From: Saccharomonospora sp. NB11
Lineage (GTDB): Bacteria; Actinomycetota; Actinomycetes; Mycobacteriales; Pseudonocardiaceae
Length of the DNA stretch: 64,000 nucleotides
NCBI RefSeq assembly: GCF_015910535.1
Contig: NZ_JACBJG010000006.1
Span: 186,001 to 250,000 of the forward strand
Direction of reading: 5' to 3'
Positions 1 to 64,000 of the stretch are shown piece after piece. Numbering within the stretch: position 1 is the stretch's first letter; each line of letters begins with the position of its first letter. Position numbers and translations under genes: made by a program. The notes beneath the pieces were generated by a model. The model made no database searches. It had not been told where the DNA came from and saw nothing but the letters and a program-made list of their open reading frames with translations.

Positions 1-91
1 GGATGCTCAGCGGACGTACGACACGGTGCCTGTCGACGAGCAGTCTGTTCCCGTGATCCAGCCTGAGGGGCAGGCAGAAGCGGGCAACTGA
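1..91 (+). CDS. C-terminal fragment of an unidentified protein
   Basis: Only the last 29 codons and a TGA stop lie in the window, read from base 2 and ending VPVIQPEGQAEAGN. The tail is acidic and glutamine-rich, with no domain I recognise. In the M. tuberculosis ESX-4 locus the gene on this side of mycP is eccB, so eccB is conceivable by position. However, the tail does not resemble an EccB C-terminus to me and another gene lies between. The reading frame is supported by the strong hairpin directly after its stop. Confidence 0.5.
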   Translation, partial: DAQRTYDTVPVDEQSVPVIQPEGQAEAGN

Positions 92-111
92 GCGACGACT
101 GCACTTATCAT

Positions 112-150
112 GGCCGGGTGGTGGACGAAGGTCCACCACCCGGCCTGTGT
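112..150 (+). terminator. Perfect 15-bp hairpin after the first gene
   Basis: Bases 112-126 (GGCCGGGTGGTGGAC) pair exactly with 131-145 around the loop GAAG. The hairpin starts 20 bases after the stop at 91 and is followed by TGTGTCGTTG, only weakly T-rich, as is common for actinobacterial terminators. Confidence 0.75.
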
Positions 151-307
151 CGTTGCCGTGCTGGCAATATGCCGAACTCGGGAATGCATCACGGGCCGCT
201 GAAACCGTAGTAGGAATGCATATCGTGTCGGCTGGTCAGGCGGGGGAACCAAGGTTGTTGACGTCTGACGAAATGCTACGTTGCTAGCGGCGTTCATCAG
301 GTCGATC

Positions 308-349
308 GTGTCGGTGTTCGGCGCACGAATCTGCGCCGAACACCGACAC
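308..349 (-). terminator. Perfect 18-bp hairpin after the secreted-protein gene
   Basis: Bases 308-325 (GTGTCGGTGTTCGGCGCA) pair exactly with 332-349 around a 6-base loop. It lies 8 bases beyond the stop of the minus-strand gene ending at 357, so it is most likely that gene's terminator. Confidence 0.7.
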
Positions 350-356
350 CTCAATC

Positions 357-746
357 TCAGTGACAGGGGTCGCTGTGTCGACCTTCCTTGACGTTGCCAG
401 TCGAACTGGTCACTTCTACGTAGTAGTTACCCGGAAGCGTGGTGCACGACGCCGAAATCGTTTCGCTGAAATTGGTTCCCGACTTCGTAATGCTCGCGAG
501 CATGTCGTCCGGCCACCAGGGAATTTCTTCATAGAGGCTGATCTTCAGGGTTGCGGTGTTGCTGCAGCCAGATCGGCCACCTGTGCCGGTCAGGAGGTTG
601 TTCTTGACCGAGACGCCGCTCGCGTTGAGAACACATGCCTGGGTTGTGACGTCCCCGCTTGCCCAAGCTGGTGAAGCCACAACGCCGATCCCGCCCGCTA
701 CAGCTGCGGTCAGAATCGCTGCGGGTAGAGCTTGCTTTGCTCGCAC
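357..746 (-). CDS. Small secreted four-cysteine protein
   Basis: 129-residue protein of unknown function. Residues 1-29 form a Sec signal peptide: positive start (MRAKQ), hydrophobic core, and probable cleavage after AWA. The mature part of about 100 residues carries four cysteines (C38, C61, C101, C128), enough for two disulfides in an extracellular beta-rich domain (for example LKISLYEEIPWW and YYVEVTSS). The GTG start at 746 has an ideal AAGGAGG ribosome site five bases upstream. It is a single gene with its own terminator (308-349) and lies about 350 bases from mycP. Proximity to the secretion locus may be coincidental, because the signal peptide indicates Sec export. I do not recognise the family; it is not a WXG100 protein. 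Confidence 0.75.
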   Translation of the reverse strand: MRAKQALPAAILTAAVAGGIGVVASPAWASGDVTTQACVLNASGVSVKNNLLTGTGGRSGCSNTATLKISLYEEIPWWPDDMLASITKSGTNFSETISASCTTLPGNYYVEVTSSTGNVKEGRHSDPCH

Positions 747-1024
747 GGGTCCTCCTTCAGTAATTTGTCAGTGAGAGATCGATTGATGGAAATGCGTGCG
801 ATCAACCTCTCGGATTGTGTACCGCTTCTAGACCGTACGGTGTTCGGCGGATCTTGATCGGAGGTTTCCTCCCGGGTAGATGAAGCTCACATAGTTGAAA
901 TGACGCGATGCGTTCCGAAGGGTTGTTCTGGCATGGGTGTCGTCCGTGGGGCGAGGCGTCGGAGCATCGGTCGATCGTTGCCTGTGAATAGATGCGTCTA
1001 TCCGGGCAACCGGACCTTTTCACT
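747..1024. other. Intergenic region upstream of the secreted-protein gene
   Basis: This stretch, together with the palindromes at 1025-1086, makes a 354-base gap. It should hold the promoter of the gene starting at 746, but I find no convincing -35/-10 pair. A 76-codon open frame on the minus strand (802-1032) has no ribosome site and does not look coding. Confidence 0.5.
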
Positions 1025-1086
1025 CCGCGCATTTAGCCCGCTAAACGCGGTCTGGTTGGCACGACGTTCAGCGGGCTAAGTGCGGG
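1025..1086. repeat. Two PR26 palindromic repeats downstream of mycP
   Basis: Copy one (1025-1051) has the core TTTAGCCCGCTAAA. Copy two (about 1062-1086) is in the opposite orientation, with the core TTCAGCGGGCTAA and a degraded right arm. Both lie just after the minus-strand mycP stop at 1101 and could act as its terminator. They belong to a 26-bp element found 19 times in the window (consensus arms ACCGCGTTT and AAACGCGGT). Confidence 0.7.
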
Positions 1087-1100
1087 GCCTGGATCCGCTA

Positions 1101-2621
1101 TCAGGGGCGGGCTGGTTTTTCGGCGTCCTTGCGGTTGCGGCGGATGGTGTGGACCACGAACAGGGTGATGCCCAAGGCGGCGAGCGCGCCGCCGGAGCCC
1201 GCCAGTGCGACGACCATCGGCGTCCAGTTGCGGTTGGCCGGGGGTGGCATGTCCGACGGGAGGCTGATTGCTTCCGCCGGAGGCATATTCTCCTCGGCAG
1301 GCACCGTGGCCGTCAGCGCGGCCATGGGGTCGATCACGCCGTAGCCGATGAAGTTGTCACGGCCGCCCTCCGCCGCTGGATGCTGCGCCGTGAACTTGAT
1401 CCGGTGCATCACCTGGTGGGCATCGAGGTGCGGGTACTTCGCCCTGACCAGAGCTGCCAGGCCCGCGACGTACGGCGCCGCGAAACTGGTGCCCTTGATC
1501 TCCTGCGCTTCACCGCCGTCGATCATCATGTTCGCCAGGCCGTCCGAGCCGGCCGCGGGGTCCAGCGAGATGATGCCCGTGCCGGGCGCGGCGACACTGA
1601 CCCACGGTCCGTGCATGCTGAAGTCCGCCACGGAACCGGTGTCGTCGATGGCAGCCACCGAGAGGACGTCGTCGGCGAACCAAGGCGGCGTCACGATCGT
1701 CGTCGGGTTCTCCGCCAACGCCTGGCTGTTCTGCTCGCAGTTCGTGTTGTCGGACGCGTTCCCCGCCGCCGACACGATCACTGCGTCCTTGGTGTTCACC
1801 GCGTAGTCGATGGCGGCCTGGAGCCTTACTTCATCCGGTGTAATTTGGCCACCGCTGGGACGGCAGTTGTTGATCGAGATGTTGATGACCTGGGCGCCTC
1901 GGTCGGCCGCGTGCACGATGGCCTTGGCGAGCGTGGAGAGTGTTCCCGCGCCTCCGCCATCCTGCGTTCGGCTGTCCTGAGAGGGCCCAGTGGTCGGCGC
2001 ACCTCCGACGGCCGCGCCACCATCGTCGACCGAGTAGTTCTGGCTGGACTGCCGGATCGAAAGGATCTTGGCGTCGGGCGCGACACCGATGAACCCGATG
2101 TGGTCAGGAGTGTCCGCGGCGATGATGCCCGCGACCTCGGTACCGTGGCCGTCGCAGTCCTCGAGCCCCTTGCTGTCGCGCTTGACGTAGTCGGCGACAC
2201 CCTCGACGTCGTGCTTGAAGTAGGTGTGGTTGCGCACTCCGGTGTCGATCACGGCGACCTTCACGGGCTCGCCGTTGTCGCTGCGAAGGCCGATGCCGCC
2301 CGTGGTGGAGCGCATGAGCGAGTGCACTTCGTCGATGCGCAGGTAGCGCTGACCCCACGGGGCGTTCTGGATCTCGTCCTTGTATCGCAGGTCCTGCTCG
2401 ACGCATCCAGTGGTCTGCTTGTACCTCTTGTCCGGCTGACCGTCGGCCGAGGGACGCTTGCTCTTGTCCACCGGCGGCGGCGTGGCGTGGTTCCCGCTGT
2501 CGCCGGAATCGGGCGTCTCCTGTGCGAACGCCGGCACCGGTGCCAGTGCCGACCCGGCGACACCGATGGCGGCGGCGAGCGCCAACGCCCTGCTCTGTTT
2601 CATCGTCCGGGCCGAACGCAC
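1101..2621 (-). CDS. mycP: Mycosin: type VII secretion subtilisin-like protease
   Basis: Membrane-anchored S8 serine protease of the ESX secretion apparatus, acting outside the cytoplasmic membrane. In the family it stabilises the membrane complex and trims substrates. With the chosen start it has 506 residues: signal sequence to about residue 33 (ending PAFA), catalytic Asp126 in VIDTGV, His159 in DGHGTEVAG, Ser379 in GTSFAAP, and a C-terminal transmembrane helix followed by RRNRK. The GTG at 2621 has AGGGGG five bases before it. A GTG at 2663 overlaps the eccD stop as GTGA and would add a 14-residue leader, and an ATG at 2603 is also possible. It is the downstream partner of eccD, so the two are probably cotranscribed and translationally coupled. 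Family assignment is certain; start is less so. Confidence 0.93.
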   Translation of the reverse strand: MRSARTMKQSRALALAAAIGVAGSALAPVPAFAQETPDSGDSGNHATPPPVDKSKRPSADGQPDKRYKQTTGCVEQDLRYKDEIQNAPWGQRYLRIDEVHSLMRSTTGGIGLRSDNGEPVKVAVIDTGVRNHTYFKHDVEGVADYVKRDSKGLEDCDGHGTEVAGIIAADTPDHIGFIGVAPDAKILSIRQSSQNYSVDDGGAAVGGAPTTGPSQDSRTQDGGGAGTLSTLAKAIVHAADRGAQVINISINNCRPSGGQITPDEVRLQAAIDYAVNTKDAVIVSAAGNASDNTNCEQNSQALAENPTTIVTPPWFADDVLSVAAIDDTGSVADFSMHGPWVSVAAPGTGIISLDPAAGSDGLANMMIDGGEAQEIKGTSFAAPYVAGLAALVRAKYPHLDAHQVMHRIKFTAQHPAAEGGRDNFIGYGVIDPMAALTATVPAEENMPPAEAISLPSDMPPPANRNWTPMVVALAGSGGALAALGITLFVVHTIRRNRKDAEKPARP

Positions 2622-2659
2622 GCGAACCCCCCTGGAAGTCGTGGCGCGAGTGGAGTGGG

Positions 2660-4054
2660 TCACCCGATGTCGAGGTGGCGCAGCGTGGAGTAGAGCCCCA
2701 TCACCGCGAGAGCCAGCGGAAGCACCGACGCGATGCACGCCGCCTCGAAGATCTCCACCGCACGCCGCATCGGCGGGGTGAAGCGCTGGTTCGGGAAAAC
2801 GACACCCAGCACGAGCGCGGCGGCCGCGAGCACGATGATGGTGCCGAACACCCACAGCAGGCGGCCTTCGGCGTCCTCCGTCCACATCCAGCCGAGGACG
2901 ATGCCCGCGGCGGAGATCATGCCGGTGGTGAGCAGCGCGACGGCCTGGCTGCCGTTGGCGTAGGTGCGGGCGCGCAGCAGCAGCACGAGCGTGGCGATGA
3001 CCGCGGTCAGGACGCCCCAGATGTCTCCCGACGTCGCGGTGAGCATCGAGGCGATGGCGGTGACCGAACCACTGCCGATGAGCAGGCCGGTCATGTAGTT
3101 GTGCGCGGCGCTCGTCTTGCGCTCGATGGAGGAGTAGTCGGGGTAGCCCGTGTCCTCCTTGAGCTCCTCGGCGGTGTTCGGAATGTGGGGCAGCGGCAGC
3201 TTGGCGAGCCAGATGGTGGCCCTCGGCAGCATCGAGATGCCCGCGAGCGCGGCGGCGGCGGTGCCGGCCGCGATACCGGGGGTCGGGTGGGCGATCAGCG
3301 TGGCGACGAGGAAGGCGAGGACCCCGAACACGCCTGCCGTCGCCGCGGCGATGAACACGGTGAGACCGGTGCCCATCAGCACGATGCAGGCGGCGGCGAC
3401 GACCACGACCAGGGCACTGGCCAACAGGAGGTTCGCTCTGACCGTCACGTCGGGGACGATGTAGAAGCCGCTGACGAACGCGAGTGGCAGTCCGCCGGCC
3501 GCGGCGATGACGACCCCTGTCGACTGCGCGTCGTACGCCTTCACGAGCGTGGCGCCCACGGCCACGCAGGCGATCGCGGCGACACCTCCGGTGATCGCGA
3601 TGGCCAGTCCATTACCGCCGTAGAGCGGGCCCGCGAAGAACAACGCGAGTGCGGCACTCAGCAGAGCGATCGCGCCGGCAACGTGTCCGATCCGCTGCGC
3701 GGTTTCCTTGGTCCACGGACGGAAACTGTCGGGTTCCGCTTCGGCGATCGCGTCGACGACGTCGTCGTAGAGCGGTGGCGGTGGATTTTCGTTCCGCTTG
3801 CGAAGTTGGAGCAGTTCGCCGTCGACGATGCCGAGCGAGGCGAGCGTGCGGCTCGGGTCGAGGGGAGCGTCGCCCAATTTCGCGAGTGCCCACCCACCGT
3901 GACGGGCGCCGCCGTCGGGGCTGACCTCTTTTGCCATCTCCAGCAACATGGGCATGAGGTCGGCCACCGCCACGTCGGCAGGAAGCGCGACATCGATGCG
4001 GGTTCGCGGTGCGACCACCGTGACCCTGCTGAATACTGTCGTGCCCGTTGCCAC
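2660..4054 (-). CDS. eccD: Type VII secretion integral membrane protein EccD
   Basis: 464-residue channel component of the ESX core complex. Residues 1-85 form the ubiquitin-like (YukD-type) cytosolic domain (TVFSRVTVVAPRTRIDVALP, ending LLQLRKRNE). A short linker leads to roughly eleven hydrophobic helices from residue 122 to the end, the usual EccD build. The GTG start at 4054 has AGGGGG seven bases upstream; the longer open frame upstream lacks a ribosome site. It is transcribed divergently from eccC with about 220 bases between them, and its stop overlaps a possible mycP start by four bases. By order (mycP-eccD divergent from eccC and followed by WXG100 genes) it corresponds to EccD4 of ESX-4, the ancestral-type system that lacks EccE. 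Confidence 0.93.
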   Translation of the reverse strand: MATGTTVFSRVTVVAPRTRIDVALPADVAVADLMPMLLEMAKEVSPDGGARHGGWALAKLGDAPLDPSRTLASLGIVDGELLQLRKRNENPPPPLYDDVVDAIAEAEPDSFRPWTKETAQRIGHVAGAIALLSAALALFFAGPLYGGNGLAIAITGGVAAIACVAVGATLVKAYDAQSTGVVIAAAGGLPLAFVSGFYIVPDVTVRANLLLASALVVVVAAACIVLMGTGLTVFIAAATAGVFGVLAFLVATLIAHPTPGIAAGTAAAALAGISMLPRATIWLAKLPLPHIPNTAEELKEDTGYPDYSSIERKTSAAHNYMTGLLIGSGSVTAIASMLTATSGDIWGVLTAVIATLVLLLRARTYANGSQAVALLTTGMISAAGIVLGWMWTEDAEGRLLWVFGTIIVLAAAALVLGVVFPNQRFTPPMRRAVEIFEAACIASVLPLALAVMGLYSTLRHLDIG

Positions 4055-4277
4055 CTTTTCGCCCCCTACCTGGAGATTTCGCCGCAGGGTGTTTATACCG
4101 CGTCGCGGAAACAACCCGCCTGCGGGCCGGTAACCTTCCCGAACCAGCCCCATGGTGTCCTGATGCCGCCCTAGTATTAACGCACCCGGGCCACGTGTGG
4201 GGGCAGTTCCGGCGAAAGTGCCGGTGCGTGCTTTCCTCACGGGCCGTCAGTCGCCGAGTCGAAGAGGGGTCCTTTCG

Positions 4278-7200
4278 GTGAGCACGCTGCAGTTCAAGCG
4301 GTCGCCAAGGCTGGCTGCGCCCCGTCCACCGGGTGGCGAGGTGCACCTCGAGCCGCCACCCGAGGTCCCGAGGACGATCCCCGGCAACATCATCATGAAG
4401 TTGATGCCGGTGGTCATGATCGTGGCCATGCTCGGCATGGTCGTCTTCATGTTCACCGCGAGTGAGCGGACACCGAGCCCGTTCATGCTGATGATGCCGC
4501 TGATGATGATGATGTCGATGGTCGGCATGTTCGCCGGCGGCGGCAAGGGCGGTCAGCAGAAGAAGGCCGAGATGAACGAGGACCGCAAGGACTATCTGCG
4601 GTACCTCGGGCAGATGCGGGATCGCGCCCGCGAAGCGATGATCGATCAGCGGGCGTCGCTGGAATGGGTCCATCCGGATCCGGACACGCTGTGGTCGATG
4701 GCGTCCACCCGGCGCATGTGGGAACGGCGTCAGAGCGACCAGGACTTCCTGCACCTCCGCGTGGGACGCAGCTCGCACCGGCTCGCCACCCGCCTCGTGC
4801 CTCCGCAGACCGGTCCCGTCGACGAACTCGAACCGATCGCGACGCTCGCGCTGCGGCGGTTCGTCCGTGCCCACTCGATCGTGCCGGACCTGCCGACGCA
4901 GATCACGCTGCGCGGATTCGCGGCCGTCGCGATGCAGGGCGACAAGTCGCTGACGCGGGGACTGACACGGGCCATGCTCGCCCAGCTCGTCACGTTCCAC
5001 AGTCCCGACGACGTCCTCATCGCCATCGCGACCACCGGTCGGGCCAAGGAGGAGTGGGAGTGGGCCAAGTGGCTGCCCCACGTCCAGCACCCGAGCCTGT
5101 CCGACGGCATCGGTCAGCTGCGCATGATGACCGGTTCGCTCGCGCAGGTCGAGCACTGGCTCGACGAGGAGCTGCGTGATCGGCAGCGGTTCTCCCGCAA
5201 CGCCACGCCCGCGCCCGACCAGCCGCACATCGTCATCGTGCTCGACGACGCGGAGGTCACCGGTGAGGAGCAGATCCTCCTGGAAGAGGGGCTCGTCGGC
5301 GTCACCCTCATCGACCTGTCCGACTCGATCGGCAACCTCGCCGCCCGTCGCGGTCTTCGCCTCGTGGTGGAGGAGGAGCGTCTCGGCGCCCGCAGCGCCG
5401 GCGGTGTCGAGTGGTTCGGTCGTCCGGACACCCTGAGCCTGGTCGAGGTCGAGGCGCTCGCGCGCAAGCTCTCGCCGTACCGCATGAGCACCGGTGCCGC
5501 GGAGGACAGCGAGGAACAGCCGCTGCTGTCCAACCCCTCGCTGCTCGAGCTGCTGGGCATCCCCGGCGACCCGATGACGTTCGACGTGCAGCAGGCGTGG
5601 CGGCCGAGGCCGATCCGCGACCGCTACCGCGTCCCCTTCGGCGTCGGCGAGTACGGCCAGCCGGTCGAGCTGGACATCAAGGAAGCGGCCATGGAGGGCA
5701 TGGGCCCCCACGGTCTGTGCATCGGTGCGACGGGTTCCGGTAAGTCAGAGTTCCTCCGCACCCTCGTGCTCGGCATGTTGGCGACCCACTCCTCGACGAC
5801 GTTGAACTTCGTGCTCGTCGACTTCAAGGGTGGTGCGACCTTCCTCGGTCTGGACAAGGCGCCGCACGTCTCCGCGGTCATCACGAACCTCGCGGACGAG
5901 GTCACGCTGGTCGACCGTATGAAGGATGCGCTCGCCGGCGAGATGAACCGCCGCCAGGAAGCGCTGAAGAACGGCGGCAACTTCAAGAACGTGTGGGAGT
6001 ACGAGAAGGCGCGCGAGAACGGCGCCGACCTCGACCCGCTGCCCGCGTTGTTCATCGTGGTCGACGAGTTCTCCGAGCTGTTGTCCGCGAAGCCCGACTT
6101 CATCGACCTGTTCGTCGCGATCGGTCGTCTGGGCCGGTCGCTGCAGATGCACATGCTCCTCGCCTCGCAGCGTCTCGAGGAAGGAAAGCTGCGTGGTCTG
6201 GACTCGCACCTCTCGTACCGCATCGGTCTGAAGACCTTCTCGGCTGCGGAGTCGCGAGCCGCGATCGGTGTGCCGGACGCGTTCGAACTGCCGTCGGTGC
6301 CCGGTGGTGGGTACCTGAAGTACGACACCTCCACGCTCGTCCGGTTCAAGGCGTCGTACGTGTCGGGGCCCTACCGGCCCGCGGGTATCAAGACCGCCGC
6401 TCCGGGTGCGAAGGTCGTGCGCGCGGACAAGCGACCGCAGCTGTTCGTGCCCGACTTCGTCGAGCTGCCGAAGGAGCCGGAGCCCGAGCCCGAGCCCGTC
6501 GAGCAGCCGCAGCAGCAACAGTCCGAGGAAGCTGTCGAACCGAGCGAGCTCGACGTCATCGTCAGCAGGCTCGTCGGCCAGGGGCCGCCTGCCCACGAGG
6601 TGTGGTTGCCGCCGTTGAAGGAGCCGAACTCGCTGGACACGTTGTTGCCGAACCTCAATCCCACGGAGGATCGTGGGTTGTCGCCGGTGGGGTTCTTCGG
6701 CAATGGTCGGTTGCAGGTGCCGTTGGGGATCGTCGACCGGCCGTATGAGCAGCGTCGTGACCCGTTGTGGGCGGACTTCTCGGGTGGTGCCGGTCATGGT
6801 GTCGTCGTGGGTGGTCCGCAGTCGGGCAAGTCGACGATGCTGCGTACGTTGATCATGTCGATGGCGTTGACGCACACGCCGGAGGAAGCGCAGTTCTACT
6901 GCATCGACCTCGGTGGTGGGACGCTGGCCGCGTTGGACGGTCTGCCGCACGTGGGTGGTGTGGCTGTCGCGCGGCGTGAGCCGGACAAGGCGCGTCGTAT
7001 CGTTGCGGAGCTGACGACGCTGGTCAACGAGCGGGAGGCGCGCTTCGGGGCGCTGGGTGTCGACTCGATGAACGATTTCCGGAACCGGAAGCGTCGTGGT
7101 GACATCACCGCCGAGCAGGATCCGTTCGGGGATGCGTTCCTCATCGTCGACGGGTGGCGTGCCCTGCGTGACGATTTCGACGAGCTGGAGCCGCAGATCA

Positions 7201-8288
7201 CCAAGCTGGCGGTTCAGGGTCTGACCTACGGTGTGCACGTCATCATCGCGTCCAACCGGTGGGCTGACATCCGTCCCGCGATCAAGGACATGCTGGGCAC
7301 GCGGTTCGAGCTGCGGCTCGGTGATCCAAGTGAGTCGGATATCGACCGCCGGGTGGCGGTCAATGTTCCTGCTGGTCGTCCGGGTCGCGGGCTCACGCGG
7401 GACAAGCTGCACTTCCTCAGTGGTTTGCCGAGGATCGATGGTTCCAGCAACGACGCCGACCTCGGTGACGGTGTGACGGACGCGGTGAAGAAGATCTCGG
7501 CGGCGTGGAAGGGTCGGCATGCGCCGCAGGTGCGGTTGCTGCCCGACGTCATGCCGTACGAGGAGCTGCTGCTCCAGGACAAGCACAAGGACAGCAAGCT
7601 CATCCCGATCGGTGTCGACGAGGACGAGCTCGCCCCGATGTATCTCGACTTCAATGCTGATCCGCACTTCCTGGCCTACGCCGACGGCGAGTCGGGGAAG
7701 ACGAACCTGTTGCGGCAGATCGTGCGTGGCATCACCGACCGGTACACCAAGAAGGAAGCGCTCATCATTCTGGTGGACTACCGGCGTACGATGCTGGGCT
7801 TCGTCGACGGCGACCAGTTGCTCGGTTACGCGGTGTCGGCCAACCAGTTGGACGGCATGATGAAGGAGGTCGCGCAGTCGATGGCCAAGCGGCTGCCCGG
7901 CCCGGACGTGACTCCGCAGCAGTTGAAGGACCGGTCGTGGTGGACGGGGCCGGAGCTGTTCGTGGTGGTCGACGACTACGACCTCGTCGCGACTTCCACC
8001 AACAACCCGTTGCGACCGTTGGCCGAGTACCTGCCCCAGGCCAAGGACGTGGGCCTGCACGTCGTCGTCGCCCGCCGTACCGGTGGTGCCGCACGCACCG
8101 GTATGGACCCGATCATCGGCAAGCTCAAGGAACTCGCCATGCCGGGTCTGGTCATGAACGGGTCCAAGGACGAAGGCCAGTTGCTCGGCAACGTCAAGGC
8201 CGGACCCATGCCGCCGGGACGTGGCTACTTCGTCAGCCGGAAGGTGGGCAAGAAGCTCATGCAGGTGTCGTGGATCGCGCCAGAATGA
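4278..8288 (+). CDS. eccC: Type VII secretion FtsK/SpoIIIE ATPase EccC
   Basis: Motor of the ESX apparatus: a 1,336-residue single-chain EccCa-EccCb protein. Two N-terminal membrane helices (about residues 38-58 and 65-83, very methionine-rich) are followed by three FtsK-like ATPase domains. All three Walker A loops look intact: GATGSGKSE near 483, GGPQSGKST near 845 and DGESGKTN near 1136. Walker B-like strands include LFIVVDEF and ALIILVDY. Domain one normally hydrolyses ATP, while domains two and three bind the C-terminal signal of WXG100 substrates. The GTG start at 4278 (VSTLQFKRSPRLA) matches the conserved EccC N-terminus and has GAGGGG eight bases upstream. It heads the plus-strand half of the locus, which ends with two WXG100 genes. 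Confidence 0.96.
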   Translation: MSTLQFKRSPRLAAPRPPGGEVHLEPPPEVPRTIPGNIIMKLMPVVMIVAMLGMVVFMFTASERTPSPFMLMMPLMMMMSMVGMFAGGGKGGQQKKAEMNEDRKDYLRYLGQMRDRAREAMIDQRASLEWVHPDPDTLWSMASTRRMWERRQSDQDFLHLRVGRSSHRLATRLVPPQTGPVDELEPIATLALRRFVRAHSIVPDLPTQITLRGFAAVAMQGDKSLTRGLTRAMLAQLVTFHSPDDVLIAIATTGRAKEEWEWAKWLPHVQHPSLSDGIGQLRMMTGSLAQVEHWLDEELRDRQRFSRNATPAPDQPHIVIVLDDAEVTGEEQILLEEGLVGVTLIDLSDSIGNLAARRGLRLVVEEERLGARSAGGVEWFGRPDTLSLVEVEALARKLSPYRMSTGAAEDSEEQPLLSNPSLLELLGIPGDPMTFDVQQAWRPRPIRDRYRVPFGVGEYGQPVELDIKEAAMEGMGPHGLCIGATGSGKSEFLRTLVLGMLATHSSTTLNFVLVDFKGGATFLGLDKAPHVSAVITNLADEVTLVDRMKDALAGEMNRRQEALKNGGNFKNVWEYEKARENGADLDPLPALFIVVDEFSELLSAKPDFIDLFVAIGRLGRSLQMHMLLASQRLEEGKLRGLDSHLSYRIGLKTFSAAESRAAIGVPDAFELPSVPGGGYLKYDTSTLVRFKASYVSGPYRPAGIKTAAPGAKVVRADKRPQLFVPDFVELPKEPEPEPEPVEQPQQQQSEEAVEPSELDVIVSRLVGQGPPAHEVWLPPLKEPNSLDTLLPNLNPTEDRGLSPVGFFGNGRLQVPLGIVDRPYEQRRDPLWADFSGGAGHGVVVGGPQSGKSTMLRTLIMSMALTHTPEEAQFYCIDLGGGTLAALDGLPHVGGVAVARREPDKARRIVAELTTLVNEREARFGALGVDSMNDFRNRKRRGDITAEQDPFGDAFLIVDGWRALRDDFDELEPQITKLAVQGLTYGVHVIIASNRWADIRPAIKDMLGTRFELRLGDPSESDIDRRVAVNVPAGRPGRGLTRDKLHFLSGLPRIDGSSNDADLGDGVTDAVKKISAAWKGRHAPQVRLLPDVMPYEELLLQDKHKDSKLIPIGVDEDELAPMYLDFNADPHFLAYADGESGKTNLLRQIVRGITDRYTKKEALIILVDYRRTMLGFVDGDQLLGYAVSANQLDGMMKEVAQSMAKRLPGPDVTPQQLKDRSWWTGPELFVVVDDYDLVATSTNNPLRPLAEYLPQAKDVGLHVVVARRTGGAARTGMDPIIGKLKELAMPGLVMNGSKDEGQLLGNVKAGPMPPGRGYFVSRKVGKKLMQVSWIAPE

Positions 8289-8292
8289 CGAA

Positions 8293-8332
8293 GGTGACGT
8301 ACGGTCGTCGCGTCCGGCGGCCGTACGTCACC
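8293..8332 (+). terminator. 12-bp hairpin between eccC and the Hsp70-like gene
   Basis: GGTGACGTACGG (8293-8304) pairs perfectly with CCGTACGTCACC (8321-8332) around a 16-base loop, 4 bases after the eccC stop. There is no T-tract, so it may attenuate or protect mRNA rather than fully terminate. Confidence 0.5.
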
Positions 8333-8411
8333 ACGTTGTCCTGACACGACTCTCGACGAACGGGCTTCGGACAACGACGATGAGGTAGGAACCAGGGAGG
8401 CGGGAGCGGTT

Positions 8412-10382
8412 GTGACGCTGCGGGTGGCGGTGGACTTCGGGACATCGAGCACCTGTGTCGTCGCCTCCGTCAACGGGCGCGAACCTCAGGTCGTGGTCAT
8501 CGACGGCCAGCCGATCATGCCGTCGGCCGTGTACGCGGCTCAGGACGGCACGCTCTTCGTCGGTCAGGAGGCCGAGCGACAGGCCGCGGTCGACCCCTCG
8601 CGGTTCGAACCACATCCGAAACGGCGGATCGACGAGGGCGAGCTGCTGCTCGGGGACACGGTGCTGAGCGTCGTCGACGTCGTCCACGCCGTGTTGCGGC
8701 GTGCGGTGTCGGAAGCGCGCCGTATCGCGGGCAATGCCGAAGTGTCGTTGTTGGTGCTCACGCACCCTGCCGAGTGGGGTGCGCTGCGCACGCGACTGCT
8801 GCGCCAGGCCGCAGGGAGGCTGGCGCACGAGGTGGCCCTCGTTCCCGAGCCGGTGGCGGCGGCGGTGTTCCACGCGTCGACCTTCGCGCCGACGGAGGTG
8901 AACCAGGAACGGACCGTCGAGTTCAGCGGCCGACCCGGTGACACCACGGCGGTGCTCGACCTGGGTGGCGGGACGATCGACGTCAGCGTGGTGCGCCGAG
9001 CGCAGTCGAACGGGCAGAACCACTTCGAGGTGCTGGCCACCCGTGGCGACCCGGGATTCGGTGGCGCGGACATCGACCAGGCGCTGCTCGAACACGTGGG
9101 GTCTCTCGTCTCGAAGGCCGACGTCGACGCCTGGGAGCAGCTCGTCCAAGGACGGGAACTGGCGGACCGACGACGTCGACGCGTGCTGCGACAGGACGTG
9201 CGCGGGGCGAAGGAGACGTTGTCCAGGCACGCGTACACCGACGTGCCGATGCCGCCGCCGTTCGCCGACGCGCACGTGACGCGCGAGGACTTGGAACGGC
9301 TCGTGCGGACGCCCCTGGGACGCGCCGCCGAGCTGACCAAGGCGACGATCGAGGAAGCAGGTCTGCGTCCTCAGCAATTGACGGCGATCTTCCTCGTCGG
9401 AGGTTCGAGCCGGATCCCGATGGTGTCGAGGCTCGTGCACGAGCGAACGGGAGTGGTCCCGACCACGCTGGACCAACCCGAGACCGTCGTGGCACGGGGT
9501 GCCCTGCGCGCGGTGCAGGTGTTGCCCGATCGCACGGGTGTGTTGCCGGGCACCACGTCCGCCCGCGCAGCAGGAGGGCACCTGGGGGGAGATCATCGCA
9601 CCGAGGTCGTCGCGAAGCCCGGTACACCGCCGCGTGCCTCGGTTCCGCAGCGTCCCGGTCCGGTGATGGCATTGCAGGGACCACGCGGTGGGGCAGCTCC
9701 GTTCGCCTCGCCTGGTGTCGCCACGCCTCGACCGCCGACGATGTCCGCGCCGTTCGGGCCGCCTTCGCCACCGCGAGGGCAGACTCTTCCCGCGCATTTC
9801 CAGGAGCGGGCTTCCGGGACGCCATCCGGTTCGCCGCGTCGCCGTCGCGTCGTCGTCGCGGCGATCGTGACGGCGGTGGCTCTCGTCGCCGCGGCTGTCG
9901 CGTTGACGTTGGCGGTCACCGAGGGCGGCGACGAGGGGACCGTCGAAGGGCGCACGTACGCCCAGTACTCCTACAAGTTCGTCGCCCCGGCGGACTGGAC
10001 GCAGACCGACGACAACGTGGAGGCCCGGCAGGTCGTCGTGAAGCCGCAGGAAGCCCAGGACACGGCCGACGACGACCTCGTCGTGGTGCAGGAGATCGTG
10101 CTGCCGTACGACGGGGAGGCCCAACGACCGCGTTTAGCCCGCGAACTGCGTGAGTTGACCAGCGCGGCTCCCGACGTCTACTCCGACTTCGCGGAGCACT
10201 ACGAGTACGCGGGGCGCGACGTCATCCACTACGAGGAGAGCAAGCCTGCCGCCACGGTGCAGTGGTACGTCCTTGCGCGCGGTACCGCTCAAGTGAGCAT
10301 CGGCTGCCAGGAGGCGCAGGCTCCAACGCGTGTGCGAACCGCCTGCGAGCAGATCGTTCGCACCCTCGAATTCACCAACTGA
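8412..10382 (+). CDS. Hsp70-like / type VII secretion-associated membrane protein
   Basis: 656-residue three-part protein. Residues 1-375 are an actin-fold Hsp70 ATPase domain with the phosphate loops VDFGTSSTCVV and LDLGGGTIDVSVV and the adenosine motif VGGSSRIP; the usual DnaK peptide-binding domain is absent. A proline-rich linker (about 385-475) leads to one transmembrane helix (about 480-503, after RRRRVVVAA). The C-terminal 140 residues (YSYKFVAPADWTQT onward) resemble the domain of Rv3446c-type type VII secretion-associated proteins. The predicted topology puts the ATPase in the cytosol and the C-domain outside. The GTG start at 8412 has GGGAG five bases upstream. It lies between eccC and the WXG100 genes exactly where Rv3446c lies in ESX-4. 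A role in substrate handling is inference. A PR26 repeat lies in frame near its 3' end. Confidence 0.85.
   Translation: MTLRVAVDFGTSSTCVVASVNGREPQVVVIDGQPIMPSAVYAAQDGTLFVGQEAERQAAVDPSRFEPHPKRRIDEGELLLGDTVLSVVDVVHAVLRRAVSEARRIAGNAEVSLLVLTHPAEWGALRTRLLRQAAGRLAHEVALVPEPVAAAVFHASTFAPTEVNQERTVEFSGRPGDTTAVLDLGGGTIDVSVVRRAQSNGQNHFEVLATRGDPGFGGADIDQALLEHVGSLVSKADVDAWEQLVQGRELADRRRRRVLRQDVRGAKETLSRHAYTDVPMPPPFADAHVTREDLERLVRTPLGRAAELTKATIEEAGLRPQQLTAIFLVGGSSRIPMVSRLVHERTGVVPTTLDQPETVVARGALRAVQVLPDRTGVLPGTTSARAAGGHLGGDHRTEVVAKPGTPPRASVPQRPGPVMALQGPRGGAAPFASPGVATPRPPTMSAPFGPPSPPRGQTLPAHFQERASGTPSGSPRRRRVVVAAIVTAVALVAAAVALTLAVTEGGDEGTVEGRTYAQYSYKFVAPADWTQTDDNVEARQVVVKPQEAQDTADDDLVVVQEIVLPYDGEAQRPRLARELRELTSAAPDVYSDFAEHYEYAGRDVIHYEESKPAATVQWYVLARGTAQVSIGCQEAQAPTRVRTACEQIVRTLEFTN
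10127..10151. repeat. PR26 palindrome inside the Hsp70-like gene
   Basis: About 22 of 26 positions match the copy at 31659-31684, in the GCCCGC orientation. It is read in frame as RPRLARELR in the extracytoplasmic C-domain, so the element has been accommodated as coding sequence. Confidence 0.6.
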
Positions 10383-10394
10383 CGGCCCCCTACC

Positions 10395-10420
10395 ACCGCG
10401 TTTCGCAGGCGAAACGCGGT
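10395..10420. repeat. PR26 palindrome upstream of the WXG100 pair
   Basis: Perfect 11-bp arms ACCGCGTTTCG and CGAAACGCGGT around the loop CAGG, 13 bases after the Hsp70-like gene stop. By position it could terminate or attenuate transcription between that gene and the WXG100 pair. Confidence 0.75.
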
Positions 10421-10582
10421 GAGCCGGCCCCCACCACGGCACCGGTTCCAGGCCATCGCATTCACGCTCGCAACTACTTGACCACTTTGGGCGACAACGC
10501 GGAACCGGACGTGGCACTGTCTCCGTCGTAGAGCCAGTACCAACGAAGTACGGCACCCACGAGCGAAGGGGGTAACACCCAA

Positions 10583-10900
10583 ATGGCAGGCGGTTTTACC
10601 GGGACACCGGAGCAGTTCCAGCAGGCGTACCAGGACGTCGACCAGATCAAGGCGTCGATGGACCAGAACCTCAACCAGCTGCGCAACAACATCGAGGCGA
10701 CGCAGGCCGGCTGGCAGGGCGAGGCGGCGAAGGCCTTCCAGAACGTGATGGCCGCCTTCGACGAGAAGACCCGCAAGCTGAACGAGGCGCTCGGCAACAT
10801 CGGTGAGCTGCTCCAGCAGTCCGGTGTCAAGTACCAGCAGGCGGAAGAGGAGCAGAACGCCGCCATCAGCAACATCGGCAACGCCCTCGGCGGCCTCTGA
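10583..10900 (+). CDS. WXG100 protein, first of pair (EsxU/EsxB-like)
   Basis: 105-residue type VII secretion substrate of the ESAT-6/CFP-10 family. It is entirely helical, with the hairpin turn W44-Q-G46 and the export motif Y84-x-x-x-E88 near the C-terminus, both at the expected spacing. It starts at an ATG preceded by GAAGGGGG. It forms a pair with the next gene, whose WxG and YxxxD motifs fall at the same residue numbers; such partners normally fold into a four-helix heterodimer and leave through EccC/EccD. By synteny the pair equals Rv3445c/Rv3444c (EsxU/EsxT), but sequence alone does not decide which is which. Confidence 0.92.
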   Translation: MAGGFTGTPEQFQQAYQDVDQIKASMDQNLNQLRNNIEATQAGWQGEAAKAFQNVMAAFDEKTRKLNEALGNIGELLQQSGVKYQQAEEEQNAAISNIGNALGGL

Positions 10901-10947
10901 TCCGACACAGCTCGCCATTCACAAGCTTTCACTGAACGGGAGGAACC

Positions 10948-11235
10948 ATGCCGAACGGCATCGTTGTTGATTACGCCACCATCCACACCGCTGCTGAGGA
11001 CTGCCAGCGCACCGGTTCGGAGCTGGACGCGCTGTTCGAGGACCTCAAGGCTCGCCTCGCCCCGCTGGTCGACTCCTGGAGCGGTGAGGCCATGGAGGCC
11101 TGGCAGCACTGCCAGAACGAGTGGAACCAGTCGCTCGACGAGATGAAGCAGGTCCTGGCCCAGATCGCCACCGCCCTGCCGCAGATCGCCGACGGCTACC
11201 AGGCCACCGACAAGGGCATCCAGGGGATGTTCTGA
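10948..11235 (+). CDS. WXG100 protein, second of pair (EsxT/EsxA-like)
   Basis: 95-residue helical hairpin protein with W44-S-G46 at the turn and Y84-x-x-x-D88 as C-terminal export signal; it ends GIQGMF. The ribosome site GGGAGGAACC precedes the ATG. It lies 47 bases downstream of its partner and is followed by a terminator, so the two are the last genes of the plus-strand ESX operon. Two cysteines (C19, C55) sit one in each helix and could be bridged outside the cell, which is unusual for the family; that is inference. Confidence 0.92.
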   Translation: MPNGIVVDYATIHTAAEDCQRTGSELDALFEDLKARLAPLVDSWSGEAMEAWQHCQNEWNQSLDEMKQVLAQIATALPQIADGYQATDKGIQGMF

Positions 11236-11250
11236 TTCGGCTCCACGAGG

Positions 11251-11288
11251 AACCGGGCTCCGCGACAGCGGGCCCGGTTCTTTCGTTT
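11251..11288 (+). terminator. Terminator of the ESX plus-strand operon
   Basis: AACCGGGC (11251-11258) pairs with GCCCGGTT (11272-11279) and is followed by CTTTCGTTT, 16 bases after the last WXG100 stop. Confidence 0.75.
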
Positions 11289-11332
11289 GCGAACCATTTC
11301 GGACAGTCGGCGCGCCGTCCGATGTGGAACGA

Positions 11333-11836
11333 TCAGTGCGGGGCGCCGACCTCGTACTGGGGCTTGTCGTTGAGGACACGGATGCTGACGGTCTTCGGTT
11401 TCCCCGCCACGTCGACCGTGCAGTCGAAGGTGTGCCCGGCGGTGATCTGCTGATCCTCGGGGCAGTTGACGTTGCCGACGCTCTGCTCGCCGTAGCTGTC
11501 CCGCAGCACGGTGGCGATCCCGTCTCGGAGCGCTTCCGAGTCGAGCACGTCCTTGGTGAAGGCGCCGCTGAACCAGGCGACCGCGCCACCGCCTGCGAGC
11601 AGGACGAGCGCGACGGCACCGACGATCCACGGTGTGCGCGACTTCTTGCCGTCGGAGCCAAGCGGTTCGGTGTCGAATGCGCCGAAGCCGCCGTAGGAGG
11701 AGGAGAAGGAACCCCCGAACGTCGATGGCTGCGGGGTCTGCCCCTGGTAGGGCGGGGCGCTCGGCTGGGGGATCGGTCCGCTGGGCGGCCCTTGCTGACC
11801 TTCGGGCTGCCACCACTGGGGTCCCGGCTGTGTCAT
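11333..11836 (-). CDS. DUF4333-type membrane-anchored protein
   Basis: 167 residues from the ATG at 11836, which has GAGGA six bases upstream; the ATG at 11842 is too close to that site. Residues 1-70 are disordered and rich in proline, glutamine and glycine. One transmembrane helix follows (after KKSRTPWIVGAVALVLLAGG). The extracytoplasmic domain of about 85 residues has two cysteines (NCPEDQQ and FDCTVDV) placed as in DUF4333 domains, where they form a disulfide. The function of the family is unknown. It is convergent with the WXG100 genes and follows the lipoprotein gene upstream, with which it may be cotranscribed (a gap of 39 bases). Confidence 0.8.
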   Translation of the reverse strand: MTQPGPQWWQPEGQQGPPSGPIPQPSAPPYQGQTPQPSTFGGSFSSSYGGFGAFDTEPLGSDGKKSRTPWIVGAVALVLLAGGGAVAWFSGAFTKDVLDSEALRDGIATVLRDSYGEQSVGNVNCPEDQQITAGHTFDCTVDVAGKPKTVSIRVLNDKPQYEVGAPH

Positions 11837-11875
11837 CGGCATTCCTCGTGTGTTCGTCCGGACCTGCAGGACAGC

Positions 11876-12763
11876 TCATTCACGGCTGCTGGTGATCGCC
11901 GCCATCGCGTCGTAGAAGTCGTCGATCTCCTTGTCGGTGGTGAGCGCGGTCACCTCGTCGGGATCGGGTACGCGCGGGACGTCGTGTTCGGTCGGCGGCT
12001 CCAGCACTTCGTAGAGCTGTTTGATCTCGACCTCGCTACCGCCGCCGGACAACAGGGCTTCCATCCCGATCTCCTTCAGCTCGCCCTCCGGGTCGAGCAG
12101 GATGCGCGTCTCGATCGTCTCCCCGAGCAGCGAGTCGGGGATCTCCTCCAGCAGCCAGTCGGGGAGCACGACAATGCGCTCCTCCAGGAAGATGCGCAGT
12201 GGCATGCCGATGGTGAGTTCGGTACTTCCGTCGGCGAGGCTCTTGGCGGTCTTGTCGACCTGGTTGTTCTCCATGGACCGGTTGACGGCGTGGAAGATCT
12301 TGCAGACCGTCAGGTAGCCGCCCCAGAAGCAGATGTCGAGCCCCCGTCCCCGGTACGGCATCGACACCCACGGCGTCGGCGCGAGCGAGGCGTAGTCGGG
12401 CCCGAGCAGCGTGTACTCGACGTCACTGCCCGCGGGCAGGAGGTAGTCGCGGTAGTCGGCGGAGTCGCGGTTGGAGTGGTTCTTGTAGAAGCGCGTGGGA
12501 GGGCTGCCGACCTGGATGGCGGTGACCGTCATGTCGCTCTTCAGCTCGCCGACGCGCATGAACGACTGCAGGCGACTCTTGCGGGGTTCGTTCTCCCCGA
12601 GATCGTCGGCGAGACGGTCGAGGTTGGCCGAGAACTTCGTCCCGACGTACTTCGCGACGTCGTCGCCGTTGGGGATCGGCTCGCCCACGCGGCCCGTGGT
12701 GCAGCCCGCCGCCAGCAGGAGGACGGCACCCAGTGCCACGACTTTGCGCAGGCCTTGTTTCAT
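11876..12763 (-). CDS. Putative lipoprotein of unknown function
   Basis: 295 residues beginning MKQGLRKVVALGAVLLLAAGC, a clear lipoprotein signal with lipobox LAAGC and lipidated Cys21. The mature part is mixed alpha/beta with further cysteines (CFWGGYLTVC) that could pair, and an acidic C-terminal third. I do not recognise a domain. It sits between the ESX locus and rplM, upstream of the DUF4333 gene on the same strand. The location outside the membrane next to a secretion system suggests an accessory envelope role, but nothing in the sequence proves a link. The signal peptide and high third-position GC content support the call. Confidence 0.8.
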   Translation of the reverse strand: MKQGLRKVVALGAVLLLAAGCTTGRVGEPIPNGDDVAKYVGTKFSANLDRLADDLGENEPRKSRLQSFMRVGELKSDMTVTAIQVGSPPTRFYKNHSNRDSADYRDYLLPAGSDVEYTLLGPDYASLAPTPWVSMPYRGRGLDICFWGGYLTVCKIFHAVNRSMENNQVDKTAKSLADGSTELTIGMPLRIFLEERIVVLPDWLLEEIPDSLLGETIETRILLDPEGELKEIGMEALLSGGGSEVEIKQLYEVLEPPTEHDVPRVPDPDEVTALTTDKEIDDFYDAMAAITSSRE

Positions 12764-12949
12764 CGTCCGTCCCCCTGGGGTGTCATGTCGCGCGCGCTGG
12801 CGGAAAGACTAGTATGTCGGAGGGCGCGGACCCCCCGGGTTCACCTCGTTCTCAGTGACCGGGTATCTTCACTTGTTGTTGTGCGCGCCCGAGCAGCACG
12901 CGCCAAGCCGCATTGACCCAGAAGCAACAGTTGACGACGAGGTAGACCC

Positions 12950-13402
12950 TTGCCCACGTACAGCCCTAAGCCCGGCGATGTCACTCGTGCCTGGCACGTG
13001 ATCGACGCCGAGGATGTCGTGCTCGGCCGGCTGGCGACCGAGGTCGCTACGCTGCTGCGCGGCAAGCACAAGCCCACCTACGCCCCGCACGTGGACACCG
13101 GTGACTTCGTCATCATCGTCAATGCTGACAAGGTGGCGCTCACCGGCAACAAGCGCGAGCAGAAGTTCGCGTACCGCCACAGCGGTTACCCCGGTGGCCT
13201 GAGCAAGCGCTCGTTCGGCGAGCTGCTCGACACCCGCCCCGAGCGACTGGTCGAGAAGGTCGTGAAGGGGATGCTGCCCAAGAACAAGCTGGGCCGTGCC
13301 CAGGCGAAGAAGCTCAAGGTCTACGCCGGGCCGGAGCACCCTCACGCCGCGCAGAAGCCCCAGCCGCACGAGATCACCAAGATCGCTCAGGTGACCCAGT
13401 GA
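12950..13402 (+). CDS. rplM: 50S ribosomal protein L13
   Basis: 150-residue L13, an early-assembly protein of the large subunit that binds 23S rRNA. Signature segments are present: [34 protein letters not shown] and [19 protein letters not shown]. The start is a TTG at 12950 with GACGAGG seven bases upstream, and the length is normal. It is the first gene of the rplM-rpsI operon; its stop overlaps the rpsI GTG as GTGA, which couples translation. In M. tuberculosis the same operon borders ESX-4. Confidence 0.98.
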
Positions 13403-13887
13403 GTGAGGAACAGTCTGTGACCAGCACCGAGACCGAGACCGCCGTCGACGCGGTCGTGACCAGCGAGACGCCCGCCGCCCCGAAGCCGTCTCGGGCTGCC
13501 GGTGGCACCGCGCAGACGGTCGGCCGTCGCAAGGAGGCGGTCGTTCGGGTGCGTCTGGTGCCCGGTAGCGGCCAGTTCAAGCTCAACGGCAAGAGCCTTG
13601 AGCAGTACTTCCCGAACAAGGTCCACCAGCAGCTGATCCGTGAGCCGCTGGTCACCGTCGAGAAGCCGGACTCGTTCGACATCCACGCCAACCTGACCGG
13701 CGGTGGGATCTCGGGCCAGGCCGGTGCGCTGCGGCTCGCCATCGCTCGTGCGCTGGCCGAGATCGACAGTGACGACCGTCCGGCTCTGAAGAAGGCCGGC
13801 TTCCTCACCCGTGACGCCCGCGCCACCGAGCGCAAGAAGTACGGTCTGAAGAAGGCCCGCAAGGCGCCGCAGTACAGCAAGCGCTGA
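13399..13887 (+). CDS. rpsI: 30S ribosomal protein S9
   Basis: 162-residue S9 with an acidic, alanine-rich N-terminal extension of about 35 residues, as in other actinobacteria. The conserved body follows ([34 protein letters not shown]) and ends in the strongly basic tail [13 protein letters not shown], which reaches the P-site tRNA. The GTG start overlaps the rplM stop. A strong factor-independent terminator follows at 13901. Confidence 0.98.
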
Positions 13888-13900
13888 TCCGCAGTTTTGT

Positions 13901-13946
13901 GCCCAAGCGCCCATCCGCACGTCGGGTGGGCGCTTGGGCTTTTTCC
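13901..13946 (+). terminator. Terminator of rplM-rpsI
   Basis: 13-bp stem GCCCAAGCGCCCA (13901-13913) / TGGGCGCTTGGGC (13927-13939), followed by a run of five T. It is the most canonical factor-independent terminator in the window. Confidence 0.92.
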
Positions 13947-14009
13947 AGGGCCGGTGTGCCACGGCTGTGGTGGGTCCCCGTGACGACGATGGTCGCCCCT
14001 GTCGCCCCA

Positions 14010-14035
14010 ACCGCGTTCAGCCCGCGGAACGCGGT
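14010..14035. repeat. PR26 palindrome between rpsI and glmM
   Basis: Full-length copy with arms ACCGCGTTC and GAACGCGGT around AGCCCGCG. It lies upstream of glmM, beyond the rpsI terminator, so it is not needed to end transcription of the ribosomal operon. Confidence 0.8.
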
Positions 14036-14129
14036 CGAGTGGTTCATGGGGAGACGGGCGCGCATCGTGGAATCGCTAGGTTGTTGAAGTCGGTTCGCAC
14101 GTGCTCGCGATGACGGAGGTCGACGAATA

Positions 14130-15464
14130 ATGGCTCGCCTTTTCGGCACTGACGGGGTTCGCGGCCTCGCCAACGACGAGCTCACCCCGGAGTTGGCGCT
14201 GGCGGTGGCCGCCAGCGCGGCGCGGGTGCTGGCAGCCCACGACCGCTCGCACCGGCCGGTGGCCGTCGTCGGGCGGGACCCGAGGGCGAGCGGCGAGATG
14301 CTGGAGGCCGCCGTCGTCGCGGGCCTGGCGTCGGCCGGTGCGGACGTGTTGAAGCTCGGGGTGCTGCCCACGCCTGCGGTGGCTCATCTCGTCACCGAGC
14401 TGTCCGCCGACCTCGGGGTCATGATCTCGGCGTCCCACAACCCGATGCCCGACAACGGCATCAAGTTGTTCGGTGATGGCGGGCACAAGCTTCCGGACGG
14501 TATCGAGGACGAGATCCAGCACCGCCTGAACGCGTCCGGCCCTCGGCCGACCGGGGCGCAGATCGGGCGTGTCACGGAGGTCACCGACGCCGTCGACCGG
14601 TACGTCGCGCACCTGCTCGAAACCACGACGACGTCGCTGGCCGGACTTCGTATCGTGGTGGACTGCGCCAACGGGGCGGCCTCCGTCGCCGCGCCGGACG
14701 CGTACCGGAAGGCGGGGGCGGAGGTCATCGCCCTGCACTCGGAGCCGGACGGCGTGAACATCAACGACAGGTGCGGATCGACGCATCCCGAGACACTGGC
14801 CGCGGCGGTGGTGGAGCACGGCGCGGACCTCGGTATCGCGCACGACGGGGACGCCGACCGCTGTCTCGCCGTCGACGCCGACGGTCAGCTCGTCGACGGC
14901 GACCAGATCATGGCCGTGCTCGCGGTCGGTATGGCCGAGTCGGGTGAGCTGGCCGACGACACCTTAGTGGCCACGGTGATGAGCAATTTGGGGCTTCACC
15001 TGGCGATGAAGGAGCGCGGCATCGCCGTCCGCACCACGGCCGTGGGTGATCGCTACGTGCTCGAGGAACTGCGTGCGGGCGGGTACTCGCTCGGCGGGGA
15101 ACAGTCAGGGCACGTGGTGCTGCCGGGTCATGCGACCACGGGGGACGGTCTGCTCACCGCTCTGCAGCTGATGAACCGTGTCGCGGTCACCGGCACGCCG
15201 TTGCGCGAGCTGGCCGCGGTGATGCGCAGGCTTCCGCAGGTGCTCGTCAACGTGCCGGTCACGGACAAGACCACCGTCGCCGACGCGCCGGAGGTGCGGG
15301 ACGCCGTCGCGGCGGTCGAGGCCGAGCTGGGAGGCGAGGGCAGGGTGCTGCTGCGCCCGTCCGGCACCGAACAGTTGGTGCGGGTCATGGTCGAGGCACC
15401 CGACGCCGACACCGCCCAGACCGCTGCCGACCGGCTGGCGGGCGTGGTCGCGTCGGTGGGTTGA
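14130..15464 (+). CDS. glmM: Phosphoglucosamine mutase
   Basis: 444-residue alpha-D-phosphohexomutase converting glucosamine-6-phosphate to glucosamine-1-phosphate for UDP-GlcNAc and peptidoglycan synthesis in the cytosol. It begins [12 protein letters not shown] as the family does. The phosphoserine is Ser102 in ISASHNPM, the same number as in E. coli; the metal loop is DGDADR, the sugar-binding loop GGEQSGH and the phosphate site [12 protein letters not shown]. The ATG has GGAGG upstream. glmS, the preceding enzyme of the pathway, lies 4.5 kb downstream, separated by the type VII substrate cassette and a hydrolase gene. Confidence 0.97.
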
Positions 15465-15594
15465 CGACGACGTCGTTTTGGTGAAAGCGACAATCTGCCC
15501 CGCGAACCACCGGTCACTAGGTAACCTCTTCGAGTGACTGCGTTCGGCAGCGCAGTCACAGGCAAGTCTTCGAGAGAGCGCGCGAGGGGGCGTT

Positions 15595-15900
15595 GTGGCG
15601 GGCGGTCAGACCGTCGATCCCGGGAAACTGGATGCGACGGGTACGGCGTACGGACAGATCGGTGAAGAGCTGGTCGACGAGGCGGGCCGCATCGAAACGG
15701 GGGTGTCGAGCGCGCAGTTCGGCAGAGCGTGGACCCACGCCGCGTCCCACTACGCCGATGCGATCGAGTTGTACAAGGAACGCGTGAAGCATCACGGGGA
15801 GAAAGTCGCGGACTTCGGTGATCGCCTGTCGAAGGCGGCGAAGTCCTACGAGGATGGCGAAGCTGTCAGCACCGACATGATCGCCTCGAAGCAGGTGTAA
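15595..15900 (+). CDS. EspC-like type VII secretion substrate
   Basis: 101-residue helical protein of WXG100/EspC size. It has a helix, a turn region with FGRAW instead of a strict WxG, a second helix, and a C-terminal Y85-x-x-x-E89 export motif. The GTG start at 15595 has GAGGGGG upstream. It is the first gene of a three-gene set, and the next gene begins two bases after its stop. EspC-family proteins are exported by ESX systems together with a larger partner, so the following 821-residue protein is the natural partner; this pairing is inference. Its nearest secretion machinery is the ESX-4-like locus 4 kb upstream. Confidence 0.75.
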   Translation: MAGGQTVDPGKLDATGTAYGQIGEELVDEAGRIETGVSSAQFGRAWTHAASHYADAIELYKERVKHHGEKVADFGDRLSKAAKSYEDGEAVSTDMIASKQV

Positions 15901-15902
15901 AC

Positions 15903-18368
15903 GTGTTCGTTGACCCATGGCGCAAAGAGAGCAACAAGGCGCGCGCCAACGAGAAGTTCACGCCCGACGAGCTCGATTACATGAGGTCGATGCTCGATGA
16001 CGAGGACGTCTCCAAGGAAGTCAAGCAGAACTTCCTGTACGCGCTCTCGAATGCAGACCGCCTGAGCGATGACGAGATCGACCGTTACGCGTCCGAGATC
16101 GGTGCCGACGCCTTCGACGTCAAGTGGGGCGGTAGTGACATCGATGCGAACATGACGAACGCTCGCCGCTCCCTCACCACCGCACGGACCGAGAACCTCG
16201 ACGGGGACGTGCGGCGTTCGTATGAAGTGGTGAGCGCGGGCGGATTCTCCACCTCGGACGAGATCGTCGATCAGACCGAGGTCATCATCCAGTGGTTCGC
16301 GGAGTTCTACTCGCGTTATCAGGTAGCTCAGCAGGTCATCGAGACGCCCGTCGTGGTGGAGTCGGGGCCCCGGGAACTGCCGACGGTAGACAGCAATGCC
16401 TTCACGGGCAGTGGCGACGAGCTCGGCACAGCAAAGTACACGCATTCGGGAATCGACCCGGAGAGCCTGCGTGCCGGACTCGACGAGTTTCGGGGCATCG
16501 ATTTCGCAGCCTTCCGTGCTGATGTGGATATGTTGCGGTCGTCGGGCTCCGCTGTGGCCGACAAAGCAGCGGCACTCGATTCGGCTTGGAAAGGCACCGA
16601 GGATTGGACGGGCGACGCCAAAGCCTCGGCCGAGCAGGTCAACAAGAACCTCTCGGACGGGTCCGAGGCGCTGCAGGATGCGTTGATGTCCGCGTCATCC
16701 GGACTCGACGAGGTGACGACGGTGCAGGAAGACACGGTCGTTCACTTCTCGGAGGAGCTGTTCCGGCTCTATCACGACGGGAAGATAGCTGGTCTGACCG
16801 TCTCCGATGTCGATGACGCCCTGTCTGCGGCGTGGGTAGCGGACTCCGCGCTGAACAAGGGAGTTATCGCGCTATTCGAGGACACCTTCACGGAGATGCT
16901 GGACTCGGCGAAAGAGGTACTCGCCGGGTTCTGCCAGTCCTACCAGGAGATGGCAAACCATTTCCACACCCAAGCCAAACTGCACGTCGAACAAATGGAC
17001 AACAACTACTCCCTCGCCGTGCAGGAACTCACCCTGGTAATCCAGAACGATCCGACCGCGGACCTTGGCCAAGGTGGGGACTCGACGAGCCCGTCCGGGG
17101 TGGAAACCGGCGGCCCCGGGGGCGGGATGCCTGGCGGTGGCATGCCGGGTGGTGGTGTCCCCGGGGGCGGAGCGACGGTTCCGAGCGCGGAGGAGCTCCT
17201 GGGGCAGCAGCCCGACACAGCGACGAATCCGGTGACGGGCGAGCCGCTGGAAATCGACCCGGAGACCGGTGAGCCGTACCCCATCGACCCGGAGACCGGC
17301 GAAACGATCAAAGATGCGGGTGGTCCGGGCACGCTGACCGTCGAACACGGCGATCAGAAGTTCACCATGACGGAGCCTGGTGACGACGGAAAGATGAGCA
17401 TCACCGTCGAGGACAGTGACGGTGAGTTCGGCGAGTACGAGCTCGACTTCGGCACTGATGTCGAGCCGGGCGAGGAGCCCGGTGACGACAAGACTGGTGA
17501 CTTCGGTCCGACAGGCTCCGACGGCGAGTCCAAGCAGGTGTACCGACCCGGTCCCGACGGCAAGATCCACATCAAGGACGGGGACCTCGAGATCGTCGCA
17601 GAACAGCCCGATGGTCCTGACGGCCCCACCGTCATCACGGTCGACAACGGCAAGGACGACCCCGTCACTTACACCCTCGGTGCCGAACAGGACGGCAAGG
17701 GGTCGTTCGACGAAGGTGTGCGCGTGATGCCCGCTCAAGCGGACCCTGCTGCCGACCCTCGGCACACGGCTGAACCACTACCCGGGGCAGCCGGAGGGCA
17801 GGGGGGCGGGAGTCCTGACGGTGCTGCCGCGAGTGCCTTCTCTGCGTCCGGCGCGGAGGCTGCTCCAGCCGCTGCAGGCGGAGGCAATGTCGGGGGAACG
17901 CCCGCTGCGTTCGAGACGAACGCCGATGTCTCCAGCGGCCCGGCCAGTGCAGAAATGAGTGACTCCTCCGGCAGCACTCACCCGGCGGCTGTCGGCGGCG
18001 GAGGTGGAAGTGCCTTCGGCGGTGGTGGCGGTGGCGGTGAGCTGCCCGAGACGGAACCCGGTGGCTCCGACCAGCCCCGCCCATCCGGAGCCGGACTTGG
18101 TGTGGCACCAGGAGGTGACGGTCCCACGCCGTCGACACTGCAGGGAAGCGGCGGAGCCACGTCGAGCAGCGGTGGCGGAGGCATGGGCATGATGGGCGGT
18201 ATGGGCGCCATGGGAGGTGGTGCCGGTGGTGGTCAGGGCGGCGGTGACCAGGAGCGAAGCTCCGCGTATCGCATCGACGGGAACATCTTCGACGTCGCGA
18301 GCGGAGCTGTGCGGGTCAGCGGAGTGCTCGGCGACGACAACGAGGTGCCGGTGCGGTTCAGCCGCTGA
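15903..18368 (+). CDS. Large Gly-rich type VII secretion-associated protein
   Basis: 821 residues with no catalytic domain I recognise. Residues 1-170 are acidic and helical. A WXG100-like helical region (about 185-380) contains AWKGTEDWTG near 228. A short Gly-Met-Pro repeat follows (GGPGGGMPGGGMPGG, about 402-422), then acidic calcium-binding-like repeats around DPETGEPYPIDPETGE, a beta-rich middle (LTVEHGDQKFTMTEPGDDGK), a long Gly/Ser/Ala-rich tract (about 655-785), and a folded C-terminal 35 residues (YRIDGNIFDVASGAVRV). The GTG start follows the preceding TAA by two bases, so translation is coupled. Codon use looks more relaxed at third positions than in the flanking glm genes, which suggests later acquisition. 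A cell-surface or secreted ESX effector or scaffold is the best inference. Confidence 0.7.
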   Translation: MFVDPWRKESNKARANEKFTPDELDYMRSMLDDEDVSKEVKQNFLYALSNADRLSDDEIDRYASEIGADAFDVKWGGSDIDANMTNARRSLTTARTENLDGDVRRSYEVVSAGGFSTSDEIVDQTEVIIQWFAEFYSRYQVAQQVIETPVVVESGPRELPTVDSNAFTGSGDELGTAKYTHSGIDPESLRAGLDEFRGIDFAAFRADVDMLRSSGSAVADKAAALDSAWKGTEDWTGDAKASAEQVNKNLSDGSEALQDALMSASSGLDEVTTVQEDTVVHFSEELFRLYHDGKIAGLTVSDVDDALSAAWVADSALNKGVIALFEDTFTEMLDSAKEVLAGFCQSYQEMANHFHTQAKLHVEQMDNNYSLAVQELTLVIQNDPTADLGQGGDSTSPSGVETGGPGGGMPGGGMPGGGVPGGGATVPSAEELLGQQPDTATNPVTGEPLEIDPETGEPYPIDPETGETIKDAGGPGTLTVEHGDQKFTMTEPGDDGKMSITVEDSDGEFGEYELDFGTDVEPGEEPGDDKTGDFGPTGSDGESKQVYRPGPDGKIHIKDGDLEIVAEQPDGPDGPTVITVDNGKDDPVTYTLGAEQDGKGSFDEGVRVMPAQADPAADPRHTAEPLPGAAGGQGGGSPDGAAASAFSASGAEAAPAAAGGGNVGGTPAAFETNADVSSGPASAEMSDSSGSTHPAAVGGGGGSAFGGGGGGGELPETEPGGSDQPRPSGAGLGVAPGGDGPTPSTLQGSGGATSSSGGGGMGMMGGMGAMGGGAGGGQGGGDQERSSAYRIDGNIFDVASGAVRVSGVLGDDNEVPVRFSR

Positions 18369-18393
18369 GACGACGCTGTGAAAGGTAGAGCCA

Positions 18394-18873
18394 ATGACGC
18401 GACGAGCTGATACGAGGCTCATCGACCAGCTTCGACAGAACCAGGCCGCACTGGCAGCACGGTCCACGACCATTGCTGAACACAACAAGCAGGTCCTCGA
18501 GAAGATATCTGCGAACACGCACAAGCACTTGCAGTCGATGCGGGAACGTGCCGCCGAGGTCGAGAAGCGGAAGGCCGAGTACGAGAAGCAGAAGCAGGAA
18601 GAGGAGCCGGACCCCGCGGCCAAGAATCAGTGGCTCCAGCGGCGTGAAAGCCGCGACGAGACTTTCCAGTTCGACCAGGGTGAGGATTCGGAGCCTGCCG
18701 AGTCGCCGAATCAGCGTTCGACGGAGGTGAAGCCGTCGGCCCCGCCTGTTCCCTCGCCGCCTCCTGCACCGGCAGCTCAGCAGTCGGCCGCATCGACGCC
18801 GGCAGGCCAGAAGAGCCGCCCGGCGGACGACTTCGACGACGACGACTTTTCGAACAACAGCTGGTTGCAGTAG
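18394..18873 (+). CDS. Coiled-coil protein of the type VII substrate cassette
   Basis: 159 residues. Residues 1-75 are a highly charged coiled coil (QNQAALAARSTTIAEHNKQV, then RERAAEVEKRKAEYEKQKQ). The rest is disordered, Pro/Ala-rich, with an acidic patch DDFDDDDF and the terminal motif NNSWLQ. There is no signal peptide or membrane segment, so it is probably cytosolic unless exported by ESX. It follows the 821-residue gene by 25 bases on the same strand. A chaperone or adaptor for the two upstream proteins is a reasonable guess from context only. Confidence 0.65.
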   Translation: MTRRADTRLIDQLRQNQAALAARSTTIAEHNKQVLEKISANTHKHLQSMRERAAEVEKRKAEYEKQKQEEEPDPAAKNQWLQRRESRDETFQFDQGEDSEPAESPNQRSTEVKPSAPPVPSPPPAPAAQQSAASTPAGQKSRPADDFDDDDFSNNSWLQ

Positions 18874-18898
18874 CCGCGTGGGGCGCGGGGAGCCGCGG

Positions 18899-19732
18899 TC
18901 AGGCCTTGGCCGGGCTCCCCGTGCCTGCGTGCTCGTACGTGAGCCGCGCGGCTTTGATGTCACCGTCCAGCAGGTCGCGGTAGCCGTCCTCACCGGCGAG
19001 CTCGGTCAGGAAGAAGGCCGTCAGCAGGGCCCGGACACGGCGGTGGACGGTGTACTGCGGCTTGCCCTGCAGCAGCAGTTGGCTCCAGTGCGTGCCCTCG
19101 GTGACACCGAGGTGCGTCATCTTCGGGATCGTGCGGAGCTGCACCGGGCCCGCCCACGCCTTGCTGATGGCCTCGGCATTGCCGGTGGCGGGTGCGAGTA
19201 GATCGTCCTCACCGGCCAGGTGCAGCGCCGGAGCCGTGACCGTGCGTGCGGCCGTGGTCGCGGGTGGCATGGTCTGGGCCGCTCCGACCGTGGCGATGGC
19301 GGACACCCGCACGCGGCCGGTGTCGTCGTCAGCCGCGGCGAGCACGGCGGCACCGCCGCCGATCGAGTGCCCGGCGAGACCGAGCTTTCCCGGGTCCACG
19401 CTGATGCCGTCGCGGCCCAGTCGCAGGCTCGACACGAGTTCGAGCGTCGTGCGCAGGTCGGCCGCGAACAGCCGGTGTGACGGCAACACGCCCCGATGCG
19501 TGGCGGGCGCGGCGGCGACAATTCCCCAACTCGCGAGGTGACGCAGCAACCCGTGGTACCGCCCGGGTGGCTGCAGCCAGCCATGTCCGAACGCGACAGC
19601 GGGGAGGTTGAGACCGGAGCTCGGCGTGAACACGACGCCCGGGAGTCCGACGAGCGCGAGATCACCGCGCAGGACCCCGTGCGGTCCCGGGTGTGACAGC
19701 TGTTCGAGTAACCGCTTCGCCGTGCTCGCCAT
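18899..19732 (-). CDS. Alpha/beta hydrolase (dienelactone-hydrolase/cutinase-like)
   Basis: 277-residue serine hydrolase. The nucleophile is Ser123 in GHSIGGGAAVL; the oxyanion region is GHGWLQPP; the acid and histidine are probably in LAGEDDLLAP and MTHLGVTEGTHWS. The fold and motif resemble the chlorophyllase/PET-hydrolase-like family, but there is no signal peptide, so it is intracellular and the substrate is unknown. The chosen ATG at 19732 lacks a clear ribosome site. It is convergent with the coiled-coil gene and divergent from glmS across 195 bases holding two PR26 repeats. Confidence 0.8.
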   Translation of the reverse strand: MASTAKRLLEQLSHPGPHGVLRGDLALVGLPGVVFTPSSGLNLPAVAFGHGWLQPPGRYHGLLRHLASWGIVAAAPATHRGVLPSHRLFAADLRTTLELVSSLRLGRDGISVDPGKLGLAGHSIGGGAAVLAAADDDTGRVRVSAIATVGAAQTMPPATTAARTVTAPALHLAGEDDLLAPATGNAEAISKAWAGPVQLRTIPKMTHLGVTEGTHWSQLLLQGKPQYTVHRRVRALLTAFFLTELAGEDGYRDLLDGDIKAARLTYEHAGTGSPAKA

Positions 19733-19779
19733 GGCAGGAGAGTAGCCGACCTCACGGCTCGCGAGCAGCGCCGCCCGAG

Positions 19780-19836
19780 GCGCGTTCCGCGGGCGAACTG
19801 CGGGTCCCACACCGCGTTCTGCCCGCGAAAGGTGGT
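19780..19836. repeat. Two PR26 palindromes between a hydrolase gene and glmS
   Basis: Copy one (19780-19804) is in the GCGGGC orientation and copy two (19811-19836) in the GCCCGC orientation, only six bases apart, so the pair itself forms a larger inverted repeat. They sit in a divergent promoter region, where a terminator role is unlikely. Confidence 0.7.
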
Positions 19837-19927
19837 GACGGCCGCCACCGCGACCCGACCGGTCAGGGGGCCCACGACAGCCCGTGCCCGGGATGCGGCG
19901 GTATGACGTGTCGTTACGCTGAAGGGC

Positions 19928-21790
19928 GTGTGTGGAATCGTGGGATATGTCGGGCATCGGCAGGCACTCGACGTGGTTCTCGGTGGCCTTCGCCGCATGG
20001 AGTACCGCGGTTACGACTCGGCGGGCGTCGCGGTCCTGACCGGCGACGGCGAGCTCGTCGTCGAACGTAAGGCGGGACGTCTCGCCAACCTCGAAGCCGC
20101 ACTCGACGCCACCGGTCGAGCCGCGTTCGCCGGAACTGCCGGTATGGGCCACACCCGGTGGGCCACTCACGGCGCGCCGGTGGACCGCAACTCCCACCCG
20201 CACCGCGACTCCACGGGCCGGGTCGCCGTGGTGCACAACGGCATCATCGAAAACTTCGCGGCCCTGCGTTCCGAGTTGGAGGACGCGGGCATCGAATTGA
20301 GCAGCGACACCGACACCGAAACCACCGCACACCTCATCGCCCAGGCGTACGAGCACGGCGACACCGCCGGTGACCTGCCCGCCAGCGTGCGCTCCGTCTG
20401 CCGTCGACTCGAAGGGGCGTTCACGCTGGTCGTCACGCACGCGGACCAGCCGGACCTCGTCGTCGCGGCACGTCGCTCGTCGCCGCTCGTCGTCGGTGTC
20501 GGTGACGGCGAGACGTTCGTGGCCTCCGACGTCGCGGCCTTCATCGAGCACACCCGCGAGGCCGTCGAACTCGGCCAGGACCAGCTCGTCGTGATCGACC
20601 GGGAGGGCTACGAGGTCACCGACTTCCACGGGCAGCCCGCGGAGGGCAAGCCGTTCACGGTCGACTGGGATCTCTCCGCCGCCGAGAAGGGCGGCCACGA
20701 GTACTTCATGCTCAAGGAGATCGAGGAGCAGCCCGAGGCGCTGGCCAACACGCTGCGCGGGCACTTCGAGTCCGGGCGGATCGTGCTCGACGAGCAGCGC
20801 ATGTCCGACCAGGACCTCCGCGACGTCGACAAGGTCTTCGTCGTCGCCTGCGGCTCCGCCTACCACTCCGGTCTCGTCGCCAAGTACGCCATCGAACACT
20901 GGACCCGCCTGCCGGTGGAGGTGGAGCTGGCCAGCGAGTTCCGTTACCGCGACCCGGTGCTCGACCGGGACACCCTCGTGGTGGCCGTGTCGCAGTCCGG
21001 TGAGACCGCCGACACGTTGGAGGCGGTGCGGCACGCACGGGAGCAGAAGGCCAGGGTGCTGGCGGTCTGCAACACCAACGGCGCGCAGATCCCCCGTGAG
21101 TCGGACGCCGTCCTCTACACGCACGCCGGACCCGAGATCGGCGTGGCGTCGACGAAGGCGTTCCTCGCCCAGGTGGCGGCCAACTACCTCGTGGGTCTCG
21201 CACTTGCCCAGGCCAGGGGCACGAAGTACCCCGACGAGGTCGCGCGCGAGTTCGCCGAGCTGGAGGCCATGCCGTCGGCCGTCAAGGCCGTGCTGGGCAC
21301 CGTCGACCAGGTTCGCGACCTGGGCAGGCGGATGGCCGACTCGCGGGCGGTGCTCTTCCTAGGCAGGCACGTCGGGTTCCCCGTAGCGCTGGAGGGCGCG
21401 CTGAAGTTGAAGGAACTCGCCTACATGCACGCCGAGGGTTTCGCGGCGGGTGAGCTCAAGCACGGCCCGATCGCGTTGATCGAGGACGGGCTTCCCGTCG
21501 TGGTGGTCATGCCGTCGCCCAAGGGTCGCGCCGTGCTGCACGCCAAGATGGTGTCCAACATCAGCGAGATCCAGGCGCGGGGCGCGCGCACGATCGTGAT
21601 CGCGGAAGAGGGTGACGAGCGGGTGCGGCCGTTCGCGGACGAACTCGTCGAGGTCCCCGCCGTGCCGACGTTGTTGCAGCCGCTCGTATCGACGGTGCCG
21701 TTGCAGGTGCTCGCGGCGGAGATCGCCCGGGCCCGCGGGTACGACGTCGACAAGCCGCGCAACCTCGCCAAGTCCGTCACCGTCGAGTAG
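19928..21790 (+). CDS. glmS: Glutamine-fructose-6-phosphate aminotransferase (isomerizing)
   Basis: 620-residue enzyme making glucosamine-6-phosphate from fructose-6-phosphate and glutamine, the entry step to amino-sugar and cell-wall synthesis. The class II glutaminase domain starts directly with the nucleophile Cys2 (MCGIVGYVGHRQA, GTG start). Two sugar isomerase (SIS) domains follow, with SQSGETADT and ASTKAFLAQ, and the C-terminus KPRNLAKSVTVE is diagnostic. Length is normal. nnr begins 8 bases after its stop. Confidence 0.98.
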   Translation: MCGIVGYVGHRQALDVVLGGLRRMEYRGYDSAGVAVLTGDGELVVERKAGRLANLEAALDATGRAAFAGTAGMGHTRWATHGAPVDRNSHPHRDSTGRVAVVHNGIIENFAALRSELEDAGIELSSDTDTETTAHLIAQAYEHGDTAGDLPASVRSVCRRLEGAFTLVVTHADQPDLVVAARRSSPLVVGVGDGETFVASDVAAFIEHTREAVELGQDQLVVIDREGYEVTDFHGQPAEGKPFTVDWDLSAAEKGGHEYFMLKEIEEQPEALANTLRGHFESGRIVLDEQRMSDQDLRDVDKVFVVACGSAYHSGLVAKYAIEHWTRLPVEVELASEFRYRDPVLDRDTLVVAVSQSGETADTLEAVRHAREQKARVLAVCNTNGAQIPRESDAVLYTHAGPEIGVASTKAFLAQVAANYLVGLALAQARGTKYPDEVAREFAELEAMPSAVKAVLGTVDQVRDLGRRMADSRAVLFLGRHVGFPVALEGALKLKELAYMHAEGFAAGELKHGPIALIEDGLPVVVVMPSPKGRAVLHAKMVSNISEIQARGARTIVIAEEGDERVRPFADELVEVPAVPTLLQPLVSTVPLQVLAAEIARARGYDVDKPRNLAKSVTVE

Positions 21791-21797
21791 CGCCACC

Positions 21798-23237
21798 GTG
21801 CGGGGCATCTGGACCACGCCCAGGGTGCGGGCCGCGGAGGAACGTCTCCTGGCACGCACGCCGGAGGGCGCGTTGATGCGCAGGGCCGCCTACGGTGTGG
21901 CCGTTCGGGCGGCCGAGCTGCTCACCGAACACACCGGCCGGGTCGCGGGCACGCGAGTCGTGTTGGTGGTGGGTGCGGGCAACAACGGCGGTGACGCCTT
22001 GTGGGCCGGGCACTTCCTGCGGCGGCGGGGAGTCGGCGTGACGGCGGTGTTGCTGCGGCCGGACAAAGCGCATCCGGCCGGACTCGCGGCCTTGCGTCGT
22101 GCGGGCGGGACGGTGCGCACGGCGGCGGAGGCCCCGATCGAGAACGCCGATCTGGTGATCGACGGTGTGGTGGGCATCTCCGCCAGGGGGCCGCTGCGCC
22201 CTGAGGCGGCCGCCGTGTTCTCCCGAGTCACCGCGCCCGTGCTTGCCGTGGACCTGCCGAGCGGGGTCGACCCCGACACGGGGGCCGTGGCCGGGCCCGC
22301 GGTGCGGGCGACGAGCACCGTGACGTTCGGGGCGCTCAAGCCCGTGCACGTCGTGCGTCCGGAGTACTGCGGCGACACCGTGTTCGTCGACCTCGGGCTC
22401 GCGGACGAACTCGGTGAACCGGACCTGAGGCAACTCGACGACACCGACGTGGCCGAACGGTGGCCGCTGCCGGGGCCGCAGGACAACAAGTACACGCAGG
22501 GCGTCACCGGGGTGGCCGCCGGGTCGTCGACCTACCCGGGCGCGGCGGTGCTCGCCGCGGGAGCGGCCGTGAGCGCCAAGGCAGGCATGGTGCGGTACGC
22601 GGGTCCCGCCGCGGACGTGGTGCGGTCGCACTGGCCCGAGGTCGTCGCCACCGGCTCCATCACCGACGCGGGACGCGTGCAGGCCTGGGTCGTCGGCCCG
22701 GGGATCGGCACCGGTCGGGAAGGCCGGGACGTGCTCGCGACCGCGCTCGGACAGGGCGTGCCCGTGTGCGCCGACGCCGACGCGATCACGATCATCGCCC
22801 GACACCCGGAGGTCCTCGACGCGCGTGACCCCGACACACCACTGCTGCTCACCCCGCACGACGGCGAGTTCGAGCGGCTGACCGGGTCAGCACCCGGGGA
22901 CGACCGGGTGGCAGCCGCGCGGGAGGCCGCCCGTCGGTTCCACGCGGTGATCCTGTTGAAGGGACACTGCACGGTGATCGCCGACCCGCAGGGCGAGGTG
23001 TTGGTGAACCGGCCGCGCGGGGCGTGGCTCGCCACCGCCGGTTCCGGTGACGTGCTCTCGGGCCTGATCGGGAGCCTCCTCGCGGCAGGTCTCGACCCGT
23101 GGTGGGCGGCAGGGCTCGCCGCCGACGTGCACGCGCGGGCAGGCGAGATCGCAGCCGGCGGGGCGCCGACCTCGGCGTCCCGAGTGCTCGCGGCGGTCCC
23201 GGACGCGATCAGGCAGGTTCGCTCGCCGGGGGGGTGA
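21798..23237 (+). CDS. nnr: Bifunctional NAD(P)H-hydrate epimerase / ADP-dependent dehydratase
   Basis: 479-residue metabolite-repair enzyme. The N-terminal YjeF domain (to about residue 210; GAGNNGGDALWAGHFL, VDLPSGVDPDTG) epimerises damaged NADHX/NADPHX. The C-terminal kinase-like domain (PLPGPQDNKYTQGVTGVAAG, GPGIGTGREG, AGSGDVLSGLIGSLLAAG) dehydrates the S-form back to NAD(P)H using ADP. The GTG at 21798 (VRGIWTTPRVRAAEE) is 7 bases after the glmS stop, so the two are cotranscribed. Its last 29 bases overlap the 3' end of the convergent SGNH hydrolase gene. Confidence 0.95.
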   Translation: MRGIWTTPRVRAAEERLLARTPEGALMRRAAYGVAVRAAELLTEHTGRVAGTRVVLVVGAGNNGGDALWAGHFLRRRGVGVTAVLLRPDKAHPAGLAALRRAGGTVRTAAEAPIENADLVIDGVVGISARGPLRPEAAAVFSRVTAPVLAVDLPSGVDPDTGAVAGPAVRATSTVTFGALKPVHVVRPEYCGDTVFVDLGLADELGEPDLRQLDDTDVAERWPLPGPQDNKYTQGVTGVAAGSSTYPGAAVLAAGAAVSAKAGMVRYAGPAADVVRSHWPEVVATGSITDAGRVQAWVVGPGIGTGREGRDVLATALGQGVPVCADADAITIIARHPEVLDARDPDTPLLLTPHDGEFERLTGSAPGDDRVAAAREAARRFHAVILLKGHCTVIADPQGEVLVNRPRGAWLATAGSGDVLSGLIGSLLAAGLDPWWAAGLAADVHARAGEIAAGGAPTSASRVLAAVPDAIRQVRSPGG

Positions 23238-23994
23238 CGGGCAGCGGCGTGGGGCGCTTGGGAACGCGGTCGGTGCCCGAGGACCTGCCCCGCAGCCGCC
23301 GATAGGCCCAGGGGCCCACGAACGTCGCCAACCAACGAACATCACTGGCGACACGGCGTACCGCGCTCCGGCTCCCGGGTGTGGGCAGCGGTCGCGACCA
23401 ACTGTCGTCGCTGCCGGGAAGGCCGAGCGCCTCGGCGAAGGCCGCCGCGATCCGAGCGTGACCCACGGGGTTCGCGTGGATGCGGTCGGGACACCACAGG
23501 CGCGGATCGGTGGTGACCGAGTACCCGAAGGTGTCGACCAGCGCGACCCCGTGGCGTGCGGCGGAGGTGCGGATGCTCGCGTTCAGGTCCAGCACGCGGT
23601 GTCGCAGCGGGTGCAGGAGCGGGCTGAGCCGAGGCAGGTCGGGGAACGTCAGCGTGGCCACCCGGGCTCCCGACGCGGTGAGCGCGGAGAACATCTCGTC
23701 GAGGCAGGCGCCGACGGCAGTCGCGGAGAACGACGGGCGGATGAGGTCGTTCATACCCGCCACCACGGTGACCAGATGCGGCCGCAGCGAGAGCGCGGCA
23801 TCGAGCTGCTCGTCCCGGACCTGGCGGGCGAGCTTGCCGCGCACCGCGAGGTTGGCGTAGTGCAGTTCGGGGGTGAGGGTGGCGAGCTGCTGGGCGAGGC
23901 GGTCGGCGAAACCGCGCCAGCCACCCGTGCCGTCGGGATCGCCGACGCCCTCGGTCTGGCTGTCCCCGATCGCGACGTATCGGGTCTGGCCCAT
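23209..23994 (-). CDS. SGNH/GDSL hydrolase
   Basis: 261-residue serine esterase or lipase. Block I is GDSQTEG with nucleophile Ser12; block III is GMND; the Asp-x-x-His pair is DRIH near residue 170; the fold is a compact flavodoxin-like one to about residue 200. No signal peptide is visible, so it is probably cytosolic and its substrate is unknown. The basic, Pro-rich C-terminal 50 residues are variable and overlap nnr. The sequence near the C-terminus (TDRVPKRP) resembles what PR26 encodes in this frame, so a decayed repeat may have extended it. It is divergent from xylB. Confidence 0.85.
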
Positions 23995-24077
23995 GGCACC
24001 TCCGTGCGACAGGTGTGGTTCCGCGGCCGACCGCCGCGACTATAACCGGCGACAGGGGGTGTGGGGCGGGGCCGCGA

Positions 24078-24256
24078 ACCGCGTTTCGCGGGCAGAACGC
24101 GGTCCGTGGGGACGCAGGGAGGCGCGTTCCGCGGGCAGAACGCGGTCAACGACGCGCCACGTCCGCGGGCGGCATGCTCCGACAGTCGGGCACCGTGAGG
24201 CGGCCCCGCGTCTCGACGGCCTTTCGACCGACCGCGTTTCGCGGGCAAAACGCGGT
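24078..24256. repeat. Three PR26 palindromes between the SGNH hydrolase gene and xylB
   Basis: Copies at 24078-24103, 24121-24146 and 24231-24256, all in the GCGGGC orientation and nearly identical to each other. They occupy most of the 337-base divergent gap 23995-24331, where I see no other gene or convincing promoter. Being between divergent genes, they are not terminators. Confidence 0.85.
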
Positions 24257-24331
24257 CGGGCCCACCCGCCGCGTTCCGAAAGTCGTTTCGCACGTGGACG
24301 GGGGAGCCACCGAGTTGTCAAGCTCTGGACC

Positions 24332-25741
24332 ATGACCAACAACGAGGTTCTGGTGGCGGGGGTCGACTCGTCCACCCAGTCGACCAAGGTGATGGTGTGC
24401 GACGCCCGGACCGGCGCCGTGGTGCGCAGCGGACGAGCCGCGCATCCCGACGCCACGGAGGTCGACCCGGCGGAGTGGTGGTCGGCGTTCACGTCGGCGA
24501 CCGACGGGCTGCTGGACGGCGTGTCGGCCATCGGCGTCGCCGGGCAGCAACACGGCATGGTCACCGTGGACGACAGCGGTGCCGTCGTGCGGCCCGCGCT
24601 GCTGTGGAACGACACCCGCTCCGCCGCTGCCGCCGCCGACCTGACGGCGGAGCTCGGTGGGCCGAAAGCGTGGGCGGAGGCCGTCGGCTCGGTTCCGGTC
24701 GCCAGTTTCACCGTCACGAAGCTGCGGTGGCTCGCCGAACACGAGCCGGAGGCGGCCGACCGGGTCGCGACCGTGATGTTGCCCCACGACTGGTTGACCT
24801 GGCGGCTCACCGGCGGCGATCCGAGCACGGACCGAGGGGACGCGTCCGGCACCGGCTACTTCTCCCCGGTCGACAACACCTACCGCCTCGACCTGCTCCG
24901 CCGAGCCTTCGGCGGGCGCAGCCCCGAGTTGCCTCGCGTGCTGGACCCGGCCGCGCCGGCGGGCCACACCCCGGACGGGACGCTCGTGTCGGCCGGGACC
25001 GGCGACAACATGGCCGCGGCGCTCGCGTTGGGACTCGGGGAAGGCGACGTCGTCGTCTCGCTCGGCACGAGCGGCACCGTGTTCGGGGTCAGTGAGACGC
25101 CCGCCGCCGACGCCTCCGGTGCCGTCTCCGGGTTCGCCGACGCCACCGGACGGTTCCTCCCGCTGGCCTGCACCCTCAACGCCGCCCGGGTGTTGACCTC
25201 CACCGCACAGTTGCTCGGGGTGGACCTGTCCGAGTTCGACCGCCTCGCGTTGAGCGCCGACCCCGGCGCGGGTGGCCTCACCCTGCTGCCCTACCTCGAC
25301 GGCGAGCGCACCCCGAACCTTCCCGACGCGGCCGGCTCGCTCTTCGGGATGCGGCGCGACAACATGACGCCCGCGAACCTCGCGCGAGCCGCGGTGGAGG
25401 GCATGTTGAGCGGGCTCGCGGTGGGGCTGGACGCCGTCCGCGAATGCGGCCTCACGGTGCGTCGGGTGCTGCTCATCGGCGGCGCCGCGCAGTCCGAGAG
25501 CGTGCGCGCGATCGCGCCGATCGTGTTCGGAGTGCCCGTCGTGGTGCCGCAGCCACGGGAGCACGTCGCCATCGGCGCCGCCCGCCAGGCAGCGTGGGCA
25601 CTCGCGGGCACCGCGGAACCACCGACCTGGGCCCCCGACGTGGCCGCCAGCCTTCCGGAACCGTCGGAGCGGGACGTCGAACTGGGGGAACAGGTCCGGC
25701 GACGGCACGTGGAGGTGCGGCGTCAGGTGCACGGCCGTTGA
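24332..25741 (+). CDS. xylB: Xylulokinase
   Basis: 469-residue FGGY-family sugar kinase phosphorylating D-xylulose. Evidence: the N-terminal phosphate loop [11 protein letters not shown], the substrate motif [10 protein letters not shown] (typical of XylB rather than glycerol kinase), [32 protein letters not shown] and the C-terminal FGGY segment [16 protein letters not shown]. The ATG at 24332 begins the conserved sequence; the open frame upstream consists of the palindromic repeats. No xylose isomerase or transporter gene is nearby. In M. tuberculosis xylB lies close to this region but in a different context. Confidence 0.93.
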
Positions 25742-25832
25742 GGGGCCGGTAGGTACATTGGCGGCAGGACCGGGGCGCTCACCTGCGCCCCGGCATGTCG
25801 ACGAGAAGGGCCTGATCGATGGGGGTGACCCG

Positions 25833-26969
25833 GTGAGCACTGCGTCGTTGCCCCGTGCCGAGGTGGTGGTCGACCTCGGGGCCGTGCGCCACAACGTGCG
25901 CCTGCTCGCGTCGCGGGCGGCGGCCTCCGGTGCCGAGACGATGGCGGTCGTCAAGGCGGACGCCTACGGCCACGGAGCCGTCCCGGTCGCGCGCGCGGCG
26001 CTCGAAGCGGGGGCCACGTGGCTGGGGGTTGCTTCGCTGGACGAGGCGCTCGCCCTGCGGGAGGCCGGGTTCACCACGCGCCTGCTGTGCTGGCTGGAGA
26101 CCCCGGACGCGGACTACACGCGAGCGGTGCGCCACGACATCGACGTGTCCGTGAGTTCCCCCGCCGAGCTTGCCCGCGTGGCCCGTGCGGCCGTCGAGGT
26201 GGGCGGACCCGCCCGCGTGCACCTGAAGATCGACACCGGGCTTTCGCGCAACGGGTGTCCCGCGGATTTGTGGCCGGAGCTGGTGAAGGCAGCCGCGGCG
26301 GAGGAGAGTGTCGAGGTCGTCGGCATGTGGTCGCATCTCGCGTGCGCCGACGAACCGGGCCACCCCGCCATCGACGCCCAGGCCGAACGCTTCGCCGCCG
26401 CCCACGACGTCGCGCGGGAAGCCGGGTTGTCGCCGATTCGGCACATCGCGAACTCGGCCGCCACACTCACCCGGCCCGACCTGCACTTCGAGCTCGTCAG
26501 GCCGGGGATCGCCGTGTACGGGCTCAATCCCGTGCCGCAACCGGAGGATTTGCGGCCCGCGATGACGTTCCGGTCGAGCGTCGTGCTGACCAAACGCATC
26601 AAGGCGGGCGAGGCGGTGTCGTACGGGCGGACGTGGGTCGCGGAGAGGGACACCACGCTGGCGTTGGTGCCGGTCGGCTACGCCGACGGCGTGCCGCGCA
26701 CCCTTTCGGGCCGGATGAGCGTGTGGCTCGACGGAGCACGTCGGCCCGTCGCCGGGCGGGTGTGCATGGACCAGCTCGTCGTCGACTGCGGGGACCACGA
26801 ACCGGAACTCGGCGCCGAGGTCGTGCTCTTCGGGACCGGGGAGAACGGCGGCCCCACGGCCACCGAGTGGGCGGACACGATCGGCACCATCGATTACGAG
26901 ATCGTCACCGGCATGTACCGGCCGCGGGTGCGTCGCCGCTACCTCGGGGCGGCTCAGGACACCGCGTGA
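25833..26969 (+). CDS. alr: Alanine racemase
   Basis: 378-residue PLP enzyme interconverting L- and D-alanine for peptidoglycan. The PLP lysine is Lys41 in AVVKADAYGHG. Other motifs are LKIDTGLSRNG, HIANSAA, RPGIAVYG, SYGRTW, ALVPVGYADGVPR and GRVCMDQLVVD. The GTG at 25833 is preceded by GGGGG; a longer open frame upstream lacks support. The next gene overlaps it as GTGA, so alr and the hydrolase are translationally coupled, and tsaE follows in the same run, as in mycobacteria. Confidence 0.97.
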   Translation: MSTASLPRAEVVVDLGAVRHNVRLLASRAAASGAETMAVVKADAYGHGAVPVARAALEAGATWLGVASLDEALALREAGFTTRLLCWLETPDADYTRAVRHDIDVSVSSPAELARVARAAVEVGGPARVHLKIDTGLSRNGCPADLWPELVKAAAAEESVEVVGMWSHLACADEPGHPAIDAQAERFAAAHDVAREAGLSPIRHIANSAATLTRPDLHFELVRPGIAVYGLNPVPQPEDLRPAMTFRSSVVLTKRIKAGEAVSYGRTWVAERDTTLALVPVGYADGVPRTLSGRMSVWLDGARRPVAGRVCMDQLVVDCGDHEPELGAEVVLFGTGENGGPTATEWADTIGTIDYEIVTGMYRPRVRRRYLGAAQDTA

Positions 26970-27934
26970 CGGCCGAGGACGAGGCAGCCGCCGTGGACGT
27001 CTTCGCGGAGTCGCGCACCGACCGGACCTCCACGATCGCCGCCGACGACGGCGCGCCCCTGGCAGTGGAGGAGATCGAACCGCCCGACGGGAAACCCGAG
27101 GTCACGGTCGTGGCCGTGCACGGCTTCGCGTTGTCGAGGCGCAGTTGGTTCTTCCAGCGACGCGCTCTCGTGCAGGCGGCGTTGCCCGGTGTGCGGCACG
27201 TCTACTACGACCATCGCGGACACGGACAGTCCGCGCCGTCCGACGCACGGCGGAGCACCATCGAACAACTCGCCGTCGACCTGCACGCGGTGGTGCGGGC
27301 GGTCGCGGCCGACACGCCCGTGGTGCTCGTCGGACACTCCATGGGCGGCATGGTGATCATGGAGTTGGCGCAGTCCTGCCCTGAGCTGTTCGTCGACCGG
27401 GTGCGCGGGGTCGGCTTGATCGCGACAGCCGCCGGGGAGGTGGGCGCGCAGGGGCTGCCCCGGTCGCTGCTGTCGAAGTACAACCCGCTGACGCGGGGAG
27501 TCGGTGAACTCGCGGAGTGGCAGCCCGGTCTGGTGGAGTTCGTGCGCGCCGCGGGCGGGCAGCTCACCCGAGCGGCCGTGCGGTGGCTGGCGTTCGGCAG
27601 CCACGACGTCCCGCCGGAGCTCGTCGATTTCCTGCTGGAGATACTGCAGGAGACACCGGTCAGGCAGTTGGTGCAGTTCGTGGACACGCTGGGCAGCCAC
27701 AACCGGTACGCCGCGCTGGCGGGGTTGAGACACACCGACGTGGTGGTGATGGGCGGGGACGCCGATCGGATGACGCCGTTCTCGCACACCGAACGCATCG
27801 CGGCCGAGTTGCCGAGGGCGATGCTGGTGCGAGTCGAGGGCGGGGGCCACATGCTCCCGTTCGAACACCACCGGTTGGTCACCCGGCACCTCACCGACCT
27901 GGTGCGGCAAGCGCGTGGGGCGGCGGCGGAATGA
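26966..27934 (+). CDS. Alpha/beta hydrolase downstream of alr
   Basis: 322-residue hydrolase of the alpha/beta fold. HGFALS forms the oxyanion loop, DHRGHGQS is present, the nucleophile is Ser125 in VGHSMGGMV, the acid is in VVVMGGDADRMTP and the histidine in GGGHMLPFEH. There is no signal peptide and the substrate is unknown. The GTG start overlaps the alr stop, and tsaE starts 22 bases after its end. A hydrolase between alr and tsaE is also usual in mycobacteria (the lipV-like position), so the location is ancestral even though its role in the cluster is not known. Confidence 0.88.
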   Translation: MTAEDEAAAVDVFAESRTDRTSTIAADDGAPLAVEEIEPPDGKPEVTVVAVHGFALSRRSWFFQRRALVQAALPGVRHVYYDHRGHGQSAPSDARRSTIEQLAVDLHAVVRAVAADTPVVLVGHSMGGMVIMELAQSCPELFVDRVRGVGLIATAAGEVGAQGLPRSLLSKYNPLTRGVGELAEWQPGLVEFVRAAGGQLTRAAVRWLAFGSHDVPPELVDFLLEILQETPVRQLVQFVDTLGSHNRYAALAGLRHTDVVVMGGDADRMTPFSHTERIAAELPRAMLVRVEGGGHMLPFEHHRLVTRHLTDLVRQARGAAAE

Positions 27935-27956
27935 CGAGCGGGCAGGAGGACGTGCC

Positions 27957-28433
27957 GTGACGCAGGAGAGTGTGGAGCTGCCGACCCCGGACGACGCCAT
28001 GGCGTTCGGGCGCGCGCTGGGCAAGGTGCTGAGGGCGGGCGACCTGGTGCTGCTGGCCGGTCCGCTCGGGGCGGGCAAGACCACGATGACCAGGGGGATC
28101 GCCGACGGCATGGGTGTCGAGGGGCGAGTCAGCTCGCCGACGTTCGTCCTCGCGCGCGTGCACCCGGCCGGTGAGTCGGGGGTGCCGCTCGTGCACGTCG
28201 ACGCCTACCGGCTGGGCGGCGACTTGGCGCAGCTCGACGACCTCGACCTCGACACCGAGCTGGAGCGGGCGGCGGTCGTGGTGGAGTGGGGCGAGGGCAT
28301 GGCCGAGCGCTTGGTGGACGACGACTACCTCGTGGTGCGGCTCGACCGCCGCGCCGACGACGTCCGCGTGGTGCGGCTCGAACCGCACGGCGAGTGGCGG
28401 GCGCGGGTCGCCGCCGCGTCTTTCGCGGGCTGA
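27957..28433 (+). CDS. tsaE: tRNA t6A-modification ATPase TsaE
   Basis: 158-residue P-loop ATPase (YjeE family) that powers the TsaB-TsaD complex making N6-threonylcarbamoyladenosine at position 37 of ANN-decoding tRNAs. Walker A is GPLGAGKTT (Lys41); also conserved are SPTFVL, HVDAYRL and VEWGEG. The GTG at 27957 has AGGAGGA upstream. The final residues and the stop come from a PR26 palindrome (28413-28440): the protein ends AASFAG with TGA inside the repeat. Its partners tsaB and tsaD lie 3.4 kb downstream, beyond an inserted resistance cassette. Confidence 0.93.
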   Translation: MTQESVELPTPDDAMAFGRALGKVLRAGDLVLLAGPLGAGKTTMTRGIADGMGVEGRVSSPTFVLARVHPAGESGVPLVHVDAYRLGGDLAQLDDLDLDTELERAAVVVEWGEGMAERLVDDDYLVVRLDRRADDVRVVRLEPHGEWRARVAAASFAG

Positions 28434-28604
28434 ATGCGGTTCGTGGGCGGGGGCCGGGGGCCGGTGAACCGCCTTTCGCGGGCTAAACGCGGTCAGGGCC
28501 CGGCAGTGCGGCGTTCAGGGGCCGGGGCACGTTCCGCGGGCGAAACGCGGTGTGTGGCTGACGGCGCCGGTCTCGTCGATCGCGTTCCGCGGGCTAAACG
28601 CGGT
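28413..28604. repeat. Four-copy PR26 cluster at the left edge of the resistance cassette
   Basis: Copies at 28413-28440 (two-base insertion in the left arm, overlaps the tsaE stop), 28468-28493, 28526-28551 and 28579-28604 (its last base is the first base of the tetR-like stop). All are in the GCGGGC orientation, with gaps of 27, 32 and 27 bases. The regular look recalls a CRISPR array, but the copies diverge and no cas gene is present. Confidence 0.85.
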
Positions 28605-29248
28605 CACCCCGCCGTCCGGACGGCGTAGTCGCCGAAGGCGGGTTCGAGGGCGTCGAACGCGGCTTCCGCGTCGCGGGCGATGCGTCGGGCGACCTCGTCG
28701 AGGTCGAGTCCGTCGAGGATCAGGCGCACGGTGTCGTCGAACAGCACCCTCAACGTCGAGGTCAGTGCCGCTGCGACGATCTTGTGCACCACGTCCTCGG
28801 CGTCGGCGCCCGTCTCCTCGGCGAGCGCCTCACGCAGGGACGCCTGCCGGTAGTCGTGGAAGTGCCGTAGACGGGACACCAGGACGGGACTGTCCGCCAC
28901 CATCTGCGCGAACTCGCGACCGGCGAACCCGGCCATCGGGTCCTGCTCGGCCACCTGCTTCAGGAACGCGGCTCGCACGGCGGTGAGCGCGCTTTCGCCG
29001 GGCCGCCGGGCACGCACGGCGTTCGCTGGCATGTCGGCGAAGCGCTCGTTGAGAGCCCACGCGAGGTCTTCCTTGCGGGGGAAGTAGTTCGTGACGGTCA
29101 TCTTGGAGACACCGGCAGCAGCAGCGATCTCGGCGATCGAGACGTTGTCGAAGCCTCGTTGCATGAAGAGACGACTCGCGTTCCGCGAGATGTTCTCTCT
29201 GGTCTGCCGTTTCTTCAGTTCCCTGAGGCTCACCTGTTCCGTGCTCAC
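28604..29248 (-). CDS. TetR-family regulator of the streptogramin-resistance cassette
   Basis: 214-residue repressor. The N-terminal helix-turn-helix (about residues 25-61; NVSIAEIAAAAGVSKMTVTNY) is typical of TetR. The C-terminal ligand domain resembles the TetR_C family often linked to drug resistance (TLRVLFDDTVRLILDGLD). It is divergent from the vat-vgb operon, with an 87-base gap that contains an inverted repeat over the vat promoter. The likely role is drug-responsive repression of the acetyltransferase and lyase genes, and perhaps of itself; this is inferred from arrangement. Its stop codon overlaps a PR26 palindrome. Confidence 0.88.
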   Translation of the reverse strand: MSTEQVSLRELKKRQTRENISRNASRLFMQRGFDNVSIAEIAAAAGVSKMTVTNYFPRKEDLAWALNERFADMPANAVRARRPGESALTAVRAAFLKQVAEQDPMAGFAGREFAQMVADSPVLVSRLRHFHDYRQASLREALAEETGADAEDVVHKIVAAALTSTLRVLFDDTVRLILDGLDLDEVARRIARDAEAAFDALEPAFGDYAVRTAG

Positions 29249-29264
29249 GAGGGGGAGTGTACCC

Positions 29265-29297
29265 AGGCAAAAATTATGCTTGACCTAAATTTTGCCT
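29265..29297. promoter_or_regulatory. Probable TetR operator over the vat promoter
   Basis: AGGCAAAA (29265-29272) and TTTTGCCT (29290-29297) are perfect inverted half-sites 17 bases apart. The right half-site lies between the -35 and -10 boxes of the plus-strand promoter, so binding would block it. The left half-site lies on the tetR side. Confidence 0.7.
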
Positions 29298-29308
29298 CGG
29301 TCTACTGT
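29280..29308 (+). promoter_or_regulatory. Promoter of the vat-vgb operon
   Basis: TTGACC at 29280-29285, a 17-base spacer, then TACTGT at 29303-29308: a good primary-sigma promoter about 28 bases before the vat-like ATG. It stands out as AT-rich against the surrounding DNA. Confidence 0.7.
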
Positions 29309-29335
29309 CGGTGATCCGACCAGGGAAGGCGGTCC

Positions 29336-29992
29336 ATGTCACCCGACCCCATGACGATCCACCCCCTGCGCCAGCACGAACGGGTGGTCTTCCTCAAGCC
29401 GCTGGTGTCGTCCCCCACGGTCGTGGTGGGCGACTACACCTACTACGACGACCCGGAGCACGCCACCGAATTCGGAACCCGCAACGTCCTCTACGCCTAC
29501 GGGCCGGAACGACTCGTCATCGGCAAGTACTGCGCCATCGCCTCGGGAACGACCTTCCTGATGGCGGGAGCGGAGCACCCCACGATGGGCGTCTCCACCT
29601 ACCCCTTCACGATGTTCGGCGGCCAGTGGGCCGAACGCACGCTCGACCTCGTCACCGACATGCCCAGCCGTGGCGACACTGTGGTCGGCAACGACGTCTG
29701 GTTCGGCTACGGGGCCACCGTGTTGCCGGGTGTGCGGATCGGTGACGGCGCGATCGTCGCGGCGGGCGCTGTGGTGACGGCCGACGTCCCGCCCTACACG
29801 ATTGTCGGCGGGAACCCCGCGAAACCGATCCGGTCCCGCTTCGACGACGCCGACGTCGAACTTCTCCTCCGCGCCGCCTGGTGGGACTGGCCGGTTGATC
29901 TCGTCACCCGACACGCCCGCACGATCATGGCCGGCACTCCGGCCGACGTCGCGCGAGTGGCCGCGGAGCACGGACTGGAGAAGCGCCCATGA
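29336..29992 (+). CDS. Vat-like xenobiotic (streptogramin A) O-acetyltransferase
   Basis: 218-residue left-handed beta-helix acyltransferase of the CatB/Vat class. Hexapeptide repeats run through [14 protein letters not shown] and [32 protein letters not shown]. The catalytic histidine is His81 in AGAEHPTMG, equivalent to His82 of VatD. The C-terminal WWDWPVD motif is also typical. It would inactivate group A streptogramins by acetyl transfer from acetyl-CoA. The ATG at 29336 follows GGGAAGG; an internal ATG at 29351 is possible. The stop overlaps the vgb start as ATGA. CatB-type chloramphenicol acetylation cannot be excluded by sequence, but the vgb partner favours streptogramin. Confidence 0.88.
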
Positions 29993-30894
29993 CGAAACCC
30001 GTGATCACCGCACACTGGATGAGCGAGGAACGCGGCGACGGCACCGGACCGTACGGCATCACCGTCGGTCCCGACGAGGCGTTGTGGTTCACCGTGGCCC
30101 GTTCCGGTCGTGTCGGGCGCTGGGTTCCCGGCGAGGAACCGACCCTGTATCGACTCGACCCGGACTGTCAGCCCACGGTGATCGTCACCGGCCCCGACGG
30201 TGCTCTGTGGTTCACGGAGTACCAGGGCCACCGCATCGGGCGGATCACCACGGACGGCGAGCTGACCGAGTTCGCCACGCCCACGGCCGAGGCCGGTCCC
30301 TACGGGCTCACGGTGGGACCGGACGGGGCGTTGTGGTTCACCGAACTGAACGCCGACTGCGTCGGACGGATCACCACGGACGGCGAGATCACCGAGTTCC
30401 CGCTGCCTTCGACGGGGGCATTCCCGTCAGCCGTCGTCACGGGGCCCGACGACGCGCTGTGGTTCACGATGAACCAGGCGAACGCCCTCGGCCGCATGGC
30501 GCTCGACGGCACCGTGACGGTCCACGCGTTGCCCACCGAGGCAGCGGGGCCGGTCGGGCTCACCGTGGGCGACGACGGCGCGTTGTGGTTCGTGGAGATC
30601 CTGGCCGGTCAGATCGGGCGCAGCACCACGGCCGGTGAGATCACCGAGTACCCGTTGCCCGACCGCTCCGCGAAGCCGCATGCCATCGCGGCCGGAGGTG
30701 ACGGCAGGTCGTGGTTCACGGAGTGGGGTTCGGGCCGTGTCGGCGCGATCAGCTCCGACGGAATCGTCGAGGTGTATGACCTTCCCGTCGCGGGGAGTGA
30801 GCCGCACGGCATCACCATCGGCCCGGACGGAACGGTCTGGGCCGCACTGGAGGTGGGCGCGCTGGCGCGGATCGACACCCGGCCGGCCGATTGA
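29989..30894 (+). CDS. vgb: Virginiamycin B lyase-like protein (streptogramin B lyase)
   Basis: 301-residue seven-bladed beta-propeller with repeated blades of the form [10 protein letters not shown]...[12 protein letters not shown]. Vgb linearises group B streptogramins by breaking the ester bond by elimination. The active-site positions known for staphylococcal Vgb appear conserved: His231, Glu271 and His273 ([12 protein letters not shown]) match His228, Glu268 and His270, and Glu288 may match Glu284. Its start overlaps the vat-like stop by four bases, so both are made from one mRNA. Together they give resistance to both streptogramin components, which act synergistically. No streptogramin biosynthesis gene is visible, so this looks like resistance rather than producer self-protection. 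Confidence 0.9.
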
Positions 30895-31000
30895 GCACGG
30901 CGAGTGTGGTGTCGGGTGCGCTTCGACATCGCATGGTCGGAGCCCGGCTGACCGCACGTCGACGTCGGTGTGAGTGGATCGAACGTTTCAGGGGGTGTCG

Positions 31001-31669
31001 ATGAGTGACGTGACCATCGCTGCCGAGGCGGAGTTCGACCGACAGGTCGCTCGTCTCGTGGAGCTGGGGTATCCCGATCTGGCCGGGCTTTCGGCCGAGC
31101 GGTTCGGCGAGGTGGTTGCGCCGTTGCGAAAGGCGGCGAGTTCCCGTGCGCTCGGCGACCACGATCCGGCGAACGGGCAGGTGGGGTTCGTGCTCGTGGT
31201 GACTCGACGGCTGGTGTCGATCGAGGATGCCATGCAGCGGACGACGTTGGTCGGCAGGAGCAAGCCGGGCTTCGTCGACCGATCGTTCGAGGAAGGTGCA
31301 CTTGCCCGGTTCGTCGCGCCGGACACGGTGCGTCTTCCCGATGCGGACGCCTACCTGTTGTTCGACGTTCAGCGGGGCGAGGAGTTCTGCGGTGAGGTCC
31401 CGCGCGACGCGATGGACGTGATCGCCGGTCGGGCGCGGACCGTGTTGACCATCGAGGAGGGCATCGCGCTGTTCACGCTGTACCCGGAGGTGCTGGTGAA
31501 GAACAAGTGCTACATGCTCGGCGGGTCGCGCTGCGGCGACCGTCGGGTGCCCGCCCTCTGGATCAGTCAGCACGCGCCGAAGCTGGGCTGGTGTTGGGAA
31601 CGCAACCCGCACACCTGGCTCGGCATGGCCTCCGCCGGGGGCCGGGTGGGGCCGCGTAACCGCGTTTAG
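31001..31669 (+). CDS. Uncharacterised protein (possibly DUF5701 family)
   Basis: 222 residues from the ATG at 31001, which has AGGGGG five bases upstream. It is mixed alpha/beta and soluble, with conserved-looking motifs (YLLFDVQRGEEFCGEVP; LTIEEGIALFTLYPEVL; CYMLGGSRCGDRRVPALWIS; LGWCWERNPHTWLGMASAGGR). I associate these with a small actinobacterial family of unknown function, from memory only. The last residues and the TAG stop come from a PR26 palindrome (PRNRV, then TTTAG inside the repeat), so the element truncated or re-ended the protein. It lies between the vgb and tsaB genes and may belong to the same insertion as the resistance genes. Confidence 0.75.
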   Translation: MSDVTIAAEAEFDRQVARLVELGYPDLAGLSAERFGEVVAPLRKAASSRALGDHDPANGQVGFVLVVTRRLVSIEDAMQRTTLVGRSKPGFVDRSFEEGALARFVAPDTVRLPDADAYLLFDVQRGEEFCGEVPRDAMDVIAGRARTVLTIEEGIALFTLYPEVLVKNKCYMLGGSRCGDRRVPALWISQHAPKLGWCWERNPHTWLGMASAGGRVGPRNRV

Positions 31670-31743
31670 CCCGCGAAACGCGGTGTCGGGCCGACCTGGT
31701 CGGCTGTGCCTCCGTGACCTGCGTTCCGCGGGCTGAACGCGGT
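31659..31743. repeat. Two PR26 palindromes at the right edge of the cassette
   Basis: Copy at 31659-31684 (GCCCGC orientation, perfect arms, contains the upstream gene's stop) and copy at 31718-31743 (GCGGGC orientation), 33 bases apart. They mirror the four copies on the other side of the resistance genes. Confidence 0.85.
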
Positions 31744-31791
31744 CGCCGGGCGCCCGGGCCACCCGCCCCGCGCTGGTCGTAGGCTCGAAGG

Positions 31792-32409
31792 GTGCTTGTA
31801 CTCGCCATCGACACCGCCACGCCTGCCGTCACGGCCGGTGTCGTCGAACTGGAAGGGCAGTCGGCCACGCTGCTCGCCGAGCGCGTCACCCACGACGCCC
31901 GGGCTCACGGCGAACTCCTCACCCCGCACGTCCTGGAGGCCGTCGCTGCGGCGGAGACGACTCTGCGTGATCTTTCTGCCGTCGTGGTCGGCGTCGGACC
32001 CGGTCCGTTCACCGGGCTGAGGGCGGGCATCGTCACGGCAGCGGCGTTCGGGGACAGCCTCGGCGTTCCCGCGTACCCGGTGTGCAGCCTCGACGCCATC
32101 GCCGCGGACGCGGCGCGCGATGCCGACGCGCCGTTCCTCGTGGTCACCGACGCCCGACGGCGCGAGGTGTACTGGGCGGCCTACGACGCTGACGGCTCCC
32201 GCACCCGTGGCCCGGAGGTGTCGAAGCCCGCGGACTTGGACGACGACGTTCGCCGGGTCGAGCACGTCTCGCCCAGCCCGGTCGGGTTGGTGCGGGCGGC
32301 GGCCGCGGCGGTGACGTCGGGTGCCGAGCCGGACCCGCTCACGCCGCTCTACCTGCGCCGACCCGACGCCACGCTGCCGGGCGCGCGGAAGCGGGTGACG
32401 ACGCCGTGA
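31792..32409 (+). CDS. tsaB: tRNA t6A-modification protein TsaB
   Basis: 205-residue YeaZ-family protein with the ASKHA fold: [14 protein letters not shown] phosphate loop, [13 protein letters not shown] and [13 protein letters not shown]. It is the scaffold that dimerises with TsaD and binds TsaE in t6A synthesis. The GTG start at 31792 follows GAAGG. The GTGA overlap with rimI and the TGATG overlap of rimI with tsaD make tsaB-rimI-tsaD one translationally coupled operon. Confidence 0.95.
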
Positions 32410-32879
32410 GGTTGGAACCGCTGCGCCGGTCCCACATCCGCGCGTGCGTGGAGATCGAACGCATGCTGTTCGCGGGCGACGGACCGTGGAGCGCGCACGC
32501 CTTCCACGCCGAGCTCGACGCCGGCGGCTACTACCTGGCGGCGTTGGACGACGACGACCGGCTCGTGGGCTACGGGGGACTGGCCGTGGTCGGCAGGCCC
32601 GGCGACTGGGAGACGGGGCTGCACACCATCGCCGTCCACCCCGATCACCAGGGTGCCGGAGTGGGGACGGCGCTGTTGCGTGCTCTCCTGGCGCGCGCCG
32701 ACGAGTTGAGTGCGGCGGTGTTCCTGGAGGTGCGCACGGACAACGACGTCGCCATCACGTTGTACGAGCGACACGGGTTCGAGCGCGTCGGGGTGCGGCG
32801 GCGGTACTACCAGCCGTCGGGGGCCGACGCGTACACGATGGTGCGGCCGGCCCGCCGCACGCAGGAGGTGGCTGGCTGA
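32406..32879 (+). CDS. rimI: Ribosomal-protein-alanine N-acetyltransferase-like GNAT
   Basis: 157-residue GNAT enzyme. Acetyl-CoA motif A is [19 protein letters not shown] and motif B is [29 protein letters not shown]. RimI classically acetylates the N-terminus of ribosomal protein S18; in actinobacteria its substrate range may be wider. It is conserved between tsaB and tsaD in M. tuberculosis too, and overlaps both neighbours by one to four bases. Confidence 0.93.
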
Positions 32880-33925
32880 TGCCCAGGATCGTGATGGGCG
32901 TGGAGAGCTCGTGCGACGAGACGGGCGTCGGGTTGGTGCGGTTGCACGACGACGGCACCGTCGAGTTGCTCGCCGACGAGGTCGCCAGCAGCGTGGACCA
33001 GCACGCCCGCTTCGGCGGTGTGGTGCCCGAGGTCGCGAGCCGCGCTCACCTGGAGGCGATGGTTCCCACGGTGCGCCGGGCGTTCGCCACGTCGGGTCTC
33101 AAGATGTCCGATGTGGACGCCATTGCCGTGACGGCGGGTCCGGGGCTGGCCGGTGCGCTCCTGGTGGGTGTGTCGGCGGCGAAGGCCTACGCCGCCGCGT
33201 TGGACGTCCCGCTGTACGGCGTGAACCACCTCGCCGGACACATCGCGGTCGACACGCTCCAGCACGGCCCGCTGCCCACGCCGTCGTTGGCGCTGTTGGT
33301 CTCCGGCGGGCACACCCAGCTACTGCGGGTCGACGACATCGCGGGCAAGATCACCGAGATCGGCTCGACGGTGGACGACGCGGCGGGCGAGGCCTACGAC
33401 AAGGTCGCCCGTGTGCTCGACCTCCCGTACCCGGGCGGCCCGCCCATCGACAAGGCGGCACGCGACGGTGATCCGACGGCCATCGCCTTCCCCCGGGGGA
33501 TGACCGGTCCGCGCGACCCGGCGTTCGACTTCTCGTTCTCCGGTCTGAAGACCGCGGTGGCCCGGTGGGTCGAGACGGCGGAAGCCCGTGGCGAGGACGT
33601 CCCGGTGGCCGACGTCGCCGCGTCGTTCCAGGAGGCGGTCGCCGACGTGCTCACGGCGAAGGCGGTGCGCGCGGCCACCGAGTCGGGCATCGGCACGCTC
33701 GTCATCTCGGGTGGGGTGGCCGCGAACTCCCGGCTCGGGGCACTGGCGGCCGAACGATGCGCGGAGGCCGGCATCGAACTGCGCGTGCCGAGGCCGCGGT
33801 TGTGCACGGACAACGGCGCGATGATCGCCGCGCTTGGTGCGCACCTCGTGGCGGCCGGGGTCGCGCCGAGTCCGCTCGACCTGTCGGCGAACCCGGCGCT
33901 GCCGGTCAGCACGGTCTGTCTGTGA
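32879..33925 (+). CDS. tsaD: tRNA N6-adenosine threonylcarbamoyltransferase TsaD
   Basis: 348-residue Kae1/TsaD enzyme that transfers the threonylcarbamoyl group to A37 of tRNA. Motifs: [27 protein letters not shown], the metal ligands in [16 protein letters not shown], the [16 protein letters not shown] loop, [11 protein letters not shown] and the terminal CTDNGAMIA. The ATG at 32879 shares one base with the rimI stop. Length is normal. It is convergent with phoD, whose stop lies 13 bases away. Confidence 0.97.
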
Positions 33926-33937
33926 CCGGTCCCGGGC

Positions 33938-35548
33938 TCAACGGGGGCTGACCTCGGTCAGTCCGGGGTGTCGGTCGGCGACGACGAACGACGCGCGGGT
34001 GCGCGCGGGCGCTCCCGGGCGCGTGACGTGATCGACGACCCGGAAGTCGGCGCGTAGCTCGTGGCGTGTGAGGCGCGTCCGCACGTACCCGCGTTGGGTG
34101 CTGCGGAACTTGATGTGCGGGTTGCGCTGCAGGTCGGGGTGGTCGGCAGGGTCGGAGTCGGCGCCGTCGCCGCCCGAGGTGACGGAGCTGGTGACCAGCT
34201 CGGTGCCGATGACGGGGCTGTCGGGGTCGGAGTAGTCGGCCTTGAGTTCGTTGGCCCAGTGCGTGTGGACGTCGCCGGTGAGCACCACGGGATTGCGCAC
34301 GCCCGCGGCCACCCAGCCCCTGCTGACGCGGTCCTGCGAGCCCTGGTAGCCGTCCCAGGCTTCCATGCTCATCGCGCCCTCGTCGTTGACCTTGCGTGCG
34401 AAGAAGACCTGTTGCCCGAGGACGTCCCAGCGGGCGCGGGAGCGCCGGAACTGCCCGAGCAGCCAGCGTTCCTGGTCGTCGCCGGTGAGTGTGCGGGTCG
34501 GGTCGGCGGCGTCCTCGCACACCTTCCATCCGTCGCCGCAGGCCTGGTCGTCGCGGTACTGGCGGGTGTCGAGCATGTGAAAGTTCGCCAACGAGCCCCA
34601 CGCCACGGTGCGGTAGAGCCGGATCCGGGAGCCGGTCGGCTTGTTCCGGCGACGCAGCGGCATGTTCTCGTAGTAGGCCCGGAATGCGTTGGCCCGGCGC
34701 GCCGCGAAGTTCGGTTGGGGATGCTCCGGCACGTAGCCCGCCCAGTTGTTGTCGACCTCGTGGTCGTCGGGCACGACGAGCCAGGGTGCGACGGCGTGGG
34801 CGGCCCGCAGGTCGGGGTCGGTGCGGTACTGGGCGTATCGCTGTCGGTACTGGGCGAGGGTCTCGGTCTCGGGACCTCGGTGGTCACGCACGACGCCGTC
34901 GGGCGAGACGTGGGCGCCGGGGCCGTACTCGTAGATGTAGTCGCCGAGGTGGAGCACCAGGTCGGGTTCGTCCTCCGCGAGGCGGCGGTAGGCGGTGAAG
35001 TACCCGTGCTCGTACTGCGCGCAGGAGGCGAACGCCATCATCAGGCCCGTTCCCAGCACGCCGGGCGCGGGGGCGGTGCGGGTGCGCCCGGTCGGGGAGA
35101 GGAACCGTCCACACCGGAATCTGTAGAAGTACTCCCTGCCGGGTTCCAGCCCCGCGACCTCGGCGTGGACCGCGTACCCGGCCTCGGGCCCGGTGGTCTC
35201 GTGGCCACGCCGTACGACGTGGCGGAACCGTTCGTCGTGCGCGATCTCCCACTGCACGGTGACGGCGCGCCGGCCCAGGCCACCGAGTCCGTCGTCGGCG
35301 AGCGGCGTCGGGGCGAGGCGCGTCCACAGGACCACGCTGTGCTGGTCGGGTTCGCCGGACGCCACTCCGAGGGTGAACACGTCGCCACGGAGGGGCGCGC
35401 CCGCACCGCGGGTCCCGGCGGCGCGGGCGGTGGGATGCGAACCGAGGACGCTCGCGGTGGTGATCGCGGTGAGGGCTGCTCCGCCGAGGAGCACCTGGCG
35501 GCGGCTCGGCCTGGACGTCGTCGACTTTCCTCCGGTGGAAGCGGACAT
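33938..35548 (-). CDS. phoD: PhoD-type alkaline phosphatase / phosphodiesterase
   Basis: 536-residue secreted calcium/iron phosphatase. A twin-arginine signal is clear: SRRQVLLGGAALTAITTASV with Arg16-Arg17 and cleavage near ARAAG. The N-terminal fibronectin-like PhoD_N domain (FTLGVASGEPDQHSVVLWTR) precedes the metallophosphatase domain with ASCAQYEHGYFTAYR, LVLHLGDYIYEYG, VPDDHEVDNNW and VVLTGDVHTHWANEL. It is exported folded and releases phosphate from diesters and monoesters outside the cell. The ATG has GGGGAG upstream. It is a single gene on the minus strand; I do not see a Pho box. Confidence 0.94.
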   Translation of the reverse strand: MSASTGGKSTTSRPSRRQVLLGGAALTAITTASVLGSHPTARAAGTRGAGAPLRGDVFTLGVASGEPDQHSVVLWTRLAPTPLADDGLGGLGRRAVTVQWEIAHDERFRHVVRRGHETTGPEAGYAVHAEVAGLEPGREYFYRFRCGRFLSPTGRTRTAPAPGVLGTGLMMAFASCAQYEHGYFTAYRRLAEDEPDLVLHLGDYIYEYGPGAHVSPDGVVRDHRGPETETLAQYRQRYAQYRTDPDLRAAHAVAPWLVVPDDHEVDNNWAGYVPEHPQPNFAARRANAFRAYYENMPLRRRNKPTGSRIRLYRTVAWGSLANFHMLDTRQYRDDQACGDGWKVCEDAADPTRTLTGDDQERWLLGQFRRSRARWDVLGQQVFFARKVNDEGAMSMEAWDGYQGSQDRVSRGWVAAGVRNPVVLTGDVHTHWANELKADYSDPDSPVIGTELVTSSVTSGGDGADSDPADHPDLQRNPHIKFRSTQRGYVRTRLTRHELRADFRVVDHVTRPGAPARTRASFVVADRHPGLTEVSPR

Positions 35549-35762
35549 GGTGGTCTCCCCACGAAGTTCGGCTGTCGGACCTTCTCCAGCCTGGCGTCGT
35601 CGGGTGGCCGTTCCGGTCCCGGAAGCGTCACCGGAAGGTGAAACTCCGGTGTGCGTGAGGTGGATCGCAGTGCCGACGAGCGCCGTGCTCGTGGCTCACC
35701 GTCCAGGCGGGCGCGTCGTCGGCAGCGCGCTGACCAGGCAGGAGTACGTCACCTCACCCTGG

Positions 35763-35791
35763 TTGCGCGGCTAGCACTCCGATGGCTAGAG
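35763..35791 (+). promoter_or_regulatory. Candidate groES promoter
   Basis: TTGCGC at 35763-35768 and CTAGAG at 35786-35791 with a 17-base spacer, overlapping the CIRCE element so that HrcA binding would occlude it. The -10 box is a weak match. The full gap 35549-35904 (356 bases) holds nothing else I can identify. Confidence 0.5.
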
Positions 35792-35797
35792 TGCTAA
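35771..35797. promoter_or_regulatory. CIRCE element (HrcA operator) upstream of groES
   Basis: CTAGCACTC (35771-35779), nine-base spacer, GAGTGCTAA (35789-35797). This is the CIRCE inverted repeat with a single deviation at the first base, placed about 108 bases before the groES start. It implies HrcA-mediated heat-shock control of groES-groEL1. Confidence 0.95.
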
Positions 35798-35904
35798 TTG
35801 CACGGCACCGCACACGCCCCGGCACCCGCGACGGCGGGGGTGGTAGGAGCCGTACCCAACTAGGTACCTGCCAACGCTTTGGAAGACCCGTGGAGGTCAC
35901 ACCG

Positions 35905-36198
35905 GTGAGCGTGAACATCAAGCCGCTCGAGGACAAGATCGTTGTCCAGACGAGCGAGGCCGAGGAGACGACGGCTTCCGGGCTCGTCATCCCCGACACC
36001 GCCAAGGAGAAGCCCCAGGAGGGCAAGGTTCTGGCCGTGGGCCCGGGCCGCGTCGACGACAAGGGCAACCGCATCCCCGTGGATGTCAAGGAAGGTGACG
36101 TCGTCATCTACTCCAAGTACGGCGGCACCGAGGTCAAGTACAACGGCGAGGAGTACTTGATCCTGTCCGCCCGCGACGTGCTGGCCGTCATCAACTGA
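35905..36198 (+). CDS. groES: Co-chaperonin GroES
   Basis: 97-residue lid of the GroEL chaperonin. The mobile loop is [20 protein letters not shown], followed by [35 protein letters not shown] and [11 protein letters not shown]. The GTG at 35905 has GGAGG upstream, and actinobacterial homologues also begin (M/V)[10 protein letters not shown]. It heads the CIRCE-controlled groES-groEL1 operon, with groEL1 starting 81 bases downstream beyond a strong hairpin. Confidence 0.98.
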
Positions 36199-36212
36199 CG
36201 ACCGCCTTGCGT

Positions 36213-36258
36213 CGAAACGCCCCGGGCCCCGCTCATGCCGGGGTACCGGGGCGTTTCG
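36213..36258 (+). terminator. Intercistronic hairpin between groES and groEL1
   Basis: 13-bp stem CGAAACGCCCCGG (36213-36225) / CCGGGGCGTTTCG (36246-36258) without a T-tract, directly before groEL1. It could partly terminate transcription or act as an mRNA processing/stability element setting the groES to groEL ratio. Confidence 0.6.
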
Positions 36259-36267
36259 TGTCTCTAG

Positions 36268-37887
<1,620 letters not shown>

Positions 37888-37907
37888 CGGCCGACCGATC
37901 AACAAGG

Positions 37908-37952
37908 CGAACGGGGCGACACTCGACGTGAGTGCCGCCCCGTTCGTCGTTT
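37908..37952 (+). terminator. Terminator of groES-groEL1
   Basis: CGAACGGGGCG (37908-37918) pairs with CGCCCCGTTCG (37936-37946), with an inner CACTC/GAGTG stem, followed by TCGTTT. It lies between convergent groEL1 and whiB. Confidence 0.8.
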
Positions 37953-38023
37953 CCGCCCGGATCACTCGCCCAGCTCTCCGGACGGGCTTTCGTCGCGGGT
38001 GGGGAAGGTCCCGCGAGAACGGG

Positions 38024-38326
38024 TCACCGCGCGGTCAGCGTCAGTGACCGCTTCTGTGACCGGATGATGGCGTCTCGTTCGGACTCGGACAGTCCACCCC
38101 AGATGCCGTACGGTTCGTGCACGGCGAGTGCGTGCTCCCGGCACAGCTGGAGTACCGGGCAGGTGTGGCAAATGGCCTTCGCCCGGGCCTCCCGTCGTGC
38201 GCGTGCCGGCCCCCGCTCCCCATCGGGGTGGAAGAACGAGCCGCTGTCCATCCCCCGGCAAGCTCCCTCCAGTTGCCAGTCCCAAACATCGGCGTTCGGG
38301 CCAGGGAGTCTGCGCGTGTCTGCCAT
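38024..38326 (-). CDS. WhiB-family iron-sulfur transcription factor
   Basis: 100-residue WhiB protein. Four cysteines bind a [4Fe-4S] cluster: Cys23, Cys53, Cys56 and Cys62 (GACRGM and ICHTCPVLQLC). The turn EPYGIWGG is diagnostic and the basic tail probably contacts DNA. Such proteins sense redox or NO and act with the primary sigma factor. Position between groEL1 and the sigD region matches whiB3 of M. tuberculosis (Rv3416), so it is probably that orthologue. The long upstream gap (38327-38625, 299 bases, no gene seen) suits a regulated promoter. Confidence 0.93.
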   Translation of the reverse strand: MADTRRLPGPNADVWDWQLEGACRGMDSGSFFHPDGERGPARARREARAKAICHTCPVLQLCREHALAVHEPYGIWGGLSESERDAIIRSQKRSLTLTAR

Positions 38327-38625
38327 TTTCGTGACCGCCTCCGATATCCGGCACCACGCGGCCGGATTGTGCAGTTGTCGTAGTGTGACTACTCCATTTG
38401 GTGCAACGGCCGTAACGCTAGAAGCCCATCCGGCGAATGTTCAAGGCCTGTCAGTGGAATCAGCCGATAGGCGTGTCCGTCTACAGTGATCGGTGACACG
38501 GCGCCCAAAAATGGCGCAATCGTTTCACTCGCGTGAGTTTCACCAGGTGATCCAGTTGTATTTCGAGGGTGAATAAGGCCCTACCCGCTGTGCCGTCGTG
38601 CACTCGTCCGGGTCACGATGAGGGC

Positions 38626-39564
38626 ATGCCGATCGTCGAAAAAGTGCTGCGAGTCGCCGCGTTCGGTGGAAGCCGAGCCGCGACTCAGAGGGGCCAGGCT
38701 CCGGATGGAGGTGGTGCCGGCTCGTCGTCCGCGTCGGCTGTGCAGGAGGCACAGCGGTGCCAGTGGCTGGAGGCCGTGGTGCACGGTGCGTGTGGGCGGT
38801 ACGCCGCGGCGACGACGTTGCTGGAACCGTTGAGCCGTCGTGGTGGGGCGGTGGCCTCCCTGGCGGCGTCCGCCCTGGCGTCGCATCGGCGACAGCTCGG
38901 CGGGCACGCCGCGGCGCTGCGGCTCGACGGTCTCGCCCTGCGCAGGGCGATCGAGGCCGGTGAGGCGCGTGAGCTGCACTCGACGTCCCCGGGGTGGGAG
39001 TCGGAGGACCCCGATGGTCTGGATGTTCCGGGGGCGCTCGCCGACGCCCTGATCGGGCTGGCGGCGGATCACCTCGGGTTGGGTCGTTTCGCCGAGTCGG
39101 CGGTGTTGCTGAAGAGGGCGGCCGGGGTGGTGGCCGTCAGTGGCTCCTGGCGCACCGAGACCCGCCTCGGTTGGGTGCGAGCCGAGCTCGCCCTCGCCTC
39201 GGGGCGGCCTGCCGACAGCATTTCGCCCGCGGAACGCGCTCTGGAGGTCTCGGAACGCCACGGGGCGGACCGTCACGCCGCCAAGTCGGCCATGGTGCTC
39301 GGGGCCGCGTTGGCGGCGCGCCGGGAAACCGGGGACGAGGATCGGGCGCGGCGTCTCGTGAAATCCGCATTGTCGTCGGCGGAACAAAACGGATGGCGAT
39401 CACTGACGTGGCCCGCTCGCGCACTTCTTGCCGATCTCGAAACTGATCACGAGCTGACAGTTTGGAATCGCTCCAGAACTACTGACGAGTTGAACGAGTT
39501 GCTGGAGTCCACCGATCCGGTGGGACGTCGCTTGGCTCGCGACTCGCCATGGGTGCCGATCTAG
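38626..39564 (+). CDS. Helical-repeat-like conserved protein (Rv3415c-like position)
   Basis: 312 residues from the ATG at 38626; a GTG at 38569 would add 19 residues, but those codons have poor third-position GC. The protein is almost wholly alpha-helical and alanine-rich, with tetratricopeptide-like helices (CGRYAAATTLLEPLSR; LGLGRFAESAVLLKRAAGVV; SPAERALEVSERHGADRHAA). No catalytic motif or membrane segment is seen. M. tuberculosis has an uncharacterised gene at the same place between whiB3 and sigD, so the position is conserved. A partner or regulator of the neighbouring developmental/stress regulators is possible, by context only. A degenerate PR26 copy lies in frame at 39215-39240. Confidence 0.75.
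   Translation: MPIVEKVLRVAAFGGSRAATQRGQAPDGGGAGSSSASAVQEAQRCQWLEAVVHGACGRYAAATTLLEPLSRRGGAVASLAASALASHRRQLGGHAAALRLDGLALRRAIEAGEARELHSTSPGWESEDPDGLDVPGALADALIGLAADHLGLGRFAESAVLLKRAAGVVAVSGSWRTETRLGWVRAELALASGRPADSISPAERALEVSERHGADRHAAKSAMVLGAALAARRETGDEDRARRLVKSALSSAEQNGWRSLTWPARALLADLETDHELTVWNRSRTTDELNELLESTDPVGRRLARDSPWVPI
39215..39240. repeat. Degenerate PR26 match inside the helical-repeat-like gene
   Basis: GCATTTCGCCCGCGGAACGC matches the GCCCGC-orientation core and inner arms; the outer arm bases are changed. It is translated as ISPAERALE, which also suits a natural helix, so this copy is the least certain. Confidence 0.4.
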
Positions 39565-39704
39565 GCCGTTTCCTGGGCGAGAGGGGCCATGCCGACATCC
39601 GGGCGAAGAATCTCCCAAAAAAAGCCACCGGATCGTGTCAAGGTGACACCTAAAGCGTCCGATAGGGGAAGAGGAATGTCACCCGGCTGCAGGAAGGAAC
39701 CCCT

Positions 39705-40301
39705 GTGACGACGGTCTTGATCTGCGACGACCGACGCAGTGTCCGTGAAGGGCTCACGCGCGTGATGTCCGCTGTTCCCGGCGTCAGTCGCATCGACTGT
39801 GTAGCGCACGGTGACGAGTTGCTCGCCCGGTACTCCCGCCAGCCCGTCGACGTCGTGCTGGTGGGCACGCAGCGTGCCGTGCCGACCGGTGTCGAGGCCA
39901 CGCGTCGGTTGGTCTCTGCCAACCCGCAGGCGAACGTCATCGTGTTCGGTGCCCCCGACGACGCCGGCAGCATCGCCGCCGCCATCGCCGGTGGTGCTCG
40001 CGGCTACCTGCGGTGGGACGCCTCGCGCCCCGAGCTCGTCGCCGCGCTCGCGCACACGCTCGCCAGCACGTCCGTGCCCGCGCCCCGTCAGCCCTCCGAC
40101 CCCGGTGTCCAGCTCACTGAGCGTGAACTGCAGGTGCTGCGAGGGATGAGCCAGGGCAAGAGCAATGGACAGATCGGTCGTGAGCTCTACCTGTCCGAAG
40201 ACACCGTGAAGACCCACGCTCGTCGGCTGTTCCGCAAGCTCGGCGTGCGCGACCGGGCCCAGGCCGTGGCCCACGGCTTCCGACGCGGTCTCGTCTCCTG
40301 A
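39705..40301 (+). CDS. BldM-like atypical response regulator
   Basis: 198-residue receiver plus LuxR helix-turn-helix protein. The DNA-binding half (LTERELQVLRGMSQGKSNGQ, then IGRELYLSEDTVKTHARRLF) is very close to Streptomyces BldM as I recall it, and the place next to sigD and guaB is the same. The receiver keeps Asp8-Asp9, but position 54, the phosphorylation site of BldM (Asp54), is glycine (VLVG), and the conserved lysine region reads YLRWDAS. It therefore cannot be phosphorylated in the usual way, which fits a phosphorylation-independent developmental regulator. GTG start with AGGAAGG upstream. The hairpin at 40346 ends the transcript. Confidence 0.88.
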   Translation: MTTVLICDDRRSVREGLTRVMSAVPGVSRIDCVAHGDELLARYSRQPVDVVLVGTQRAVPTGVEATRRLVSANPQANVIVFGAPDDAGSIAAAIAGGARGYLRWDASRPELVAALAHTLASTSVPAPRQPSDPGVQLTERELQVLRGMSQGKSNGQIGRELYLSEDTVKTHARRLFRKLGVRDRAQAVAHGFRRGLVS

Positions 40302-40613
40302 ATGGGTCTGTGTCGCCAACTCCGCAGTGTCCCTGATCCCCCCGAACACGCCACGCCGGCACGCCGGTGTGGCGTGTCACGTTGTAGGGCGACGAACTGT
40401 CGCCGGAAAGCTGACGATCGTCGACATGGTCCGCTCTGAGGTAGTGTCCGTCGTCGCAGGTGGCGTGGCGGAGTCGGCCCGGAAGCGACCGTCGGCGATA
40501 TCGAGCGGTACCGGCAGGTACGGTAGGTGTCATCGGCGTGGTGGCGACGGTTTCGACAGCCGCACGCCGTTGTTTATGCACGCCTAGACGTAACACCGGG
40601 ACTGTTGTCTGCG
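40302..40613. other. 312-base gap between the bldM-like gene and sigD
   Basis: Contains the hairpin at 40346-40377 and a minor stem GGCGAC/GTCGCC near 40388-40404. The sigD promoter must lie in the remainder, but I see no convincing primary-sigma boxes and no gene. Confidence 0.5.
40346..40377 (+). terminator. 15-bp hairpin after the bldM-like gene
   Basis: ACACGCCACGCCGGC (40346-40360) pairs with GCCGGTGTGGCGTGT (40363-40377) with one G-T pair, 45 bases after the stop; followed by CACGTTGT. Confidence 0.65.
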
Positions 40614-41186
40614 ATGGCCAACGTGGGGGATGGGCTGGACGAGTCGGTCGCCGCCGCTGTGGAGGGAGATCCTCAGGCGGTCGAGCGGCTGCTGGCCGCT
40701 ATCCGTCCCCTCGTGGTGCGGTACTGCCGCGCCCGAGTTGGCAGGCAGGAGCGCACGTTCGCTTCGGCAGACGACGTCGCCCAGGAGGTGTGTCTCGCGG
40801 TGCTCACGGCATTGCCTTCGTACCGTGATCAAGGCCGCCCCTTTCTGGCGTTCGTCTACGGGATCGCCCAGCACAAGGTCGCCGACGCGCATCGCGCCGC
40901 GTCCCGCAACCGCGCCGAGCCGGTCGCCGAGGTCCCTGACGAGGTCGAGGGCGACGTCGGCCCCGAGCAACGCGCTCTCCAGGGCGAGCTGAACGAACGG
41001 ATGTCGCAGTTGTTGCAGGTTCTGCCGGACAAACAACGCGAGATCGTGGTGTTGCGGGTCGTCGTCGGGCTGTCCGCGGAGGAGACCGCGGACGCCGTCG
41101 GGTCGACGCCCGGGGCGGTCAGGGTCGCCCAGCATCGCGCCCTCGCGCGGCTACGCAAGGCGCTGGCCGCTGAGGAGGTGGTCTGA
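40614..41186 (+). CDS. sigD: RNA polymerase sigma factor SigD
   Basis: 190-residue group-4 (ECF) sigma factor. Region 2 is RPLVVRYCRARVG...SADDVAQEVCLAVLTALPSY with FVYGIAQHKVADAHR. Region 4 is LPDKQREIVVLRVVVGLSAEETADAVGSTPGAVRVAQHRALARLR. The ATG at 40614 is the first residue with family similarity; the open frame extends upstream without support. Its stop overlaps the start of the anti-sigma gene as TGATG, the same sigD-rsdA arrangement as Rv3414c-Rv3413c. SigD is linked to stationary-phase and starvation responses in mycobacteria. Confidence 0.93.
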   Translation: MANVGDGLDESVAAAVEGDPQAVERLLAAIRPLVVRYCRARVGRQERTFASADDVAQEVCLAVLTALPSYRDQGRPFLAFVYGIAQHKVADAHRAASRNRAEPVAEVPDEVEGDVGPEQRALQGELNERMSQLLQVLPDKQREIVVLRVVVGLSAEETADAVGSTPGAVRVAQHRALARLRKALAAEEVV

Positions 41187-42232
41187 TGACGGAACGCGAC
41201 GGTGTCGACGGCGACAACCACGAAGGCAACAACCACCGGTTCGGGATCGACGGCCGCGACGAGGCCACGACGTCCAGGGACTCCCACGACTCCGGAGAGG
41301 TGTCGGACCTCGCCGACGGGTCGGATACGACGAGTAGGTCCGACGAGGCAGTGACGCGGGACGACGCCGACGTCGAGCGGAGTGACGTCGAGCTCACCGA
41401 TCTCTCCTCGATCCAGGCCGACGACGCGTTGCTCGACGTTCTCGGTGGCGCAGACTCCCGGGTCGCCGACGGACTCGGCGACCACGAACTGAGCGCGCTG
41501 CTGCTCGCCTGGCGGCGGGACGTGGACAGCGAGGCGCTGCCCGAGCTGGTCGACACGGAGACGGCCGTCACGACGGTGCGCACCGCCGCCGTCGCGCACA
41601 GCGCCCGTGGGCGCGGGCGCAGGCGCATGCTCGTTCCCGTGGCCGCCGCCGCGGCGGTGTTGGCGATCGGTTTCACCGGGACCGCTCTCGCCGCGCGGGA
41701 CGCCCAGCCCGGCGACACGCTGTGGGGCCTCAGCAAGGTGCTCTACGCCGACCACGCGCGGTCGGTGGAGGCCGCGGCGTCCGTGCGCATCGATCTGGAG
41801 GCCGCGCACCTGGCCATTGCGCAGCAGCGGTACGAGGACGCGCGGGCGGCGCTCGACGAGGCCGAGGAGGCGCTCGAAGGCGTCACCGGCGAGGACGAGC
41901 TGGCCAAGCTGCGTGCCCGGCACACCGAGCTGATGGCCCAGCTCGACGAGCCCGACAACGCGCCCGAGGCTCCGACGAGTTCGTCGTCGCACGTGACGTC
42001 GAGCACGGAGAAGTCGAACCCCTCGACGCCGTCGGGCACGTCGCCGGAGTCGTCGGAACACAGTGTCCCGCCCGAGCTGGACGAGACCTCGTCGATCCCG
42101 ACGACCGAACCGCCGTCGTCCACGGAGCCGACCACGCCGCCGACCAGCACCGAGGACAGCCCCAGCGAGGACGAGTCGGGTGGCCGCTCGGACACGTCGG
42201 CCTCTCGCGAGAGCTGGAGCCTCACCGGCTGA
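41186..42232 (+). CDS. rsdA: Anti-sigma-D factor RsdA
   Basis: 348-residue membrane-anchored anti-sigma factor. The cytosolic N-terminus is highly acidic; a SigD-binding helix segment is recognisable near residues 66-90 (DVELTDLSSIQADDALLDVL). A basic stretch (RGRGRRR) precedes one transmembrane helix (147-169). Outside lies a helical domain (PGDTLWGLSKVLYADHARSV, then YEDARAALDEAEEALEG) and a Ser/Thr/Pro-rich, low-complexity tail of about 85 residues that is probably wall-spanning. In M. tuberculosis RsdA is degraded to release SigD. It is coupled to sigD by a one-base overlap and followed by a hairpin. Confidence 0.9.
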   Translation: MTERDGVDGDNHEGNNHRFGIDGRDEATTSRDSHDSGEVSDLADGSDTTSRSDEAVTRDDADVERSDVELTDLSSIQADDALLDVLGGADSRVADGLGDHELSALLLAWRRDVDSEALPELVDTETAVTTVRTAAVAHSARGRGRRRMLVPVAAAAAVLAIGFTGTALAARDAQPGDTLWGLSKVLYADHARSVEAAASVRIDLEAAHLAIAQQRYEDARAALDEAEEALEGVTGEDELAKLRARHTELMAQLDEPDNAPEAPTSSSSHVTSSTEKSNPSTPSGTSPESSEHSVPPELDETSSIPTTEPPSSTEPTTPPTSTEDSPSEDESGGRSDTSASRESWSLTG

Positions 42233-42272
42233 GCGCCCGACCGGCGCGCTCGAAGACCCCCCGACACGACGA

Positions 42273-42295
42273 ACGCCCTCCGCGAGGGAGGGCGT
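42273..42295. terminator. Shared hairpin between rsdA and the convergent DUF5319 gene
   Basis: ACGCCCTC (42273-42280) pairs with GAGGGCGT (42288-42295). It lies 41 bases after rsdA and 17 bases from the minus-strand stop, so it may serve both genes. Confidence 0.6.
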
Positions 42296-42311
42296 CGGTC
42301 GCGTTGTGCCG

Positions 42312-44349
<2,038 letters not shown>

Positions 44350-44404
44350 TTCGCACCCCCGCCTCACACGCCGCCTCGCGGTCGAAGAACAGAAGGGATT
44401 TCAC

Positions 44405-45538
44405 GTGCGGGATCTGGTCGAAATCGGCATGGGCCGGACAGCCCGGCGGTCGTACGACTTCGACGACATCGACATCGTGCCGTCGCGGCGCACGCGGTCG
44501 TCGAAGGTCGTCTCCACCGCCTGGCAGATCGACGCGTACCGATTCGACCTGCCGCTGGTGACCCACCCCACCGACGCCGTGGTCTCCCCGGAGACCGCCG
44601 TGTCGGTGGGCAAGCTCGGCGGGCTGGGTGTGCTCAACGCGGAGGGCGTGTGGGCCCGGCACGCCGACGCGGACAAGGCGCTCGGCCGGGTCGTGGACGC
44701 CGCTCGTCGGGGTGCCGACTGGGCCGAGCTGGGTGCGTTGCTCCAGGAGCTGCACTCGGCGCCGATCCAGGAGGGGCTGCTCACCGAGGCGATCCGCACG
44801 GTGCGCGACTCCGGGGTGACGGTGGCGGCCCGGGTCAGTCCGCAGCACGCGGCCGAGCTGACGCCCGTCCTGCTCAGCGCGGGTGTCGAGGTCCTGGTGG
44901 TGCAGGGCACGATCGTGTCGGCCGAGCACGTGGCACGCGACGGCGACCCGCTCAACCTCAAGGAGTTCATCTCGAACCTCGACGTGCCGGTGATCGCGGG
45001 CGGCGTCAGCGACTACCGGACGGCGATGCACCTGATGCGCACGGGCGCGGCGGGAGTGATCGTCGGACACGGCCACACCCCGGGTGTCACCAGCACCGAC
45101 CGGGTGCTGGGCATCGGTGTGCCGATGGCCACGGCGGTGATCGACGCGGCGGCAGCGCGCCGTGACTACCTCGACGAGACCGGTGGCCGGTACGTGCACG
45201 TCCTGGCCGACGGCGGCATCACGTGCAGCGGCGACATCGCGAAGGCCGTGGCCTGCGGTGCCGACGCCGTGATGCTCGGTGCTCCGCTCGCGGCCACCCG
45301 GGAGGCGCCGGGCAAGGGGCTGTACTGGACCGCTGCGGCGGCACACCCGTCGTTGCCGCGGTCGCGCGTGGCCGAGGGCCCGAGCCGTGACGTCGACCTC
45401 GAAACGCTGCTGCGGGGGCCGTCGTCGGACCCGGAGGGCGTGGTGAACCTCTTCGGCGCGCTGCGTCGGGCACTGGCGAAGACGGGCTACTCCGATCTGA
45501 AGGAGTTCCAGAAGGTCGGGCTCGCGGTTCGAGCCTGA
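44405..45538 (+). CDS. guaB3: GuaB3: IMP dehydrogenase family protein lacking CBS domains
   Basis: 377-residue TIM-barrel paralogue of guaB (MGRTARRSYDFDDIDIVPSR; HVLADGGITCSGDIAKAVACGADAVMLGAPLAA). It has no CBS module. The catalytic IMPDH loop GPGSICTTR is replaced by HTPGVTSTDR, so the essential cysteine is missing. The M. tuberculosis counterpart (Rv3410c) has no demonstrated IMPDH activity, and a GMP-reductase-like or regulatory role has been considered. The GTG start follows GAAGGGA. It always accompanies guaB2 in this order of actinobacteria. Confidence 0.93.
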   Translation: MRDLVEIGMGRTARRSYDFDDIDIVPSRRTRSSKVVSTAWQIDAYRFDLPLVTHPTDAVVSPETAVSVGKLGGLGVLNAEGVWARHADADKALGRVVDAARRGADWAELGALLQELHSAPIQEGLLTEAIRTVRDSGVTVAARVSPQHAAELTPVLLSAGVEVLVVQGTIVSAEHVARDGDPLNLKEFISNLDVPVIAGGVSDYRTAMHLMRTGAAGVIVGHGHTPGVTSTDRVLGIGVPMATAVIDAAAARRDYLDETGGRYVHVLADGGITCSGDIAKAVACGADAVMLGAPLAATREAPGKGLYWTAAAAHPSLPRSRVAEGPSRDVDLETLLRGPSSDPEGVVNLFGALRRALAKTGYSDLKEFQKVGLAVRA

Positions 45539-45607
45539 TCGATCCCGCGTAACCAGCCGGTAACTTACCTCTGGTCAGGAACCGGTTGCGCGGTCTACGC
45601 TCTGCCT

Positions 45608-47335
45608 GTGACTGGGCGTAACACTCACGGTGTGGACCGCGCCGTCGACTACGACGTCGTGGTCGTCGGATCGGGCTTCGGCGGCAGCGTGGCCGCACTG
45701 AGACTGACGGAGAAGGGCTACCGCGTCGCGGTGGTGGAGGCCGGGCGCCGGTTCGCCGACGACGAGTTCGCGTCGACATCGTGGGATCTGCGGCGGTACC
45801 TGTGGGCGCCGAGCGTCGGATGCTTCGGCATCCAGCGCGTTCACCTGCTCAAGGACGTCATGGTGTTGGCCGGCGCGGGCGTCGGCGGTGGTTCGCTGGT
45901 CTACGCCAACACGCTGTACCGGCCGCTGCGGCCCTTCTACACCGACCGGCAGTGGGCCCACATCACCGACTGGGAGTCGGAACTCGCGCCGCACTTCGAC
46001 CAGGCCAGCCGCATGCTGGGCGTGGTCACCAACCCCACGGTGACCCCGGCCGACGAGATCATGAAGAAGGTGGCGGCCGACATGGGCGTGGCCGACACCT
46101 ATCACCCGACGCCCGTCGCCGTGTACTTCGGTGAACCGGGCAAGCGCGTGGCCGACCCGTACTTCGGCGGCGTGGGACCGGACCGGGTCGGTTGCACCGA
46201 GTGCGGTTCGTGCATGACGGGCTGCCGGGTCGGCGCCAAGAACACGCTCGTGAAGAACTACCTCTACCTGGCCGAGCAGCGGGGCGCGAAGGTCATCCCG
46301 CTGACCACGGTGACGGCGGTGCGGCCCCGGGGCGACGGCACGTTCGAGGTGGACCTCCGCAAGACGGGCACCGTGTCGCGACGGTTCCGGCACACACTGA
46401 CCGCGGGGCACGTGGTGCTCGCGGCGGGCACGTGGGGCACGCAGCGACTGTTGCACGACATGCGCGACAAGGGTGTGCTGCCGCGGCTGTCGCGTCGGCT
46501 CGGGGAGCTGACGCGCACCAACTCCGAAGCCATCATCGGTGCGGGCCGGACCACCGTGGACCCGAACCGGGACTTCACCCGCGGCGTGGCCATCACGTCG
46601 TCGTTCCATCCGGACCCGAACACCCACATCGAGCCCGTGCGCTACGGCAAGGGCAGCAACGCCATGAGCCTGCTGCAGACGGTCGCTACCGACGGCTCCT
46701 CGGAGGTCCCCCGGTGGCGGCAGGTGCTGCGGTTCGTGCGCAAGCATCCGCTGCAGACGGCGAAGCTGTTCAACGCCTACCGGTGGAGCGAGCGCACGGT
46801 GATCCTGCTGGTGATGCAGAGTCTCGACAACTCCATCACCACCTACACGAAGAAGACCTGGTTCGGGCGTCGCAAGTACACGTCACGGCAGGGCCACGGG
46901 GCGCCGAACCCGACGTTCATCCCCGCGGGCTACGAGGCGAACCAGCGCACCGCCGAGCACATCGACGGGGTCGCGGGCGGCACCTGGGGCGAGGTCTTCG
47001 ACATCCCGTTGACCGCGCACTTCATCGGAGGCACGCCCATCGGTACCGACCCCGACAGCGGTGTGATCGACCCGTACCACCGGGTGTTCAACTACCCGAA
47101 CCTGCACGTCGTCGACGGCACGGCGATCACGGCCAACCTGGGGGTCAACCCGTCGCTGACCATCGCCGCGCAGGCCGAACGCGCGTTCTCGCTGTGGCCG
47201 AACAAGGGTGAGGCGGACCCGAGGCCCGAGCAGGGGCAGCCGTACCGGCGTGTCGACCCGGTGCCGCCGAAGTCGCCCGCCGTGCCCGCGCATGCCCCCG
47301 CCGCGTTGCGGTTGTCGGCGCGGAGCGGCGACTGA
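45608..47335 (+). CDS. choD: GMC-type FAD oxidoreductase (cholesterol-oxidase-like ChoD)
   Basis: 575-residue flavoenzyme. The FAD-binding Rossmann motif is VVVGSGFGGSVAALRL (near residue 18); GVGGGSLVYANTLY and the C-terminal NLHVVDGTAITANLGVNPSLTIAAQAERA are GMC signatures. A cysteine cluster CTECGSCMTGC lies near residue 197, as in Rv3409c-type proteins, and resembles a ferredoxin-like motif. Named ChoD by synteny with Rv3409c, whose oxidation of sterols is debated; another hydroxy-steroid or lipid substrate is possible. There is no signal peptide. The last 40 residues are Pro/Ala-rich and probably disordered. Confidence 0.88.
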   Translation: MTGRNTHGVDRAVDYDVVVVGSGFGGSVAALRLTEKGYRVAVVEAGRRFADDEFASTSWDLRRYLWAPSVGCFGIQRVHLLKDVMVLAGAGVGGGSLVYANTLYRPLRPFYTDRQWAHITDWESELAPHFDQASRMLGVVTNPTVTPADEIMKKVAADMGVADTYHPTPVAVYFGEPGKRVADPYFGGVGPDRVGCTECGSCMTGCRVGAKNTLVKNYLYLAEQRGAKVIPLTTVTAVRPRGDGTFEVDLRKTGTVSRRFRHTLTAGHVVLAAGTWGTQRLLHDMRDKGVLPRLSRRLGELTRTNSEAIIGAGRTTVDPNRDFTRGVAITSSFHPDPNTHIEPVRYGKGSNAMSLLQTVATDGSSEVPRWRQVLRFVRKHPLQTAKLFNAYRWSERTVILLVMQSLDNSITTYTKKTWFGRRKYTSRQGHGAPNPTFIPAGYEANQRTAEHIDGVAGGTWGEVFDIPLTAHFIGGTPIGTDPDSGVIDPYHRVFNYPNLHVVDGTAITANLGVNPSLTIAAQAERAFSLWPNKGEADPRPEQGQPYRRVDPVPPKSPAVPAHAPAALRLSARSGD

Positions 47336-47344
47336 GCCGACGAG

Positions 47345-48721
47345 TCAGGGGCCGCCGACGGCGAGTTCCGTGACGACTGCTCGTCGGAGTGCGCGGGCGG
47401 TGTCGCGGACGTCGTCGGGGTGGTGTCGGGGCACGTCGCCGACGACGATCCGGTCGGCTGTCGTGCGTTCCGCGAGGTCCTGAGCGAGCCGGAGGTCGCG
47501 GGTGAAGACGCCGACGGCCCTGGGTGCGGGACCGGCCGGGTGCAGCGCCGTGGTGAGTGCGGCGTCGGCCGTGTCCGCGACCGACAGCGTGACGACGGGG
47601 CCGGGAGGGTGCCGCTCGGGAAGGCCGTCCACTGCGAGACCGGTCACCACCGTGGGACGGACGACGGCGCCCGACCGATCGCCCCCGAGCAGGACCCTGC
47701 CTCCGCGGGACCGCGCCTCGGCGACCCAGGCCAACGACCGGCGGGCGGCGTCCTCGTCGGGCAACGCGCCGACCGTGACGGCCGTGTCGTAGGGGTCGCC
47801 CACGACGTGGGAGGACAGTGCCTCGGTGAGCGCCGACTCCACGCGGTCGGCCAGCGGCGCGGGCACCACGACGTGTCGGACGGGCAGGTGGATGCGACCT
47901 TCCCAGTCGACCACCGACGCGGCCACGGTCGCCGCCGCACCCTCGACGTCCGGCCAGTCGGGCAGCACGGTGACGTGTGAGTGGCCTGCGGGTGTGGGCA
48001 GCGGGCACAGCCGGGAGTCGGCGGCCAGCAGGTCGGGCGTCCGAGTGGGCAGGACCGAGAACGACTCCGTCGGTGCGCCCGTCTCGGCCAGCGAGTCGGC
48101 GAGCACCTCCGCGAGCGCGAGCGTGGACAGCGAGGCCTGCGGTGGGGGAGCGAGCACCACGGGCGCGCCCACGGCGAGGGCGGCGCCGACCACGCGCGAC
48201 GCGCTCGCCAGCGCTCGGGACGGCGGGACGAGGCCGAGTGCGATTCCGCGTGGCACCTGCCGGAGGACCCGCACGGTCGGCCGGGTGGGCGGGGTGAGCG
48301 GCTCCGCGAGGTGGGTCTCGGACCGCGTTTCGCCCGCGAAATGCGCCGCGTGCCGCAACGTCGCGACCGCGAGAGCCACCTCGGTGGCCGCGTGGGCCAG
48401 TGGCGTGGCGGCCTCGGCGGTGCGCAGTTCGGCGAACTCGTCGGCGCGGGCCTCGACAGCCGCGGCGAGCCGGTCGAGGAGGAGGGCGCGGGTGTGCGGG
48501 GGTGTCGACCGCGTTCTGCCCGCGAAACGCGTCGCGCCGGCCACCGCCCGCTCCACCTGCGCGGGGCTCGGCAGGCACACGGTGGCGACCTCGGTGCCGT
48601 CGTAGGGGTGGTGGACGGAGGCGGTGTCCTCGGCCTGTTCGGGGCGTCCGTCGACCCACGTCTCACGGGGGCTCGGGGTGACCGCGTCCATCGGCTCCAT
48701 GCGCGTGACCGTAACCGCCAC
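47345..48721 (-). CDS. Aldehyde-dehydrogenase homologue lacking the catalytic cysteine
   Basis: 458 residues with the overall ALDH fold ([78 protein letters not shown]). The nucleophile motif, normally N-x-G-Q-x-C, reads [15 protein letters not shown] with no cysteine, and the glutamate of the LELGGK motif is also not recognisable. It is therefore unlikely to oxidise aldehydes and may be a pseudoenzyme. A GTG at 48721 and ATG at 48700 are both possible starts. Two segments, RFAGRTRS (65-72) and FAGETRSE (128-135), are encoded by PR26-like palindromes. It is convergent with choD (9 bases apart) and divergent from guaA. Confidence 0.82.
48322..48347. repeat. PR26 palindrome inside the ALDH-like gene (first)
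   Basis: ACCGCGTTTCGCCCGCGAAA is intact, the outer right arm is changed to TGCGCC. It is read on the minus strand as HFAGETRS. Natural ALDHs often have a similar YFAG turn here, so selection on the protein may have kept or reshaped it. Confidence 0.6.
48508..48533. repeat. PR26 palindrome inside the ALDH-like gene (second)
   Basis: ACCGCGTTCTGCCCGCGAAA followed by CGCGTC: left arm intact, right arm intact for seven bases. It is read as RFAGRTRS in the same frame as the other internal copy. Confidence 0.65.
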
Positions 48722-48803
48722 CTGGGCGAATCGCTCGGCGGTGGGCCTGCGACGATGGGGGCAGACTTTTCGTCTCGAAGGCCGACTGGTGAGGAGTTCG
48801 ACA

Positions 48804-50348
48804 GTGTCAGATGGCCCCGTGCTCGTGGTGGACTACGGCGCGCAGTACGCGCAGCTCATCGCCCGGCGGGTCCGCGAGGCCCAGGTGTACGCGGAGGTCG
48901 TGCCGCACACGACCCCGGTCGACGAGCTCCTCGAACGCAACCCGTCCGCCATCATCCTCTCGGGCGGTCCCGCGAGCGTGTACGCGGAGGACGCCCCGGG
49001 CGTCGACCCGGCGCTGTTCGACGCGGGAGTTCCCGTGTTCGGCATCTGCTACGGCTTCCAGGCGATGGCGAAGGCCTTGGGCGGCACGGTCGAGCACACC
49101 GGCACCCGTGAGTTCGGCCGCACCGAGCTCGGCGTCACCGGCGGCACGTTGCACGAGGCACTGCCCGCCCGGCACCCGGTGTGGATGAGCCACGGCGACT
49201 GCGTCACGAAGGCCCCCGAGGGCTTCGCCGTGACGGCGGGCAGCGAGGGCGCGCCGGTGGCGGGCTTCGAGGACCCCGAGCGCAAGCTGGCGGGCGTGCA
49301 GTACCACCCCGAGGTGGCGCACTCGCCCCACGGCCAGGAGGTGCTGCGGCGGTTCCTGCACGAGATCGCCGGGGTTCGCCCGAGGTGGACGACGTCCTCG
49401 ATCGTCGACGACCAGGTGGAGCGCATCCGGGCTCAGGTGGGTGACGGGCACGCGATCTGCGGACTTTCGGGTGGCGTGGACTCCGCGGTGGCCGCCGCGC
49501 TGGTCCAGCGTGCGATCGGCGACCGGTTGACGTGTGTGTTCGTCGACCACGGGTTGTTGCGCGCGGGGGAGCGCGCGCAGGTCGAACGGGACTTCGTCGC
49601 GGCCACGGGCGTCAAGCTCGTCACGGTGGACGCGGCCGACCGGTTCCTCACCGCGCTGGAGGGGGTCACGGACCCCGAGCAGAAGCGCAAGATCATCGGT
49701 CGGGAGTTCATCCGCGTCTTCGAGCAGGCGGCGCGTGAGGTGAACGCGAAGGAGGACGTCCAGTTCCTCGTCCAGGGCACGCTGTACCCGGACGTGGTGG
49801 AGTCCGGCGGCGGTGCGGGCACATCCAACATCAAGAGCCACCACAACGTGGGCGGGCTGCCCGACGACCTGCAGTTCACGCTGGTGGAGCCGCTGCGGCT
49901 GCTGTTCAAGGACGAGGTTCGCAGGGTCGGTCTCGAACTGGGGCTCCCCGAGACGATCGTGCACCGGCAGCCGTTCCCCGGCCCCGGTCTGGGCATCCGC
50001 ATCATCGGCGCGGTGACCGCCGACCGGTTGGAGACGCTGCGGGCGGCGGACGCCATCGCCCGCGAGGAACTCACGGCGGCCGGGCTGGACTCCGACATCT
50101 GGCAGTGCCCGGTGGTGCTGCTCGCCGACGTGCGCAGCGTCGGGGTGCAGGGAGATGGCCGCACATACGGTCATCCCGTGGTGTTGCGCCCGGTTTCGAG
50201 CGAAGACGCCATGACCGCCGACTGGGCTCGGCTACCCTACGACGTGCTCGAGCGCATCTCCACCCGGATCACCAACGAGGTGGCCGAGGTGAACCGTGTG
50301 GTGCTGGACGTGACCAGCAAGCCGCCGGGGACGATCGAGTGGGAGTGA
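48804..50348 (+). CDS. guaA: GMP synthase (glutamine-hydrolysing)
   Basis: 514-residue enzyme converting XMP to GMP. The class I glutaminase domain (1 to about 195) has the nucleophile Cys in [10 protein letters not shown] and His-Glu in [11 protein letters not shown]. The ATP pyrophosphatase loop is [14 protein letters not shown]. The C-terminal dimerisation domain has [27 protein letters not shown] and the end KPPGTIEWE. The GTG at 48804 has GAGGAG seven bases upstream. Together with guaB and guaB3, 3.3-6 kb away, it completes the guanine nucleotide branch. Confidence 0.98.
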
Positions 50349-50376
50349 ACGACGCGGGCCCCGGGGGTGGATAGCG

Positions 50377-51159
50377 GTGTGGATCGTGGGCGTGGTGCTG
50401 CTGGTCGTCGCGGTGGGCGCGTTCTTCTACATGAAGCACACGCGCGACGAACTGCACGCGATGATCGGCACCGAGACACTGTCGATCCCTGAGCTGGAGC
50501 GGTACCGGAGCGCCTCCGACGAGGTCGGGGGCACCGGGTCGTTCCGTAAGACGGCCGAGGTCGTGGGTGCGGCACATCCCCGGCCCGAGGGCCCGTTGAC
50601 GGCGGAGCTGTCGAAGACCGAGTGCGTCTGGTACCGGTACCGCATCGACCGGCACTACGAGGTGATCGAGTACCGGGACGGCAAGCGGCATCGGCGCAAG
50701 CGCACCGAACGCGTCGCCGAGCACACCTCCCACCAGGGGTACGCCGTCATCGACAACGAGGGGCGCACCATCGGCGTCGACCCGAACGGCACGAACCCCG
50801 ACGGTGTCGAGCAGACGGTGTCGCGGTTCGAGCCGCACCACGACGACCGTGGTGGCGTCGACCTGTTCGGTATCCGGCTGCCTGCGTTGTTCGGCCGCAG
50901 CGACAGCACCATCGGCTACGACTACAAGGAATGGGTCATCCGCCCTGGTCAGCGGCTGTACATCCTCGGTGAGGTCCACGACCGCATCGGCCCGCTCGTG
51001 ATCGGCAAGCCGGCCGACAAGGGCCACTTCATCATCTCCACGCGCACCGAGGAGGAGCTGCGCGCGAGCCGGGTGCAGCGGCACAAGCTCCTGGCCGCCG
51101 GGACGATCGCGAGCTGTGTGCTCGGCGTCGGGTTCCTCGTGAGTGCCCTGTTCGTCTGA
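50377..51159 (+). CDS. GIDE-domain membrane protein
   Basis: 260 residues with an N-terminal membrane helix (VGVVLLVVAVGAFFYM), a basic beta-rich domain and a C-terminal membrane helix (LLAAGTIASCVLGVGFLVSAL). The middle (GPLTAELSKTECVWYRYRI, VRPGQRLYILGEV-like segment) resembles the GIDE domain, named from mitochondrial E3 ligases of the MULAN type. There is no RING finger here and bacteria lack ubiquitin, so ligase names given by automated annotation are misleading. GTG start with GGGGG upstream, 28 bases after guaA on the same strand. Function unknown; an envelope role is inferred from topology. Confidence 0.75.
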   Translation: MWIVGVVLLVVAVGAFFYMKHTRDELHAMIGTETLSIPELERYRSASDEVGGTGSFRKTAEVVGAAHPRPEGPLTAELSKTECVWYRYRIDRHYEVIEYRDGKRHRRKRTERVAEHTSHQGYAVIDNEGRTIGVDPNGTNPDGVEQTVSRFEPHHDDRGGVDLFGIRLPALFGRSDSTIGYDYKEWVIRPGQRLYILGEVHDRIGPLVIGKPADKGHFIISTRTEEELRASRVQRHKLLAAGTIASCVLGVGFLVSALFV

Positions 51160-51204
51160 CGGGCGGACCCGTCGCGCCGGGCCCTCAGCGCTTGTGCCGG
51201 CGCC

Positions 51205-51426
51205 TCAGCGTTGCGACTTGCGGGGTCGCATCGAGGCCACCAGCATCAACACCCCCACGAGCGCGGCCCCGCCGCCCAGGACCCAGCGCAGGTCCAGGTT
51301 CGGGAACCACGTGTGTGCGTCCGAGAGGACGTAGAGCGAGACGAACAGGGTGACGACTCCTGCCAGCAGGGTGACGGGGTCGGTGCTGCGCGAGGCGGGA
51401 GTGCGCTCATCGGCGGGGTCAGCCAC
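51205..51426 (-). CDS. Small two-helix membrane protein
   Basis: 73 residues with two hydrophobic helices (PVTLLAGVVTLFVSLYVLSD and WVLGGGAALVGVLMLVASM) and a basic C-terminus. The GTG start overlaps the end of the PspC-domain gene by 8 bases, so it is translated with it. The family is not recognised; its pairing with a PspC-domain protein recalls small phage-shock accessory proteins, by context only. Confidence 0.8.
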   Translation of the reverse strand: MADPADERTPASRSTDPVTLLAGVVTLFVSLYVLSDAHTWFPNLDLRWVLGGGAALVGVLMLVASMRPRKSQR

Positions 51427-52669
51427 GGATTACCTCCACGGGTCCGGCCCCGGCCTCGGCGGTCAGGGTGATGTGCGGTCCACCTTCGCCGTCGACACCG
51501 TAGTCGTGGCCGCGCAGCGCCGGCGGGTTGAGCCCGGTCTGACTCCGGCCGAGGCAGTCGAGGGTGCCGACCCGGGCGGAGCAGGTGTACCAGACGTCGG
51601 CGTCCGCGGGGACCTGCACCGTGACGGGGCCCGCACCGGTGCGGACGGTCGTGGTGACCCGGTCGTCGCCCGACAGTTCCCTGAGGTCGAGGTGCACGTT
51701 GCCTGCGGTCCTCGCGTAGACGGGGAGCACCTGCTCCGCCGAGGTGGGCCTGGCGACGAGATTGCCGAAGCCGCCCCGCAGGTGCTCGCTCGGGATCGTG
51801 GTGAGGACGAGTCCGGCCATCGCCAACGGCAGCGCCAGCCACACGAGTCCGCGGCTCCCCCCGAAGAACGCGCCCACCACCATGCCGAGACCGAGCACCC
51901 CGAGCATGAGCCCGACCACGTGTGCCGGGGTGAACCATGGCACGCCCTCGGCGGCCAGCGCCGCGCCCACCCCTCCGACCGCCAGGGCCAGGCCCGCGGC
52001 CGCGACGCCGATCCGGGACTTCCGGCGTTGCGGTGCGGGGGGCTCCGGCGGAGTCGTCGGGGTGGGCACGTCCGCGCCCGGCAGCCGCCAGCCGAGAGGA
52101 TCCGCCCCCAACGGGTCCCAGGTCACGACTGCCTGCGACACGGGCGCTCCCCCGGCGCCCGTGGCCGCTGTCCCCATTGCCGCCGTGTCCGTCCGCACGC
52201 CCGTCGGCGCAGGCCGACGGTATTGCCCCCTGCTGCGGTGCAGCAGATAGAGGCTCCCCGCGACGAGCGCCAGACCGACGAACGTGCCGCCGTCCATCCA
52301 GGTGTGGTCGGCGAAGGTCCACAACGCCACCGGCAGCAGCACCACACACAGGACGATCACGGTGCTCTTCGCCATCGAGCTGTGCCCCTTGCCGAACAGG
52401 CTCTCCATCCCCGACACCGGGTCGTCGCCCTCGGCGAAGAGGAGGACGCCCAGCAGGTAGAGGGCGACGCCGATGCCTCCGAGCACGGTCAGCACGACGA
52501 ACGCGACCCGCACGACGGTCGGGTCGATCCCGTACCGGTTGCCGATACCGGCAGCCACCCCCGCCACCTTGCGACCGTGGTGAGGTCGTCGAGGCCGGGA
52601 GACCCAGAAGTCCTTCACCGTGTCCTCGAATCCGTGGAGAGGTTTCGCCGAACCCGTCGTGTGGTCCAT
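51419..52669 (-). CDS. PspC-domain membrane protein
   Basis: 416-residue envelope-stress protein. The N-terminal PspC domain (about residues 28-80: RKVAGVAAGIGNRYGIDPTVVRVAF and a membrane helix ending LLGVLLFAEGDD) is followed by two further helices, a Pro-rich loop, four more helices, and a C-terminal beta-rich domain (VHLDLRELSGDDRVTTTVRT, GAGPVTVQVPADADVW) of the kind found in LiaF-like proteins. It is divergent from a PspC-containing histidine kinase and its regulator. The combination suggests an anti-kinase or sensor module for membrane stress. ATG at 52669. Confidence 0.85.
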   Translation of the reverse strand: MDHTTGSAKPLHGFEDTVKDFWVSRPRRPHHGRKVAGVAAGIGNRYGIDPTVVRVAFVVLTVLGGIGVALYLLGVLLFAEGDDPVSGMESLFGKGHSSMAKSTVIVLCVVLLPVALWTFADHTWMDGGTFVGLALVAGSLYLLHRSRGQYRRPAPTGVRTDTAAMGTAATGAGGAPVSQAVVTWDPLGADPLGWRLPGADVPTPTTPPEPPAPQRRKSRIGVAAAGLALAVGGVGAALAAEGVPWFTPAHVVGLMLGVLGLGMVVGAFFGGSRGLVWLALPLAMAGLVLTTIPSEHLRGGFGNLVARPTSAEQVLPVYARTAGNVHLDLRELSGDDRVTTTVRTGAGPVTVQVPADADVWYTCSARVGTLDCLGRSQTGLNPPALRGHDYGVDGEGGPHITLTAEAGAGPVEVIRG

Positions 52670-52808
52670 GTCGACAGCATGCGGGGAAAATCCGCTCGAC
52701 ACATCGGGGAACAACCCTGAACCTTCCCCGGGGGACGGCCCGTTGTCCGGGACAGGTTCAGGGGTTTCCCCGATGAACGGGCGGGGTGCGACGTGTGACG
52801 ATGGACGG

Positions 52809-54230
52809 GTGGAGCAGCAGGTGACCGGCGATCGCGTGTCCACCGAGGGGGAGGACCGCACGGGCACCGGTGCGGCCACGACCGCGGAAGCGCGGGGGAA
52901 CGAGGCCGCGTCCGGTTCGGGGGTGGACGCGGCCGTGGATCCGCCGGGTGGTCGGCACCCAGCATCGGCGGCGGACGGGGACATGCCGCCGAAGATGTAT
53001 CGCCGCCGAGGTGGTCGGGCGCTCGCGGGGGTCGCGGGCGGTCTTGCCGACCATCTCGGCGTCAAGGTGCTGTGGGTGCGGGCCACGTTCGCGGTGCTCG
53101 CGGCGTTCGGTGGCATGGGGTTGCTCGCCTACGCGCTGCTGTGGATGTTCGTGCCGCAACAGCCGGGGGACGAGAAGAACCCGCCGGTGTCGGCCAAGGA
53201 ACGACAGCAGACGTACGGCTTGGTCGCGTTGGGGCTCGGCCTCGCCGTGGTGGGCAGTGCCCTCACCGGTCTGTTCAGCGGTTGGGTCGGGGTGCCGTTG
53301 GCCGTCGCGCTGGTCGGTGCCGCCGTGGTGTGGCGGGAGGCCGACGAGTCCCAGCGCAGGCGGTGGCGGGACGGGGCCCGCACCGGGGTCGCGGGGGTGC
53401 TCGGTGGCGGCGGTGTCCGGCCTGCCGTGCGGGTGCTCGCGGGTGTGGCGCTCGTGGTGGCGGGCATCGGCGTCGTGGTCTTCCGGGGCGGCAGCCTCGA
53501 CCAGGTTCAGTTCGCCCTGATCGCGGTGCTCGCGACCCTCGTCGGAGTCGCGGTGCTGACGGTGCCGTTCTGGCTGCGCCTCATCCGCGATCTCGGGGAG
53601 GAACGCCGCGCGAGGATCCGGACGGAGGAGCGCGCCGAGATCGCCGCCCACCTGCACGACTCGGTGTTGCAGACCCTCGCGCTGATCCAGAAGCAGGCCG
53701 ACATGCCGCGTGAGGTGGCCCGGCTGGCCCGCAGCCAGGAGCGGCAACTCCGGCAGTGGCTGTACGGACCGTCGGGTTACGGCAGCTCCACGAACTCGGG
53801 GCGAACCCGGACCACGAACCTGTCGGAGGCGTTGGCCACCGCGTGCGGCGAGGTGGAGGACACGTTCGCGATCTCCGTGCAGCAGGTGGTGGTCGGCGGG
53901 GAGGTCGAGGTCGACGACCGGCTCGGGGCGTTGATCCAGGCAGCGCGCGAGGCGATCGTCAACGCGGCCAAGCACGCGGGCGTCGAGGAGGTCAGCGTGT
54001 ACGCGGAGGTGGAGCACGACGCGGTGACGGTGTTCGTCCGCGATCGGGGGCGGGGCTTCGATCCCGAGGCCGTGGGGAAGGACCGGCATGGTCTTGCCGA
54101 CTCCATCAAGGGCAGGATGGAACGCAACGGTGGCACGTGCCGGTTGCGGACCGCGCCGGGCGAGGGCACCGAGGTGCAGTTGGAGATGCCGCGCAGGTCC
54201 GCGGACAGGAGCGCTCAGGGGGCGACGTGA
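52809..54230 (+). CDS. PspC-domain sensor histidine kinase
   Basis: 473-residue kinase. After a disordered 60-residue N-terminus comes a PspC domain (MYRRRGGRALAGVAGGLADH and following helix), then further membrane helices. The HisKA_3 dimerisation domain has the phospho-acceptor His283 in HLHDSVLQTLALIQ. The HATPase domain has AAREAIVNAAKHAG (N box), DRGRGFDPE (G1) and GLADSIKGRME. GTG at 52809; a GTG at 52821 with GGAG six bases upstream is equally possible. Its stop overlaps the response-regulator start as GTGA. It probably senses membrane stress and is likely modulated by the divergent PspC protein. Confidence 0.9.
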   Translation: MEQQVTGDRVSTEGEDRTGTGAATTAEARGNEAASGSGVDAAVDPPGGRHPASAADGDMPPKMYRRRGGRALAGVAGGLADHLGVKVLWVRATFAVLAAFGGMGLLAYALLWMFVPQQPGDEKNPPVSAKERQQTYGLVALGLGLAVVGSALTGLFSGWVGVPLAVALVGAAVVWREADESQRRRWRDGARTGVAGVLGGGGVRPAVRVLAGVALVVAGIGVVVFRGGSLDQVQFALIAVLATLVGVAVLTVPFWLRLIRDLGEERRARIRTEERAEIAAHLHDSVLQTLALIQKQADMPREVARLARSQERQLRQWLYGPSGYGSSTNSGRTRTTNLSEALATACGEVEDTFAISVQQVVVGGEVEVDDRLGALIQAAREAIVNAAKHAGVEEVSVYAEVEHDAVTVFVRDRGRGFDPEAVGKDRHGLADSIKGRMERNGGTCRLRTAPGEGTEVQLEMPRRSADRSAQGAT

Positions 54231-54901
54231 CCACAGGCGAGCAGCAGAAGCGACCCGTCACCGTCTTTCTCGTCGACGACCACGCGTTGTTTCGCGCGGG
54301 GGCGCGGACGGAGTTGGAGTCGGTCAGCGACGAGGTCCGCGTGGTCGGCGAGGCCGGGTCGGTGGGGGAGGCCGTGGCCGCCATCCGCCGGGTGAGGCCG
54401 CAGGTGGTGCTGCTGGACGTCCACATGCCCGACGGTGGGGGCGCGGAGGTGCTGCGCCGGGTTCGGCCCGAGCTGCCGGACGTGGTCTTCCTCGCGTTGT
54501 CGGTGTCCGACGCCGCGGAGGACGTCATCGCCGTGATCCGGGCCGGCGCTCGCGGCTACGTCACCAAGACGATCTCGTCGCGCGAGTTGGTGCGGGCGGT
54601 GCTCAGGGTGGCCGACGGGGACGCCGTGTTCTCGCCCCGACTGGCGGGGTTCGTGCTCGACGCGTTCGCCGACCGCCCGGGCGCCGAACCGATCAACGAC
54701 CCGGACCTCGACCTGTTGACGCCCCGCGAACGTGACGTGCTGCGCCTGCTCGCGCGTGGCTACGCCTACAAGGAGATCGCGTCCGAGCTGTTCATCTCGG
54801 TGAAGACGGTGGAGACGCACGTGTCGAGCGTCCTGCGCAAGACACAGTTGTCGAACCGCTACGAACTCTCCCGCTGGGCCTCCGACCGTCGGCTGGTCTG
54901 A
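54227..54901 (+). CDS. NarL/LuxR-type response regulator
   Basis: 224 residues. The receiver has acidic Asp17-Asp18, phosphorylation site Asp64 in VLLDVHMPDGGG, Ser/Thr in FLALSVSD and Lys in YVTKTIS, all intact. The LuxR-type DNA-binding domain is LTPRERDVLRLLARGYAYKE and FISVKTVETHVSSVLRK. It is coupled to the PspC-type kinase by a four-base overlap and is its obvious partner. The 3' end overlaps the convergent YfhO-like gene by 43 bases. Confidence 0.95.
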   Translation: MTTGEQQKRPVTVFLVDDHALFRAGARTELESVSDEVRVVGEAGSVGEAVAAIRRVRPQVVLLDVHMPDGGGAEVLRRVRPELPDVVFLALSVSDAAEDVIAVIRAGARGYVTKTISSRELVRAVLRVADGDAVFSPRLAGFVLDAFADRPGAEPINDPDLDLLTPRERDVLRLLARGYAYKEIASELFISVKTVETHVSSVLRKTQLSNRYELSRWASDRRLV

Positions 54902-57132
54902 CTCCAGCGCGGGGCCACGACGGCCAGGGCCAGCGCGCCCAGGACGCCGAGCGCGGCCGACGCGATGCCGAGTGTCTGGCCGGGTGGGCTCCACTCCAGG
55001 GTGAGCGTGCCCGCCTGCACGCCCGCGGGCACGGTGACGGTGATCAGCCCGGCTTCGGTGGTCTCCACCGGGACTTCGACGCCGTCGACGTCCGCGCGGT
55101 AGCCGGGCCAGCCCAGCCGGGAGAAGACGAGCCGATGTTCTCGGGTCGGGTCGGCTGCGGCGAAGCGCACGGTCTCCGTGGTCGCGCCCGTCGTCGTGTG
55201 CGTGGTGGCGGCGGAGGTGACGTCCAGGCCGGCCGAGGCCCACGTCAGCGTCGAGTCCGGCCACGGCAGCGGTGACTCGCGTTCCAGGACCGTGACGACC
55301 TCGTCGCGTTCGCGGACCCGCCAGCCCGCCGGGCCGTCGACGGTGGCGGACGTGGGTACGAGAGCGTTCTGCACCACCACCGTGGTCACGCCGAGCAGGT
55401 CGGCCAGGGGAGCGCCGTCGTGGTCGGTGGGCCGCCACAGCGCGTCCCACGCCTCGGGGCAGATCGTGGACCCGGAGTTGTCGAGGCAGAAGGCGTCGAC
55501 GAAGTCGAGGTAGCCGAGGCCGGTGTAGGAGACGAGCGAGTCGACTCCCGCGACGGAGTGCAGGTTGCCGAACAGGAAGTACCGCCACGCGCCGTCCGGG
55601 TGCAGGCCGAGGGTGCGTTCGGCCGTGCTCATGTCGGCGATCTGCATGACCGTGCCGGGATAGCGGTCGGCGAACCGGTCCTTCAGGTCGGTCACGGAGT
55701 GCGGGTAGTAGAGCTGGGAGACGTTGGTGTTCTTCGGCGCCAGACCGAGCTGGAGGGCGAGGACCGCGGCGGTGCCCGCGCACAGCAGCCCGGCGAGCCG
55801 GACCTTCGAGCGCCTGCCCCACCCGACGGCCGCGGTGACCAGGACCGCGAGCAGGACGCCGCCACCGACGTGCCAGGCCCACAGGTCGGGTTCCGCGGCC
55901 CAGGCCAGGTAGACGCCGAGCGCGACGATCGCCGCGCTCGCGGCCCCGCGGGCACGGGATCGGTCGGTGCGCAGCCCCGACGACAGCACCACGGCAAGGA
56001 CGACGGCACAGCCGAGGAAGCAGTACTCCAGGTGTCGGATCGGCCAGCGGAACAACCACAGCTTCGACGGGCCGAGCGCCAGCACCGCGAACGTGCCCGC
56101 CACGACCAGCGGGGCGAGCAGCAGCCGCCAACGTTGCCGGACCACCGGCCAGTCCAGCCAGGGCAGGAGCGGCAGTGCGAACCAGGCGAAGTAGGCGGCG
56201 GGCACCGCCAGGCCCGTGCCGCCGAACACCCCGATGTAGGGCAGGTGGGTGGGCGTGCTGGAGGCCAGCAGGTCGGTCAGCCCCGGGACGAGGAAGCCGT
56301 CGTTGACCACGGTGGTGTCGCTGCGCCAGGTCACCGACGAGCTGCCGAGCAGCGGCAGGAACACCAGGGGGGTCAGCAGCGCGGCACACGTGCCCAGTCC
56401 GGCCACCACCGTGGTGCCCCGGGCGCGGCGGCGCACGGCGAACTCGACGAGCAGCCCGACGTACACCAGCGCGACACCGAGCACGCCGTACGGGTTGCCC
56501 GCCGTGACGGCCAGCGCGGAGACCGCGAACGCCCACAGCGGGTTCAGCCCGCCCCGGGCCGCGCGTCGCGTCGTCCACCAGACGTGCGGCACCCAGGCGA
56601 ACGCGATGAGCCCGGACGCCCACGCGCTCGCGTCGAAGTACAGCACGAACCCGGCGAACGGCAGTGCGGTCGCCACCGCGGCGGCGGCGGAACGGGCGGC
56701 ACCGTACTCCCGGCACAACAGGTATGTGCCGAGCGCGAGCAGCACGAGGAACTCGGTCTTGACGATCACGGCGGCCACCGCCAGGTCCGGCAACGCGGCC
56801 ACCAGCAGGAAGTTGGCGACGTTGACCGGGTTGTAGACGCCGAACAACGCCTCGGCCGCGAGGTTGCCGCCCATCCAGGATCCGACGTCCAGCAGCGTCA
56901 GCCACTGCCCGTTGCCGACGAGCTCGCCCAACCGGTGCCACATCGGCAGGAACTGCTGGGCGCTGTCGTCCCAGAAGTAGAAGATCCGGTTGCCGATCAG
57001 GGGAAGCTGGGCCAGCACCGCCACCAGCACGCACACGCCGGTGGCTGTCCAGAATCCCGTGGCCCGCGACGGCGTGGGGCGGGGTTGCGGGTGGGTGACT
57101 CTCAGCTCGTCGGCAGGGATCGTGGTCGTCAT
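54859..57132 (-). CDS. YfhO-like multi-pass membrane protein
   Basis: 757 residues: about twelve hydrophobic helices in the N-terminal two thirds, with a GT-C-like first loop (GNRIFYFWDDSAQQFLPMWH), then an extracytoplasmic domain and a final helix (LGIASAALGVLGALALAVVA). This is the build of the YfhO family, proposed lipid-linked-sugar glycosyltransferases that decorate wall polymers. It is the last gene of a set with a GtrB-like and a GtrA-like gene; its ATG overlaps the GtrA stop as ATGA. In Gtr systems the third protein moves the flipped sugar onto an acceptor outside the membrane, which is the likely role here. The acceptor is unknown. Confidence 0.82.
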   Translation of the reverse strand: MTTTIPADELRVTHPQPRPTPSRATGFWTATGVCVLVAVLAQLPLIGNRIFYFWDDSAQQFLPMWHRLGELVGNGQWLTLLDVGSWMGGNLAAEALFGVYNPVNVANFLLVAALPDLAVAAVIVKTEFLVLLALGTYLLCREYGAARSAAAAVATALPFAGFVLYFDASAWASGLIAFAWVPHVWWTTRRAARGGLNPLWAFAVSALAVTAGNPYGVLGVALVYVGLLVEFAVRRRARGTTVVAGLGTCAALLTPLVFLPLLGSSSVTWRSDTTVVNDGFLVPGLTDLLASSTPTHLPYIGVFGGTGLAVPAAYFAWFALPLLPWLDWPVVRQRWRLLLAPLVVAGTFAVLALGPSKLWLFRWPIRHLEYCFLGCAVVLAVVLSSGLRTDRSRARGAASAAIVALGVYLAWAAEPDLWAWHVGGGVLLAVLVTAAVGWGRRSKVRLAGLLCAGTAAVLALQLGLAPKNTNVSQLYYPHSVTDLKDRFADRYPGTVMQIADMSTAERTLGLHPDGAWRYFLFGNLHSVAGVDSLVSYTGLGYLDFVDAFCLDNSGSTICPEAWDALWRPTDHDGAPLADLLGVTTVVVQNALVPTSATVDGPAGWRVRERDEVVTVLERESPLPWPDSTLTWASAGLDVTSAATTHTTTGATTETVRFAAADPTREHRLVFSRLGWPGYRADVDGVEVPVETTEAGLITVTVPAGVQAGTLTLEWSPPGQTLGIASAALGVLGALALAVVAPRWSQTSRRSEAQRESS

Positions 57133-57530
57133 GAGTGAACCTCCGGCTCGGCCCAACGCGGCTGGGCGCGGCGTTCGGTGAGGATGTACTGGGCCACCAG
57201 GAACGTCACGGGGATCGCCACCGCCGCCGCGAGCAGGGGCGCGATCCGGTCGTTCACGTCGAGCACGTCCACGAGCAGGTACAGGCCCACGGAACTGACG
57301 ACGAAGTTCGTGGCGTTCGACAGCGGGAACAGCAGGAACGTCCGCAGGCTCGGGCGGATGCGGAACGTGAAGCGGCAGTTGAGGAAGTACGAGCCCACCA
57401 TCGCCAGCACGAACGCCACCACGTGGGCGACGAGATACCCGAGGACGAGCCGCAGCAGCAGGTACAGGCCGACGTAGGTGGCCGTGTTCACCACGCCGAC
57501 GGCGGCGAACCGGATCAGTCGTCCACGCAC
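57129..57530 (-). CDS. GtrA-family polyprenyl-sugar flippase
   Basis: 133 residues with four membrane helices. The start RLIRFAAVGVVNTATYVGLY and the middle AMVGSYFLNCRFTFR are characteristic of GtrA. The family is thought to flip polyprenyl-phosphate-linked sugars across the membrane. The GTG at 57530 lies 16 bases inside the end of the glycosyltransferase gene, and its stop overlaps the YfhO-like start, so the three proteins are translated as a unit. Confidence 0.9.
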   Translation of the reverse strand: MRGRLIRFAAVGVVNTATYVGLYLLLRLVLGYLVAHVVAFVLAMVGSYFLNCRFTFRIRPSLRTFLLFPLSNATNFVVSSVGLYLLVDVLDVNDRIAPLLAAAVAIPVTFLVAQYILTERRAQPRWAEPEVHS

Positions 57531-58465
57531 GGGGACTCCGGTGCGGCGACGGGACTGGTCTCCTTCACGAGGAAGTGCGGCCGATGTTTCGTCTCGTGGT
57601 AGATGCGCCCCAGGTACTCGCCGACGATGCCGACGAGCAACAACTGCATGCCGCCGAAGCCGATGATGCCGCACATGATCGTGACGTAGCCGGGTGCCGT
57701 GGTCCCGTTGAGCAGCGTCCCCAGCACGAGCCACAACGCGTAGCCGAACGCGGCGGCGGTGCACAGCGCGCCCAGGTAGACGGCGAGCCGCAGCGGCCGG
57801 TGGTTGAACGACAGGATGCCGTCGATGCCGTAGTTGAGCAGCGAGCGCAGCGACCACTTGCTGTCACCGTTCGCGCGGGTGACGTTCTCGTAGTCGACGA
57901 CGGCGGTGTCGAACCCGATCCACGAGAACAGGCCCTTGGAGAACCGGTTGCGTTCCTGCAGCGACAGCAGCGCGTCCACCGCGCGCCTGCTCAGCAGGCG
58001 GAAGTCGCCCACGCCGTCGGTCAGTTCCACGTCGACGAGCCGGTTCATCACGCGGTAGTACGCCCGCGAGGCGGCTGTCCGGAGCCTGGCCTCGCCGGTG
58101 CGGGTCCGGCGGGCGACGACCTGGTCGTAGCCCTTGTCGAGGAGGGCGACCATGTCACCCAGCAGTTCCGGGGGATGCTGGAGGTCGGCGTCGAGGATGG
58201 CGACCAGGTCGCCGGTCGCGTGCTGGAGGCCGGCGAGCATGGCGGCTTCCTTGCCGAAGTTGCGACTGAGCGAGACGTACGTGAAGCGCGAGTCGTAGCG
58301 GGCCATCGCGCGCAGCAGGTCGAGCGTGCCGTCGCTGCTGCCGTCGTCGACGAGGACCACCTCGAAGTCCTCCGTGAGCGGAGGCAACACGTGGAGCAGG
58401 GTCGCCCGAAGGGCGGGAAGGCAGGACTCCTCGTTGTAGCACGGGACGACGACGGAGAGACGCAT
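57515..58465 (-). CDS. GtrB-like polyprenyl-phosphate glycosyltransferase
   Basis: 316-residue GT2 enzyme with a cytosolic catalytic domain and two C-terminal membrane helices. Motifs: LSVVVPCYNEESCLP, VLVDDGSSDGTLDLL, SRNFGKEAAMLAGL, AILDADLQHPPELL (metal Asp-x-Asp), VGDFRLLSRR and RNRFSKGLFSWIGF, which are those of the DPM1/GtrB/ArnC branch. It loads a hexose from a nucleotide sugar onto undecaprenyl or decaprenyl phosphate. ATG at 58465, with GGAGAG-like bases upstream. First gene of the three-gene Gtr-like set. Confidence 0.92.
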   Translation of the reverse strand: MRLSVVVPCYNEESCLPALRATLLHVLPPLTEDFEVVLVDDGSSDGTLDLLRAMARYDSRFTYVSLSRNFGKEAAMLAGLQHATGDLVAILDADLQHPPELLGDMVALLDKGYDQVVARRTRTGEARLRTAASRAYYRVMNRLVDVELTDGVGDFRLLSRRAVDALLSLQERNRFSKGLFSWIGFDTAVVDYENVTRANGDSKWSLRSLLNYGIDGILSFNHRPLRLAVYLGALCTAAAFGYALWLVLGTLLNGTTAPGYVTIMCGIIGFGGMQLLLVGIVGEYLGRIYHETKHRPHFLVKETSPVAAPESPCVDD

Positions 58466-58625
58466 TGTCCGCTGCTTTCGGTCGGCCGGCACGCGACACG
58501 AGCGATGGGCCGGGGCCCATGGCTCCCCACGGTGCTTGCCGGGCGGCGGCGACCGAAAACGCGATGTCAGCGCATCAGGGCGGGAACTCCCGCCGGACGG
58601 GTGACAGGTCCGCGTGGCTCGCGCG

Positions 58626-59576
58626 CTACAGGACCAGGACGGCGATGACGGCGAGCACGACCACGAGCGCCGCCACCGCCCACAGCGCGATCCGCATCGA
58701 CGACGGAGCCGGGTCGGCGGTCACGGGCACACGGGTGGCCGCGTTCGCGGGGGGAACGCGCGGTGGCCGCGGCATCAACGGCACGGTGGGCATGGCCGGA
58801 GCCGTGGGAGGAACGAACCCGGCCTGCCTGCCCTTGCTGACGGCACGCAACGCGGCGACGGTGTCCCCGAGTGTCGGCCGCAGGTCGGGCTCGGAACGCA
58901 GCAGCTTCTCCAACGCGGCGGTCAGGGGACCGCTGCGGGACGGCACCACGGGGTCGTCCTCGCCCTCCGGCCCGAAGGGAGGAGCCCCTTCCACCGCCTC
59001 GAACAGGGTCGCACCCAGTGCGTACGCGTCGGAGGCCACGGTGGGTTCACCGCCCCGCTTCACCTCGGGCGCGAGGTAAGCGGGGTTGGGCTTGCCGCCG
59101 TGGATGCCGATGTCGGTGAGTTTCACGCCGCCGTCGTCGGCGAGCAGCACGTTGCCGGGTTCCACGGCGCCGTGGATGACGCCCGAGCCATGCGCGGAGG
59201 CGAGCGCTGCACCGAGCGCCGCACCGAGGTACCCGGCCTGCTCCGGGGTGAGCGTGCCGTGCTCGGCGAGGAAGTCGGCCATGTTGCGCGAGGGCACGTA
59301 CTCCATGACGAGCCAGACGTCGTCGCCGTCCTGGAGCGCGTCGTACACCGTCACGGCGCTCGGATGGACCACCTGCATAGCGCGCTTGGCCTCGTCGAGC
59401 GCGATGCGCCGAGCCTCGTCGGGGTCACGTTCCGGGTCCAGGTACGTCGGTTTCGCCGCGACGGTGCGGTGCAGCATCGTGTCGAAGGCCAGCCACACGA
59501 TGCCGGCCCGGCCACGGCCGATCGGCTGGTCGAGCCTGTAGCGCTCCCCGACGAGTGAGCCTTCGGTCTTCTTCAC
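58626..59576 (-). CDS. Tail-anchored pseudokinase of the bacterial Ser/Thr kinase family
   Basis: 316 residues with a kinase-like fold (to about residue 240) and one C-terminal membrane helix (295-316) with no outer domain. The Gly loop is IGRGRAGIVW and Lys42 in VAAK is kept. The catalytic loop HRDxKxxN reads His135-Gly-Ala-Val-Glu-Pro-Gly-Asn142, so both the catalytic Asp and the Lys are lost; DFG is DIG. It probably binds nucleotide or partners without phosphotransfer. It lies 54 bases downstream of an active-looking kinase on the same strand, which suggests a regulatory or scaffold role for that kinase (inference). Confidence 0.88.
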   Translation of the reverse strand: MKKTEGSLVGERYRLDQPIGRGRAGIVWLAFDTMLHRTVAAKPTYLDPERDPDEARRIALDEAKRAMQVVHPSAVTVYDALQDGDDVWLVMEYVPSRNMADFLAEHGTLTPEQAGYLGAALGAALASAHGSGVIHGAVEPGNVLLADDGGVKLTDIGIHGGKPNPAYLAPEVKRGGEPTVASDAYALGATLFEAVEGAPPFGPEGEDDPVVPSRSGPLTAALEKLLRSEPDLRPTLGDTVAALRAVSKGRQAGFVPPTAPAMPTVPLMPRPPRVPPANAATRVPVTADPAPSSMRIALWAVAALVVVLAVIAVLVL

Positions 59577-59630
59577 ACGACCCCTTGTATCGCGATGCCG
59601 GTCAAACGCACATCAACGAAGCAGCAGCGG

Positions 59631-61319
59631 TCACCCCGTGACCTCCGGGTCCGGCTGCGACGTCACCGTGGTGGGCTCCGGTTCCTCCGGTTCCTCGGTC
59701 TCGTCCGGGGTCGAGGTGATCGGGTTCTGCGTCGTGGTGGTCTCGTCCGTCGTGGTGTCGGTGGTGGGCTCGGGCGTCTCCTCCGACGTCGGCTCCGGGT
59801 CCACCGGCAAGGGATTCTCCTGCTCCACCGGTTCCGTGGTGGCGGCGACCTCGGTGGTGGTCGTCGTCGGTTCCGTGGTGGGGATGATCGAGGACGACTG
59901 CGAGGTGTCCTCGACGGGAGGCTGGTCGCCGGGACCGGTGGTGGTGTCCTCACCGCCACCGCCGAACAACCACATCACGAACGCCGCCATGCCGATCACG
60001 ACGACGGCGCCGATCGCGGCGGGCACCTTCCAGTTGCCCTTCTCCTCGTCCTCGGCGGGAGGCGGACCGTCGTAGCCGCGGTCGTCGTCGTAACGGTCGT
60101 CGTAGTCGTCGTAGCGGTCACCGGCCGACGCGTCGGAGCCGCCGTAGGCGCTGGACTCCACGGGGACGGCGCGGGTCGGCTGCGGCCCGGGTGCGACGGC
60201 CGTGCGGTCGTACTGGTCGTAGTCGTCGTACCGGTCGTAGTCGTCGTACTCGTCGTAGCCGCCGTGCGACTGCCCGGCACGTGGGTCGTCGTAGTACTCG
60301 TCGTAGTCCCGGTCGTCGTAGTCCCGGTCGCCGTAGTCGCCCAGCCGACCGGAGTGGCCGTCCGCGTAGTTGGCGGCGGCAGCACCGGCCGCACCTCCGA
60401 GCGCGGCGGCTCCCGCGGCACCGAGAACGGCGGTGCCGCCGTCGGCACGCGGGTGTTCCTGAGTGGGCTCCCCACCGGGGCCGCCCAACGGCGTCTCGCC
60501 GCGTGCGACGGCTGCGAGCAGCTCCTCGCACTGGGCCGCCGTCGGTCGGTGTCGGACGTCGGGGTGCAGCATCACGGCGAGCACGCTGGTCAGCGGACCC
60601 GACCGACGCGGTGGGTTGATCTGTCCCGCGGCCACGGCGTGCAGCAGGCCCAGCGTGTTCTCGCTGAGTCCGAACGGGGGCTGGCCCTCCGACGCGGCGT
60701 ACAGGGTGGAGCCGAGCGAGAAGACGTCGGACTCGGGGCCGGGGTCGCCGCCGATGGCCACCTCGGGGGCCAGGTAGGCGGGAGTTCCGGCGATCATGCC
60801 GGTCTTGGTGACCGTGACGTCGTCCTTGGCCCGCGAGATGCCGAAGTCGGTGATCTTCACGGTGCCGTTGCCCGCGAGCAGGATGTTGCCCGGCTTGATG
60901 TCCCGGTGGACGATGCCGACGGCGTGCGCCTCCTTGAGCGCGGCCGCGACCTGCGCGCCGATCTTGGCGACCTCGACGGGAGGCAGCGTCTTGTGCTGCT
61001 GCAACTCCTGCGCGAGGCTCGTCGACGGCAGGTACTCCATGATCAGGCAAGGCTGCCCGTTGTCGTCCATCACCACGTCGAACACGGTGATCGCGTTGGG
61101 ATGATGGAGTCGGGCCGCGATTCTGCCCTCGCGCATGGTGCGTTGCCGCGCGTCCTCGGCCTCGTTCTCGTCGAGACCGGGTTGGAGCAGGAGCTGCTTG
61201 ATCGCGACCGTTCTGTGCAGCACGTCGTCGTGTGCCTGCCAGACGGCACCCATGGCACCGGTCCCGATCCGCTTGATGACACGGTAGCGGCCGGCGACCA
61301 GGCGACCCTCGTCGCTCAC
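59631..61319 (-). CDS. Membrane Ser/Thr protein kinase (PknA/PknB-like)
   Basis: 562-residue transmembrane kinase. Gly loop IGTGAMGAVW, Lys41 in VAIK, His-Arg-Asp at 138-140 with KPGN, DFG at 158-160, activation loop KTGMIAGTPAYLAPE: all catalytic residues are present. The juxtamembrane linker (about 320-420) is strikingly rich in Tyr and Asp (repeats of YDDYD type). One membrane helix lies near 430-452, then a Thr/Pro/Glu-rich outer tail without PASTA domains, so it does not bind muropeptides like PknB. GTG at 61319 with AAGGAGG upstream. Downstream is the pseudokinase. Confidence 0.93.
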   Translation of the reverse strand: MSDEGRLVAGRYRVIKRIGTGAMGAVWQAHDDVLHRTVAIKQLLLQPGLDENEAEDARQRTMREGRIAARLHHPNAITVFDVVMDDNGQPCLIMEYLPSTSLAQELQQHKTLPPVEVAKIGAQVAAALKEAHAVGIVHRDIKPGNILLAGNGTVKITDFGISRAKDDVTVTKTGMIAGTPAYLAPEVAIGGDPGPESDVFSLGSTLYAASEGQPPFGLSENTLGLLHAVAAGQINPPRRSGPLTSVLAVMLHPDVRHRPTAAQCEELLAAVARGETPLGGPGGEPTQEHPRADGGTAVLGAAGAAALGGAAGAAAANYADGHSGRLGDYGDRDYDDRDYDEYYDDPRAGQSHGGYDEYDDYDRYDDYDQYDRTAVAPGPQPTRAVPVESSAYGGSDASAGDRYDDYDDRYDDDRGYDGPPPAEDEEKGNWKVPAAIGAVVVIGMAAFVMWLFGGGGEDTTTGPGDQPPVEDTSQSSSIIPTTEPTTTTTEVAATTEPVEQENPLPVDPEPTSEETPEPTTDTTTDETTTTQNPITSTPDETEEPEEPEPTTVTSQPDPEVTG

Positions 61320-61486
61320 GCGACCTCCTTCGGGCTCGCACATACCGGAGTTCGTGTGCCGGCTTACCGAGGACCGACCCGTGTCAGAGTAGGCTGATTA
61401 CCCTCTGCACTCACGGGGGGCACGCTCGGGGAGTCGGTCGAACCCCGATCGAGGGCCACGGTAACGGGCTTACAAGGCCGATGAGC

Positions 61487-61939
61487 TTACAGTGTCGGTC
61501 TCGGCGGTGGCGTCGCATGGTGGACGCTCGATCGCGGACCGTCACCGACGCCCGCCCTCGCAACCACCTTCTCCGGGGTCACGTCGGGGCGTGGGGAACC
61601 GTCCTCGACGCCGGCCACGGTCGGTGGCCCGAGCGAGGAGTCGTCCGCGTCGTCGTCGGCCAGCATCGACGCGACCACCATCGACCCCACCAGCGCCAAC
61701 GCCGCCAGCAGGAGCGCGATCAGCTTGGCCCGACGAGCGAGCAGGCTCTCGGGTTCCTCGGGGGCCGGAGCGCACGTTTCCCCGTGGTCGCTGTGGTCCC
61801 CGTGCTCGTTGTGGTCGCATGTCGTGTCGATGGTCCTGCCGTCGACACCGATGCCGAGGTTCTCGATCGAGAGGTTCGGCACGGTGGGAGCGTCGACGAC
61901 GACCGTGGGTTTCTGCCCGGATTGGCGCCGGTCGTGCAC
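61487..61939 (-). CDS. Membrane protein with a His/Cys-rich cluster
   Basis: 150 residues from the GTG at 61939, preceded by AGGGCAGG. The frame is open to a TTG at 62014, but those codons have only about 70 percent third-position GC against over 90 percent in neighbours. A short N-terminal part leads to the cluster CDHNEHGDHSDHGETC, able to bind metal, then one membrane helix (LIALLLAALALVGSMVVASM), then an acidic outer tail (DDDADDSS). Family not recognised. It stands 167 bases upstream of the Ser/Thr kinase on the same strand, so co-regulation is possible. Confidence 0.65.
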   Translation of the reverse strand: MHDRRQSGQKPTVVVDAPTVPNLSIENLGIGVDGRTIDTTCDHNEHGDHSDHGETCAPAPEEPESLLARRAKLIALLLAALALVGSMVVASMLADDDADDSSLGPPTVAGVEDGSPRPDVTPEKVVARAGVGDGPRSSVHHATPPPRPTL

Positions 61940-62193
61940 TGCCTGCCCTCGCCTGCGTGTGGTGTTGTGACCGTTGTCCTGCCGTGCGGTGCGTGGACTC
62001 CACGAGCCAGACAACTCGTTAGTGGAGCCGTTTACCAGGACTTGTCGGTGGACAGTACGGGGTACACGACGAACGGCGGGTCACGTCACCCGAGCAGAGT
62101 AACGATCACGTATGGAACCGGCGTTGCACGTGCACGCTGTCGTGCAGGTGCGTCGTGCAGGAGGCGTGGTCGGACGGCCCGAGCGCGCCTCCG

Positions 62194-63405
62194 TCAGGCG
62201 AGGTCGGCGGCGATCCGCTCGTCGTCGGAGAAGACGAGCTTGCGGGTCTGGATCTCCGTGGTGCCGTCGGTGTAGGTGACCTTCACCGTGTTCAACGTGT
62301 AGCCCTCGCGGGAGTCGACGAAGACCTCCTGGACCTCGAAGTACGCCACGTCGGCGTAGCGGTCGGCGAGTCCTTCCGGTCCCTGCGCGGCCAGCTCGCC
62401 GGTGGTGAGCGCGTGTGCCGCGTGCGGATCCTCGGTCACGGTGTCGAAGTACTGCTGCGAGCGCTGCGCGAGCAGGTCGCTGTCGTGCTTGGACCACAGC
62501 ACGACGGGGGCCCGCTCGGTGGGCGCGGGGGTGACCGGCGGTTTCGGTGGCACCGCGACGCCGTCGGTGTCGTTCGTGCCGTCCTGAGCTGGTTCGCCGC
62601 CGTCGGCGACGTCCTCCGCGGCCTCCGCGGCGGTCGGGGACGTGGTGTCGTGGGTCGCGAGCGCGCCACGGGTGCCGTCGGCTCCCTCTTGCGCGGACGT
62701 GGTGGCCGACGGACCAGCCGGTTCGGTGGTGTTCTCGCCGGTACGCGGCGTGCCGTTGCCGTCGTTGCCCGGCAGGGTCGGTTGGGGCGAGTTCGGCCCG
62801 GGCCAGGTGTCCAGGGCCCGGGTGGCGTCGGTGGAGTCCGAGACGAATGCCGAGCCCGCCATGAGCATCGCCGCCACGGCGGCCCCCGACGCCACGCTGG
62901 CGAACCAGGCCGCCTTGCGCCACGTCCGGGGCGGCGTCACCGACGCGGGCACCGAGCCGAGATCGAAGGTGCCGAGACCGCGAGGGCCGGACGAGTACAC
63001 GCGAACGTCCTCGTCGCCCTCGGCGTCGGAGGCCGTGGTCAGCAGGACCCGTCTGCGTCGGGTGCGGCGGGATCGCGGCACCTCGTCGTCCAGGGCCAGC
63101 ACGCCCCGGACCTCGGGGTAGTCGTCGGAGTCGTCCTCGTCGCCGTCACCGTCGTGGCCCGTGGGGACACGGGGGAGTGGTTCGGTGCGGGCGTGCGAGG
63201 TGCCTCCGCCGTGAGCCGCGGGGATCCACCGTCCCGGTGCGGGCCGGTGTCGGTGCCCCGACGTCTCGCCGGGGTCGGGCCCGTGGTCGTCGAGCCCGTC
63301 TCCCGGGTCGTCCAGGACGTCGATGACACCGATGCGCCCGGTGTCCTCGTCGCCGCTGTCGCGACCAGGAAGGTCGCCATGGGGAACGTCGAAATGTCCG
63401 GTCAT
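62194..63405 (-). CDS. Single-pass membrane protein with disordered arm and outer domain
   Basis: 403 residues from the ATG at 63405, with GGGAGGAGG 12 bases upstream. The cytosolic arm (1-157) is acidic and disordered, rich in Asp, Gly, Arg and His. One membrane helix follows (about 158-182), then a Thr/Gly/Pro-rich linker and a C-terminal domain of about 100 residues (SKHDSDLLAQRSQQYFDTVT...) that ends in beta strands resembling an NTF2-like fold (YFEVQEVFVDSREGYTLNTV). No catalytic motif. The topology resembles membrane anti-sigma factors, but no zinc-binding anti-sigma motif or sigma gene is adjacent. Confidence 0.72.
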   Translation of the reverse strand: MTGHFDVPHGDLPGRDSGDEDTGRIGVIDVLDDPGDGLDDHGPDPGETSGHRHRPAPGRWIPAAHGGGTSHARTEPLPRVPTGHDGDGDEDDSDDYPEVRGVLALDDEVPRSRRTRRRRVLLTTASDAEGDEDVRVYSSGPRGLGTFDLGSVPASVTPPRTWRKAAWFASVASGAAVAAMLMAGSAFVSDSTDATRALDTWPGPNSPQPTLPGNDGNGTPRTGENTTEPAGPSATTSAQEGADGTRGALATHDTTSPTAAEAAEDVADGGEPAQDGTNDTDGVAVPPKPPVTPAPTERAPVVLWSKHDSDLLAQRSQQYFDTVTEDPHAAHALTTGELAAQGPEGLADRYADVAYFEVQEVFVDSREGYTLNTVKVTYTDGTTEIQTRKLVFSDDERIAADLA

Positions 63406-63673
63406 GCCGGGTGGACGCCTCCTCCCGCTGCTGCGCCCCCGTGTGCCGGGGTCGCCGTGGGGCCCGAGCGAGGGAGGCCGTCCGCCCACGTCGCTGCCCT
63501 CGGTCTCGCGCGTGCGGACCGATCGGCGTTCGTGCCACCCCTCGCGCTCACCTGAAGCAGAGTAGGAGCTTTTCGACCCGGCGGCGGGCACTGAACGCCG
63601 ACGTCCGTCCGATTCACTCTCTAGGGGCGCGAGCCTCATGCGCCCGGTGGCACGTCGGCGTCGTGCCTCCTCC

Positions 63674-63985
63674 TCAGCTACCGCTGCGGTAGCGGGCCTG
63701 CGTCGACTGGAGTGCCTTCGTCGCCACCGCACCCGAGCCCACGGCCAGCAACACGGCGAGGATGTCCATCACGGTGCCGCCCGCGGTGAAGAGCAGAGCA
63801 ACCACGGAGGCCGCTGTCGTGCCGCCCGCGATCGGCCACCGCGAGCGCACGTAGTCGGCGATCGGGCCGCCGCCTGCTCGCTTGTTCGCCGCACTGTTCA
63901 GCAAGGCCAGGTAACCGACGTGGGCGAGCGCGGCGAGCAGGCTCGCGATCGCGGCCACGACGGCGATGATGTTGACGATGTCCAT
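63674..63985 (-). CDS. Small three-helix membrane protein
   Basis: 103 residues with three hydrophobic helices ([57 protein letters not shown]) and a basic end. ATG at 63985. Family and function not recognised. About 270 bases of apparently non-coding DNA separate it from the next gene on the same strand (63406-63673), where I see no further gene. Confidence 0.75.
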
Positions 63986-64000
63986 GACACCAGTGTGCCG

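Follow-up and report, generated by a model that had tools for sequence, protein, structure and literature searches.

PR26 sites in the window

The window, the whole 64,000-bp stretch of the Saccharomonospora sp. NB11 genome that was analysed (G000:C26:186001-250000; genome of 4.30 Mb in 29 contigs), overlaps a block of core genes in the order S10/rpoA - ESX-4 - rpsI/glmM - glmS - groEL - guaB/guaA, the names of which derive in part from Pfam scans and are for some genes presumed from gene order. It carries 19 copies of a 26-bp palindromic site, PR26 (Table 1), composed of two 12-bp arms and a central GG that sets its orientation, with the consensus ACCGCGTTT-N-GC / GG / GC-N-AAACGCGGT. The first-pass annotation had drawn 9-base arms around an asymmetric 8-base core; the arms are in fact 12 bases long, and the asymmetry resides in the central GG and in the unequal positions 10 and 17. 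The copy at 10395 has AG instead of the central GG. In a set of 237 sites with scores above 20, drawn from eleven genomes, the core reads GCGGGC, and positions T8, G11, C12, G14, C16 and A19 are nearly invariant.

All 19 copies listed in that annotation are present, 15 of them exactly as given, whereas four starts (1026, 1061, 19779 and 28415) shift by 1-2 bases in register; a matrix scan also bears out the absence of the site from 48.6 to 64 kb of the window. Eleven of the 19 copies lie within 3 mismatches of the consensus arms, against a shuffle mean of 0.03. Comparison of 18 hand-picked syntenic site pairs from G000 and its relative G001 gave an identity of 0.88 within the site versus 0.71-0.72 in the 60-bp flanks. 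In single cases among these 18 pairs, the flank is conserved as well as or better than the site itself. The 186-bp distance between the two sites at 48322 and 48508 is identical in G001, G003 and G007.

Table 1. PR26 sites in the window, in window coordinates; the strand given is the one whose centre reads GG.
Coordinates	Strand	Location and remarks	Evidence
1026..1051	-		Consensus and matrix match; syntenic site in G001 at 3410604
1061..1086	+	Weak site, score 21.9	Matrix match; syntenic site in G001 at 3410641
10127..10152	-	Within Hsp70-like gene 8412-10382	Matrix match
10395..10420	+	13 bp past stop of Hsp70-like gene 8412-10382	Consensus and matrix match
14010..14035	-	Between rpsI-position gene and glmM-like gene	Consensus and matrix match
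19779..19804	+	Divergent gap before glmS-like gene; 32 bp to 19811 site	Matrix match
19811..19836	-	Partner of 19779	Consensus and matrix match
24078..24103	+	Divergent gap; 43 bp to 24121 site	Consensus and matrix match
24121..24146	+	Partner of 24078	Matrix match
24231..24256	+	Perfect arms	Consensus and matrix match
28415..28440	+	Overlaps TsaE gene end by 19 bp; 53 bp to 28468 site	Matrix match
28468..28493	+	Convergent gap	Consensus and matrix match
28526..28551	+	Convergent gap; 53 bp to 28579 site	Matrix match
28579..28604	+	Touches stop of TetR-type gene 28604-29233	Consensus and matrix match
31659..31684	-	Perfect arms; 11-bp overlap with end of gene 31001-31669	Consensus and matrix match
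31718..31743	+		Matrix match
39215..39240	-	Long gap between groEL-position gene and LuxR-type regulator 39762-40301	Matrix match
48322..48347	-	Within aldehyde dehydrogenase-like gene 47345-48700	Matrix match
48508..48533	-	Same aldehyde dehydrogenase-like gene; end of array	Matrix match

Confinement to one chromosomal segment

The description of PR26 as a dispersed repeat does not hold, since every clear copy in the 4.30-Mb genome falls within one 83-kb segment (C26:151,491-234,533), which coincides with the core block named above. The array extends upstream of the window, and C26 contains 27 candidates at a matrix score of at least 16, or 26 after refinement. Outside the segment, scores on the 315-kb contig, which was scanned whole, do not exceed 11.8, and a Markov control reached 15. 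A whole-genome pattern scan allowing up to 3 mismatches returned 13 sites, all of them in C26. Searching the genome with R1, a covariance model built from 21 copies, yielded 42 matches at E <=10 when hits on either strand are counted, of which 39 fall in C26 and 3 elsewhere; the best match outside C26 had an E of 0.585 (best 150 of 4714 candidates scored), and this search found no clear copy in the remaining ~4.2 Mb. Because the model searches scored the best 150 candidates per genome, and 20-33 in large genomes, weak copies elsewhere may be missed. The confinement that an array of region-marking sites would display is thus seen in the window genome, while one to four outlying copies occur in six of ten mapped chromosomes.

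By our own simple gene calls, the domain has 44 gaps of 60 bp or more, 12 of them bearing PR26, against 0 of 109 outside it. The block is 16% non-coding; four of the 27 candidates extend 1-19 bp into the end of a gene, and three more lie wholly within predicted genes. The main rival to the interpretation favoured below is local gene control, in which PR26 sites would be operators of a transcription factor for the neighbouring growth genes (ribosomal, ESX-4, glmS, groEL, gua). Operators would be expected to look much like these sites, which are palindromic, adjoin growth genes and in several cases occupy divergent or tandem gaps. However, four of the six convergent gaps in the domain also carry PR26, holding 11 sites, and the three intragenic copies, as well as the lack of any member in the other ~4.2 Mb searched, do not favour such a function. 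In addition, six large gaps free of PR26 (157452-157924, 162526-162951, 176150-176583, 198763-198998, 221494-221905 and 228602-228808) look to us like operon starts. We therefore regard the operator reading as unlikely.

Distribution in relatives and position on the chromosome

R1 matches each of the 12 genus genomes searched and, at E 0.01, 31 of 200 genomes of the family, from 13 of 44 genera. A second model, R2, derived from 74 sites in three genera, matches 57 of 371 Pseudonocardiaceae genomes at E 0.001 and leaves 314 unmatched. The matching genomes represent 14 of 44 genera; 48 of them, in 8 genera, have at least three matches and 9 a single one, and in genus g15 the match is single and weak in both G253 and G262. 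It should be kept in mind that one site can match on both strands in these counts. Outside the family, two of 295 class genomes, own genome aside, have one weak R2 match each. The exact pattern occurs in at least 111 stretches of GTDB contigs, and 80 of these come from Amycolatopsis, Saccharomonospora piscinae, Prauserella and two metagenome-assembled genomes; no exact match was found in viral contigs. Locus L213, of S. piscinae, aligns with C26 at 91%, and locus L168 at 81%. An array comprises some 20-40 sites at a density of one per 3-12 kb, mostly intergenic, and the matches in draft genomes fall on several contigs.

The dnaA gene was located in 18 genomes. In nine complete or near-complete chromosomes, R1 sites form mainly one cluster, with medians at 17-28% of the replichore from dnaA, and at 17-25% along the replication arm in eight of the nine. 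The main cluster lies at 404-487 kb from dnaA in G001, 488-547 in G002, 427-485 in G003, 386-460 in G010, 482-544 in G011, 667-784 in G052, 550-927 in G092 and 606-835 in G181. The exception in both side and distance is G199, whose cluster sits in the opposite replichore, at -1.12 to -1.44 Mb, so that the array need not keep to one distance from the origin; an inversion carrying the genes along might explain the shift. In six of the ten complete or near-complete chromosomes mapped, outlying copies are found across from the main cluster, on the opposite arm, and four of these six have them about as far from the origin as the cluster is. The outliers, in kb from dnaA, are two at -459 in G010; one at -308 in G011; -669 in G062; two at -683 and one each at -809 and -817 in G092; -665, -876 and one at +2751 in G181; and two at -668 and one at +450 in G199. 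None were seen in G001, G002, G003 and G052 at the thresholds used. In genus g15, several outliers are found in shared gaps, beside genes that we take to be DUF445-like in G092, G181, G062 and G199, and near what is presumably a second groEL in G092, G181 and G199, as judged by eye from the translated neighbours.

Mapping of the block genes by tblastn in nine other genomes revealed the same PR26-bearing gaps in four genera (g1, g42, g14 and g15), among them the gaps preceding glmS and the secY and infA positions, the one following rplQ, and the one that separates groEL from the LuxR-type gene; this last gap contains PR26 in all 10 genomes tabulated. The number and orientation of sites per gap vary across genomes, and the left edge of the array is displaced outwards in G052, the right edge in G092. 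Six PR26-negative genomes, which over the block have no site scoring 25 and one stretch at 14.2, retain the same genes as far as these were read (47 kb in G020; without the ribosomal end in G105), and the sites are therefore dispensable over evolution. Palindromes of G023 and G253 picked out by k-mers were considered as a replacement motif in the negatives and discarded, being spread over the sampled genome, with 48 and 8 matches, respectively, in 400 kb outside each block.

These distributions bear on the suggestion, made in the first-pass annotation, of a REP-like element mobilised by a transposase, which would have to possess a local hotspot. Variation in copy number and orientation within gaps is what such an element might produce, and palindromic repeats spread over the genome do exist in relatives (G023 and G253), but the suggestion is contradicted on both of the grounds that the annotation itself had named as refuting it, by the absence of any excess of PR26 outside the 83-kb segment and by the occupation of the same gaps in four genera. 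The mobile-element reading is thus largely refuted, and we assign it a very small residual chance.

DNA site or RNA element

PR26 had also been offered as an RNA element, which in practice would mean a hairpin acting as a terminator or 3′-end stabiliser. In the window genome, tandem-gap copies are biased towards positions shortly after the upstream stop codon, as a 3′-end element would be, and 81.9% of arm cells pair, with covariation pooled over genera exceeding that of shuffles, an excess that is expected if the consensus shifts between genera. Shuffling within genomes, on the other hand, left excess pairing at 2-25 (z 3.8), at 10-17 (z 2.6) and weakly at 1-26 (z 1.9); the remaining six of the nine varying arm pairs showed no excess, so that the earlier statement that many arms covary stands for the first two pairs and fails for most of the others. 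The orientation of PR26 is independent of the direction of transcription: the GCGGGC centre points with it in four tandem-gap cases of the window genome and against it in four. Orientation is about balanced in each genome with many sites. No T-run was found within 8 nt on either side of any of the 27 candidates, copies are present in two divergent gaps, and the window has no Rfam match. The even split of orientations, the helical-turn spacing described below and, less clearly in view of the pooled excess, the scant covariation within genomes contradict an RNA element, which we consider highly improbable.

Adjacent PR26 pairs within 100 bp of each other number 104, and 69 of them are spaced at 31-33, 41-43 or 52-53 bp (including 29 at 42 bp, 11 at 43, 13 at 32 and 12 at 52-53), close neighbours occurring in various combinations of orientation. 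For 79 distinct combinations of gap, orientation and spacing, the 10.5-bp resultant is 0.459, a value reached by none of 20,000 smeared controls, and with one spacing taken from each of 33 gaps the mean R is 0.55 versus about 0.15 expected. Neighbouring sites thus prefer whole helical turns, with two counter-results: when each distinct spacing is counted once (31 values) there is no 10.5-bp period (R 0.07), and the first, less complete site list, obtained with R1, gave an R of 0.135 at 10.5 bp. The phasing therefore depends on spacings seen repeatedly in separate gaps, and we claim a strong preference for 3, 4 and 5 turns but not phasing of every spacing.

Candidate binding proteins

One form of the site, GTTTCGC-GG-GCGAAAC, resembles parS, and the word GTTTCACGTGAAAC, which we take to be parS, occurs in 10 of the 12 genomes of the genus. 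Perfect copies of this word lie near dnaA and not in the array (G000, G001, G002, G003, G010 and G011), which argues against parS and PR26 being the same site. The core TTTAGC-GG-GCTAAA resembles both the KorB site TTTAGCGGCTAAA and the KorA operator GTTTAGCTAAAC of RK2, as these are given in the part of PMC11790492 consulted. Together with the occurrence of parS in the genus, such likeness would suit secondary centromere sites bound by the chromosomal ParB or by a KorB/Noc-like paralogue. However, the two-base centre of PR26 alters the spacing of the half-sites, and a single match to ParB (TIGR00180) was found in 15 of 18 PR26-positive genomes, leaving no paralogue as a candidate binder in these; the extra matches in G007, G062 and G047 are not common to the remaining positives. 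Moreover, the ParB stretch GRSRPVITNTIRLL, which presumably holds the recognition helix, does not differ between carriers and non-carriers, being identical in 13 positive and 9 negative genomes (the 22 of 30 in which the reading frame was correctly picked). Judged by its sequence, the usual single ParB would not explain PR26, and a secondary centromere appears improbable.

Pfam scans of 50 proteins encoded in the block identified TetR-, LuxR-, ECF sigma- and YbaB-type proteins. A binder encoded within the block was considered as well, and no block gene was found in all nine positive regions yet absent from all six negative ones; several of these regions were partly read, so that a gene missing from one of them may still be encoded elsewhere in that genome.

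A proposed sequence-marked domain in the chromosome arm

We propose, with a probability of roughly 0.6, that PR26 sites belong to a putative symmetric (dimeric) DNA-binding protein of Pseudonocardiaceae and mark one chromosomal domain. Among the three options offered at the outset, a nucleoid or replication-linked protein site is the best fit. A dimer would bind each site, and binding would probably be cooperative, with dimers on adjacent sites facing the same side of the helix, mostly 3, 4 or 5 turns from each other. Together, the occupied sites would then give the core-gene block a nucleoprotein identity of its own and set it apart as a domain marked by sequence, much as Ter is marked by matS/MatP, and the outcome would be domain folding, anchoring or segregation rather than local gene control. 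Weighing against the proposal, 13 of the 23 domain gaps of at least 150 bp have no site. The more specific version, a sequence-encoded macrodomain in the arm interior built by a putative cooperative dimer on phased 26-bp sites, we rate at slightly below even odds. In this version, given the outliers located on the opposite arm at a like distance from the origin, the protein might also work at points where the two arms are brought alongside each other. With the sites, carriers and non-carriers known, identification of the protein could be simple. If the proposal is true, PR26 would provide a direct handle on the folding of bacterial chromosome arms, in a family that includes Amycolatopsis.

Comparison with known systems

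To our knowledge, domain-defining site arrays have been described for few places, namely the enterobacterial Ter and origins via parS or maoS. Among titles and abstract openings on Amycolatopsis palindromic repeats, actinobacterial MatP, the PR26 motif and Saccharomonospora ParB, with few subscription journals represented, no such array was found. The ancient and confined positions of PR26 make the find more unusual, not less. REP/BIME repeats are short intergenic palindromes with neighbours in differing orientations, and PR26 shares these features; unlike them, it was not found genome-wide, and it occupies old gap positions common to genera. With the sites of parS/ParB, Noc and KorB it has in common that they are palindromic and present in multiple copies, and its half-site GTTT(C/A)GC resembles parS and, as excerpted from PMC11790492, KorB OB and KorA OA, but PR26 has extra central bases, lies away from oriC and in 15 of 18 carriers coexists with one ordinary ParB only. 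The 17-bp maoS, which with MaoP acts in the Ori macrodomain of E. coli, is likewise a DNA sequence that defines a domain (PMC5441646, in the part consulted), but it is a single site, whereas PR26 sites number dozens.

The nearest known kind appears to be matS/MatP, although we do not class PR26 as matS. PR26 occupies the interior of an arm instead of the terminus; its GG centre is not palindromic, its copies cluster with whole-turn distances between neighbours, and it comes from a different phylum. What the two would share, going by the same excerpt of PMC5441646, which reports 23 matS sites in the Ter macrodomain of E. coli, is an array of short sites, similar in number, within one chromosomal domain.

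Genes in the PR26-bearing window

Window features and their coordinates
Feature	Position	Content or match
Type VII secretion locus	1101-11235	subtilase, EccD, FtsK-type EccC, two WXG100 proteins
Virginiamycin B lyase family protein gene	29989-30894	PF24684
LuxR/response-regulator type protein gene	39762-40301	
PR26 pair in aldehyde dehydrogenase-like gene	48322-48533	two PR26 copies

The type VII secretion locus is surrounded by ribosomal genes, with EccB/EccE immediately upstream. Conservation of the LuxR/response-regulator protein, which by its position may be BldM, is extraordinary, with identity of 99-100% across nine compared PR26-positive genomes and 96-100% in the four PR26-negative genomes where it was read. 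The gene for the Virginiamycin B lyase family protein contains a 126-bp DNA repeat; the protein is present in four of the five other same-genus regions read, and is absent from the region of the PR26-positive genome G010 and from those read in other genera. The two PR26 copies within the aldehyde dehydrogenase-like gene are spaced by exactly 186 bp, and the same spacing is found in three other PR26-positive genomes (G001, G003 and G007).

Palindromes and repeats in related genomes

In the PR26-negative relative G105, the orthologous block of core genes (stretches L297-L301) contains tandem-like intergenic repeats of AAGCCCGC, the 10-mers of which occur 15-16 times by k-mer count. A near-perfect palindrome of about 42 bp with GTGAGTGTTTAGGGCGGT arms is scattered through G253, a genome of the PR26-carrying genus g15 in which PR26 itself gives a single weak match, and where sampling of L284-L288 and L342-L361 yielded six arm matches within the block and eight in 400 kb outside. 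G023, a PR26-negative relative, was sampled over the block (L302-L306) and 20 further stretches (L322-L341), and a palindrome of about 43 bp with arms GAACGGCACTTTCGCC recurs throughout, giving 12 arm matches within the 100-kb block and 48 in 400 kb outside; unlike PR26, it is spread in a REP-like manner.
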